Origin: Mycobacterium sp. Marseille-P9652
GTDB lineage: Bacteria > Actinomycetota > Actinomycetes > Mycobacteriales > Mycobacteriaceae
Assembly (NCBI RefSeq): GCF_902652685.1
Contig: NZ_CACRUY010000016.1
Span: 33,857 to 97,856 of the forward strand
Length of the DNA stretch: 64,000 nt
Reading direction: 5' to 3'
The notes beneath the pieces were generated by a model. That model made no database searches and was not told where the DNA came from. It was given only the letters and a program-made list of their open reading frames with translations. The position numbers were made by a program, and so were the translations under genes. This document shows, in pieces, positions 1 to 64,000 of the stretch (positions are counted from its first letter, which is position 1; every line of letters begins with the position of its first letter).

Positions 1-3000
1 GGACTGGCCGGAGCTCAGCTCGCCGCTGGCGTGCAGTATCCATACGCCGGACTGGCCGCCGGTACGCGAATGGACGCTGAACGCACGCCGCCCGGTATCC
101 CCGGCGGATAGCACGGCGATCTGCAGATCGGTGGGCGCACCCTCCGCCAACCTCAGGGGGGCGTGCAAAACGAGTTCGTCGATCACCGGACAGCCGGCGT
201 ACTCGGCGGCCTGCAGCACGACATCGATAAACCCGGTGGCGGGAAAGAGGACGGTGTCGTGCACTTGATGGCCGCGTAGCCAGGCCTGGGTGGCCGTCGA
301 CAACCGACCGGTCAACACGACCTGGTCCTGGTCGGCAAGGTCGATCACCGCACCGAGCAGCGGATGCTCGGTAGGGTCCTGGCCGAGCCCGGACGCGTCG
401 CCGGCCGGGGCCGGGTTCAGCCAGAAGCGGCGATGTTCGAACGGGTAGGTGGGCAGCTCAACGGTGCGGGCGTGCGGATACAGGGCCGACCACGAGGGGC
501 TGTGGCCGTGGTTGTGCAGGTGGGCCAAGGTGGTGGCGAGGTTGTCTTGGTCGGGATGGTCGCGGTGCAAAGTGGTGATGACCGTTGACTGGGTCCGTCC
601 CGCGAGCTGGGCCAGGGTGTCGGTGATCGCCGGGGCCAGGACCGGGTGCGGGGACAGCTCCACGAAGGTGTGCTCCCCGGCGGCCAGTCGCTCGACCACC
701 CGGGCGTGAAATCCGACCGGCTCGCGCAGGTTGCGGAACCAGTACTCGGCGTCCATGGTGGTGGTGTCCACGGGTTCCGACAGCGCCTGTCCCACTGTGG
801 AATAGAGCGGAATACTCGAGGGCATCGGAGTCAGGTCGGCCAGCTCGTCCAGCAGCTGATTTCGGAGGGGCTCCACTTGAGACGAGTGGGATGCGTAATC
901 GACGGCGATCGAGCGGACGTGGATGCCGTCACGCTCACAGGTTGCGGAGAACCCTTCCAGCGCGTCGGGGTTGCCGCTGACGATGGTGTGTGAGGGACCG
1001 TTGATCGCGGCGATGCTCAACGCCTCACCCCAAGGCCTCAGCAGTGGTTCCAGTCGGTCGGCGCTCAGCAGCACCGATGCCATGGCACCGGTACCCCCCA
1101 ATGCGCTGAGCGCCTGACTGCGCCGCGCCACAACTTTGGCGGCGTCCGGCAGTGAAAGCACTCCGGCGATATAGGCCGCGGCGATCTCTCCCTGAGAGTG
1201 GCCGATCACTGCATCGGGGACGATCCCGCAGCGCTTCAACACTTCGGCTAGCGAGACCATCATCGCGAACAGCACCGGCTGCACGACATCGACGCGGTCC
1301 AATGTTGGGGCCCCCGGCTCCTGACATAGAACCGCGCGTACCGACCACCCGGTCAAAGGGCGCAATGCGTTGTCACAGTCGTCGACGGCGTCGGCGAAGA
1401 CGCGGTGATGTTCGTAGAGCTCGCGGCCCATGCCGGGGTACTGGCCGCCCTGGCCGGGCAAGACGAACACGACCTTGCCGCGCGCGTGGGCCAAAAAGGT
1501 GTGACTGGTCAGCTGCGGATGAGTTTGGCCGGCGCGCAGCGCATCCAGGGCGTCCAACAGCTCTTTGCGTGGGTCGGCGGCGGCCGCCGGCGCGGTGATC
1601 ACCGCTCGATAGGGGTGATGGGTGCGAGTGGTGGCCAGGCTGTAGGCCACATCGTCCAAGCCCAGGTCGGGCAGGCCGCTGAGGTGGCGGTGCAGCCGGT
1701 CGGCCTGCGCGCACAACGCGGCGGGGGAGCGCGCCGAAATCGGCCACAAGAGCCCGGCCTCGACGCGGGTTTCCCCGGCCGCGTGTTCGGCCTGCGGGGC
1801 GGGGGCTTGTTGCAGGATCAGGTGGGCGTTGGTGCCGCTGATCCCGAACGAGGACACCCCCGCCGTGCGGGGATGATCGGTGGCCGGCCATGCCACCGGC
1901 TCGGTGAGTAGGCGAACGGTGCCGGACGACCAGTCGATGTGCGGGTTTGGGCGCTCGACGTTGAGGGTCGGGGGCAAGGTGTCGTGGTTCAGGGCCTCGA
2001 CTATCTTGATCATCCCGGCCACGCCGGCGGCGGCCTGGGTGTGGCCGATATTGGATTTGATCGACCCCAACCACAACGGGTGCCCGGCACTGTGGGCGGC
2101 GCCGTAGGTGGCGATCAGGGCACGCGCCTCGATCGGGTCACCCAACGTGGTGCCGGTGCCGTGAGCCTCGACCACATCCACCTCGTCGAGGCCGATTCCG
2201 GCGTTGGCCACGGCCTGGGCGATGACGCGTTGCTGGGCCAGCCCGTTGGGCGCGGTCAAGCCATTGGAGGCGCCGTCCTGGTTGATCGCCGAACCGGCGA
2301 TCACTGCGAACACCTGGTGGTGGTTTTGTTGGGCATCGCTGAGTCGTTCCAGGACCAGTACGGCGGCCCCCTCACCCCAGCCGGTGCCATCGGCGTTGGC
2401 GGAGAACGCTTTACACCTACCGTCGGCGGCCAGCCCGCGTTGGCGGGCGAACTCGGTGAAAATCGTCGGGGTGGTCATCACCGTCACGCCACCGGCCAGC
2501 GCCAGGCTGGACTCTCCCTTGAGTAACGACTCACACGCCCAATGCGCGGCCACCAGCGATGACGAGCAGGCCGTGTCCACGGTGACAGCGGGACCCTGCA
2601 GCCCGAACGCGTACGCGACACGGCCGGAGATCACGCTGGTGGATGAACCGGTCAGGCCATAGCCCTCCGCACCGTCGGAACCACCGGCGCCGTAGGTTTG
2701 CGACCACGCTCCGACGAACACCCCGGTGTCCGAGCCCGCCAACGTGGTGGGATCGATGCGGGCGCTTTCCAACGCTTCCCAGCACACCTCGAGCAGCATT
2801 CGCTGTTGAGGGTCCATGGTTTGGGCCTCGCGCGCCGAGATCCCGAAGAAGTCGGCGTCAAAGCCGGCGACGTCGGCCATGAAACCGCCGGCCCGCGCGT
2901 AGGTCTTGCCGACCGCGTCGGGGTCGGGGTCGAACAGGTCCGCCAGGTTCCAGCCGCGGTCGGAGGGAAAGTCGCCCATTGCGTCGGTGCCGCCAGCCAC

Positions 3001-5199
3001 CAGATCCCACAGTGCCGCCGGCGAATTCACCCCGCCGGGGAAGCGGCACGCCATCCCCACCACGGCGATCGGCTCGTCCACGCGCGCTTGAGCACCCGCC
3101 GGCGCAGCGGCCGAGGCGGGGCCGGTGAGCAACTGACTCAGCCGGGTGGCCAACTCGTCGGGGGTGGGGTAGTCGAAGGCCAGGGTGGGCGGTAACTCCA
3201 GTTCGGTAACGGCTTTCAGCCGGTCAATCAACTCGGTCACCTTCACCGAGTCGAAACCCAGGTCCTTGAATGTGAGCTCGGGATCGAGGTCCTGAGGGCT
3301 GGCTTGGCCCAGCACCTTTGCCGCCTGCGCGCACACCTCTTTCACAAGCATGTCGTGTTGCTGCTGACGCAGGGTGCGAAGTCGTTGGGCCAATCCCGAG
3401 TCGGCGAGCGCGGCGGCGCCTGCGTCATCAGCGTCTTGCTGCTCCGGCGCGGGAGTCGTCCCGTCGATGCGGGTGAACTGATCGTGCATGTACAGCTGTA
3501 GGCAGTCCCTTCGCCTGACCTTGCCGCTAGTGGTCAGGGGGATCGAACCCTGTTGCACCAGAACGAGATCCGCCACGCTCAGACCGTGCGCCCGCGAAAT
3601 CGCGGCGGTGATTTCACGCCTGAGGGTAATGATCCTGCGAGCGGCCGCCTCGTCGGGCTCGTCCCGCTTCTTGACTTCGACGATTGTGACCAGCTGCTCG
3701 GCGCCGTCATCGCCCGCAACCGCAATGGCCACGCAGCGGTTATGCGTGATCTCCTGGATCGTTTCCTCGATGTCGTCGGCGGGGTAGTTGCGCCCGTAGA
3801 CGATCAGAAGATCTTTGATCCGGCCGACGATGAACAGCTCCCCCTGAGAAACGAAGCCCAAGTCTCCGGTTCTCAGCCAAGGGCTCTCGGGTGTGCCGGC
3901 CGACGCACCGACCAGCGTTGCGCCGAAGGTGCGTTGGGTTTCCTCGGGCTTCTGCCAATAGCCGGCTGCGACGTTGTCGCCATGCACCCAGATCTCACCG
4001 ACCGTTCCGTCCGGCAGCTCGGAACCGGTGTCGCGGTTGACGATGCGCACCATCGGTGACGGCGGCACGCGGTAACTGACTAGCGGCGTGCCGTCGCCGT
4101 TCGCGGACCGCTCCGCAAGGCCGGCGGTCAACTTCTCGGCTTCGAACCAAACGCTGGCCGGTTCTCGACCCCACCGGCCGGTGGCCACGTACACCACGGC
4201 CTCCGCCAGCCCATACGAGGGCCGGATCACTTCGGGGCGGAGATTGAACTGAGCGAAGCGCTCCGAGAACCGCCGCAGCGTCGCGGGCTGCACGCGTTCA
4301 CTCCCGTTGATGATGGCGTGCACACCGCCAAGGTCCAGCCCTGCCATGTCGTCGTCCGACGTTTTCCGCACCGCCAATTCGAAGGCAACGTTCGGCGCTG
4401 CCGTGAACACGCGACTTCTGCTTGCCAGCAATTGCATCCAGCGCGCCGGCCGCTGCAGGAAGGACACGGGGCTCATCATCACGCAGTGATTTCCGCCCAG
4501 AACCGGCATGACGGTTCCCAATACCAAGCCCATGTCATGAAACAGGGGTATCCACTGCACCAAGGTGGTGTCCGGCGGGGTAATCCCTCCGTGCTCTGCG
4601 AAGAGATCGGCCGTCAACTGTTCGTAATTCACCCGAATGTTTCTGTGCGAGATCATCACTCCCGCGGGTATCCGTGTCGACCCGGACGTGTATTGCAAAT
4701 GCGCAATGCTGGGCGGGTCATCGATCTCGACAGCGGACACCATCTCGGAGTCCAGGTCCAGCAGATCAAGCTCGATGACTGACGGTGCAGCCTCGCCCGG
4801 CTTCGAAAAGATGTGGTCGGCGAGGCTGCCTGCGACGGAGGACGTGGTCAGGATGGCGGCAGGCGACGCGTCACGCAGGACAGCGCCGACTCGCTCATCG
4901 GCGGCGCCGCCCAGCGGTTCCGACAGCGGAACCGCGATCATCCCGGCCTCCAACGTGCCCAGAAACGCGGCGACGTAGTGGAGTCCTTGGGGCGCCGATA
5001 TCACGACGCGGTCACCGGTTGATCCGCAAGACCTCAGCTCGCGTGCGACGTTGAGCGTTCGCCGATACAACTGCGACCACGTCAGGGTTTCCGCGGCGCC
5101 GGCCCAGTCCTGCTCGTAATTGAGAAAGGTATACGCGGTCTCGCTGGGTCGTAGCTTCGCGTGCTTCCGCAGCGCCGCCGGGATGGAAGGCTCGGTCAC
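1..5199 (-). CDS. FAAL-ACP-KS-AT-DH polyketide synthase, partial (C-terminus outside window)
   Basis: This protein activates a fatty acid as acyl-AMP, loads it on its own ACP and extends it. Visible order over 1733 residues: fatty acyl-AMP ligase (about 1-585, with [12 protein letters not shown] and YGLAEA), ACP (DLGFDS, phosphopantetheine Ser about 651), KS (about 715-1140, VDTACSSS, Cys about 878), AT (about 1250-1560, GHSQGE, Ser about 1335, then YASH) and the start of a DH (about 1600 onward). YASH at the AT specificity position is the methylmalonyl-type signature, so a methyl branch is expected. The DH motif reads [10 protein letters not shown], with Asp where the usual HxxxGxxxxP has Gly. 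The GTG at 5199 is chosen because an in-frame stop lies about 50 bases upstream and no other start intervenes; no clear ribosome site is seen. The gene is divergent from the TylF gene. ER, KR and final ACP would lie beyond the edge. The FAAL-PKS class is certain; the acid loaded is unknown. Confidence 0.93.
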
Positions 5200-5592
5200 A
5201 GCGGCAGGCCAGCGTGAAACAGGTGGGCCTTGGCGCCACAGGGCCCTTCGTTATCCATGCGACGTTTTGACCGCACCGCGCGCTCACCCGGCAGCCCTTC
5301 GACAGGGCAAAAGCCGTCGGTGTGCCGCACGATCACCAACCTTGGAAGAAGAGGACGGTTCTTCGAGTCGGGGAATTATTACACAGCTGTCCAACGCGTT
5401 GGGTATCTTGGCGAATCATTACGTCATCGCCGCAGGCTTGGGAGTCCTCGCTGTCTGGGCTGTCCAACAGCCGACGGATGGCACCGCGGAGCGATCGGCG
5501 GTGAGCGCAAGAACCTGGACATCGCCTCGTGGCTTCCGCGCCAAAGCGGAGGTGCAAGAGACCGCGTCAGTCGAGCGTCGGAAGGTGAGTAC
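5200..5592. promoter_or_regulatory. Divergent intergenic region between FAAL-PKS and TylF genes
   Basis: This 393-base region has no convincing gene. Two perfect palindromes abut each other: ACAGCTGT at 5383-5390 and CCAACGCGTTGG at 5391-5402. The second contains the core AACnnGTT also present in the operators upstream of the PKS and mbtH genes. A relatively AT-rich patch (5370-5425) surrounds them and could hold promoters for both directions. Open frames across this region are short and have no recognisable domain. Confidence 0.45.
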
Positions 5593-6717
5593 GTGAGGGT
5601 AGTCGACAGTCGGAAGTCGTATAGGCCGGCGGCGGTCGATCGGGCGAGTCTTCACCGTGTGTGGCAAGCGATGCTTGTCGGCAGCGCGATCGCCGTGGCT
5701 GTCGCGTGTTATTTCGCGCCCGTGGTACTCGTCGTGCTCGGCGTGCTTGTGCTGCTGCTTGTCGGTGCTCGCTTGGCTTATCCGGGTCGCGACCGTTACA
5801 TCCCCAACTTATATGCCCGGGACACCAGGGTTTATGACGATGCCTATCGCGCATTCATCGCGCGCACGCTCAAGGACATCCGGCGGTGCAAAATTCGTGG
5901 CCACACGTTGTTGTGGGAAGCAAGGCGACTGCCGGAACCGAGCCGCCAGAATTCCGACGAATTGTTTCTCGATTTGGGCGTCTGGCTCGGCTGGTCGACG
6001 AGGCTGACATCTGACGCTTCGGGCCGCCAGGTATACGGCTTCGATACCTTCGAGGGTCTTGTCGAAGACTGGCAAGTCGACGACCAGATGCTTATCAAGC
6101 GTGGCAGCTTCTCGCTATCGGAACCGCTCGCCAAGCGTTCCATGCGGGACACCGGCGTGAGCCTGCGCGACGGGATACCCGCGGAGCTCGGTCGCAAGGT
6201 CCAATTCATCAAGGGAAGCACCTACGAGACACTGACCCCGTTCTTGGCCGACCGGCCGGCCTGCCCGATTCGGCTCTTCCACATGGATTTGGACACCTAC
6301 GAGAGTTGCCTGCACGCCTTGGAAACATGCAAGGACCGATTCGTCGAAGGATCGATTCTTGTCTTTGACGAATACCTTGTCACGAACGCCGAAATGCGGG
6401 CATTTTTCGAGTTTCAAGACAAGTACGAGCTGGAATGGCGATATCGGGCCTGGGGGCTCGAAATCATGGAGATGAACCTCGAGATGGTCGTCTCGCGGTG
6501 GAAGCGCGCGGCGTACTACGTCATGTGGATCGCAGCGTATTGGTTGGCGGGCGACGGCAGCTATGTGTGGAAGTTCTTCGGCAGACGGTTCTGGCGATTC
6601 TGGCTGGGTGCACCGATCGGCGACATCCTTTTCATACTTGGCGCTGCCGGGCAACGGAAATCGGTAAGCCTGGAAATCACCGGTCTGGGTAAGTTGGGCC
6701 GGACATCCCCACGATGA
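5593..6717 (+). CDS. TylF/macrocin-type SAM O-methyltransferase with membrane anchor
   Basis: A 374-residue protein. The core (about 110-300) is TylF-like: LFLDLGVWLGWSTR as the SAM-binding region, VYGFDTFEGL, and HMDLDTYESC followed by VFDEY, the metal-site acidic motifs of this family. TylF enzymes methylate sugar hydroxyls, and related enzymes methylate rhamnose in mycobacterial glycopeptidolipids, so a sugar on the lipopeptide is the likely substrate. A hydrophobic stretch at about residues 20-52 looks like one or two membrane segments. An aromatic-rich hydrophobic tail follows the catalytic core, so the enzyme is probably membrane-bound. GTG 5593 is preferred because GGAAGG lies at 5580-5585; the frame stays open upstream without a good start. 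Its stop overlaps the start of the glycosyltransferase (ATGA), implying translational coupling and a shared job. Confidence 0.85.
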   Translation: MRVVDSRKSYRPAAVDRASLHRVWQAMLVGSAIAVAVACYFAPVVLVVLGVLVLLLVGARLAYPGRDRYIPNLYARDTRVYDDAYRAFIARTLKDIRRCKIRGHTLLWEARRLPEPSRQNSDELFLDLGVWLGWSTRLTSDASGRQVYGFDTFEGLVEDWQVDDQMLIKRGSFSLSEPLAKRSMRDTGVSLRDGIPAELGRKVQFIKGSTYETLTPFLADRPACPIRLFHMDLDTYESCLHALETCKDRFVEGSILVFDEYLVTNAEMRAFFEFQDKYELEWRYRAWGLEIMEMNLEMVVSRWKRAAYYVMWIAAYWLAGDGSYVWKFFGRRFWRFWLGAPIGDILFILGAAGQRKSVSLEITGLGKLGRTSPR

Positions 6718-7982
6718 AATTTGTACTCGCGAGCTGGGGAAGCCGCGGCGACGTCGAACCGATCCTCGCGGCGGGCCGCGAGCTGGTGCGCCGCGGGCAC
6801 GAGGTCTGCATGGCCGTGCCGCCGGACCTGGTGGGCTTCACGCAATCGGTCGGAGTCGAGGCCGTCGGCTTCGGCCCCGAGGCGCAACCCATTCTGGACG
6901 CGCACCGCGAATTCTGGACCCACTTCTTCAGCCGCCCCTGGCGGATCCGGGACTTGGTTAGGTCGCGGCTCGAAGTCTCCGCACCCCTGCTGCGCGCGTG
7001 GCAGGAGATGAGCACGACGCTGTTGTCGCTGGCGGACGGGTCTGACCTGATATTCACCGGCATCAACTTCGAGGATGCCGCCGCCAACATCGCCGAGTAT
7101 TACGGCATTCCGCTCGCCACCTTGCATTACTTCCCGCTGCGGCCGAACAGCCAGACCCTGCCGCTACTGCCGGCGCGAATGGCGCGCGCGGCGGTTACGG
7201 CATATTGGTGGGTCTCGTGGCAAGCGACAAAGAAGGTCGAGGAAGCCCAGCGCCGCGACCTCGGACTGCCAAAGGCGAGGGGACCGGCGGCACGGCGAAT
7301 CACTGAACGAGGATCTCTGGAGATCCAGGCCTACGACGAGGCGTTCTATCCCGGCCTGGCCGGCGAATGGGCGGGGTATAAACGTCAACGTCCATTTGTT
7401 GGCGCGCTCACCCTCGGGTTGGCCACGGATGCCGATGAGGACGTCGCATCCTGGATCGCCGCGGGTACGCCTCCGATTTATTTCGGCTTCGGCAGCACCC
7501 CGCTCGCATCTCCGGCCGACACAATCGCGATGATCGGCGCGGCCTGCGCGGAGTTGGGTGAGCGGGCGCTGGTGGGCGCCGCCGGAGCCGACTTCAGCGG
7601 CGTCCGTACTCCTGACCATGTCAGGGTGGCGGGCGCGGTGAATTTCTCGTCCGTCTTTCCCGCGTGCCGCGCGGTTGTGCACCACGGGGGCACGGGCACC
7701 ACGTCGATGGGCCTGCGCGCCGGCATCCCCACCCTGGTTCTCCCGACGGATATCGATCAGACGCTCTCCGGATCCAGGGTCAAACGGCTCGAGGTGGGCA
7801 CCGCACGACGGTTCTCGAGAACGACCAAAGAATCGCTCGTGGCGGATCTGCGCACCATTCTCGCCCCGGAATATGTCGCCCGTGCGCGCGAGCTTGCCAC
7901 CCGGATGACCGACCCCGCCAAAAGCGTCGCTGCGGCCGCCGACCTTCTCGAGGATTTCGCCCGCTCGCGCCGCATTAGCTGA
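6714..7982 (+). CDS. GT1-family glycosyltransferase (Rtf/Gtf-like)
   Basis: A 422-residue GT-B enzyme that should move a sugar from a nucleotide donor to a lipid or peptide hydroxyl. The N-terminus (FVLASWGSRGDVEPILAAGR) is the typical acceptor-domain start of the family that includes glycopeptidolipid glycosyltransferases and the ericlosyl/vancosaminyl-type enzymes. The donor-binding motif HHGGTGTTSMGLRAGIP is at about residues 323-339. The start ATG overlaps the TylF stop. With two Thr-like adenylation domains downstream, Thr side chains are plausible acceptors. The sugar cannot be read from sequence. No second glycosyltransferase and no sugar-biosynthesis genes are in the window, so either one sugar is added or other genes lie to the left. 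Confidence 0.88.
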   Translation: MKFVLASWGSRGDVEPILAAGRELVRRGHEVCMAVPPDLVGFTQSVGVEAVGFGPEAQPILDAHREFWTHFFSRPWRIRDLVRSRLEVSAPLLRAWQEMSTTLLSLADGSDLIFTGINFEDAAANIAEYYGIPLATLHYFPLRPNSQTLPLLPARMARAAVTAYWWVSWQATKKVEEAQRRDLGLPKARGPAARRITERGSLEIQAYDEAFYPGLAGEWAGYKRQRPFVGALTLGLATDADEDVASWIAAGTPPIYFGFGSTPLASPADTIAMIGAACAELGERALVGAAGADFSGVRTPDHVRVAGAVNFSSVFPACRAVVHHGGTGTTSMGLRAGIPTLVLPTDIDQTLSGSRVKRLEVGTARRFSRTTKESLVADLRTILAPEYVARARELATRMTDPAKSVAAAADLLEDFARSRRIS

Positions 7983-8076
7983 TCCCCGACGGCCGGCGGC
8001 GAATAGGGCAGACCGCGACGGACCTGGCGTCGCGCGGCAATTAGGGATTCGGATGACACGTGTCTGGCCAGGGAAG

Positions 8077-8112
8077 TATGGTCTAGAACTTGTTGTACCC
8101 ATGTTCAGTAGA
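8077..8112 (+). repeat. Duplicated 36-bp leader, copy 1 (upstream of PKS)
   Basis: This block and the one at 20358-20393 agree at 34 of 36 positions by eye; the differences are C/T at 8083 and G/A at 8095. Similarity continues, more weakly, through a ribosome site (GGGAGA here, GGGAGG there) and into the first codons of mbtH. It is therefore a duplicated promoter/leader and not a short chance match. Confidence 0.9.
8084..8097 (+). promoter_or_regulatory. KstR-like TetR operator candidate, site 1
   Basis: TAGAACTTGTTGTA fits the published KstR consensus TnnAACnnGTTnnA at every fixed position. The left half-site TAGAAC is the canonical one; the right half GTTGTA is less symmetric than the ideal GTTCTA. 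It lies about 30 bases upstream of the mbtH-remnant start and 98 bases upstream of the PKS ATG. Binding by KstR itself is inference; another TetR protein could use the same core. Confidence 0.5.
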
Positions 8113-8126
8113 TCGGGAGACGCAGG

Positions 8127-8194
8127 TTGAGCAGCAATCCGTTCGAACGCAGCGGCACTCTTTTCTTCTTCGTCCGGACGATGGGCGGCAGGAA

Positions 8195-8198
<4 letters not shown>
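8127..8198 (+). pseudogene. mbtH 5' remnant forming a 23-codon leader ORF
   Basis: TTG 8127 with GGGAGA six bases upstream opens a 23-codon frame beginning LSSNPFERSGTLFFFV, which matches the N-terminus of the intact MbtH at 20409 ([16 protein letters not shown]). The start contexts also match at DNA level: TTGAGCAGCAATCCGTTCGA against GTGAGCATCAATCCGTTCGA. The similarity then stops and the frame ends in a TGA sharing bases with the PKS start (ATGA, 8195-8198). It lacks the rest of MbtH, including NDEEQxSLWP, so it cannot serve as an MbtH. It may now act only as a coupled leader peptide for the PKS. Confidence 0.75.
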
Positions 8199-19162
<10,964 letters not shown>

Positions 19163-19172
19163 GCGTGAGGCG

Positions 19173-20033
19173 CTAGGCGGCCGCGGTCCGGAGTTGGGAT
19201 CGGAGGATCCGGTACTCCAACAAGCCGGCCCGCATCTGCTCGTAGATCGCGGACCCGGGCAGCGCGAGGAAGTTCGCCACGCGGGCGTTGTCGTCGCCGT
19301 AGACCTGGGCCCAGGTGTCACTGGCCTGATCGCGCGACGCCAACACGTTGGCGGTGATGTCGCGGTCGCTTTCGGTGACGAAGCCCAGGCGCTTCAGGCG
19401 CATTCGCACCTGGTCCCAGTCCTCGGGACTCAGGAAGTCGGTGTGCAGGAACCAGCCTCCGGGACGGAGAATCCGGCCGACCTCCTTGAGGAATTTCGGC
19501 AGATTGCCGTAGGAGTGTGACGACTCCACGTTGATGATGGCATCGCAGGAGTCGTCGGCCAGGGGGACGTCGAGGGCGTTGCCGACGCGGAAGTCGATGG
19601 GGTTCTTGGTGTGCGCTTTGCGGCAGAAGGCGATCGCCTCCGAGGACATGTCGATGCCGATCACTTCGGAGCGGAACTTCTCGGCCACGGTCGCGGTGTT
19701 GCCGCCGCGACCACATCCGATGTCGACGATCGTGCGGCCGTTCAGGTCGAGCGCACCGACGAGTTCGAGCACGAGCCGCACCGAGTTGACGTTGAAGGTT
19801 CCTTCGCGAATCTCGAACGCCGCTTCGTTGTTCGAATCGATCGGCAGGTATCCGTAATTGAGGAAGAACGAGACGTTGGCGACCCCGACCTCCTCGAGGC
19901 GCTGACTGAGCATGTTGTAGAAGTTGCGCCAGCCATCCGCGGTGGTGGACAGCAAGTCGTCGGCCAGGTGCGCGGACATGGCAACCGGCGATTGTTCCCC
20001 CGACTGCGTCGATGATTCGCTGCTGGAGTTCAT
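19173..20033 (-). CDS. SAM-dependent methyltransferase, lipid O-methyltransferase-like
   Basis: A 286-residue class I methyltransferase. Motif I is VDIGCGRGGNTATVAEKF (about 103-120), followed by EVIGIDMSSEAI and DAIINVESSHSYGN. The region before motif I (FFLNYGY) recalls the mycobacterial phthiotriol methyltransferase and glycopeptidolipid fatty-acid O-methyltransferase group. A natural substrate is the hydroxyl left by PKS module 1, by analogy with fatty-acid 3-O-methylation in glycopeptidolipids; that role is inference. It converges on the PKS with 10 bases between stops and is divergent from mbtH. The start could be ATG 20033 (GAGTGAGG upstream) or a downstream ATG at about 19979. An N-methyltransferase role or another acceptor cannot be excluded. 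Confidence 0.85.
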   Translation of the reverse strand: MNSSSESSTQSGEQSPVAMSAHLADDLLSTTADGWRNFYNMLSQRLEEVGVANVSFFLNYGYLPIDSNNEAAFEIREGTFNVNSVRLVLELVGALDLNGRTIVDIGCGRGGNTATVAEKFRSEVIGIDMSSEAIAFCRKAHTKNPIDFRVGNALDVPLADDSCDAIINVESSHSYGNLPKFLKEVGRILRPGGWFLHTDFLSPEDWDQVRMRLKRLGFVTESDRDITANVLASRDQASDTWAQVYGDDNARVANFLALPGSAIYEQMRAGLLEYRILRSQLRTAAA

Positions 20034-20357
20034 GAATGTCGCCTCACTCGGAGATTGGTCATCGGAGAAACTGCCGGGCTCGGATCGTGTCGGGGCGAGA
20101 TTACGCGCGTTCGCCGCGCCACTGTATTGATTTGTGCGGTGTTCACAGTAGACGCGGCGTTTGCGGCGGGAAAGGGCGTCGCGGCCGTCGGTAAAGGCCG
20201 GTCGCCCGAGCCGACGGCGCGAATGACGTTAGGCGTTTCGGAGCCGATTCCTCCCACCGGGACCCGCATGATCGACGCCCGCGGGCGGGCAGTTCGGGGG
20301 CCGCGGTGAACGCCGTCAATTTCCTGTGAAGACGGTGCAACATCTGACGGCCTCCAC

Positions 20358-20393
20358 TATGGTTTAGAACTTGTTATACCCATGTTCAGTAGA
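20358..20393 (+). repeat. Duplicated 36-bp leader, copy 2 (upstream of mbtH)
   Basis: Partner of the block at 8077-8112, with 34 of 36 positions identical by eye. As this copy precedes an intact mbtH, it is the probable source and the PKS copy the derivative. Confidence 0.9.
20365..20378 (+). promoter_or_regulatory. KstR-like TetR operator candidate, site 2
   Basis: TAGAACTTGTTATA fits TnnAACnnGTTnnA at all fixed positions, 31 bases upstream of the mbtH start. Two sites at equivalent places suggest that PKS and NRPS transcription is co-regulated. Confidence 0.5.
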
Positions 20394-20408
20394 CGGCCGG
20401 GAGGCTCT

Positions 20409-20633
20409 GTGAGCATCAATCCGTTCGATGACGAAGGTGGAACGTTTTTCGTCTTGGTCAACGACGAGGAGCAGCACAGCCTGTGGCCGACCTTCGCCGA
20501 CGTCCCGGCGGGCTGGCGGGTGGTCTACGGGGAAGCCGACCGCGCCGCATGCCTGGACTACATCGAACAGAACTGGACCGACATACGGCCGAAGAGTTTG
20601 CGCGAGAGGTTGGCTGCGGGACTGGCGAATTGA
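20409..20633 (+). CDS. MbtH-like protein
   Basis: A 74-residue MbtH-family protein, which binds and activates adenylation domains of partner NRPSs. It shows the family hallmarks in order: [24 protein letters not shown], then [21 protein letters not shown] 20409 is chosen because GGGAGG precedes it by four bases and homologues start S-x-N-P-F; an in-frame ATG at 20382 lies inside the duplicated leader. It is the first gene of the mbtH-NRPS-NRPS operon. Its TGA overlaps an in-frame TTG (20630) of the NRPS frame, so the NRPS may be translationally coupled to it. Confidence 0.95.
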
Positions 20634-20680
20634 GGCGCCCCGACGAGGACTGCCAAGAGGACATTGAGCAGGTAGGCCGA

Positions 20681-23600
20681 ATGGAACGTGACGACCGGAT
20701 GCTTCCGCTGACGCGGGGGCAGCTCGATATTTGGCTTGCGCAGGAAACCGGTGGCTCCGCCACGGAATGGCAGCTCGGTGTCCTGGTGCGATTCGACGGG
20801 CCGGTGGACCGGGAGTTGCTCGCGCGGGCGATCCGGCACGCGATGCAGGAGGCCGAGCCGGCCCGAGCCGCCATCGTCGAGGTGGATGGCCGAGTCTTCC
20901 AGCGGGCGGTCGACCACCCGGACCTCGAGGTGGAGTTCTTCGATTTCAGCGAGTCGCGCCATCCCGTGCAGGAAGCGCGCGAGGCGGCCCTCTCGATTCA
21001 ACGGACGCCGATGCCGTCCGACGGCCCGCTATTCCGATTCGCGTTGTTTCAAACCTGGGCCGACGAGTTCTACCTGTTCGGCTGCTTCCACCACATGATC
21101 ATCGACGGCGCGGGAATCACGCTGATCGCCAATCGGATTGCCACCGTCTACGCCGCAATTGTTTCCGACGCGCCCATTCCTCCGGCCTTCTTCGGCTCGC
21201 TGCAGGACTTGGTTCGGTGCGAGCAGGAATACGAAGCGTCCGCGGACTATCTGGACGATCAGGCTTATTGGACCGAGAACCTGCCGCCGGAGACCGGTTC
21301 CAGCCACAGCTTGCCCTGGGCCGTCGGCGACGGAAACCCGGCGCAGCCGTCCGCGCCGGTGCGGCTCGACCCGACGGCGCTCCGGCGAGTGCAAGAGCTG
21401 TCCGCCGAGTGGAACGTGCCCCGGTCGTCGGTCATCACCGCGGCGTGCGCACTGCTGGTGCGAAGCTGGTCCGCCGAAGGCGCGGAGGTGGTGCTCGACT
21501 TCCCGGTCAGCCGGCGCGTGCGCCGGGAATCGAAGACGATCCCCGGGATGATTTCCGGGGTCGTGCCCCTGGTGCTGAGCGTCTCCCCGAACGCCACCGT
21601 CGCCGATTTCTGTCGGTACGTCGACGCCCGGATCCGCGAAGCGCTGGAACATCAGCGCTTCCCGGTGCACGCCCTCGAACGCAAAGCCGACTTGCGCACG
21701 GGCCAGACGCCCGACCGGGTGAGCGTCAATTTCATGCCGTCCAAGATGACCATGGACTTCGCCGGCGTGGCGGCGTCGGCGTCGTTCACCAATCCCGTTC
21801 AGGTGGGCAGTCTCGGCTTGATCTTCTCGGGCGCCGGCGACCAGCTCTACCTCAGCACGGCGGCCGCCGGCGGGGCGCTGTCGAGTTCCGACGTCGCGGA
21901 ACTGGCGCGCCGGTTGGGCCGAGTGCTCGTGGCGATGACCTCCGACCCCGGGCGGTCGCTCTCGTCGATGGACCTGCTCGACGCCGCCGAACTCGACACG
22001 CTGGATGGCTGGGGTAACCGGGCGGTGCTCACCCGCCCGGCGCCGCCGATTCCCGCGTCGATCCCCGCGGCGTTCGCGGCCCAGGCGACGCGCGCCCCGG
22101 AGGCCGTCGCGATCACGTGCCGCGGGCGTTCGTGGACCTACCGCGAGGTAGAGGAGGCCGCCGACCGGCTCGCGCATCTTCTCGCCGGCCGCGGTGTGGG
22201 CCCGGGGCAGCGGGTGGCGCTGATGTTCGAGCGTTCGGCCCAGGCGGTCGTGGCGATGCTGGCGGTGCTCAAGACCGGCGCCGCGTACGTCCCGATCGAT
22301 CCCTCGGTGCCGGCCACGCGCATCGAGTTCATGCTCGAAGACTCGGCGCCGACGGTGGCGATCACCACCACCGCGCTGGCCGAACGGCTGGCCGGCCGCG
22401 ATCTGCCGGTCATCGACATCGACCACGTCGGCAACGTTCCCGTCGGCGCCCCCCTGCCGGCGCCCGACCCGGAGAACGTCGCCTACCTCATCTACACGTC
22501 GGGAACCACCGGCGTGCCCAAGGGCGTGGCCATCACCCACCACAACGTGATCCGGCTGCTGGAGTCGCTGGACGCCGAGCTGGCGCCGGGGCAGGTGTGG
22601 TCGCAGTGGCATTCGCTGGCGTTCGACGTCTCGGTGTGCGAGATCTGGGGGGCGCTGCTGTACGGCGGGCGCCTCGTGGTGGTGCCCGAGTCGGTGGCGC
22701 GCTCGCCCGAGGACTTCCACGCGCTGCTGGCCGCCGAACGGGTCACCGTGCTGAGCCAGACCCCGTCGGCGTTCTACGCGCTGCAGGCCGCGGACGCGCT
22801 CGCGCCCGAGCTCGCGAGCCGGCTGGAACTGCAGGCGGTGATATTCGCCGGCGAGGCGCTCGAACCCCATCGACTGCGGACGTGGCTCGACAACCACCCC
22901 GCGGCACCGCGCCTGCTCAACCTCTACGGCACGACCGAGACGACGGTCCACGCGTCGTTCCGGGAGATCCTGCCCGCCGACGTGGACAGCATCGTCAGCC
23001 CCGTCGGCGTGCCGCTGGCCCACCTGGGCTTCTTCGTGCTCGACGGCTGGCTGCGCCAGGTGCCGGCGGGCGTAGTGGGGGAGCTGCACGTGGCCGGCGC
23101 CGGCGCCGGCTACGGGTACTGGCGGCGGCCGGGCCTGAGCGCGGCGCGGTTCGTGGCGTGCCCGTTCGGCGGGCCCGGCGCGCGCATGTATCGCACCGGC
23201 GACCTGGTGTACTGGGGCGCCGACGGGCAGTTGCGGTATGTGGGGCGCGCCGACGACCAGGTCAAGATCCGCGGGTTCCGCATCGAGCTGGGCGAGGTCC
23301 AGGCGGCGCTGGCCGGGCTGGACGGGGTGGTGCAGGCGGTGGTCATCGCCCGCGAGAACCGCCCCGGCGACAAGCGCCTGGTCGGGTACGTGACCGGCAC
23401 CGCCGAGCCGGGCAAGCTGCGGGACGCGCTGGCCGAGCGGCTGCCGGCGTACATGGTGCCGGCGGCGATCGTCGCGATCGACGCCCTGCCGCTGACGGTC
23501 AACGGGAAACTCGACAAGCGGGCGCTCCCGGCGCCGGAGTACTCCGATGTCGACCGGTATCGGGCGCCGGGGGACGCGGTCGAGCAGATCCTCGCCGACA

Positions 23601-25231
23601 TCTACGCCCAGGTGCTCGGCCTCGAGCGCGTCGGCGTCGACGAGTCGTTCTTCGAGCTGGGCGGGGACAGCATCCTGTCGATGCAGGTGGTCGCGCGGGC
23701 GCGGGCCGCCGGTGTCGTGTGCCGCCCGCGGGACATCTTCGTCGAGCAAACCGTCGCCCGGCTGGCCCGGGTCGCCGGGGTGGCCACCGGCGACGCCGAC
23801 ACGGGCGACGACGGGCTCGGTCCGCTGATCGCGACGCCCATCATGTGCTGGCTGCGCGGCGTCCGGGGCCCGGTCGATCAGTTCAACCAGACCGTGCTGC
23901 TGCAGGCTCCCGCCGGGGTGACCGAGGCCGATGTGGTGGCGCTGCTGCAGGCCCTCCTGGATCGGCACCCCATGCTGCGGCTGCTCGTCGACGAGGACGC
24001 CGGCGGCTGGTCGCTGACCGTGCCCGAGGTCGGGTCGGTGGATGCGGTGACGTGCCTGCGCACGGTGCAGGCGCTGTCCGACGAGGCCGTGATCGAGGCG
24101 CGCTCGCGCCTGGACCCGGCGGCGGGGGCGATGCTCAGCGCCCTGTGGGTGGTCCCTACGGGCCAGCTCGTGTTGATCGCCCACCACCTGGCCGTCGACG
24201 GGGTGTCCTGGCGCATTCTCCTGGAGGATTTGAACATCGCCTGGGCGCAGCGGCGCGCCGGGCAGCAGCTCGTGTTGCCGGCCGGCGGGACGTCGTTCGG
24301 GCGGTGGGCGTCGACGCTAGCGGAGCACGCGCGCCACCCGGACGTCGTGGAACAGGCGCCGCGGTGGCGTCAGCTGGCGACGGTGCCCACGGTGCTGCCG
24401 CCGGCGGGAGTGGATACGTTCGCTGACGCCGGGCAGCTGTCGGTGGAGCTGGATGCCGAGACGACCCGCCATCTCCTCGGCGACGTGCCCGCGGCTTTCC
24501 ATGCCGGCATCCACGACGTCCTGCTGATCGCGTTCGCCCTGGCGCTGGGGGAGTTCCTGGGCACCGGTGGGGCGCCCATCGCCATTGACGTGGAGGGTCA
24601 CGGGCGCGAGGAGGATCTGGCCGGCCCGGACGAGCACCTGGACCTGTCGCACACCGTCGGGTGGTTCACCACCAAGTACCCGGTCGCGCTGGGCGTGGGT
24701 GGCCTGGATTGGGCCCAGGTCGGCGCGGGGGCCGCCGCACTGGGGTCGCTTGTCAAGGACGCCAAGGAGCAGCTCCGGGCCCTGCCCGACGGCCTGACCT
24801 ACGGACTGCTGCGTTACCTGAACCCGGATGTGGACCTGCCGGACTCGGAGCCGTCGATCGGCTTCAACTACCTCGGGCGCCTGGGCGCCGGGACCGAGGC
24901 CTCGGGCGACGCGTGGCGGCTCTCCTCCGATGGCGGGTCGGTCGCGCGCGTCGCCGCGGCCATCGCCATGCCGCTGACGCACACGGTGGAGCTGAACGCG
25001 GGCACCGTGGACACCGACGCCGGCCCGCGGCTGCGCGCCGGTTGGACGTGGGCGCCCTCGGTCCTCGACGAGGGGCAGGTCAGCCGGCTGAATCGGTTGT
25101 GGTTCGACGCGCTCGCCGGAATCTGCGCGCACGTGCAAGGCGGTGGGGGCGGGTTGACGCCCTCCGACATCGCCGTCGGACTGAGCCAGCAGCAGATCGA
25201 CGAGCTCCAGCGGCAGTATGCGGATAGCTGA
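20681..25231 (+). CDS. NRPS 1: C-A-PCP-E (first amino acid, epimerised)
   Basis: A 1516-residue synthetase. C domain (about 7-440, HHMIIDG), A domain (about 455-960, [11 protein letters not shown], core FDVSVCEIW), PCP (LGGDSI, Ser997) and E domain (about 1050-1497, [13 protein letters not shown]). A leading C domain with no loading module before it fits acylation of residue 1 by the PKS chain. Pocket residues read by hand against GrsA give DVCSIALVHK; Cys at the third position is unusual and I do not assign a substrate. The E domain predicts a D residue. ATG 20681 has GAGCAGG upstream; TTG 20630, overlapping the mbtH stop, and ATG 20699 are alternatives. The C-terminus ends abruptly after the E domain and overlaps NRPS 2 by 14 bases in another frame. 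Confidence 0.95.
22040..25170 (+). repeat. A-PCP-E module repeated in NRPS 1 and NRPS 2, copy 1
   Basis: The A-PCP-E stretch of NRPS 1 is closely matched by A3-PCP3-E of NRPS 2 (32940-36090). Shared segments include [19 protein letters not shown] and [15 protein letters not shown], and both end with [11 protein letters not shown]. This points to module duplication or gene conversion. Confidence 0.75.
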
Positions 25232-28200
25232 CGTTCTGCCGCTGACCCCTCTGCAGCAGGGGCTGCTGTTTCACGCCAACACCGCGCGGGGCGGTGACGA
25301 CGTCTACGCGGTGCAGCTCACGATCGCCTTGAGCGGGCGGCTCGATCAGGACCGCCTGCGCGACGCGGTGAACACGGTGGTGACCCGGCACCCCAACCTG
25401 GCGGCCCGATTCGCCGACAAGTTCGACGTGCCGATGCAGATCATTCCGGCCGACCCCGTGGTGCCCTGGCGGTACGTGGACCTCGGCGCCGGCGGCCCCG
25501 ACCTCGATGAGCGGGTCGGGCAGGTGTGCGCCGCCGAGCGCGCGGCGGTCTGCGATGTCGTCAATCAGCCGGCCTTCCGGGCGGTTCTGATTCGCACCGC
25601 CACGGAGCAGCACCGGCTCGTGCTGACCAATCACCACCTGGTGCTCGACGGCTGGTCGTTGCCGATTCTGCTGGCGGAGATGTTCGCCTCCTATTACGGC
25701 CAGTGGCTGCCCGCGCCGGTTCCCTACCGCAGATACATCGCCTGGCTGGCCGGCCGCGACCTCGACGCCGCCCGCGCGGCGTGGGGTGAGGTGCTGTCGG
25801 GCTTCACCACGCCCACCTTGGTGGGTGCGGCCGGCCACCTGGAGCCCGGGCGGCGGGGCGTCGCATCGTTCCAGGTGTCCGAGAAGACCACGCGGGCCCT
25901 CAACGAGCTGGCGCGGTCGCGACACACCACCGTCAGCACCGTGCTCCAGGCCGCCTACGCGCGGCTGCTCATGTCGCTGACCGGACAGCCCGACGTCGCC
26001 TTCGGCACCACGGTGTCGGGCCGGCCCGCAGAGGTCGTCGGCGCCGACTCGATGGTGGGCCTGTTCATCAACACGGTGCCGGTGCGGGCGAGCGTCACCG
26101 CGGCGACCACCGCCACGGACCTGATCCATGAGCTGCACGCCGCCAATAACCGCACGCTCGACCACCAGCACCTGGCCCTCAGCGAGATCCACCGCGTGGC
26201 CGGCCAGGACCAGCTCTTCGACACGTTCTTCGTCTACGAGAACTACCCGCTGGACACCGACGCGATGTCCGCCAAGGACGGGCTGGCCATCACCGGGTTC
26301 ACCCACCGCGAATACAACCATTACCCGCTGGCCATCCAGGCCCTGCCGGGCAGCGAGCTGGGTCTGCGCGTCGAATTCGACACCGACGTGTTCGACGCGG
26401 ACGCCATCCGCACACTCGTCGGGCGATTCGAGCGCGTGCTCGAGGCGATGACCGCGGACCCGGCCCGGCGGTTGTCCTCGATGGACGTGCTCGACGAGGC
26501 CGAGCAAGCCCGGTTGGCGGCGTGGGGCAACCGGGCGGCGTTGACCCCCGCGGGGACGGCGCCGGTGTCCATCCCGGCGGTGTTCGCCGCGCAGGTCGCC
26601 CGCACACCGGATGCCCTGGCCGTGACCTTCGAGGGCGTCTCGTTGACCTACCGGGAGCTCGACGACGCGGCGAACCGGTTGGCCCACCTGCTGGCCGCCC
26701 GGCGGGTGGGTCCGGGGCAGCGCGTGGCGCTGCTGCTGCCCCGCTCGACCGAGGCGATCGTCGCGATGGTGGCGGTGGCCAAGACCGGCGCCACCTACGT
26801 GCCGATCGATCCGGCGGTGCCGGCGGCTCGGATGCAGTTCGTGCTCGCCGACTCCGCGCCGGTCGCCGCGCTCAGCACCGCGGGACTGGCCGACCGGCTG
26901 GCCGGCTGCGATCTGCTCGTCATCGACGTCGACGACCTCGACGAGGCCGCGGTCGACGGATCGCGCGGCGTCGTGCTGGCGGGGCCCGCCCCGGACGACA
27001 TCGCCTACCTCATCTACACCTCGGGCACGACCGGCACCCCCAAGGGCGTGGCGATCCCGCACCGCAACGTGACCCGGCTGCTCCAGACGCTGGACACCGA
27101 CATGGGGTTGGCGGGGCAGGTGTGGTCGCAGTGCCATTCGCTGGCGTTCGACTTCTCGGTGTGGGAGATCTGGGGCGCCCTGCTCTACGGCGGACGGGTG
27201 GTCGTCGTGCCCGACGCGGTGGTGCGCTCGGCCGGGGACCTGCACGCGTTGCTGGTTGCCGAGCGGGTCAGCATGCTGAGCCAGACCCCGTCCGCGTTCT
27301 ACGCGTTGCAGGCCGCCGACGCGGCCCAACCCGAGCTCGCCAGCCGGCTGCGGCTTCGGGCGGTGGTGTTCGGCGGCGAGGCGCTGGAACCCAACCGGCT
27401 GCGCACGTGGCTGGACAACCACCCGGGCCTGCCGCGGCTGATCAACATGTACGGGATCACCGAGACGACCGTGCACGCGTCGTTCCGGGAGATCCTGCCC
27501 TCCGACGTGGACAGCGTCGTCAGCCCCGTCGGGGTGCCGCTGGCCCACCTGAGTTTCTTCGTCCTCGACGGGTGGTTGCGGGCGGTCCCGGTCGGGGTGG
27601 TCGGGGAGTTGTACGTCGCCGGCGCCGGCCTGGCCGACGGGTACGTGGGCCGCCCCGGCCTGAGTGCGACCCGGTTCGTGGCGTGCCCGTTCGGGGGGCC
27701 GGGGGCGCGCATGTACCGCACCGGCGACCTGGTGCGCTGGGGCGCCGACGGGCAGTTGCGGTACATGGGCCGCGCCGACGATCAGGTCAAGATCCGCGGC
27801 TACCGCATCGAACTCGGCGAGGTCCAGGCGGCGCTGGCCGGGCTCGACGGGGTGGCGCAGGCGGTGGTTATCGCCCGCGAGGACCTCCCCGGCGACAAGC
27901 GTCTCGTCGGCTACGTCACCGGCACCGCCGAGCCGGGCAAGCTGCGCGCCGCCCTCGCCGAGCGGCTGCCCGCCTACATGGTGCCCGCCGCGATCGTCCC
28001 GATCGACGCCCTGCCACTGACGGTCAACGGCAAACTCGACACCCGCGCCCTCCCGGCGCCCGGATATCGCGACGTCGACACCTACCGCGCCCCGGCCACC
28101 GCCGTTGAGCAGATCGTCGCCGACGTCTACGCCCAGGTGCTCGGGCTCGAGCGCGTCGGCGTCGACGACTCGTTCTTCGAGCTGGGCGGCGACTCGCTGT

Positions 28201-31200
28201 CGGCGATGCGCCTGATCGCCGCCGTCAACAACGCCCTCGACGCCAGCCTCTCGGTGCGGACACTGTTCGAGGCCCCGTCCGTCGCGCAACTGGCGCCACG
28301 CATCGGTGGCGACGGGGACCGGCTCGAGCCGCTGGTGGCAGGCGAGCGGCCCGAGGTGGTGCCGTTGTCGTTCGCGCAGAGCCGGTTGTGGTTCATCGAC
28401 CAGTTCCAGGGCCCGTCGGCGACCTACAACATGGCGGTGGCGTTGCGGTTGCGCGGAGGGCTGGACGCCGACGCGCTGGGAGCGGCGCTGGCGGACGTGG
28501 TCGAGCGGCAGGAGAGCCTGCGCACCCTGTTCGGCGCGCACGACGGGATACCGTGCCAGCTGGTGGTCCCGCCCGAGCGGGCCGACTTCGGCTGGGCCGT
28601 CGCGGACGCCACCGGCTGGCCGGAGGGCCGGCTCGGGGAGGCCATCGACGCGGTGGCGACCCACGTGTTCGACCTCGCGACCGAGGTGCCCATGCGAGCG
28701 AGGCTGTTCCGCCTCGGCGCGGACGAGCACGTGCTGGTGGCCGCGGTGCACCACATCGCCGCCGATGGCCTGTCGATCGCGCCCCTGGTGCGCGACCTCG
28801 GCGAGGCCTATGCCAGTCGCTGCGCGGGGCGCGCCCCGGACTGGGCGCCGCTGCCGGTCCAGTACGTCGACTACACGCTGTGGCAGCGGGCGCAGCTCGG
28901 GGATTTCGGCGACAGCGGCAGCCGCATCGCCGCCGAGCTGGCCTACTGGCAGGACGCCCTCGCCGGCATGCCCGAGCACCTGCAGCTGCCGACCGACCGG
29001 CCCTACCCGCCGGTCGCCGACCACCGCGGCGGCAGCGTGGTGGTCAACTGGCCGGTCGAGCTGCAGCGGCAGGTGACCGCGGTGGCGCGCAAGCACAACG
29101 CGACCAGCTTCATGGTGTTCCAGGCCGGGCTGGCGGTGCTGCTCGCCAAGCTCAGCGGCAGCTCCGACGTGGCCGTCGGCTTCCCGATCGCCGGGCGCCG
29201 CGATCCCGCCCTGGACGACCTGGTCGGGTTCTTCGTCAACACGTTGGTGCTGCGCGTCGACGTGGCCGGGGATCCCACCGTCGCCGACGTTTTGGCCCAG
29301 GTGCGGCAACGCAGCCTGGCCGCCTACGAGCACCAGGACGTGCCGTTCGAGGTGCTGGTCGAGCGGCTCAACCCGGCCCGCAGCCTGACCCATCACCCGC
29401 TCGTTCAGGTCATGCTGTCCTGGCAGGACTGGCACGCCACCGGTCCCTTCGACCCCGCCGTCGGGCTGACCCTCGGGGACCTGCAGGTCACCCAACTGCC
29501 GCTCGATACCCGCACCGCGCGCATGGACCTCGCGTTCTCGATGGGCGATTTCAACACCACGTCCGGCGAGCTCGCCGGGATCGGCGGGGTGGTGGAGTTC
29601 CGCACCGACGTGTTCGACGAGGCGAGCATCGAAGCGCTGCTCGAACGCTTCAAGCGGGTGTTGACCGCGATGACGGCCGACCCGGCGCGGCGGCTCTCCT
29701 CGATCGATGTGCTCGACGCGCAGGAGCGCGCCCGCCTGGACGAGATGGGCAACCGCGCACTGCTGAACCGGCCCGCACCGGCGCCGGTGTCCGTCCCGGC
29801 CTTGTTCGCCGCTCAGGTGGCCCGCGTCCCGGACGCGGTCGCCGTGACCGACGGGGACGGGACACTGACGTACCGGGAGCTCGGCGAGGCGGCCGACCGG
29901 TTCGCGCGGCTGCTGCGCGGCCGCGGGGTCGGCCCGGGCGCGCGGGTCGCGCTGCTCCTGGAACGCTCGGCCGAGGCGGTCGTGGCGATGCTGGGGGTGC
30001 TCAAGGCCGGGGCGGCCTACCTGGCGATCGATCCGGCGCTGCCGTCGGCCCGCATGCAGTTCATGCTCGACGACGCCGCGCCGGTCGCCGTGGTCACCAC
30101 CGCGGCGCTGGCCGACCGGCTGGGCGGGTGCGGCGCCGCGGTCATCGACATCGACGATCCGTCGGGGGAGACCCACGACGTCTCCCCGCTGCCGGTGCCC
30201 GACCCCGCCGACGTCGCCTACCTGATCTACACCTCCGGCACTACGGGGACCCCGAAGGGCGTGGCCATCGCGCACCGCAACCTGGCCCACCTGGCCGACT
30301 CGACACCCGCCGAACTGCCGTCGCCGCAGGTGTGGACGCAGTGTCACTCGTACGCGTTCGACTTCTCGGTGTGGGAGATCTGGGCCGCCCTGCTGGGCGG
30401 CGGGCGGCTGGTCGTGGTGCCGGACGCCGTCGTCGGCTCCCCGGCGGACTTTCACGATCTGCTGGTTCGCGAGCGGGTCAACGTGCTCACCCAGACGCCG
30501 TCGGCGGTGACGGCCCTCGATCCCGAGGGGCTGGAGTCGGTGGCGCTGCTCCTGGGCGGTGAGGCGTGCTCGGCCGAGGTGGTCGACCAGTGGGCCTCGG
30601 GCCGGGTCGCGATCAACGCCTACGGCCCCACCGAGGCGACCGTGTACGCGTCGATGAGCGCGCCCCTGACGTCGGGGTCGGTCGGCGGCGGCGTCGCGCC
30701 CATCGGCGCACCCGTGGCGACGACCGCGCTGTTCGTGCTCGACGAGTGGCTCCGCCCGGTGCCCACCGGTGTCGTGGGAGAGCTGTACGTGGCGGGCCGC
30801 GGCGTGGGCGTCGGCTATCTCGGCCGGCCGGGCCTGAGCGCGTCGCGCTTCGTGGCCTGCCCGTTCGGCGGCTTCGGCGAGCGGATGTACCGCACCGGCG
30901 ACCTGGTGCACTGGCGGGCCGACGGGCAGCTCCAATACCTGGGCCGCGCCGACGAGCAGGTCAAGATCCGCGGGTACCGCGTCGAACCCGGCGAAATCCA
31001 GGCCACGCTCGCCGGCCTGGACGGCGTCCGGCAGGCGGTGGTGATCGTTCGCGAGGACCGCCCCGGCGACAAGCGGCTGGTCGGCTATGTCACCGGCACC
31101 GCCGAGCCGGCCAAGCTGCGCGCGGCGCTGGCCGAACGACTGCCGCCGTACATGGTGCCCGCCGCGGTGGTGGCGCTGGACGCGCTCCCGCTGACGGTCA

Positions 31201-34200
31201 ACGGCAAGCTCGACAAACGCGCCCTGCCGGCGCCGGAATATTCCGACACCGGTCGCTACCGGGCCCCGAGCACTCTCACCGAGGAGATCCTGACCGGCAT
31301 CTACGCCCAGGTGCTCGGCGTCGAGCGTGTGGGCGTGGACGACTCCTTCTTCGACCTGGGCGGCGACTCGCTGTCGGCGATGCGACTGGTCGCCGCCGTC
31401 AACACCGCGCTGGAGACCGGTCTCTCGGTGCGCGCCGTGTTCGAGGCCCCGACGGTCGCTCAGCTCGCGCCCCGGATCGGCGGGGACGAGGGCCGGCTGC
31501 AGCCCCTTCGGGCGGGCGAGCGGCCCGCGATGGTGCCCCTGTCGTTCGCCCAGAACCGCTTGTGGTTCATCGACCAGCTGCAGGGCCCGTCGCCCATCTA
31601 CAACCTTCCGGTGGCGTTGCGGTTGACCGGACACCTCGACGCCGACGCGCTGGGCGCGGCGCTGGCCGACGTTGTGGCCCGCCAGGAAAGTCTGCGCACG
31701 CTGTTCCCCGCGGTCGAGGGAGTGCCGAGGCAGGTGGTGGTCCCCGCCGACCGGGCCGACTTCGGCTGGGAGGTCGTCGACGCCACCGACTGGCCGGAGG
31801 GCCGGCTGGCCGAGGCCATCGACGCCGTGGTGCGGCACTCCTTCGATCTCGCGACCGAGATCCCCATGCAGGCACGGCTTTTCCGCGTCGGCGAGGACGA
31901 GCACGTGTACGTGTCGGTGGTGCACCACATCGCCGCCGACGGGTGGTCGATCGCCCCGCTGGTCAACGACCTCGGAATCGCCTACGCCAGCCGGTGCGCC
32001 GGGCGGGCCCCGCACTGGGCCGACCTGGCGGTGCAGTACGTCGACTACACGCTGTGGCAACGGGAGCAGCTGGGCGACCTCGGCGATGCCGGCAGCCGCA
32101 TCGCCGCGCAGCTCGGCTACTGGCAGGACGCCCTGGCCGGCATGCCCGAGCAACTGGCGCTCCCGACGGATCGGCCGTACCCGCCGGTCGCGGACTACCG
32201 CGGCGCCACCGTGACCGTCGACTGGCCCGCCGAGCTGCAGCAGCGCATCGCCGACGTGGCCCGCGAGCACAACGCGACCAGCTTCATGGTGCTGCAGACC
32301 GCCCTGGCGGTGCTGCTGTCGAAGCTCAGCGCGAGCAGCGACGTCGCGGTGGGATTCCCGATCGCCGGACGCCGCGACGCCGCGCTGGACGAGCTGGTGG
32401 GCTTCTTCGTCAACACCCTGGTGCTGCGGGTCGACCTGGCCGGTGACCCCCTGGTCGCGGACCTCATCGCGCAGGTGCGCCGGCGCAGCCTGGCCGCCTA
32501 CGAACACCAGGATGTGCCGTTCGAGGTGCTGGTCGAGCGGCTCAGGCCGACCCGCAGCCTCACCCATCACCCGCTGGTCCAGGTATTGCTGGCCTGGCAG
32601 AACTTCGCCTGGCAGAACACCGAAGCCGCCGGCATGGCACTGGGCGATCTGCGGGTGACGCCGCTGCCGGTGGACACCCACACCGCCCGGATGGACCTCA
32701 CCTTCACCCTCGCCGAGCGGTTCACCGAGACCGGTGAGCCCGCCGGAATCGGCGGGCTGGTCGAGTTCCGCACCGACGTGTTCGACGCGGACACCGTCCG
32801 GACCCTGATCGAGCGGTTCGAGCGGGTGCTCATGGCGATGACCGCCGACCCGCAACGTCGGGCGGCGTCGATCGACGTGCTGGACACCGACGAGCACGCC
32901 CGCCTGGCGGGCTGGGGTAATCGGTCGGTGCTCACCCGGGCGGCGGGCGCGCCGGGCTCGATCCCGGCGATGTTCGCCGCGCAGGTCGCGCGCACCCCCG
33001 ACGCGGTGGCGGTGAGCGGCGAGGGCCGCTCGATGACCTACCGGGAACTCGGCGACGCGGCGGATCGGCTGGCGGCCGTCCTCGCCGGCCACGGTGCCGG
33101 ACCGGGGCAGCGGGTGGCGCTGCTGTTGCCCCGCTCGGTGGAGGCGGTCGTGGCGATGGTGGCCGTGGCGAAGACGGGGGCGGCCTACGTGCCGATCGAC
33201 CCGTCGGTGCCCGCGGCCCGCATGCGCTTCGTGCTCGCCGACGCCGCGCCGGCCGCGGCCATCACCACGGCGGCCCTGCGGTCCCGCCTGGACGAGCACG
33301 ACCTGCTGATCATCGACCTCGACGACCTCGACGGGCAGGCGCCCACCGGCACCACGGTGACGGGGCCGCATCCCGACGACGTCGCCTACATCATCTACAC
33401 GTCGGGCACCACGGGCACGCCGAAGGGCGTGGCGATTCCGCACCGCAACGTGACGTGCCTCCTGGAGACGCTGGACGCGGACGTCGAGTTGGCGGGCCAG
33501 GTGTGGTCGCAGTGTCATTCGCTGGCGTTCGACTTCTCCGTCTGGGAGATCTGGGGGGCGCTGCTCTACGGCGGGCGGCTGGTGGTCGTGCCCGATGCGA
33601 TCGTCCGGTCCCCGGAAGACCTGCGCGCCCTGCTGGTGACCGAGCAGGTCACCGTGTTGAGCCAGACGCCGTCGGCGTTCTACGCCCTGCAGACCGCCGA
33701 CGGGTTGCAGCCCGAGCTCGGGCAACAACTCAAGCTCGAGGTGGTGGTTTTCGGCGGCGAGGCGCTGGAGCCGCAACGGCTGCGGGCGTGGCGCGACCGC
33801 CACCCGGGGCTGCCGCGGCTGATCAACATGTACGGCATCACCGAGACGACCGTGCACGCGTCGTTCCGCGAGATCGTCGACGACGACGTCGACAACGGCG
33901 TGAGCCCCATCGGGGTGCCGCTGGCTCACCTGGGGTTCTCGGTGCTCGACACGTGGCTGCAGCCGGTGCCCGTCGGGGTGGTCGGCGAGCTCTACGTCGC
34001 GGGCGCGGGGCTGGCGGACGGCTATGTGGGTCGGGCGGGTCTGACGTCGACGCGCTTCGTGGCGTGCCCCTTCGGGGGGCCGGGGGCGCGCATGTATCGC
34101 ACGGGCGACCTGGTGTGTTGGGGCGCCGACGGGCAGTTGCGTTACCTGGGCCGCGCCGACGAGCAGGTCAAGATCCGCGGGTACCGCATCGAGCTGGGCG

Positions 34201-37200
34201 AGGTCCAGGCGGCACTGGCCGCGCTGGACGGTGTGCGGCAGGCGGTCGTCATCGCCCGCGAGGACCGCCCGGGCGACAAGCGGCTCGTGGGCTATGTGAC
34301 CGGGACCGTCGACGCGGGCGAGGCGCGTGCCGCGCTCGCCGAGCGGTTGCCGGCCTACATGGTCCCGGCGGCCGTCGTGGCCATCGACGCGGTGCCGTTG
34401 ACCGTGAACGGCAAGCTCGACACCCGCGCGCTCCCGGCGCCGGAATACTCCGACGCCGATCGCTATCGCGCCCCGGCCACCCCGGTCGAGGAGGTGCTGG
34501 CCGGCATCTACGCCGCGGTGCTGGGACTCGAGCGCGTCGGGGTCGACGAGTCGTTCTTCGAGTTGGGCGGCGACAGCATCCTGTCCATGCAGGTGGTGGC
34601 GCGGGCGCGCGCCGCCGGGGTGATCTGCCGGCCGCGCGACATCTTCGTCGAGCAGACCGTCGCCGGTTTGGCCCGGGTGGCCGAGGTGTCCGACGGCCGT
34701 CCGGTGGTGATCGACGAGGGCGTCGGCCCGGTGGGGACCACCCCGATCATCTCGTGGCTGCGCAGCGTCGACGGACCGATCGGCGAGTTCAACCAGACGA
34801 TGCTGGTCCAGGCCCCGGTGGGAGTGACCGAGGCCGACGTAGTGGTGGTGGTGCAGGCCCTGCTGGACCGCCACCCCATGCTGCGGCTGCGCGTCGCCGA
34901 CGACGGCGCCGATGGGTGGCACCTGACGGCGCCCGCGGCCGGCTCGGTCGACGCCCGCGCGTGCGTGCACGCGGCCGACGTCCTATCCGACGCGACCGTG
35001 GCGGAGGCGCGCGCACGGCTGGACCCGGCGGCCGGGATGATGCTCAGCGCGCTCTGGGTGGCCGCCACCGGCCGGCTGCTGCTGATCGTGCACCACCTGG
35101 CCGTCGACGGCGTGTCGTGGCGGATCCTGTTGGAGGATCTGAACCTCGCCTGGGCCCAGCACCGGGGCGGCCAACAGGTGGTGTTGCCCGCGGGCGGCAC
35201 CTCGTTCCAGCGGTGGGCGTCGCTGCTGGCCGAACACGCGCGCCACCCCGAGGTCGTCGCGCAGGCGGACGCCTGGCTGGAAATCGCCGGCGTGCCCGCG
35301 GCGCTCCCGGCGGTGCAACCGGCGGTCGACACCTACGCGACCGCCGGCAACCTTTCGGTGGAGCTCGATCCCGAAACGACGCGGATGCTGCTCGGTGAGG
35401 TGCCAACGGCGTTCCACGCCGGGGTCAACGACATCCTGCTGATCGCCTTCGCCCTCGCGTGCGCGGAGTTCCTCGGCACCGATGCCCCCATGGTCATCGA
35501 CGTCGAAGGCCACGGTCGACAGGAGGACGTGGCACCGGACGTCGACCTGTCGCGCACGGTCGGGTGGTTCACCACGAAATATCCGGTCGCTCTGGACGTC
35601 GGGCGGCCCGGCGGCGGGCTCGCCTGGGCGCAGGTGCTGGGCGGCGAGGCCGCGCTCGGGGCCGTCGTCAAGGACGCCAAGGAGCAGCTGCGCGCGCTGC
35701 CCGACGGGCTGACCTACGGCCTGCTGCGCTATCTGAACGACGACGTCGAACTGCCCGCGACGGACCCGGCGATCGGGTTCAACTACCTGGGGCGGCTCGG
35801 CGGTACGGGCGCCGGCGCGTCCGGGGACATCTGGGAGATCCGCCAGGACGGCGCCGCGGTCGCCGGCATTGCCGCCGCCGTCCCGATGCCGCTGATGCAC
35901 ACGGTCGAGCTCAACGCCGGCACGGTGGACACCGATACGGGACCGCGGTTGCGCGCGGGGTGGACGTGGGCGCCCTCTGCCCTCGACGACGCACAGGTCG
36001 GCCGGCTGAGCCGGTTGTGGTTCGACGCCCTGGCCGGCATCTGCGCGCACGTGCGTTCCGGTGGGGGCGGGCTGACGCCGTCCGACATCGCGCCCGCCCG
36101 CCTGAGCCAGCGGGAGATCGACGGGCTGTGCCGCCGCTATCCCGTCGCCGACGTGCTGCCGCTGACCCCGTTGCAGCAGGGACTGCTGTTCCACGCCGGC
36201 ACCGCGCGGGGCGGCGACGACGTCTACGCGGTGCAGCTCGACATCACGGTGAGCGGCCGGCTCGACCCGCACCGCCTGCGCGGGGCCGTCCAGACCGTGG
36301 CCACCCGGCACCCGCAACTGACGGCCCGGTTCTGCTCTCAGTACGAGGAGCCGGTGCAGGTCATTCCGGCCGACCCCGAAGTGCCCTGGCGGTACATCCA
36401 GCTCGACGACGGCGATATCGACGAGCAGGTCCGGCGGGTATGTGCCGAGGAGCGCGCCGCCGTCTACGACCTCGCCGAGCAGCCGGCGTTCCGCGCGGCG
36501 CTGATCCGCACCGCCGAAGACCAGCACCGGTTCGTCCTGACCAACCACCACATCGTGCTCGACGGGTGGTCGCTGCCGATCCTGCTGCAGGAGGTCTTCG
36601 CCGGCTATTACGCGCACTGGCTGCCGGCGGCCGTCCCGTACCGCAGGTTCATCACCTGGCTCGCCGCCCGTGACCGGGCCGCCGCCCGGACCGCCTGGGG
36701 CGAAGTGTTCGCCGGCTTCGGCCACCCGACTCTGGTGGGGCCGCCGGACCCGTTCGGGACGGGGCCGCGGGACACGGCCACGTTCCTGGTTCCCCGGCCG
36801 CTCACCCGGGCGCTCGGCGAGTTGGCGCGCACCCGCCAGACCACCGTCAGCACCGTCCTCCAAGCCGCCTGGGCGCAGCTGCTGACGTGGCTCACCGGGC
36901 AGGACGACGTCGCCTTCGGCGCCGTCGTCTCGGGTCGGCCCGCCGACCTGCCGGGCGCGGACTCCATGGTCGGCCTGCTGATCAACACGGTGCCGGTGCG
37001 CGCCACCGTCGGCCCGTCGACCACCACCGCCGAGCTACTCGACCAGATCCAAGGCGTCCACAACCGCACCCTCGACCACCAGCACCTCGGTCTCAGCGAG
37101 ATTCACCGGATCACCGGGCAGCGACGACTTTTCGACACCGTCTTCGTCTACGAGAACTACCCCGCCGACCCCGACGCGTTGTCGGGCGGCGACGGGCTGA

Positions 37201-37772
37201 CCATCACCGGCATCAGCAACCGCGACCTCTACCATTACCCGCTCACGGTCCAGGCCGTGCCGGGCCAGGAGCTGGCCCTGCACGTCCAGTACCGCACCGA
37301 CGTGTTCGACGCGTCCGACATCGCCACCCTCGTCGAGCGCTTCCAGCAAGTGCTCGACGCCATGGCCTCCGACCCGGCGCGACCGCTGTCGGCCGTCGTC
37401 GGGCCGGAAGAGGGTAAACACGCCCTGCCGGCGACGGCCCCGCCGCGCGCCGCCGCGCCGGCCGTCGCGCACCACACGAACGGGGCCGGTGAGCATCCCC
37501 CGGCCGGCGTGATCGAGCAGATCCTCACCGGGATCTACGCCCAGGTGCTGGGTGTCGAACGCGTCGCTCCCGGGGAGTCGTTCTTCGACCTGGGTGGCGA
37601 CTCGTTGTCGGCCATGCGGGCGATCGCCGCCATCAACTCGGCCCTGGCCGTGGACCTTCCCGTTCGCGTCCTGTTCGACGCGCCCTCGGTGCAGGACCTG
37701 GGCCGGCGGTTGGACGGGCAGGTCGGGTCGGTGGAACAGGTCCCCGCCGTCGGCCCGGCGAACGAGCTGTGA
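25218..37772 (+). CDS. NRPS 2: C-A-PCP-C-A-PCP-C-A-PCP-E-C-PCP
   Basis: A 4184-residue synthetase adding residues 2-4. Domains: C1 (4-430, NHHLVLDG), A1 (450-950), PCP1 (Ser993), C2 (1048-1495, HHIAADG), A2 (1510-2008), PCP2 (Ser2051), C3 (2105-2555), A3 (2575-3075), PCP3 (Ser3120), E (3171-3625, [13 protein letters not shown]), C4 (3638-4058, NHHIVLDG), PCP4 (Ser4129). Hand-read pockets: A1 DFWSVGMVHK, A2 DFWSLGAVYK, A3 DFWSVGMVHK. A1 and A3 differ from the known Thr code DFWNIGMVHK only at N/S and I/V, so Thr (D-allo-Thr after E at position 4) is likely; A2 is unassigned. C1 follows an E domain and resembles C4, both expected to accept D donors. The last module has no A domain and there is no thioesterase or reductase. 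ATG 25218 lies inside the end of NRPS 1. Confidence 0.95.
32940..36090 (+). repeat. A-PCP-E module repeated in NRPS 1 and NRPS 2, copy 2
   Basis: Partner of 22040-25170. The following C4 domain (36130-37390) likewise matches C1 (25230-26520): both carry [14 protein letters not shown] and the segment [11 protein letters not shown]. The A1 domain (26560-28070) is also very similar to A3, with the same pocket residues. Confidence 0.75.
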
Positions 37773-37781
37773 GAGAACCCG

Positions 37782-38456
37782 TCACCACATGAGCGGAACC
37801 AGGCGGTAGCGAACCTTCTGCGTGTACTCGCTGTAGCCGCTCAATTCGTGGCGGAGCAGCCTCTCCTCGTCGCGGATGCGCGAGGCCAACACGATCACTC
37901 CGGGTACCACGAAGACGAGTCCCCAGTAGGAGCCGAGCGCGAGGGGGATGCCGATCATCATGATCACGTTGCCGGTGTACATCGGGTGTCGCACCATCCC
38001 GTACAGGCCGGTGGACACCACCGTCTGACCCTGCTCCACCCGCACCGTGGCGGCGGCATAGCTGTTCTGGACGATCACGAGGCCGACGATGCCCAACCCG
38101 ACGGCCACCAGCACGTCGCCGACCAGGCAGATCGGCGGCGGTGCCGGTGCCCAGCCGAACCGATGGTCGAGGGCGCTCACGACCACCATCGCCGCCAGCG
38201 ACAGGTACAACCCGGCGATGACGACCTTCTGGGCCGTGCGGCCCTCCGCGGCCGGGCCTCCGCGCATCCGCCTCTCCAGGGCGGCGGGATTCGCTCGCAA
38301 CAGGTAGACGGCCGGAAGCCACGCGGCAACACCGACCACCGCCAGGAAAACCCAGCCCTGCCAGTAATCGAACGTGCCGGCGGGGAGAAACACCATGGAA
38401 CCGAACACGACGAGCTCGACGAGACCGAACACCAGCATTCTGGGAATGGCCTTCAC
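37782..38456 (-). CDS. Isoprenylcysteine carboxyl methyltransferase (ICMT)-family membrane protein
   Basis: A 224-residue integral membrane protein with about four to five hydrophobic segments. It has the ICMT/phospholipid-methyltransferase C-terminal signature: RHPMYTGN, then EERLLRHELSGYSEYTQKVRYRLVP. Family members use SAM to methylate carboxylates or lipid head groups within the membrane. GTG 38456 is chosen because AAGGAGG lies a few bases upstream. It converges on NRPS 2 with only nine bases between stops. As the NRPS has no release domain and several mycobacterial lipopeptides end as methyl esters, a role on the peptide C-terminus is possible but purely inferred; such proteins are also common in actinobacteria outside biosynthetic loci. 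Confidence 0.85.
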   Translation of the reverse strand: MKAIPRMLVFGLVELVVFGSMVFLPAGTFDYWQGWVFLAVVGVAAWLPAVYLLRANPAALERRMRGGPAAEGRTAQKVVIAGLYLSLAAMVVVSALDHRFGWAPAPPPICLVGDVLVAVGLGIVGLVIVQNSYAAATVRVEQGQTVVSTGLYGMVRHPMYTGNVIMMIGIPLALGSYWGLVFVVPGVIVLASRIRDEERLLRHELSGYSEYTQKVRYRLVPLMW

Positions 38457-38706
38457 TCGTCCTCCTTCGCCGGGCTGGTTCGACCTCTTCGCCGCCAACG
38501 GGCGCGACGCCCGAAAGCAGATTGGCGTCGACGCCGCGCCGATCACCTGACCCGACAGCGACGCGGATTGAAACTACCGCCGCCGGGCCAGCCAAATTCA
38601 GCAAAACATAGATATACACGTGTGCAACGGGATAGGTTCGACTCGCTCATACAAGTGACCGTGGTCGGGGGGCGGCGTTGCGCCGCGACGGCTTCGGAGG
38701 TCAGCA

Positions 38707-40149
38707 GTGTCCTATGTGATCGCGGTGCCGGACGCGATGGCAGCGGCGGCGGCGGACATAGCGTCGATCGGCTCGTCGGTCAGCGCCGCCCATGCGGCCG
38801 CCGCCCTGCCCACCACCGCTGTGGCGGCGGCCGGGCTTGACAGCGTGTCGACGGCGGTCACGGACGCGTTCAACCAGTTCGGCGCTGCGATGCAGAGTTT
38901 CGGCGACCAACTCGCCTCGGTCAACGCCCAACTCACGGAGGTCTTGAACGGGTCAACGAGCTGGTACGCGGCCCTCGAGTCGATCAATTCCACGTCGCTG
39001 GCGACCGCGGTGGCGGAAGCCTCTGGAACGTCCCCGCCGCCCAGGACCGAGGTGCTGGGCACCATCATGTACGAGCTCAACCAGACCGGCCGGCAGTTGG
39101 TCGGCGAACCGTTCTTTTACAACGGTGCTGACGGAACGCAGACCAGCCCGAACGGTCAGAACGGCGGCTTGCTGATCGGCAACGGCGGCAACGGCTGGAA
39201 CTCCACCGTCGCCGGCGTCAACGGCGGCAACGGCGGGCAGGCCGGCCTGATGGGCAACGGCGGAATGGGCGGCTCCGGCGGCCCCGGCGCGAACGGCGGG
39301 AACGGCGGGGCCGCTAACTGGGCGGGATTCGGCGGCGCCGGCGGCGCCGGCGGGTCCGTCACCACACTCGGCCTGAATGGCGGTAACGGCGGCAACGGTG
39401 GGCCCGGCGGCCTCTTCTGGGGCCTGGGTGGCGCCGGTGGAACCGGTGGGGACGCGGTCGGTCCGCTCGCCGGGGTCGGCGGGATCGGCGGCACCGGCGG
39501 CGCCGGCGGCAACACGGGCGTGTTCGGGAGCGACCCGCTCGGCTTCGGCGTTCCGCAGGGTGCAGTCGGCGGCGCCGGCGGGAACAGCGTCAGCGGGCAT
39601 GGCGGCACTGGCGGTATGGGCGGGGCGGGCGTCGGTGTCGGCGGCACCGGCGGGGCCGGCGGTCAGGGCGCGACGGGTGGTGACGGCGGCCAGGGCGGTG
39701 TCGCGTTCAACACGGGATGGGGGACCGTTACCGGAGGGACGGGCGGGGCCGGCGGTGTGGGCACCGTCGACGTCGGCGGGGCCGGCGGTCGTGGCGGCGC
39801 CGCGGTGATGGGGCCCTTCAACCTCGCCGTTGACACCTTCGACGGGCTGCTGGTCTGGCTCCCGACCGACTGGGGTACCGCCTACGGCGGCCTCGGCGGC
39901 GTCGGCGGCAGCGGTGTCACCATCGGCGGCACCGGCGGAACGGGTGGGACCGCGATCAACTTCCTGTCGACGGGGACAAGCCACGGTGGCACCGGCGGCC
40001 TCGGTGGCACCGGCCTCACCGGGGGAAACGGCGGCACCGGCGGCAACGTCTACACGATCACTCCGGGCAACGGCTTCGTCGGCACTGGCGGTTTGCCCGG
40101 CGGCGTCGGCGGGCTCCCGGGTGGGCCGGGTAGCGTCATCTCGCTGTAG
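38707..40149 (+). CDS. PE_PGRS family protein
   Basis: A 480-residue protein with an N-terminal PE domain (about 1-95, MSYVIAVPDAMAAAAADIA) and a long glycine-rich PGRS tail of GGxGG repeats from about residue 150 to the end (about 39160-40130). The signature Pro-Glu reads Pro-Asp here. Such proteins are usually exported through type VII secretion and displayed at the cell surface. GTG 38707 follows GGAGG at 38697-38701. The 250 bases upstream contain an AT-rich patch (38600-38630) around ACACGTGT that could hold the promoter. No PPE partner is adjacent. Its place at the edge of the lipid locus may mark a recombination boundary. Confidence 0.95.
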   Translation: MSYVIAVPDAMAAAAADIASIGSSVSAAHAAAALPTTAVAAAGLDSVSTAVTDAFNQFGAAMQSFGDQLASVNAQLTEVLNGSTSWYAALESINSTSLATAVAEASGTSPPPRTEVLGTIMYELNQTGRQLVGEPFFYNGADGTQTSPNGQNGGLLIGNGGNGWNSTVAGVNGGNGGQAGLMGNGGMGGSGGPGANGGNGGAANWAGFGGAGGAGGSVTTLGLNGGNGGNGGPGGLFWGLGGAGGTGGDAVGPLAGVGGIGGTGGAGGNTGVFGSDPLGFGVPQGAVGGAGGNSVSGHGGTGGMGGAGVGVGGTGGAGGQGATGGDGGQGGVAFNTGWGTVTGGTGGAGGVGTVDVGGAGGRGGAAVMGPFNLAVDTFDGLLVWLPTDWGTAYGGLGGVGGSGVTIGGTGGTGGTAINFLSTGTSHGGTGGLGGTGLTGGNGGTGGNVYTITPGNGFVGTGGLPGGVGGLPGGPGSVISL

Positions 40150-40176
40150 CGAGACGCTCGGCGGGTCCTGGGTGAA

Positions 40177-40488
40177 TCAGGACGGGTGACCGAAACCTGC
40201 TTCAGAGCCATTGGCGAGCGGCTGCGCCTGAGGCCAGGCGAGACCCTGCTCGTCGGGAATCTCCGGAGCGTCGAATCCATGACTGAGCGCGTTCGCCGAA
40301 GAGCCGCGGCACCAGAGTTTCTCTATCGCCGCGAGCACCTGGCGACCCACCGACCGCTGGTATTCGCGCAGGTACTCGACTCGGAGCGGATCGTCCTCAC
40401 TCAAGTGGTGGGTGAGGGGGTGCTGCGTGTTCCACACGGCATCCTGCGCAGCCGCGCCCACGGCAATCTCGAAGTCGATCTTGTCCAT
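40177..40488 (-). CDS. Small hypothetical protein
   Basis: An open frame of 103 residues starting MDKIDFEIAVGAAAQDAVW, probably helical in the first two thirds, with a Pro-rich C-terminus. I recognise no domain. ATG 40488 is preferred over longer in-frame starts because GGGGG lies just upstream and composition changes there. It converges on PE_PGRS and is divergent from bioF. It could be a real small protein or a remnant left at the insertion junction. Confidence 0.5.
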   Translation of the reverse strand: MDKIDFEIAVGAAAQDAVWNTQHPLTHHLSEDDPLRVEYLREYQRSVGRQVLAAIEKLWCRGSSANALSHGFDAPEIPDEQGLAWPQAQPLANGSEAGFGHPS

Positions 40489-40670
40489 TGGTCCCCCACG
40501 TGCGCACCCCCCACAGGCGCGATCTCCCCAATTATCCGCCATCGATTGACTAGGACCAAGTCTCGACACGGCTCGGCATCCCGAGCGGCCGAAAGCCAGC
40601 GAGCCACGACGGGCCGCCAGGAAGGCGGCGGTGGGCGGACCCGGTGGCGCGCCTCGTAGGCTGTGCCTCG

Positions 40671-41813
40671 ATGAAGGCACCGCTCGAATCGTCACCGCTG
40701 GCCTGGCTGGAGGCGGTGGAGACGCAGCGCCGCGAGGCGGGGCTGCGCCGTTCGCTGCGGCCGCGTCCGCCGATCGGCACCGAGCTGGACCTGGCGTCCA
40801 ACGACTACCTCGGCCTGTCGCAGCACCCCGACGTCATCGACGGGGGAGTCGTGGCGCTGCGCATGTGGGGCGCCGGCGCCACCGGCTCACGCCTGGTCAC
40901 CGGTGACACCGAGCTGCACGAGCAATTCGAGGCCGAGCTCGCCGAGTTCGTGGGCGCACCCGCCGGTCTGCTGTTCTCGTCGGGATACACGGCCAACATG
41001 GGGGCTGTCGTCGGCCTCTCCGGCGCGGGATCGCTGGTGGTCTCGGACGCGTTGTCGCACGCCTCGCTGGTGGACGCGTGCCGGCTGTCGCGGGCCCGCG
41101 TGGTGGTGGCGCCGCACCGCGACGTCGCGGCCGTGGAAGCCGCCCTGGCCTCCCGCGACGAGGACCGCGCCCTTGTCATCACCGAATCGGTGTTCAGCGC
41201 CGACGGCGCGCTGGCGCCGCTGCGCGAGCTGCACGACGTCTGCCGCCGGCACCGCGCGGTGCTCCTCGTCGACGAGGCACACGGGCTCGGCGTGCGCGGC
41301 GGCGGCCGTGGGCTGCTGCACGAGTTGGGCCTAGCGGGCGCGCCCGACATCGTGATGACGACGACGCTGTCCAAGGCGCTGGGCAGCCAGGGTGGGGCGG
41401 TCCTCGGGCCCGAGGCCGTGCGCGCCCACCTGATCGACGCGGCCCGGCCGTTCATCTTCGACACCGGCCTGGCGCCCGCGGCCGTGGGCGCCGCGCGCGC
41501 CGCCCTGACCGTGCTGCGTGCGGAGCCGTGGCGGCCAAGCGCCGTGCTGCGCCGTGCCCGCGAGCTGGCCGACGTCTGCGGGCTGTCGGTGTCGCCGCAG
41601 TCGGCGGTGGTGTCGGTGATCCTGGGCGACCCCGAGGTGGCGCTGGCCTCGGCGACCGCATGCCTCGACGCCGGCGTGAAGGTGGGCTGCTTCCGCCCCC
41701 CAACCGTGCCCGCGGGAACCTCCCGGCTGCGGCTGACCGCACGCGCGTCGCTGGAGGACGCCGACATGCAGCTCGCGCGCCGGGTACTGACGAACATTCT
41801 GGCCCGCCGTTGA
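40671..41813 (+). CDS. bioF: 8-amino-7-oxononanoate synthase
   Basis: A 380-residue PLP enzyme that condenses pimeloyl-thioester with alanine in biotin synthesis. It closely follows the M. tuberculosis BioF1 sequence as I recall it: [10 protein letters not shown] near the start, [23 protein letters not shown] and the PLP lysine in [16 protein letters not shown] 40671 gives an N-terminus like that homologue; a longer in-frame start at 40644 is unnecessary. It heads bioF-bioD-2H phosphoesterase, with overlapping stops and starts. In M. tuberculosis bioA sits directly upstream; here the neighbour is a divergent small ORF. Confidence 0.96.
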
Positions 41814-42490
41814 CCGTCCTGGTCGTCACGGGCACCGGCACCGGGGTGGGCAAGACGATCGTCACGGCGGCACTGGCGAGTCACGCCCGGCGGGCCGCCA
41901 TTGACGTCGCCGTCTGCAAGCCCGTCCAGACCGGCACCGACGACGGCGACGACGACCTCGCCGAGGTGGCCCGCCTGTCCGGCGTGACCGAGCTGGCCGG
42001 GCTGGCGCGTTACCCGGAGCCGCTCGCACCCGCCGCGGCGGCCGAGCGCGCCGGGTTGGCGCTGCCCACCGAGGACGAGGTGCTGCGGCTCGTCCGGGGC
42101 CTCGACCGGCCGGGCCGGCTGACGCTGGTCGAGGGCGCGGGCGGGCTGCTGGTCGAACTCGCCGATGCCGGCGTGACGTTGCGCGACCTCGCCGTCGGGC
42201 TGCACGCCCCGGCCCTGGTGGCGGTCACCGCCGGGCTGGGCACCCTCAACCACACCGCGCTCACGCTGGAAGCCCTTGCAACACAGCGTATTCCGTGTGC
42301 CGGGCTGGTGATCGGGAGCTGGCCGGAACACCCCGGGGTCGTCGAAGCGTCGAACCGTTCGGCGCTCGCGCGGCTGGCCCCGGTGCGCGCGGCGCTGCCC
42401 GCCGGGGCCGGAAAGCTCGACGCCGACGCCTTCGCGAGGATGAGCGCCGGGGCGTTCGACGCCGACTGGGTCGCGGGCCTGGTGGCCTGA
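41810..42490 (+). CDS. bioD: Dethiobiotin synthetase
   Basis: A 226-residue ATP-dependent carboxylase-type enzyme closing the ureido ring of dethiobiotin. The P-loop GTGTGVGKT is at about residues 8-16, followed by VCKPVQTG and [11 protein letters not shown], all family motifs. The start is TTG 41810, sharing bases with the bioF TGA (TTGA). No alternative gives a proper N-terminus, because the P-loop begins seven residues later. Translation is therefore coupled to bioF. Confidence 0.95.
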
Positions 42491-42996
42491 TGGTCCATTC
42501 GATCGAGCTGCTGTTCGACGAGGCCACCGAGGCGACGCTCCGCGACATGTGGGAAGCGCTGGCGGCCGCCGACATCCCCAGCCAGGCGCCGGCCGGCCGG
42601 CCGCACGTGACCCTGGCCGTGGCCGACCGCATCGCCGAGGACGTCGACGCGCTGCTGCGGCCGCTGACCGCGCGACTGCCCCTGCCGTGTGCCGTCGGCG
42701 CCCCGCTGCTGCTCGGGCGAAACAGCGCCATCCTGACCCGGCTGATCGTCCCGACCGCCGCGCTGCTCGATCTGCACGCGCATGTGCACCGCATCAGCCT
42801 CGACCACCTGCTGCCCGCTCCGGCGCCCAACAGCCTGCCCGGGCACTGGACGCCGCACGTCACCCTGGCCCGCCGCGTCGCGGGGCCGGCGCTGAGCCGG
42901 GCGCTGCACATCACTGGCCGCCCGCCGGAGATCCCGGGCAGCTTCGCCGCGCTGCGCCGCTGGGACGGCGACAAGAAGGTCGACTACCTGATCTAG
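42490..42996 (+). CDS. 2'-5' RNA ligase-like 2H phosphoesterase (Rv1571-like)
   Basis: A 168-residue protein with two HxT motifs, RPHVTLAV (about residue 39) and TPHVTLAR (about residue 120), the paired catalytic histidines of the 2H phosphoesterase superfamily. The substrate is unknown. It starts one base into the bioD stop, so it is the third gene of the bio operon, as in M. tuberculosis where Rv1571 follows bioD. Its end overlaps the opposing membrane-protein gene by four bases. Confidence 0.85.
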   Translation: MVHSIELLFDEATEATLRDMWEALAAADIPSQAPAGRPHVTLAVADRIAEDVDALLRPLTARLPLPCAVGAPLLLGRNSAILTRLIVPTAALLDLHAHVHRISLDHLLPAPAPNSLPGHWTPHVTLARRVAGPALSRALHITGRPPEIPGSFAALRRWDGDKKVDYLI

Positions 42997-44339
42997 CCGC
43001 CGAACAGCAGATACAGGCCGGTGAAGGTGTAGCCGACCATGACGAGCATCATCGTCAACTGGCCGGTGAGCTGGTGCCCGGCTGGCAGCAGGCGCAGGGC
43101 TTTGTCGTGGGCGGCGATCACCGCCAGGATGTGCCCGACGACCACGCACGTCACCTTGATCCCGGCGAGCACCGGCGGGTGCGTGGACAGGACGTAGGCC
43201 ACCTGCTGATGCGCCAAGCCGAGCGGGTTCCAGCCCCGGCCGAACGGGTCGGCCAGGCTGATGACGGCCTGCTGCCCGCGCTCGACGAGGTAGGACAGGT
43301 AGTGGGCGAAGATGTAGCCGACCACGATGGGGATCAGCGAGTGCGCCATCTGGCCGGGCAACGCGCGTCGTTGCTCGCGGTCGACGCCGCCCGTCGCGCG
43401 CGCCGCGAGCGAAAACGTCACCGCCACAACGGCAATGAACACCACGAGCCCGGCGGTCCGCAACAGCGACGACGACAGGGCCGGCGCCACACCCCAGCCA
43501 CGGGACACCACGTCGGTGAAGCCGCGCCACGTCGGCGACGCCGAGAAACTGTCGAACGCCGTCGATCCCAGCAGCACCGCCAGCGTCAGCACCACACCCG
43601 GGCGCACCGGCAGCGACGGCAGGTGGTCGAGCGGATTTCCGACGACGATCAGCCCGGTCTCCGGGTTGCGGCGAAACGGCGAAAGCCGGGAGACCGCCAT
43701 GCTGTACACGCCGAACGGGTCGGCGCGGGCCAGCCAGCGCCGCCCGCACAAACCGGCCCCGCCCAGCATCAGCACCGCGTAGATCAGCAGCCACGCCTCG
43801 ACCATCGGCAGCGACGCGGGGTTCGGGCTGGCCAGTTCCATCCAGACGAAGGTGAACAGCCCGACCGCCGCCGGGCGGTACCCCCAACCCTCGGGGTAAG
43901 GCAGTCGCGGTCGGAACCGGAACAGCAAAAGGTACACGGTCCGCACCGGCGAGAGCACCCGCCAGACCGGCCCGAAAACCAGCGACAGCGCCACCAACCC
44001 CACCCACAGCAGCACGTAGAACGCGCCCAGCAGGGCGTTCGTCGGCGACCGCGGACCGAACACCCCGGCCAGCACCACCCACATCGCGAACACCAAGGCC
44101 ACGACCGCCACGGTCCAGCGCGTCGCTGGCGCGTCGACCACCCGGGTCACGACCGCCGGCAGGGCATGGCCGGGCTTGCGCGGGTCGAAGCGCGGCCGCC
44201 GCCACGCGAACGCCACCAGGGCGAAGGTGAACGTCAGCGCCCACGCCGCGCCGACCATCGCGTACGCGTAGGGCACCGGCAGGTCGCCCGACCCGCCGAG
44301 CCCGTGCGCGAGCACCGCCGTCGCGCCGCCCGGCGTCAC
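42993..44339 (-). CDS. Multi-pass membrane protein of unknown function
   Basis: A 448-residue protein with about ten hydrophobic segments spread over its length. Loops rich in Arg (for example RRPRFDPRKPGH) are probably cytoplasmic. Conserved-looking features include WRVLSPVRT and a late His-containing helix (FAHYLSYLVERGQQ), and GHILAVIAAHDKAL. I recognise no family with confidence. The GTG start overlaps the stop of the lipoprotein gene (GTGA), showing co-translation. It is the last gene of a four-gene minus-strand operon. Confidence 0.8.
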   Translation of the reverse strand: MTPGGATAVLAHGLGGSGDLPVPYAYAMVGAAWALTFTFALVAFAWRRPRFDPRKPGHALPAVVTRVVDAPATRWTVAVVALVFAMWVVLAGVFGPRSPTNALLGAFYVLLWVGLVALSLVFGPVWRVLSPVRTVYLLLFRFRPRLPYPEGWGYRPAAVGLFTFVWMELASPNPASLPMVEAWLLIYAVLMLGGAGLCGRRWLARADPFGVYSMAVSRLSPFRRNPETGLIVVGNPLDHLPSLPVRPGVVLTLAVLLGSTAFDSFSASPTWRGFTDVVSRGWGVAPALSSSLLRTAGLVVFIAVVAVTFSLAARATGGVDREQRRALPGQMAHSLIPIVVGYIFAHYLSYLVERGQQAVISLADPFGRGWNPLGLAHQQVAYVLSTHPPVLAGIKVTCVVVGHILAVIAAHDKALRLLPAGHQLTGQLTMMLVMVGYTFTGLYLLFGG

Positions 44340-44704
44340 GGCTGGACTTGGATCGTCGCGATCGTGCGGTCGAGGTGGTGGAGTTCCACCTCGACGTTGC
44401 CGGGGACGTCGACGCTGAACTGGAACGTCTGATTGGGGGCGGCGGCGACCTCGAACTTGTGGTCGGGCACCGAGTGCACGTGCACCTCGTCGGGGGCGTC
44501 GCTGCTGACCTTGAGGGTGATGGGCTGGTGCACCCTGGCCTGCAGGCTGGCGTTGGCCGGGGTCACCTGCCCCTTGGCGATGGTGACGTCGACGTCCAAA
44601 GCCGGCGGCGGCGCCTTCGACTGGCCGCCCGAGCCGCCGCACGCGACCAGCCCGCACGTCATCGCCGCCACCCCGGCCGCGGCGAGGGCGTTACGAACCG
44701 CCAT
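44336..44704 (-). CDS. Cupredoxin-like lipoprotein
   Basis: A 122-residue exported protein with a signal peptide ending in the lipobox LVAC (Cys22). The mature part is a predicted beta-sandwich rich in His and charged residues (HVHSVPDHKF, VELHHLDRTIATIQV), as in cupredoxin-like domains. Metal binding is suggested by the histidines but not proven; no clear Cys-His-Met copper triad is seen. It starts three bases after the stop of the upstream membrane gene, and its own stop overlaps the next start. Confidence 0.8.
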   Translation of the reverse strand: MAVRNALAAAGVAAMTCGLVACGGSGGQSKAPPPALDVDVTIAKGQVTPANASLQARVHQPITLKVSSDAPDEVHVHSVPDHKFEVAAAPNQTFQFSVDVPGNVEVELHHLDRTIATIQVQP

Positions 44705-44707
44705 CGC

Positions 44708-46549
44708 TCACGCCGCCCGCGGAAGGGGTTGCTTCTCCTCGAACGGCTCCGGCTCGAGCACGGCCCGGTTGAGCCGCCCGGCGCCCCAGGTCAGGCCGGC
44801 GATGACCATCAGCGTGAAGATCAGCACCACGATCGAGCCGGCGGTGAACAGCCACGTCGGTGCGCTCAGGTCGCGTTCGCGCTGCAGGATGGTGATCTCC
44901 TGGACGAACGGCCGCGTGCTGGACGCCACGGCGGGCACCTCGGCCGCGGGGATGGCGTCGTCGGCCGGCTCGAAGATCGGGACCGCGGTCATCGTGTAGC
45001 CGTCCTGGACCCGCAGCAGGGTCTTCCACGAACCCCACACGGGCACCGGCTCGGTGGACCGGTAGTGGCCGGGGCCGACCTTCTGCAGCCGGTCGATCAC
45101 CAGGCCGCGCTGATTCTCCATCCGCCCCTGCCACGACAGGATCGTCACCCACTCCGGGTGGTCGCTCACGAACGGCGGCGTGAGCTGAACATCGGCCGAC
45201 ACCATGCGCTGCCCGGCCGGGCTCGGCAGCTCCGTCAGCGTGACGGTGGCGGTGTCCTGCTTGGGCACCACGATGTGCAGCCCGTTGGCGACCGCGCCGC
45301 CGATCGCCAGGACCGTGAGCACCACAAGCGAGATCCCGATCGGGTGGCTGGGCAGCCGCTGCCCGGTGAGCACCATGCCCATCATCGCCCCGCAGACGCC
45401 GGCCAGGACCGCGGCGGGCACGGCCATCGCGAGGGCCTCGCCCCACATGGCCGCGGGCCACGGGTAGTGGTACACGGCGCCGATCCACAGCGACTCCAGC
45501 CACAGCCCGACAGTGCCCACGCCCAGGCCGGCGACCGCGCCAAATGCCATGGGGCGCTTGAACAACGGGGTGAACGCCAGCACCTCGACCACGATCGCGG
45601 GGCCCAGGTACAGGGGGAACCAGTTGGTGGGGGCGCCCAGGATCGGGCCGACCATCACCGACACGGCACCGCGCAGCGCGATCGCGAAGAGGGCGGCGAT
45701 GACGGCGGCGCCCCGGCCCATGGTGATGCGGGCGACCACCAACCCGATCGAAGCGACGACGGCGATCATCATCGGCTGCAGCACCAGCCGGAACTGCTCG
45801 ACGCCGAAGTCGTACTCGATCTGGTAGACCGACAGGCCGATCAGCAGGCCGCCCAGCGACAGGTACCGCAGGAACCGGACGAACGGCCGCTCGGCGGGCG
45901 GCTCGGGGAGTGCCCGGCCGCCCTCGTATTCCAGCATCAACACGGAGAACAGCGAGAGGCCCGCGCCGCCGATCATCATCAGATGCGTTGGGCCCCAGAG
46001 GGTTACGTCCTGGCCGAAGATGCGGTGCCAGATGTCGTCCAGCGGGAACCCGATCAGGGCGTACAGGCCGCACCCGGCCATCAGGACGCCGCCCACGGGG
46101 GCGTGCCAGTCCTCGGTGATCCGCACCGACGCCGGGCCGGGTTTGTCGTAGGGCAGCACGACGGCCAGCGCGCCGGCGAGGAAGACGCCGAACAGGCCGA
46201 TGATGATGAAGTAGTGCGCGGGGTTGGCGAGCGGGCCGGGGTCGCGGCCGTTGCCGATGTGCCAGCTGACGTCCCAGATGAACCCGAACAGGGCGCAGAT
46301 GATGAAGGTGGTGAACACCAGGACGGGCAGGGCCACCCACGAGGGGCGGTTGAACTTCTCGCCCATCTTGTCGGCGATGCGGGCCAGCCAGGTGATGCGA
46401 CGGGTGCGGTGCGCATACCCCACCCACAGCATGAGGACGGTGATCACCGCGGCGGCGATCGACAGCCCGATCACCTGGTTGAGCCCGGCGCCGCGCGCCG
46501 ATGGCTCCGCAAGAATCTCGAAATCCGACGCTGTCATGTCGAATGTCAT
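44708..46549 (-). CDS. Large multi-pass membrane protein with C-terminal extracytoplasmic region
   Basis: A 613-residue protein with about twelve hydrophobic segments in the first 440 residues, a soluble region of about 130 residues (about 450-575) and a final membrane segment near 585. Motifs such as DVSWHIGNG, DWHAPVGG and LWGPTHLMMIGG place several His residues in or near membranes, which could suggest metal or heme contact, but I do not recognise a family. ATG 46549 is chosen because GGGAGGA precedes it; an in-frame ATG at 46597 lacks this. The tight spacing to the cupredoxin-like lipoprotein suggests one membrane complex. Confidence 0.8.
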   Translation of the reverse strand: MTFDMTASDFEILAEPSARGAGLNQVIGLSIAAAVITVLMLWVGYAHRTRRITWLARIADKMGEKFNRPSWVALPVLVFTTFIICALFGFIWDVSWHIGNGRDPGPLANPAHYFIIIGLFGVFLAGALAVVLPYDKPGPASVRITEDWHAPVGGVLMAGCGLYALIGFPLDDIWHRIFGQDVTLWGPTHLMMIGGAGLSLFSVLMLEYEGGRALPEPPAERPFVRFLRYLSLGGLLIGLSVYQIEYDFGVEQFRLVLQPMMIAVVASIGLVVARITMGRGAAVIAALFAIALRGAVSVMVGPILGAPTNWFPLYLGPAIVVEVLAFTPLFKRPMAFGAVAGLGVGTVGLWLESLWIGAVYHYPWPAAMWGEALAMAVPAAVLAGVCGAMMGMVLTGQRLPSHPIGISLVVLTVLAIGGAVANGLHIVVPKQDTATVTLTELPSPAGQRMVSADVQLTPPFVSDHPEWVTILSWQGRMENQRGLVIDRLQKVGPGHYRSTEPVPVWGSWKTLLRVQDGYTMTAVPIFEPADDAIPAAEVPAVASSTRPFVQEITILQRERDLSAPTWLFTAGSIVVLIFTLMVIAGLTWGAGRLNRAVLEPEPFEEKQPLPRAA

Positions 46550-46637
46550 GTCAAATCCTCCCAACCGCGCCCGACCGTCCGGGGAGATGTGATCCAAACC
46601 TGCAGGATCGGGAATGCCCCAATCCGGCGCGCGTCAA

Positions 46638-46880
46638 TCATCCTTTGTTACCGTCGGTACCGGTTCGCTCATCCCGCTCGACGGATTTGCTGTCCGACGC
46701 GTCCTCGGGCCGGCTCACCGCCCGCAGCGGCCTGGGTTTGCGACATCCGCGGCGGTCCCGCAACGCGACGTAGAGGACGACCGCGACGACGATGATCGCC
46801 GGGAGGAACGCCGGGACCGCCAGCAGGATCCAGTGGTGGGCGACGATTTCGACGTGCGCCTGGGACAGCGAATGGATCAT
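46638..46880 (-). CDS. Small single-pass membrane protein
   Basis: An 80-residue protein with one strong hydrophobic helix (about 18-40, WILLAVPAFLPAIIVVAVVLY) followed by a basic, polar cytoplasmic tail. It is the first gene of the minus-strand membrane/lipoprotein group, 88 bases upstream of the 613-residue protein, and may be a small subunit of the same complex. No family is recognised. Confidence 0.6.
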   Translation of the reverse strand: MIHSLSQAHVEIVAHHWILLAVPAFLPAIIVVAVVLYVALRDRRGCRKPRPLRAVSRPEDASDSKSVERDERTGTDGNKG

Positions 46881-46931
46881 CCTGCTGACATACCCCGCCG
46901 GACCCCCGGTTCCGCGGCCGTTACCCTACTT

Positions 46932-46949
46932 TGAACACCGATTTGTTCA
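46932..46949. promoter_or_regulatory. Inverted repeat in the bioB promoter region
   Basis: TGAACA at 46932-46937 and TGTTCA at 46944-46949 form a perfect 6-bp inverted repeat with a 6-base spacer, 67 bases before bioB. Mycobacterial biotin genes are known to be controlled by the TetR regulator BioQ through a palindrome containing TGAAC/GTTCA halves. That this is its site is inference, and the spacing differs from what I recall for BioQ. Confidence 0.4.
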
Positions 46950-47015
46950 GGCTGCCACAACCGCGTGGCAAGTAGGGCCGTGCGCACGGCCCGACGACCG
47001 ATGCAGAGGAGCCCC

Positions 47016-48050
47016 GTGACTCAAGCGGCCACTCGACCGACGACCGGCACCGATGACACGGACATCCTCGCCGAGGCCCGCGAGCAGGTGCTCGAGCGCG
47101 GCGAGGGGCTGAGCAAGGATCAGGTGCTGCGGGTCCTGCACCTGCCCGACGATCGGCTCGACGAGCTTTTGGCGCTGGCCCACGACGTCCGGATGCGCTG
47201 GTGCGGTCCGGAGGTCGAGGTCGAGGGCATCATCAGCCTCAAGACCGGGGGCTGCCCGGAGGACTGCCACTTCTGCTCCCAGTCGGGGTTGTTCTCGTCG
47301 CCCGTGCGCAGCGCCCGGCTGGACATCCCCAGCCTGGTCGAGGCGGCCAAGCAGACCGCCAAGTCGGGTGCCACGGAGTTCTGCATCGTGGCCGCCGTCC
47401 GCGGGCCCGACGAGCGGTTGATGGCGCAGGTCGCCGCGGGTATCGAGGCGATCCGCGACGAGGTCGAGATCAACATCGCCTGCTCGCTGGGCATGCTGAC
47501 CGCCGAGCAGGTGGAGCGGCTGTCGGCGATGGGCGTACACCGCTACAACCACAACCTCGAGACGGCCCGCTCGCACTTCACCAACGTCGTGACCACCCAC
47601 ACCTGGGAGGAGCGCTGGCAGACGCTGTCCATGGTCCGCGACGCCGGCATGGAGGTGTGCTGCGGCGGCATCCTCGGCATGGGCGAGACCGTCGAGCAGC
47701 GCGCCGAGTTCGCCGCCGAGTTGGCCGAGCTCGGGCCGGACGAGGTGCCGCTGAACTTCCTCAACCCCCGCCCCGGCACGCCGTTCGGCGACCTCGACGT
47801 GATGCCCGCGAGCGAGGCACTGAAGTGCGTCGCCGCTTTCCGCCTGGCGTTGCCGCGCACCATTCTGCGCTTTGCCGGCGGCCGCGAGATCACCCTCGGC
47901 GACCTCGGCGCCAAGCAGGGCATGCTCGGCGGCATCAACGCCGTCATCGTCGGCAACTACCTCACCACGCTTGGCCGCCCGGCCGAAGCGGACCTCGGGC
48001 TCCTCGAGGATCTGCAGATGCCGATCAAGGCGCTCAATGCCACCCTTTGA
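47016..48050 (+). CDS. bioB: Biotin synthase
   Basis: A 344-residue radical SAM enzyme inserting sulfur into dethiobiotin. The cluster motif CPEDCHFC (CxxxCxxC, about residues 80-87) and the neighbouring SLKTGG and NHNLET motifs are diagnostic. The sequence closely matches M. tuberculosis BioB as I recall it. GTG 47016 follows AGAGGAG and gives the N-terminus TQAATRPT seen in homologues. The two small genes downstream follow within about 25 bases and may be co-transcribed. Confidence 0.97.
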
Positions 48051-48074
48051 GCCGGCCTGTTAGACACTGGGGCT

Positions 48075-48302
48075 GTGGGTCAGGATCTGGGCGCCGCCGT
48101 CAGCGCGGGCGTCTACAACGTCTACACCGGCGAACTGGGGGGCACGGCCGTGCCGACGGCGGCCCAATTGGGCCTCGAGCCGCCCCGGTTCTGCGCGCAG
48201 TGTGGTCGCCGCATGGTGGTGCAGGTCCGCCCGGACGGCTGGCGGGCGCAATGCTCGCGCCACGGTGAGGTCGACTCGGTCGACGTGGAGGCGCAGCGGT
48301 GA
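48075..48302 (+). CDS. Rv1590-like small zinc-ribbon-type protein
   Basis: A 75-residue protein with [12 protein letters not shown] followed by CSRHG, an arrangement that could bind zinc. It always seems to follow bioB in mycobacteria, and a biotin-linked role has been supposed from context only. The GTG at 48075 has no strong ribosome site. Its stop overlaps the next start (GTGA at 48299). Confidence 0.8.
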
Positions 48303-48931
48303 CCGAGCAGCAGACGCCCGGCCCGCGCGCCGCGGCCCGGAGCCCGCGGACGCGCGCGATCGCCGTCACCGCGGCGGGCCTGGCGGTGACCGGTGTGCTC
48401 ATCGGCGGGCTCTGGGCGTGGATCGCCCCGCCGATCCACGTGGTCGTGGCGATCACCCGCGCGGGCGATCGGGTCCACGAGTATCTCGGGCCGGAGATCA
48501 ACCACTTCTTCGACGCGCCGTGCCTGATGCTCGGGCTCCTGACCGTGCTGGCGGTGGTCGGGACGGTGCTGGTGTGGCAGTGGCGGGCGCACCGCGGGCC
48601 TGGGATGGTCGTGGGCCTGTCGGTCGGGATGCTGGCCGCGGCCGCCGCGGCATCGGCCGTCGGGGCGCTGCTGGTCCGGGTGCGCGACGGGTCCCTCAAC
48701 TTCGACGCGGTGCCCCTGATCGGGAGCCCGTCCGTGGCGTACGTCGTGCAGGCGCCGCCGGTGTTCTTCGCGGACAAGCCGCTGCAGGTGGCGGCCACGC
48801 TCGTCTGGCCCGTCGCTATCGCGGCGCTGGTGTACGCCGTGCTGGCAGCGGCGAACGCCCGCGACGACCTCGGGGCGCTTCCGGTGGCCGACCAGCCCTC
48901 GCCGGCCCAGCCGATGGAGCCCGTGGCCTAA
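48299..48931 (+). CDS. Membrane protein, DUF2567-like (Rv1591-like)
   Basis: A 210-residue protein with four hydrophobic helices (about 20-45, 76-96, 103-125 and 160-180) and short polar ends. It corresponds by position and type to M. tuberculosis Rv1591; function unknown. It is co-translated with the preceding small protein and converges on the lipase gene with six bases between stops. Confidence 0.85.
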
Positions 48932-48937
48932 AGGCGA

Positions 48938-50275
48938 TCAGAGCGGTCGGCGGTGGATCCTCCGGCCGGTGATGACCTTGGCGGCGATCTTGACCAGCCG
49001 CGCCATGCCGACGTAGGTCATCGGGTGGAACATCGTCGGCCATGTCGTCCGGATGAGGTGCTCGGTCAGCGGCCGCCGGTCGAACCGGTCGGTCAGCCAC
49101 CGCAGGGTCATCGGCGCCGACAGCGGGTGCAGCAGCATGTGTTCGTTGAACGCGTCGCGGTGGTAGGTGACCCGGGCGCCGCCGGCCGAATAGACGTCGG
49201 CGAGCGCGTCGATGTCGTCGACGGAGATCAGGTAGTCGTGCACGGCCTGCACGATCAGTACCGGCGGCGTCGGCACGGCCGCGCCCAGCCTGATGTTGTC
49301 GAAGACGAAGCTGACCTCGGGTGTGGACAGGATGTCCTCGAGCGGCTCGTCGAGGTAGTCACCCATGTCCTTGCCGGCCATCTTCACGACGGCTTCCACG
49401 GTCGTCATCGTCTCGAGGGACTCGAGCAGGGCGCGTCCCTCCTCGTTGGCGTGTTCCTTGATCACCCGGTCCAGGTCGGGGTAGGCGTGGGCGAGGGCGG
49501 CCACCACCAGCGCGGGAAGTCCCGCCAGGAAGCTGCCGTTGAGGCGGCGGAACGTGTGTCCGAGGTCGCCGACGGGGGAGCCGAGGACGGCCCCAACGAT
49601 GTCCAGTTCAGGTGCGTACGCGCCGCACATCTCGGCAGCCCAGGCGCTGGCGAGCCCGCCGCCCGAGTAACCCCACAGCCCGATCGCGGCCGACGGGGAC
49701 AGCCCCAGGCGGTCGAAGCTCAGCGCGGCGCGGATGCCGTCAAGGGTGCGGTAGCCGGGTTCGTACGGGGCGCCCCACATGCCGCGCAGGCCCTCGTGGT
49801 CGGGCACCGACACGGCCCACCCCTCGGCCACCGCGGCGCTGATCAGCAGCAGCTCCAACTGACCCAGCGACCCGAGGGCCTTCGCCCGGCGGCGCAGCGC
49901 ATACGACGGGAAGCAGCGCGACGACATCGCGTCGATGGCGCACTGGTACGACAGCAGCGGGCACGGGCGTTCGGGAGCGAGTTCGGCCGGCACGATGACG
50001 GTGGTCACCGTGGCCTCGGGCTCGCCGTTCATGTCCATCGTCCGGTAGAGCAGCTGGACGGCCTTGACGGGCTGGGGGATCAGACCGAGGAATGCCAGCT
50101 CGACGTCCCGGGAGCGCAGGACGGTCCCCGGCTCGGCGTGCTGGAAACCGAGCGGGGGCTGGTAGAACGGGTCGTCGGACGGCAGCAGCGGGCGCACCTT
50201 GCGCTGTAGTTCCTCGTGGGGTGGCTGACCGATCCACTGCGCACCGCGCGTTCCTGCCAGATTGCCGAGCTCCAT
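48938..50275 (-). CDS. Secretory lipase-family alpha/beta hydrolase (Rv1592c-like)
   Basis: A 445-residue hydrolase with the nucleophile elbow GYSGGG (about residue 203) and overall similarity to M. tuberculosis Rv1592c, a member of the LIP secretory-lipase family that cleaves acyl esters. Other conserved stretches are [38 protein letters not shown] and [13 protein letters not shown] (likely Asp/His region). ATG 50275 is preferred because AAGGGAG precedes it and homologues start near ELGNLAG; an in-frame ATG lies at 50296. No classical signal peptide is evident. Confidence 0.9.
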
Positions 50276-50403
50276 TGAGGCTCCCTTCATGGCCAACGGG
50301 CATTGTCGCGTATGAACGTGCGGTAACCAAAATGCAATCGCCGCTTTGTGGGCCAGTTCTCGACGGAGTCGCGCAGGTCAGCCGCGTCACGCGGATCTCA
50401 CAG

Positions 50404-51117
50404 TCAATTCATAGCGACGCGGGGCCGGAATGCGGCGAATTCGTCGGTGACCCGCAACTGCGCGTCGGTGAAGTGGTAGAGCGCCGCGGGGCGCCCGCCG
50501 CTGCGCCCGGACTGGGCGACGGTGCCGGTCGGGGAGATGACGCCGCGACGCGCCAGCACCCGCTGCAGGTTGGTCGCGTCGACCTGATAGCCGAGGGCGG
50601 CGCCGTAGATGTCGCGCAGCGTGGACAACGCGAATTCCCTTGGCGCCAAGGCAAATCCGATATTGGTGTAGGACAGCTTGGCCACCAGCCGGGCGCGGGC
50701 GTGGGCCACCATCGGCCCGTGGTCGAACGCCATCGGCGGCAGGGAGTTCACGGGATGCCAGCGGGTGTCGGGCGGGAGCTCGGGGATGGCGGGGGAGGGC
50801 ACCAGGCCCAGGAAGGTCGACGCGATCACCCGGACGCCGGGGACGCGGCGGGGTTCGGAGAAGACCGCGAGCTGCTCGAGATGCGCCAGCTCCTTGAGGT
50901 CCACCTTCTCGGCCAGCTGACGCCGGACCGACGTGATCATGTCCTCGTCGTTGCGCAGCCGTCCGCCCGGCAGCGACCACGCACCCTTCTGCGGTTCGCG
51001 GGCACGCTGCCATAACAGGACGTTCAGCTGGGGTTTTCCCGCACGAGGACCCGTCGTCACATCGCGAACCTGGAACACGACGGCGAGCACCTCGTGCGCG
51101 GTGCTACCATGGGCCAT
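50404..51117 (-). CDS. nrtR: NrtR-type Nudix-related transcriptional regulator of NAD synthesis
   Basis: A 237-residue protein with an N-terminal Nudix fold and a C-terminal winged-helix region (about 150-237). The Nudix box is degenerate (LPGGRLRNDEDMITSVRRQLAEK; the expected REUxEE reads RRQLAEK), as expected for a sensor and not a hydrolase. NrtR proteins sense ADP-ribose or NAD state and repress NAD genes; the mycobacterial member next to nadABC has been described as such. It is divergent from nadA. ATG 51117 sits right at the edge of a perfect inverted repeat, so the mRNA may be leaderless; ATG 51129 inside the repeat is an alternative. Confidence 0.88.
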   Translation of the reverse strand: MAHGSTAHEVLAVVFQVRDVTTGPRAGKPQLNVLLWQRAREPQKGAWSLPGGRLRNDEDMITSVRRQLAEKVDLKELAHLEQLAVFSEPRRVPGVRVIASTFLGLVPSPAIPELPPDTRWHPVNSLPPMAFDHGPMVAHARARLVAKLSYTNIGFALAPREFALSTLRDIYGAALGYQVDATNLQRVLARRGVISPTGTVAQSGRSGGRPAALYHFTDAQLRVTDEFAAFRPRVAMN

Positions 51118-51140
51118 GTTTTCGATCATAAGTCGAAAAC
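51118..51140. promoter_or_regulatory. Perfect inverted repeat between nrtR and nadA (NrtR operator candidate)
   Basis: GTTTTCGA (51118-51125) and TCGAAAAC (51133-51140) form a perfect 8-bp inverted repeat with a 7-base spacer, the only such element in the 47-base divergent region. Its position fits an autoregulated NrtR operator controlling both nrtR and nadABC. Confidence 0.7.
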
Positions 51141-51164
51141 CTCCCGGTTGCGAAAGGAGCCGCC

Positions 51165-52223
51165 GTGACGGTCCTGGCCCGCATGGACACGCTCGCTGAA
51201 AACGTGACAGCAATGACTGCCCGAATCACCGATTCTCAAACCGGCTACAACGGCGTGGACGCCGACGAGCAGTGGGCCGCCGAGATCCGCCGGCTGGCGA
51301 AGCTGCGCGGCGCCACCCTGCTCGCGCACAACTACCAGCTGCCGGCCATCCAGGACGTCGCCGACCACGTGGGCGACTCGCTGGCCCTCTCGCGGATCGC
51401 CGCGGAGGCCCCCGAGGACACCATCGTCTTCTGCGGCGTGCACTTCATGGCCGAGACCGCGAAGATCCTCAGCCCGGACAAGACGGTACTGATCCCCGAC
51501 CAGCGGGCCGGGTGTTCGCTGGCCGATTCGATCACGCCGGACGAACTGCGCGCCTGGAAGGACGAGCACCCCGGCGCCGTCGTCGTCTCCTACGTCAACA
51601 CCACCGCGGCGGTGAAGGCGCTGACCGACATCTGCTGCACCTCGTCCAACGCCGTCGACGTGGTCAACTCCATCGACCCCGACCGCGAGGTGCTGTTCTG
51701 CCCCGACCAGTTCCTGGGCGCCCACGTCCGCCGGGTCACCGGCCGCAGCAACGTCCACGTGTGGGCCGGGGAGTGCCACGTGCACGCCGGCATCAACGGC
51801 GACGAGCTCACCGACCGCGCCCGCGCCAACCCCGACGCCGAGCTGTACGTCCACCCCGAATGTGGTTGCGCCACTTCGGCGCTGTACCTCGCCGGCGAGG
51901 GCGCCTTCCCCGCGGACCGGGTGAAGATCCTGTCCACCGGCGGCATGCTGGATGCGGCCCACGAGACGCGCGCCCGCAAGGTGCTGGTCGCCACCGAGGT
52001 CGGCATGCTGTACCAATTGCGCAGGGCCGCACCGCAAGTCGACTTCCAACCGGTAAACGACCGCGCGTCGTGCAAGTTCATGAAGATGATCACCCCCGCG
52101 GCCCTGCTGCGGTGCCTGGTCGAGGGCGCCGACGAGGTGCACGTCGACCCGGACATCGCGGCGGCGGGCCGGCGCAGCGTGCAGCGGATGATCGAGATCG
52201 GGCAACCGGGCGGCGGCGAATGA
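51165..52223 (+). CDS. nadA: Quinolinate synthase
   Basis: A 352-residue iron-sulfur enzyme condensing iminoaspartate with dihydroxyacetone phosphate to quinolinate. It has the family motifs [21 protein letters not shown], the HPEC region (PECGCATS) and cysteines in FCGVHFMAE and ASCKFMK that correspond to the three cluster ligands. GTG 51165 follows AAAGGAG at 51153-51159. It is the first gene of nadABC, with overlapping or adjacent junctions throughout. Confidence 0.97.
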
Positions 52224-53800
52224 CGACCCACTGCGAGTGGACCGACACCGCCGACGTCGTCGTCGTCGGCACCGGGGTCGCCGGGCTGGCCGCGGCGCTG
52301 GCCGCCCATCGGGCCGGCAAACGCGTCGTCGTCCTCTCCAAGGCCGACCGCCGGCACGGCGTGACCGCCACCCACTACGCCCAGGGCGGCATCGCGGTGG
52401 TGCTGCCGGGCAATGATGACTCCATCGACGCCCACGTCGCCGACACCGTGGTCGCGGGGGCGGGGTTGTGCGACCCGGCCGCCGTCTACTCCATCGTGGC
52501 CGACGGCTACCGCGCGGTGTCCGAGTTGGTCGGCGCCGGAGCGCATTTCGACGAATCACGGCCAGGCCAGTGGGCGCTCACCCGAGAAGGCGGCCACTCG
52601 CGCCGCCGAATCGTGCACGCCGGCGGCGACGCCACCGGGGCCGAGGTCCAGCGGGCGCTCGACCACGCCGCGGCCACCCTCGACGTCCGCACCGGTCACG
52701 TGGCCCTCCGGGTGCTGCACGACGGCCCGGCGGGCGTCACGGGCGTGCTCGTCGACAGCCCGGACGGCCACGGAATCATCAGCGCGCCCGCGGTGATCCT
52801 GGCCTCCGGGGGCCTGGGCCACCTCTACGGCGCGACCACGAACCCCGAAGGCTCCACCGCTGACGGGATCGCGCTGGCGCTGTGGGCCGGCGTCGCGGTC
52901 AGCGACCTGGAATTCATCCAGTTCCACCCGACCATGCTGTACGGGGGGCGGAGCGGGGGGCGGCGCCCGCTGGTCACCGAGGCCATCCGCGGCGAGGGAG
53001 CGATTTTGATTGACAGGCAGGGCAACTCGGTGACGGCTGGCGTCCACCCGATGGGCGACCTGGCGCCGCGCGACGTCGTCGCCGGCGCCATCGACGCGCG
53101 GCTGCGGGCCACCGGCGATTCCTGCGTCTACCTCGACGCCCGCGGCATCCCCAGCTTCGCGAAGCGCTTCCCGACCGTCACCGCCGCGTGCCGCGCCGCC
53201 GGCATCGACCCCGTCCGCCAACCCATCCCGGTCGTCCCGGGCGCGCACTACAGCTGCGGGGGCATCGTCACCGACGTGTACGGGCAGACCGAGTTGCCGG
53301 GCCTCTATGCCGCGGGCGAGGTCGCCCGCACGGGCATGCACGGCGCGAATCGGCTGGCCTCCAACAGCCTTCTCGAGGGCCTCGTGGTGGGGGGCCGGGC
53401 GGGGAAGGCCGCGGCCGACCACGCGGCCGAGGCCGGACCCACTCGCGCCGCGCCGCCCGAGTCGCTCATCCACACCGCGCCCGACCGCGCCGACCTGCAG
53501 CGGGCCATGAGCCGCGACGCGTCGGTGGTGCGCGACGCGACCGGCCTGAACCGCCTGTCCGACAAGCTTTCCCGGGCGCCGAAGCGCGTCATCGCGGGCC
53601 GGCGGGACTTCGAGGACGTCGCTCTGGCGCTGGCCGCCAGGGCCGTGACCGCGGCGGCGCTCGCCCGCACCGAAAGCCGGGGCTGCCACCACCGTGCGGA
53701 GTTCGGCGCGGCCGTGCCGGACCAGGCACGCAGCAGCGTCCTGCGGCTGGCCGGCGACGGCAGCTCCGTCCTCGACGAGGCGCTGGCGGCGGTGGGTTGA
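52220..53800 (+). CDS. nadB: L-aspartate oxidase
   Basis: A 526-residue FAD enzyme oxidising aspartate to iminoaspartate. It shows the dinucleotide fold [13 protein letters not shown] (about 17-29), [24 protein letters not shown] and [16 protein letters not shown] with an FAD-contacting C-terminal region. ATG 52220 overlaps the nadA stop (ATGA), coupling the two proteins that share an unstable intermediate. Confidence 0.97.
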
Positions 53801-53801
53801 C

Positions 53802-54656
53802 ATGCTCTCCGACTCCGACCGCGCCGCCGCGCTGGACACCATCCGACGGGCACTGGACGAGGACCTGCGCTACGGGCCCGACGTCACCACGGCGGCGACC
53901 GTTCCCGCGGCCGCGGTCGCGACGGCCTCGATGGTCCCCCGCGAGCCCGGCGTGGTCGCCGGCGTGGACATCGCGCTGCTGGTGCTCGACGAGGTGCTCG
54001 GCGGCGGCACCTACCGGGTGCTCGACCGCGTCGACGACGGCGCGCGGGCACAGCCCGGTCAGCCGCTGCTGACGGTCGAGGCCGAGACGCGCGGGCTCCT
54101 CACCGCCGAGCGCACAATGCTCAACCTGATTTGCCACCTGTCGGGCATCGCGACCACGACGGCGGCCTGGGTCGACGCCGTCCGGGGCACGAAGGCGAAG
54201 GTCCGCGACACGCGCAAGACGCTGCCCGGGCTGCGCGCGCTGCAGAAGTACGCGGTGCGGGTCGGCGGCGGCGTCAACCACCGGCTCGGCCTGGGCGACG
54301 CGGCACTGATCAAGGACAACCACGTCGCGGCGGCCGGTTCCGTGGTCGGCGCGCTGCGCGCGGTGCGCGACGCCGCGCCCGAGATGCCGTGCGAGGTGGA
54401 GGTCGACTCGCTCGAGCAGCTCGATGCGGTGCTGCCGGAGAAGCCGGAACTGGTTCTGCTGGACAACTTTCCGGTGTGGCAGACCCAGATCGCGGTGCAG
54501 CGCCGCGATGCCCACGCGCCCGCCGTGTTGCTCGAATCGTCCGGGGGGATCAGCCTCGACACCGCGGCGACCTACGCCGCGACGGGCGTCGATTACCTGG
54601 CCGTCGGCGCGCTGACGCACTCGGTGCGCGCGCTCGACATCGGCCTGGACATGTAG
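53802..54656 (+). CDS. nadC: Nicotinate-nucleotide diphosphorylase (quinolinate phosphoribosyltransferase)
   Basis: A 284-residue enzyme converting quinolinate and PRPP to nicotinate mononucleotide. The signature DTRKTLPGLR, then KYAVRVGGGVNHR and LIKDNH, holds the Arg/Lys/His active-site residues. The C-terminal LLESSGGI and VDYLAVGALTHS close the barrel. ATG 53802 lies one base after the nadB stop. It is the end of the nad operon; the next gene is convergent. Confidence 0.97.
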   Translation: MLSDSDRAAALDTIRRALDEDLRYGPDVTTAATVPAAAVATASMVPREPGVVAGVDIALLVLDEVLGGGTYRVLDRVDDGARAQPGQPLLTVEAETRGLLTAERTMLNLICHLSGIATTTAAWVDAVRGTKAKVRDTRKTLPGLRALQKYAVRVGGGVNHRLGLGDAALIKDNHVAAAGSVVGALRAVRDAAPEMPCEVEVDSLEQLDAVLPEKPELVLLDNFPVWQTQIAVQRRDAHAPAVLLESSGGISLDTAATYAATGVDYLAVGALTHSVRALDIGLDM

Positions 54657-54670
54657 GTGCTACCGGAGGG

Positions 54671-55102
54671 TCATCCTCGGGCCATCGCGTCGGCTGCAGA
54701 GCGAGCCGAAAGCGCGTCGAGCACAGCGTATTCGGCTTCGTAGACCGCGGCCTCGGCGAAGTCGATGGTGTCCAGCGCATAGCCGATGGCCATGTTGGCG
54801 TAGGCGTCCATTTCCTTGGCCTCGTGCTCAGCCCTCTTCTCCGCCATGTCCTTGCGGATCTTGGCGACGTGGGACTTCCACTTCTCGGCGATCTCCCGCC
54901 AGTGCTTCGACGCCTCGTCGTGGGCGGCTGTTGCCCGGTCTTCCAGGTGATCGGCCGCGTGGTTCGCCCTGTCGCGCGCGGCGGCCGCATCGGCCTGGAT
55001 CTGTTCGCGGGCTTGCTGCGCCGCGGCGCGCACCTTGTCGTTCGCCTCCCTGGCGGCCGTGGAGATCTTTTCGAACCGGGCGGTCAGGTCGTTGTCAGCC
55101 AT
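54671..55102 (-). CDS. Apolipoprotein-like helical coiled-coil protein
   Basis: A 143-residue protein made almost entirely of charged amphipathic helix (residues about 8-95 rich in Ala, Glu, Lys and Arg with heptad spacing), ending in a less charged helix. No signal peptide. It resembles the generic stress/cell-surface coiled-coil proteins of actinobacteria; function unknown. ATG 55102 has AAGGGA upstream and is preferred over a longer in-frame start at 55210. It converges on nadC. Confidence 0.75.
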   Translation of the reverse strand: MADNDLTARFEKISTAAREANDKVRAAAQQAREQIQADAAAARDRANHAADHLEDRATAAHDEASKHWREIAEKWKSHVAKIRKDMAEKRAEHEAKEMDAYANMAIGYALDTIDFAEAAVYEAEYAVLDALSARSAADAMARG

Positions 55103-55247
55103 CGGGAGATCCCTTCTGCTCAGAGGGGTTGGTTGTGCACCTGTCATCGTCTCGCCGCACCGGGCCACGCCGTAGGGTCCTAAGTCCTTGTTCCCCAACA
55201 AAGTTGACAACCGACGTCACGCCCTTCACACCAACACCGCCGCGCCG

Positions 55248-55811
55248 TCAACCCAGCAGCGCGCGCGCTGCGGGCTTGGCGGCGTCGAGAGCCTCGGTGT
55301 CCCCGGCAATCCGGGAAAGAATCAGCGCCCCCTCGATCAGTGAGATGACCGCGACGGCGACGCGGCGAGCGTCCTCGTCCGACCACCCGTCGGAGCACAG
55401 CCGCTCCTCGATCGCCACGCACCATTGCCGAAACGCGCGGGCCGACGCTTCGCGCACCACCGTGCTCGCGTTCACCGACTCGGTCGCGATCGGCTCGACC
55501 GGGCAGCCGTCGCGACGGTCGCCGGCCAATCCCGCGATCAGCAGGTCGATCCACCCATCGACGATGTCGGCCACCGGTCGGCCGGTGGCGAGGAACTGAC
55601 GCAGCAATCGCTCGATGGCGCCGCCCGCGGTGTCGACGACCGCCGCGGCCAGTTGCTGCTTGCCGTCGGGGAAGTGGTGGTAGAGCGAACCGGGCCGGAC
55701 GCCGGCCTCCCCGAGGATCTGGTTGAGCCCGGTAGCCGCATAGCCCTGGCGGCGGAACAGGGTGGCGGCGGCGTCGATCAGCGCGGCGCGGCTGCGGTCG
55801 GGACGGGGCAC
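55248..55811 (-). CDS. TetR-family regulator (LmrA/YxaF-like)
   Basis: A 187-residue repressor: N-terminal TetR HTH (about 1-55: AALIDAAATLF, GLNQILGEAGV, SLYHHFPDGKQQL) and a ligand domain with the Cys-Pro-containing segment RRDGCPVEPIATES typical of the LmrA/YxaF-type C-terminal family. It is divergent from a zinc dehydrogenase gene and probably controls it through the palindromes between them. GTG 55811 is chosen because it leaves both palindromes upstream; GTG 55838 in the same frame would add nine residues and place the start inside one. Confidence 0.85.
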   Translation of the reverse strand: MPRPDRSRAALIDAAATLFRRQGYAATGLNQILGEAGVRPGSLYHHFPDGKQQLAAAVVDTAGGAIERLLRQFLATGRPVADIVDGWIDLLIAGLAGDRRDGCPVEPIATESVNASTVVREASARAFRQWCVAIEERLCSDGWSDEDARRVAVAVISLIEGALILSRIAGDTEALDAAKPAARALLG

Positions 55812-55813
55812 GA

Positions 55814-55843
55814 GTATTGACAATACTTGAGTAATCACTCAAG
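55814..55843. promoter_or_regulatory. Two overlapping palindromes, TetR operator candidate
   Basis: GTATTG-A-CAATAC (55814-55826) is a perfect 6-bp inverted repeat with a one-base centre. CTTGAGT-AATC-ACTCAAG (55826-55843) is a perfect 7-bp inverted repeat with a four-base spacer. They fill the gap between the divergent TetR and dehydrogenase starts. Confidence 0.7.
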
Positions 55844-55852
55844 AATGCTGAG

Positions 55853-56881
55853 ATGAGGCAGCTGACCTATGAAGAGTCGGGGCGCTACGCCTGGCGCGAC
55901 GTCGCGGAACCCCGGATCGCCGCGCCGGAGCAGGCGCTGATCCGGCCGCTGATGGTGGCGTGCTGCGACCTGGACGTCGCGGTCTGCCACGGGCGGCTCC
56001 CGTTGCCGCCGGGCTACGCGGTGGGGCACGAGGGGGTGGGCGAGGTCGTCGCGGTCGGCGACGCCGTGCGGGACGTCGCGGTGGGCGACCGCGTGGTGGT
56101 GCCCTTCCAGATCAGCTGCGGCACCTGCCGCGAATGCCGCCGCGGCGTGACCGGATCGTGCGCCTCGGTGCCGCTGATGGCGTGCTACGGCATGGCCCCC
56201 ATCGCCGGCCTGGACGGCGGCGCCTTCATGTCCGACCTGGTGCTGGTGCCCTACGCGGACGCGATGCTGATACCCCTGCCCGACTCCGTCGACCCCGTTT
56301 CGATCGCCTCGCTGTCGGACAACATTCCCGACGGGTGGCGGACCGTCGGGCCGTTCCGCGACGCGCTGGGCGGGCTCGAGCCCGTCGACCGCCGCGTGCT
56401 GGTGGCCGGGCGGTTGTCGATCGGGTTGTATGCAGCCGCGTTCGCCGCGACGCTGGGCGCCCACGTCGATTACGTGGACACCGACCCGCAACGGCTGGCC
56501 GCCGCCGAGAAGCTCGGCGCGACCGCTCACGACCTCGCCAAGCCCGACAAGTCCTGGGATCCGTACCCGGTCACCGTGCACACGACCGCCGAGCCGGACA
56601 TCCTCGCGGCCACGCTGCGGGCGACCTGGCCGGACGGGGTGTGCACCGACACCGGGATCTACCCGGAATACACGGTCGCGATGCCCTTGCTGCCGATGTA
56701 CACGCGGGGCGTGCGATTCGTGACCGGTCGCGTCAGCGCCCGCACCGTCATCCCGCGGGTGCTCGAGTTGCTCGCCGGCGGCCTGGACCTGTCACCGGCC
56801 GTCGACCGCGTCGTCGCGTGGGACGACGCCCCGTCGGCGTGGCCGACGATGGTCGGCAAGACCGTCTTCACCAGGGCTTAG
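55853..56881 (+). CDS. Zinc-dependent medium-chain dehydrogenase
   Basis: A 342-residue MDR-superfamily enzyme. GHEGVGEV carries the catalytic-zinc His-Glu, and CGTCRECRRGVTGSC gives the four structural-zinc cysteines. The coenzyme motif is unusual: VAGRLSIGLYAA replaces the standard GxGxxG, so cofactor preference is uncertain. ATG 55853 has no ribosome site and may be leaderless. Its expression is probably controlled by the divergent TetR protein. Substrate unknown. Confidence 0.88.
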   Translation: MRQLTYEESGRYAWRDVAEPRIAAPEQALIRPLMVACCDLDVAVCHGRLPLPPGYAVGHEGVGEVVAVGDAVRDVAVGDRVVVPFQISCGTCRECRRGVTGSCASVPLMACYGMAPIAGLDGGAFMSDLVLVPYADAMLIPLPDSVDPVSIASLSDNIPDGWRTVGPFRDALGGLEPVDRRVLVAGRLSIGLYAAAFAATLGAHVDYVDTDPQRLAAAEKLGATAHDLAKPDKSWDPYPVTVHTTAEPDILAATLRATWPDGVCTDTGIYPEYTVAMPLLPMYTRGVRFVTGRVSARTVIPRVLELLAGGLDLSPAVDRVVAWDDAPSAWPTMVGKTVFTRA

Positions 56882-56980
56882 TTGAGTGTGAAACCTGGGC
56901 ATCGAGGGTGTATTCCGGGCGGCGAAACTCGCCGGAACCCCGCCACTGGCGCACACCGAACGCCGGCTTTACACCCTCAA
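56882..56980. repeat. Palindromic intergenic element
   Basis: The gap between two convergent genes is itself a long imperfect palindrome. TTGAGTGTGAAA at the left pairs with TTTACACCCTCAA at the right, an inner GAGGGTGTA (56904-56912) pairs exactly with TACACCCTC (56970-56978), and the centre TTCCGGG..CGCCGGAA can fold. It may be a bidirectional terminator or a mobile palindromic repeat unit. Confidence 0.5.
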
Positions 56981-56990
56981 ACGGACGCCC

Positions 56991-57413
56991 TCAGGCGATG
57001 TCGCCGACGAACACGCCGACCCGGCGCAGCTGCATGCGCGCCATCCGAGGCAGGCGCTCGGCGTCGGGGCCGTCGGAGCCGGCCGGCAGGATGCGGGTGT
57101 TGGTGAGGTGCACCATGCGATTGCGGCCGTACTGCAGGTCGGCCTCGCCCGCGGCCAGCACGTTCTTGACCCAGTCGGTCTTCCCATGCCCCAGCGCGAT
57201 CGCCACCATGTTGCCCTTGCGGTACGGGGTGATGATCGTCTCGTAGGTCTTGCCGGACTTGCGGCCGCGATGCTTGATGGTCGCGGTCCCGGGCATGAAC
57301 CGCGCGAACGGCTTGATCGCCCTGTTGAGGTACTTGACCTGAAGGTTCTCGAACCAGACTGGAAAGAGCATCGGGACGCCCGGGGCGTTGTTGGGATGTT
57401 CTTTTCTCGACAT
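56991..57413 (-). CDS. DDN/Rv1598c-like F420-type nitroreductase family protein
   Basis: A 140-residue protein of the split-barrel family that includes the deazaflavin-dependent nitroreductase Ddn: a basic segment (KHRGRKSGKTYETIITPYRKGN, about 45-66) and GHGKTDWVKNVLAAGEA are characteristic. Members use F420 or bind lipids; the substrate is unknown. It matches M. tuberculosis Rv1598c by position. ATG 57413 gives a usual length; a start at 57461 would run into the hisD leader. Confidence 0.85.
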   Translation of the reverse strand: MSRKEHPNNAPGVPMLFPVWFENLQVKYLNRAIKPFARFMPGTATIKHRGRKSGKTYETIITPYRKGNMVAIALGHGKTDWVKNVLAAGEADLQYGRNRMVHLTNTRILPAGSDGPDAERLPRMARMQLRRVGVFVGDIA

Positions 57414-57469
57414 GACCGGCACTGTACCGGCCGGATATCCATTTGAGTTGCTCTGGGACAATGGACGGC

Positions 57470-60550
<3,081 letters not shown>

Positions 60551-60554
<4 letters not shown>

Positions 60555-61171
60555 CAAGCAAATCGGTGGTTGTCCTCGACTACGGCTCGGGTAACCTGCG
60601 ATCGGCGCAGCGCGCGCTGCAACGCGTCGGCGCGTCGGTCGAGGTGACCGCCGACCCCGCCGCCGCCGCCGCCGCCGACGGGCTCGTCGTTCCCGGCGTC
60701 GGCGCGTTCGAGGCGTGCATGACGGGCCTGCGCAAGATCTCCGGCGACCGGATCATCGCCGAGCGGGTCGCCGGAGGGCGGCCCGTTCTCGGCGTGTGCG
60801 TGGGCATGCAGATCATGTTCGCGCGCGGGGTCGAATTCGGCGTCGAGACAACGGGCTGCGGCCAGTGGGCGGGGGCGGTGACGCGGCTGGACGCGCCGGT
60901 GATCCCGCACATGGGGTGGAACGTCGTGCATTCCGACCCCGGCAGTGTTCTGTTCCGGGGCCTGGACGCCGACACCCGTTTCTACTTCGTGCACTCGTAT
61001 GCGGCGCAACGCTGGGAGGGAGCACCGGAGGCGGTGCTGACCTGGGCGACGCATCACGTGGACTTCCTGGCCGCCGTCGAGGACGGGCCGTTGTCGGCCA
61101 CCCAATTTCATCCGGAGAAGAGCGGGGACGCAGGTGCGGCGGTGCTGAGCAATTGGGTCGGGGGGCTATAG
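60551..61171 (+). CDS. hisH: Imidazole glycerol phosphate synthase, glutaminase subunit
   Basis: A 206-residue class I glutamine amidotransferase supplying ammonia to HisF. Nucleophile Cys in [10 protein letters not shown] (about residue 80), His/Glu in TQFHPEKSG near the end, and DYGSGNLRS at the start. GTG 60551 overlaps the hisB stop (GTGA). Confidence 0.97.
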
Positions 61172-61174
61172 GGG

Positions 61175-61909
61175 ATGCGACTGATTCTGTTGCCCGCGGT
61201 CGACGTGGTCGACGGCCGCGCCGTGCGCCTGGTGCAGGGCAAGGCCGGCAGTGAGACCGAATATGGCTCGGCGCTGGACGCCGCGCTGGGCTGGCAGCGC
61301 GACGGGGCCGAATGGATCCACCTGGTGGACCTCGACGCCGCGTTCGGGCGCGGCTCCAACCGCGAACTGCTTGCCGAGGTGGTCGGGAAGCTCGACGTGC
61401 AGGTGGAACTCTCGGGCGGCATCCGCGACGACGACTCCCTCGCCGCGGCGCTGGCCACGGGGTGCGCCCGGGTCAACCTGGGCACCGCGGCCCTGGAGAA
61501 CCCCGACTGGTGCGCCCGGGCGATCGGCCAGCACGGCGACAAGGTGGCGGTCGGCCTGGACGTCCAAATCGTCGACCAGCAGCACCGGTTGCGGGGACGC
61601 GGCTGGGAGACGGACGGGGGAGACCTGTGGGAAGTGCTGGAACGCCTTGACGGTCAAGGGTGTTCGCGATATGTCGTCACCGATGTGACGAAGGACGGCA
61701 CGCTGGGCGGCCCCAACCTCGAGCTGCTGGCATCGGTCGCCGATCGCACCGACGCCCCGGTGATCGCCTCCGGCGGCGTGTCCAGCATCGACGACCTGCG
61801 TGCCATCGCCACGCTGACCGGCCGCGGCGTCGAGGGCGCGATCGTCGGGAAGGCGCTCTACGCCGGGCGGTTCACCTTGCCGCAGGCACTGGCCGCGGTG
61901 GGAGGGTAG
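61175..61909 (+). CDS. hisA: Phosphoribosyl isomerase (bifunctional HisA/TrpF type)
   Basis: A 244-residue TIM barrel. The paired catalytic aspartates are in LPAVDV (about residue 10) and [10 protein letters not shown] (about residue 175). [11 protein letters not shown] carries the Trp typical of actinobacterial PriA, which also performs the TrpF step in tryptophan synthesis because these genomes lack trpF. It follows hisH by three bases. Confidence 0.96.
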
Positions 61910-61914
61910 CCGTC

Positions 61915-62715
61915 ATGGACCTAGACGCCCTGGTGGCCAAGGCATCCGCCATCCTCGACGACGCCACCGAGCCCTTCCTGTCCGGCCACCGCGCCGATTC
62001 GGCCGTGCAGAAGAAGGGCAACGACTTCGCGACCGACGTCGACCTGGCGATCGAGCGCCAGGTCGTCTCGGCGCTGGAAGAGACCACCGGAATCGGTGTG
62101 CACGGCGAGGAATACGGCGGTGAGGACGTCGACGCCGAGTGGGTGTGGGTCCTCGACCCGGTCGACGGCACCTTCAACTACGCGGCCGGGTCGCCCATGG
62201 CCGGCATCCTGCTCGGCCTGCTGCACCGCGGCGATCCGGTGGCCGGCCTGACCTGGGTGCCGTTCACCGGCCAGCGCTACACCGCCATCGTCGGTGAGTC
62301 GCTGGTGAGAAACGGTGTGCCGCAGGCGCCGCTGGAGCGCGTCGAGCTGGCCGACGCCCTGATCGGCGCCGGGTCGTTCAGCGCGGACGCGCGCGGCAAG
62401 TTCCCCGGGCGCTACCGGGTGGCGCTGCTGGAGAACCTCAGCCGGGTGTCGTCCCGGTTGCGGATGCACGGCTCCACGGGCCTGGACCTGGCCTACGTCG
62501 CGGACGGGATCCTGGCCGCCTCCATCAGTTTCGGCGGTCACGTGTGGGACCACGCCGCCGGCGTCGCGCTGGTGCGGGCCGCGGGCGGCGAAGTCACCAA
62601 CCTGGCCGGCGAACGGTGGACACCGGCGGCGCAGTCCGCGGTCGCCGCGGCCCCCGGCGCCCTCGACGAGATCCTCGAAATCCTGCGTGCCACAGGCGAT
62701 CCCGGGGAGTACTGA
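61915..62715 (+). CDS. impA: Inositol monophosphatase family protein
   Basis: A 266-residue Mg-dependent phosphatase: [18 protein letters not shown] (metal site) and [15 protein letters not shown]. In M. tuberculosis the gene at this spot is impA, annotated as inositol monophosphatase. Its position in the his operon suggests a possible histidinol-phosphate phosphatase activity, but that is not shown. ATG 61915 lies five bases after the hisA stop. Confidence 0.92.
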
Positions 62716-62716
62716 G

Positions 62717-63499
62717 ATGACCGGCAAAGGCCTTGCGGTGCGGGTGATTCCGTGCCTGGACGTCGACGCGGGCCGCGTGGTCAAGGGCGTCAACTTCGAG
62801 AACCTGCGCGACGCGGGCGATCCCGTCGAACTGGCCGCCGCCTACGACGCCGAGGGCGCCGACGAGCTCACCTTCCTCGACGTCACCGCATCGTCGTCGG
62901 AGCGGGCCACCATGCTCGACGTGGTGCGCCGCACGGCCGAGCAGGTGTTCATCCCGCTGACGGTGGGCGGCGGTGTGCGCACGGTGGCCGACGTCGACGT
63001 GCTGCTGCGCGCCGGGGCCGACAAGGTCTCGGTCAACACCGCGGCGATCGCCCGCCCCGACCTGCTCGCCGAAATGGCCCGCCAGTTCGGGTCGCAATGC
63101 ATCGTGCTGTCGGTCGACGCCCGCACGGTGCCCGCGGGGTCGACGCCGACCCCGTCGGGCTGGGAGGTGACCACCCACGGCGGGCGCCGCGGCACCGGGA
63201 TCGACGCCGTCGAGTGGGCGGCCCGCGGTGCGGAGCTCGGGGTGGGGGAGATCCTGCTCAACTCGATGGACGCCGACGGCACGAAGGCGGGATTCGACCT
63301 GGCGATGTTGCGGGCGGTGCGCGCGGCGGTCACCGTGCCGGTGATCGCCAGCGGAGGCGCGGGGGCGGCGGAGCATTTCGCGCCGGCGGTCGCCGCCGGC
63401 GCGGATGCGGTGTTGGCGGCCAGCGTGTTTCACTTCCGGGAGCTGACGATCGGCCAGGTGAAGTCCGCCATGGCCGCCGAGGGGATCACCGTCCGATGA
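62717..63499 (+). CDS. hisF: Imidazole glycerol phosphate synthase, cyclase subunit
   Basis: A 260-residue TIM barrel that forms the imidazole ring and partners HisH. Catalytic Asp in [14 protein letters not shown] and in VLSVDART, with phosphate-binding VGGGVRT, ASGGAGA and the closing [13 protein letters not shown] 62717 lies one base after the impA stop. Confidence 0.97.
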
Positions 63500-63843
63500 C
63501 GCTCGACCCGCAGATCGCGTCGCGGCTCAAGCGCAACGCCGACGGGCTGTTCGCCGCCGTGGTGCAGGAGCGCGGCACGGGCGACGTGCTGATGGTCGCC
63601 TGGATGGACGACGACGCGCTGGCCCGCACGCTGGAAACCCGTGAGGCGACATACTTTTCGCGGTCGCGCGGCCGGCAGTGGATCAAGGGCGAGACGTCCG
63701 GTCACACCCAGTACGTGCACTCGGTGCGGCTGGACTGCGACGGCGACACGGTGCTGCTGACGGTCGATCAGGTGGGGGGCGCCTGCCACACCGGCGACCA
63801 CAGCTGCTTCGACGCCGACCTGCTGCTGGGCGCCCCGGACTAG
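63496..63843 (+). CDS. hisI: Phosphoribosyl-AMP cyclohydrolase
   Basis: A 115-residue zinc enzyme hydrolysing PR-AMP. Motifs: [37 protein letters not shown] and the zinc cysteines in [11 protein letters not shown]. It is the cyclohydrolase alone, not fused to HisE. The start overlaps the hisF stop (ATGA); it is the last gene of the operon. Confidence 0.97.
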
Positions 63844-63930
63844 TTCGATGGTCGCGCCCCGCATCGCCCGGCAAATGCCGCGCTCGCGATCGCGACTGAT
63901 ATGGGGGACATCTTGTCAAGTGGGCAGGGT

Positions 63931-63968
63931 GAAGCGGCGGCCGCAACCGTCGTCGCGGCCGCCGCTTC
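63931..63968 (+). terminator. Hairpin terminator downstream of hisI
   Basis: A perfect 14-bp GC-rich stem (63931-63944 with 63955-63968) closes a 10-base loop, 87 bases after the hisI stop. No T-run follows, as is common for mycobacterial intrinsic-type terminators. It could also serve a convergent gene beyond the window. Confidence 0.6.
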
Positions 63969-64000
63969 GTTGGCCAGATAAGTCGCTGGTGGGTGTCGAG

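Follow-up and report, generated by a model that had tools for sequence, protein, structure and literature searches.

A mycobacterial PKS-NRPS locus predicted to direct synthesis of a glycosylated lipotetrapeptide ending in a methyl ester

The window analysed here is a stretch of 64,000 nucleotides from Mycobacterium sp. Marseille-P9652. In its left part, a FAAL-PKS gene is followed by genes coding for a TylF-type methyltransferase, a GT1 glycosyltransferase, a two-module PKS, a methyltransferase, an MbtH-like protein and two NRPS proteins (NRPS1 and NRPS2), up to a convergent ICMT-like gene (Table 1). The original prediction had named all these genes, with four A domains in the NRPS, and all are present; the A domains are split one (NRPS1) and three (NRPS2), and the E domains are two in total. 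The same prediction had made the locus run from position 1 to 38546. The right boundary fits, the ICMT-like gene being followed by a gene for a protein that we take to be PE-like (match to the LipY model, residues 11-103) and then by a bioF match. The left boundary is not at the window edge, which cuts the FAAL-PKS: sugar and export genes continue for about 33 kb beyond it, up to the end of the contig (C16).

Table 1. Features of the locus (positions in the window unless marked C16).
Feature	Position	Strand	Domains or profile match
FAAL-PKS, remainder left of window	C16:29372-33856	-	DH-ER-KR-ACP and C-terminal acyltransferase-like domain
FAAL-PKS, part in window	1..5199	-	FAAL-ACP-KS-AT; protein cut by window edge
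TylF-type O-methyltransferase	5230..6717	+	PF05711, 35.6 vs 23 bits
GT1 glycosyltransferase	6714..7982	+	EryCIII-like_C, 60.5 vs 31.7 bits
Two-module type I PKS	8090..19162	+	KS-AT-KR-ACP-KS-AT-DH-ER-KR-ACP
SAM methyltransferase	19173..20033	-	Related to fatty-acid O-methyltransferase Mtf2 and phthiotriol methyltransferase
MbtH-like protein	20382..20633	+	PF03621, 100.7 vs 27 bits
NRPS1	20681..25231 (longest ORF from 20483)	+	Starter C-A1-T-E
NRPS2	25218..37772	+	C-A2-T-C-A3-T-C-A4-T-E-C-T
Terminal didomain of NRPS2	36135..37772 (left edge approximate)	+	C and T, without A, TE or Re
ICMT-like membrane-type methyltransferase	37782..38546 (likely start near 38456)	-	Pfam

The whole FAAL-PKS is a protein of 3,227 residues (C16:29372-39055) with the order FAAL-ACP-KS-AT-DH-ER-KR-ACP followed by a C-terminal domain. 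Its FAAL matches the fatty-acid-AMP ligase model PRK05850 (915.9 bits, cut-off 775), and the C-terminal domain, of about 430 residues, contains an HxxxDG motif and has no Pfam family listed. The AT motif of FAAL-PKS is YASHS, which we take to be of the methylmalonyl type; both ATs of the two-module PKS have HAFH, presumably of the malonyl type. A single chain both methyl-branched and hydroxylated, as first proposed, is not supported in that form, since the methylmalonyl motif occurs only in FAAL-PKS and a KR-only module, which would leave a hydroxyl, only as module 1 of the two-module PKS. The SAM methyltransferase encoded next to the latter scores under both equivalog cut-offs (Mtf2 and phthiotriol methyltransferase) and may O-methylate a PKS-made hydroxyl.

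GL8P is a glycosylated lipooctapeptide of M. abscessus (cluster MAB_4689c-4705c) whose residues, as determined by NMR, are T-A-F-I-Y-L-T-T, according to the available part of the source (PMC11978893). In the locus of Mycobacteroides sp. LB1, the codes of the eight A domains agree with this peptide residue by residue, and the locus served to calibrate the pocket codes. On this basis, A2 and A4, which share the code DFWSVGMVH, are assigned to Thr, and A3 (DFWTLGAVY) to Leu. The code of A1, DVCSIALVH, describes a Thr-related pocket, and its residue is called X here; no characterised relative calibrates the DVCS and DVWS codes, the Ser code is likewise uncalibrated, and that X is Ser is a guess. 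In the tree, A3 joins the LB1 Leu6 domain (support 100/96), A2 and A4 share a clade with LB1 Thr1/7/8 (92/97, slightly short of the star given by the tool), and the DVCS domains are united in a single clade with DVWS-type and Thr-type domains (100/100). The predicted core of the product is acyl-D-X-L-Thr-L-Leu-D-Thr. Different codes occur in further loci of this NRPS1 family. The module scan is based on motifs and misses occur: in LB1 it missed two C domains, those of modules 3 and 6, as well as the E that should follow Leu6, and among the relatives A domains with an unusual motif, such as the first of locus L037, which was read by eye.

Pfam lists neither a thioesterase nor a reductase in NRPS1 and NRPS2 at E<=0.001. 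The release step different from that of glycopeptidolipids (GPL) that had been predicted is supported, and the ICMT-like gene suggests a C-terminal methyl ester, which that prediction had not spelled out. In the didomain that closes NRPS2, the C domain clusters with those located after an E domain; we propose that this C-T is the release unit. The ICMT-like protein passes both PF04140 (39.9 vs 24 bits) and the PEMT family PF04191 (43.8 vs 25), misses the NCBIfam equivalog cut-off for isoprenylcysteine O-methyltransferase (42.6 vs 160 bits), and gives a profile match to the solved ICMT, PDB 4A2N, with E 1.8e-12. Its alignment contains an invariant RHPMY and a DEE stretch, which we take to be ICMT-type features. 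It belongs to a Pfam family common to ICMT, but the substrate proposed here is the lipopeptide, of which it would be the putative C-terminal carboxyl methyltransferase.

The neighbourhood of this gene was followed in two sets of genomes. Among 24 hand-picked genomes, the ICMT-like gene has both C and T adjoining in 22 (in one of them 1 kb off), and the linkage is missing in two (G008 and G020); in 7 of the 30 loci of this set, which are lower-scoring other copies, neither C nor T lies beside it. ICMT-like genes occur widely (in 237 of 297 genomes at E<=1e-70), and in the 297-genome search the surroundings were covered for the 30 best loci, the window's own included: a T was found within the 1.5-kb flank in all 30, together with C in 26 and alone in four. 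These counts led us to reject a chance co-location of the ICMT gene with the NRPS end. The window genome has a second ICMT-like copy, with neither C nor T beside it. GA-0227b has an E-C-T NRPS (DVWS-DVWS-Phe-Thr) with no adjoining ICMT; the next one lies about 50 kb away, behind a second NRPS. In M. alsense (L020), NRPS1 is directly followed by C-T and ICMT, and this arrangement was treated as a possible assembly collapse and set aside.

In LB1, a P450 (other strand), MbtH, two NRPS and an ICMT-like gene match in position MAB_4693, 4692c, 4691c, 4690c and 4689c, respectively. The last NRPS gene of LB1 contains no TE or Re by Pfam, and its ICMT-like protein is 70% identical to that of the window. 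Judging from LB1, the M. abscessus line would likewise finish in C-T and ICMT. MAB_4689c is listed as an uncharacterised protein. We give even odds to the idea that an A-less C-T, as the releasing unit, and an adjoining ICMT, as the capping enzyme, constitute a previously unrecognised mycobacterial NRPS termination device yielding methyl-ester lipopeptides, with MAB_4689c as the GL8P methyl-ester synthase.

Taken together, the predicted product of the locus is a glycosylated lipid in which an acylated tetrapeptide carries a methyl ester at its C-terminus, a variant of the mycobacterial glycolipopeptides (probability about 0.6). The PKS and FAAL enzymes would build the acyl chain or chains, and the starter C of NRPS1 would N-acylate residue 1. 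NRPS1 would add D-X, and NRPS2 L-Thr, L-Leu and D-Thr, the last probably allo. The chain would end on E-C-T, where the terminal C, paired with a T that lacks an A domain, would free it as an acid, with no addition or reduction, and the ICMT-like enzyme would then methylate the freed carboxyl. Methylated and acylated sugars would be placed on the hydroxyls by GT1 enzymes together with acyltransferases and the TylF methyltransferase, and an ABC exporter, its gene lying beyond the left edge of the window, would carry the product out, presumably to the cell surface. What was observed is the gene content, the order of domains, their conservation and the linkage of C-T with ICMT; the residues and their stereochemistry, the release with its methyl ester, the sugars and the export are predictions.

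It is unlikely, in our opinion, that the tetrapeptide is made while the ICMT-like enzyme acts elsewhere, on a glycan uronic acid carboxyl or a phospholipid-like group, leaving the peptide as a free acid or macrolactone. The cluster does encode a nucleotide-sugar dehydrogenase, which makes a uronic acid carboxyl a possible methyl acceptor, as well as two epimerase/dehydratase-type proteins, and the PEMT match points the same way. However, the gene tracks the C-T end of the NRPS across lines of differing length, including the GL8P-type locus, and the sugars of GL8P are reported as rhamnose in the available part of PMC11978893. In addition, the formula reported there for GL8Pa, C71H116N8O18, corresponds by our arithmetic to the linear methyl ester of the parts described, not to a lactone, the free acid being C70H114N8O18; this supports a methyl ester for GL8P only, and the extra CH2 could lie elsewhere than in the C-terminal ester. 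The same source mentions a terminal thioesterase for GL8P, and its main text uses "methyl ester" once, about fatty acids.

We give little credence to a further alternative, in which an amino acid or amine, loaded in trans, is attached by the terminal C-T as a fifth unit, giving a lipopentapeptide or an amide. The C domain has an intact HHxxxDG and the T domain retains its Ser, so both look active; but the eight residues of GL8P equal the eight A domains of LB1, and the formula, for the parts described, leaves no space for a ninth. Should the M. abscessus line also finish in C-T, its eight residues would already be accounted for by eight A domains, leaving none for the C-T to add. Moreover, when contig C16 was scanned by motif on both strands, the matches were the FAAL and the four A domains of the NRPS proteins, with no stand-alone A domain among them.

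The spread of the locus with its predicted methyl-ester tetrapeptide was drawn from the best 80 of 221 confirmed stretches. The locus is present both in group A, the relatives of M. interjectum, and in group B, five other loci (M. iranicum and others); the predicted order in group B is Thr-X-Leu-Thr, and residues 1 and 2 look swapped between the groups. Because the same gene order recurs in many species, the cluster is, on these comparisons, a conserved locus family and not a chance assembly. Across 14 group A loci, the two-module PKS is 77-84% identical (C-terminal part compared) and the SAM methyltransferase 75-86%; the two-module PKS was not found at the corresponding place in the five group B loci. 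The possibility that FAAL-PKS is merely an occasional neighbour was rejected, its C-terminal domain being found in all 14 genomes searched (74-88%, best match); extra copies of this domain (70-72%) are common, as are stand-alone homologues (43-55%), so that matches at 74-76% are not certainly the same gene. In five group A genomes FAAL-PKS is missing between the epimerase and TylF: three of them (G005, G010, G015) carry it on the same contig as the NRPS, at a distance of about 18-21 kb to the left of TylF, and the other two (G001, G007) on a separate contig.

The TylF methyltransferase, whose ORF start is uncertain (the homologous part begins at about 5680), probably O-methylates a sugar. Its gene lies upstream of the NRPS in nine of ten rebuilt group A surroundings, the tenth (G019) starting inside the PKS. 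A GT1 homologue (66-69%) lies immediately upstream of MbtH-NRPS in all five group B loci, where several genes of the left flank, outside the window, also have homologues. Two independent clusters side by side, sugar/FAAL-PKS and PKS-NRPS lipopeptide, without a common product are most improbable: third-position GC is indeed lower in FAAL-PKS, TylF and GT (0.74-0.80) than in PKS and NRPS2 (0.93-0.94), but this contrast is weaker in M. interjectum (0.78-0.89 vs 0.84-0.87), and in the five group B loci, which have no two-module PKS there, GT, dehydrogenase and epimerase homologues remain next to MbtH-NRPS-ICMT, as does TylF in four of the five. The locus predicts species-specific tetrapeptide glycolipids in the interjectum/bohemicum and iranicum groups, possible markers for distinguishing species, and, with the ester predicted from a conserved pair of genes, the link between gene and ester becomes testable.

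Mycobacterial lipopeptides ending in a methyl ester have been described, and the serine-containing GPL of M. xenopi is one of them. Among the matches listed, no title or abstract opening assigns a gene to such an ester. L5P of M. avium subsp. paratuberculosis (PstA) is an NRPS lipopeptide with a C-terminal methyl ester; compared by the description in the available part of PMC8103206, it differs from the present product in having five residues without hydroxyls and no sugars. The M. xenopi compound (L-Ser-L-Ser-L-Phe-D-aThr, C12, alkali-labile; PMC7261415, in part) is, like the product proposed here, a glycosylated tetrapeptide ending in D-allo-Thr, but its core differs from the codes X-Thr-Leu-Thr, the Ser code being uncalibrated. 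The residues of the GA-0227b line would fit it if DVWS is Ser, except that GA-0227b has an E domain after module 1.

Classical C-type GPL (Mps1/Mps2) share with the locus the MbtH-NRPS start, the starter C, a related Thr-type A domain, an acyl chain believed to be PKS-made and O-methylated sugars. They differ in the peptide, D-Phe-D-aThr-D-Ala-L-alaninol, in the E domains of modules 1, 2 and 3 and in the terminal reductase. In fact, two classical loci read to the end finish with T-Re and contain no ICMT motif in the approximately 39 kb read, and the first two A codes of M. lepraemurium are Phe-type and Thr. A classical locus was therefore rejected (X-Thr-Leu-Thr vs Phe-Thr-Ala-Ala, and NRPS2 without reductase), and the view of a GPL relative that is not classical is supported by A codes, module order and chain end.

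Among the systems compared here, no characterised cluster combines this domain order with a known product; the nearest is GL8P, with eight residues. It differs from the locus in this length, only four A domains being present here instead of those for T-A-F-I-Y-L-T-T, and in its acyl chain, which is N-stearoyl; the passage available names a fatty-acid CoA ligase and MmpL/MmpS transport genes, and no PKS (PMC11978893). The ICMT-like gene lies on the NRPS strand in LB1 and is convergent here. What the two systems have in common are glycosyltransferases, methyltransferases, MbtH, two NRPS genes and a last residue of the D-allo-Thr type, and, with LB1 standing for GL8P, an NRPS that ends in E-C-T without TE or Re and an ICMT-like gene beside that end.

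The locus is, in our judgement, an apparently undescribed variant of the mycobacterial glycolipopeptide clusters, with a termination device open to testing. The window spans C16:33857-97856; the genome is mycobacterial, of 5.7 Mb, with a single 16S rRNA match. Rightward, beyond position 38546, a PE-like protein is followed by bioF and bioB matches, and no MmpL appeared among the proteins that were annotated. The FAAL-PKS ends in an acyltransferase-like domain of about 430 aa with HxxxDG and no Pfam family listed, fused at this locus and apparently stand-alone in the fortunisiensis locus. Two related proteins without Pfam match, located between the FAAL-PKS and an acyltransferase-3 gene, have homologues in interjectum, bohemicum and terramassiliense.

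Features of the cluster (window genes left to right) and of loci discussed in the text
Feature	Location	Coordinates	Strand	Remark
FAAL-PKS	window		-
TylF methyltransferase	window
GT1	window
Two-module PKS	window
Methyltransferase	window		-
MbtH	window
NRPS1	window			C-A-T-E
NRPS2	window			C-A-T-C-A-T-C-A-T-E-C-T
ICMT-like gene	window	37782-38546	-
Nucleotide-sugar dehydrogenase, 2 epimerase/dehydratase-type genes	window's left edge to contig end
3 more GT1-type genes, one GT4	window's left edge to contig end
2 acyltransferase-3-type proteins	window's left edge to contig end
GFO/IDH and GMC oxidoreductases	window's left edge to contig end
ABC exporter, DrrA-like	window's left edge to contig end
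Possible sulfotransferase	leftward of window			27.0 bits, exactly the cut-off
FAAL-PKS C-terminal domain	L012	72-1388	-
Related protein pair	L009	12221-13549; 14004-15392
M. alsense short arrangement	L020	10001-17042
Two NRPS lines	G330:C32	195000-290200

The nine-position pocket codes, read at positions by GrsA numbering, were DVCSIALVH, DFWSVGMVH, DFWTLGAVY and DFWSVGMVH in order. The first, Thr-related code is predicted to specify a residue X, which we would guess to be Ser. A scan across named genomes gave 221 confirmed stretches, of which the best 80 yielded 77 loci; 14 of these 77 (group A; M. interjectum, M. helveticum, M. alsense, M. terramassiliense, M. bohemicum and M. paraense among them) have the PKS, methyltransferase, MbtH and NRPS1 in common, with NRPS1 identity of 74-80%. 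Apart from the window, all four codes were legible in 11 group A loci (13 tried); these, and G254, all showed the X-Thr-Leu-type-Thr order. Group B (M. iranicum, M26, BiH015, 236 and fortunisiensis; 65-67% identity) gave Thr-X-Leu-type-Thr in 5/5 loci, so that the first two residues are predicted to be swapped between the groups. Further loci of similar NRPS1 identity, not rebuilt, have other codes (e.g. L036, L037, L038, L048, L061).

Surroundings were rebuilt for 10 of the 14 group A loci and for the five of group B. The ICMT-like gene follows the NRPS in nine of the ten; the tenth, G001, stops before the NRPS end, and its ICMT lies on another contig with the C-T didomain adjoining. All five group B loci contain the gene, with a different PKS and a FAAL on its far side; the two-module PKS and its methyltransferase are not at this place in these loci. 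TylF is missing in M26 and present in the other four, and several of the genes leftward of the window have homologues in group B. In M. alsense L020 the terminal C-T and the ICMT gene come immediately after NRPS1, with three modules absent, which is either an assembly repeat collapse or a real short form.

The terminal C domain keeps HHxxxDG and clusters with C domains that follow E in a 33-row tree whose bootstrap is not settled and which carries a long-branch warning. C-T stood beside ICMT in 22 of 24 hand-chosen genomes, some chosen because ICMT had already been noticed there; G008 and G020 are the exceptions. A genus search gave an ICMT-like match at E<=1e-70 in 237/297 genomes. In the 30 loci fetched from its top genomes (one per genome, the window's own included; overlapping the hand-chosen set), T was near ICMT in all 30 and both C and T in 26; at two of the four without C, T lies ~1.35 kb away, at the edge of the flank. 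Neither domain was found at 7/30 loci examined for the hand-chosen genomes, nor at the window genome's second ICMT-like copy, and one further locus, L106, has a T fragment alone, at the flank edge. The first NRPS of GA-0227b, with an E-C-T end and no ICMT adjoining, counts against the linkage. This NRPS (DVWS-DVWS-Phe-Thr) shares its contig, G330:C32, with a second, longer line that has an E-C-T end and ICMT ~50 kb further on, and perhaps a single ICMT serves both.

The window genome has other NRPS. A second (G000:C24, L010/L014), T-C-A-T-C-A-T-E-C-A-MT-T-E-C-A-T-C-A..., has Leu-like, Ala-like and X-type codes and runs off the contig end; a third piece (G000:C65, L195) ends in E-C-A[DAESLGTVD]-T, then a reductase-like motif.

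The codes were calibrated on Mycobacteroides sp. LB1, a stand-in for the M. abscessus GL8P locus. Its eight A domains match in order T-A-F-I-Y-L-T-T, the published GL8P peptide (PMC11978893, in the part consulted). In a 69-row A-domain tree, Leu-type domains group with LB1 Leu6 (100/96), Thr-type domains form one clade with LB1 Thr1/7/8 (92/97, not starred), and a clade of 41 rows (100/100) holds the X domains together with these Thr types and the uncalibrated DVWS types. Anatomy, conservation and the linkage to ICMT are thus far what has been observed, while the product, its stereochemistry, the methyl ester and the location are inferred.

A C-terminal methyl ester would fit the ICMT-like gene. 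The GL8P parts described in the sections consulted (residues, N-stearoyl, one rhamnose) add up to C70H114N8O18 as free acid and C71H116N8O18 as methyl ester; the published formula, C71H116N8O18 (PMC11978893), is that of the ester, and GL8Pb agrees. In the main text of that paper 'methyl ester' is used once, for fatty acids, and the ester may be drawn in the figures. L5P, the M. avium subsp. paratuberculosis lipopeptide, is reported with a C-terminal methyl ester (PMC8103206, in part). The literature drawn on, in part, was PMC11978893, PMC12455991, PMC7261415, PMC5996870, PMC8103206 and PMC3537567. No publication on the locus for interjectum or bohemicum was among the matches listed, and Data S1 of PMC11978893, which tabulates other second loci, may include it; none on ICMT of mycobacterial lipopeptides was among the matches listed.

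The LB1 neighbourhood comprises a P450 on the opposite strand, MbtH, a pair of NRPS genes and the ICMT-like gene, arranged as reported for MAB_4693, 4692c, 4691c, 4690c and the uncharacterised 4689c of the GL8P cluster. The classical GPL loci of M. lepraemurium and M. triplex have a T-Re end; the ICMT motif was not found in the ~39 kb read of each, and the nearest ICMT-like genes lie >1 Mb from them.
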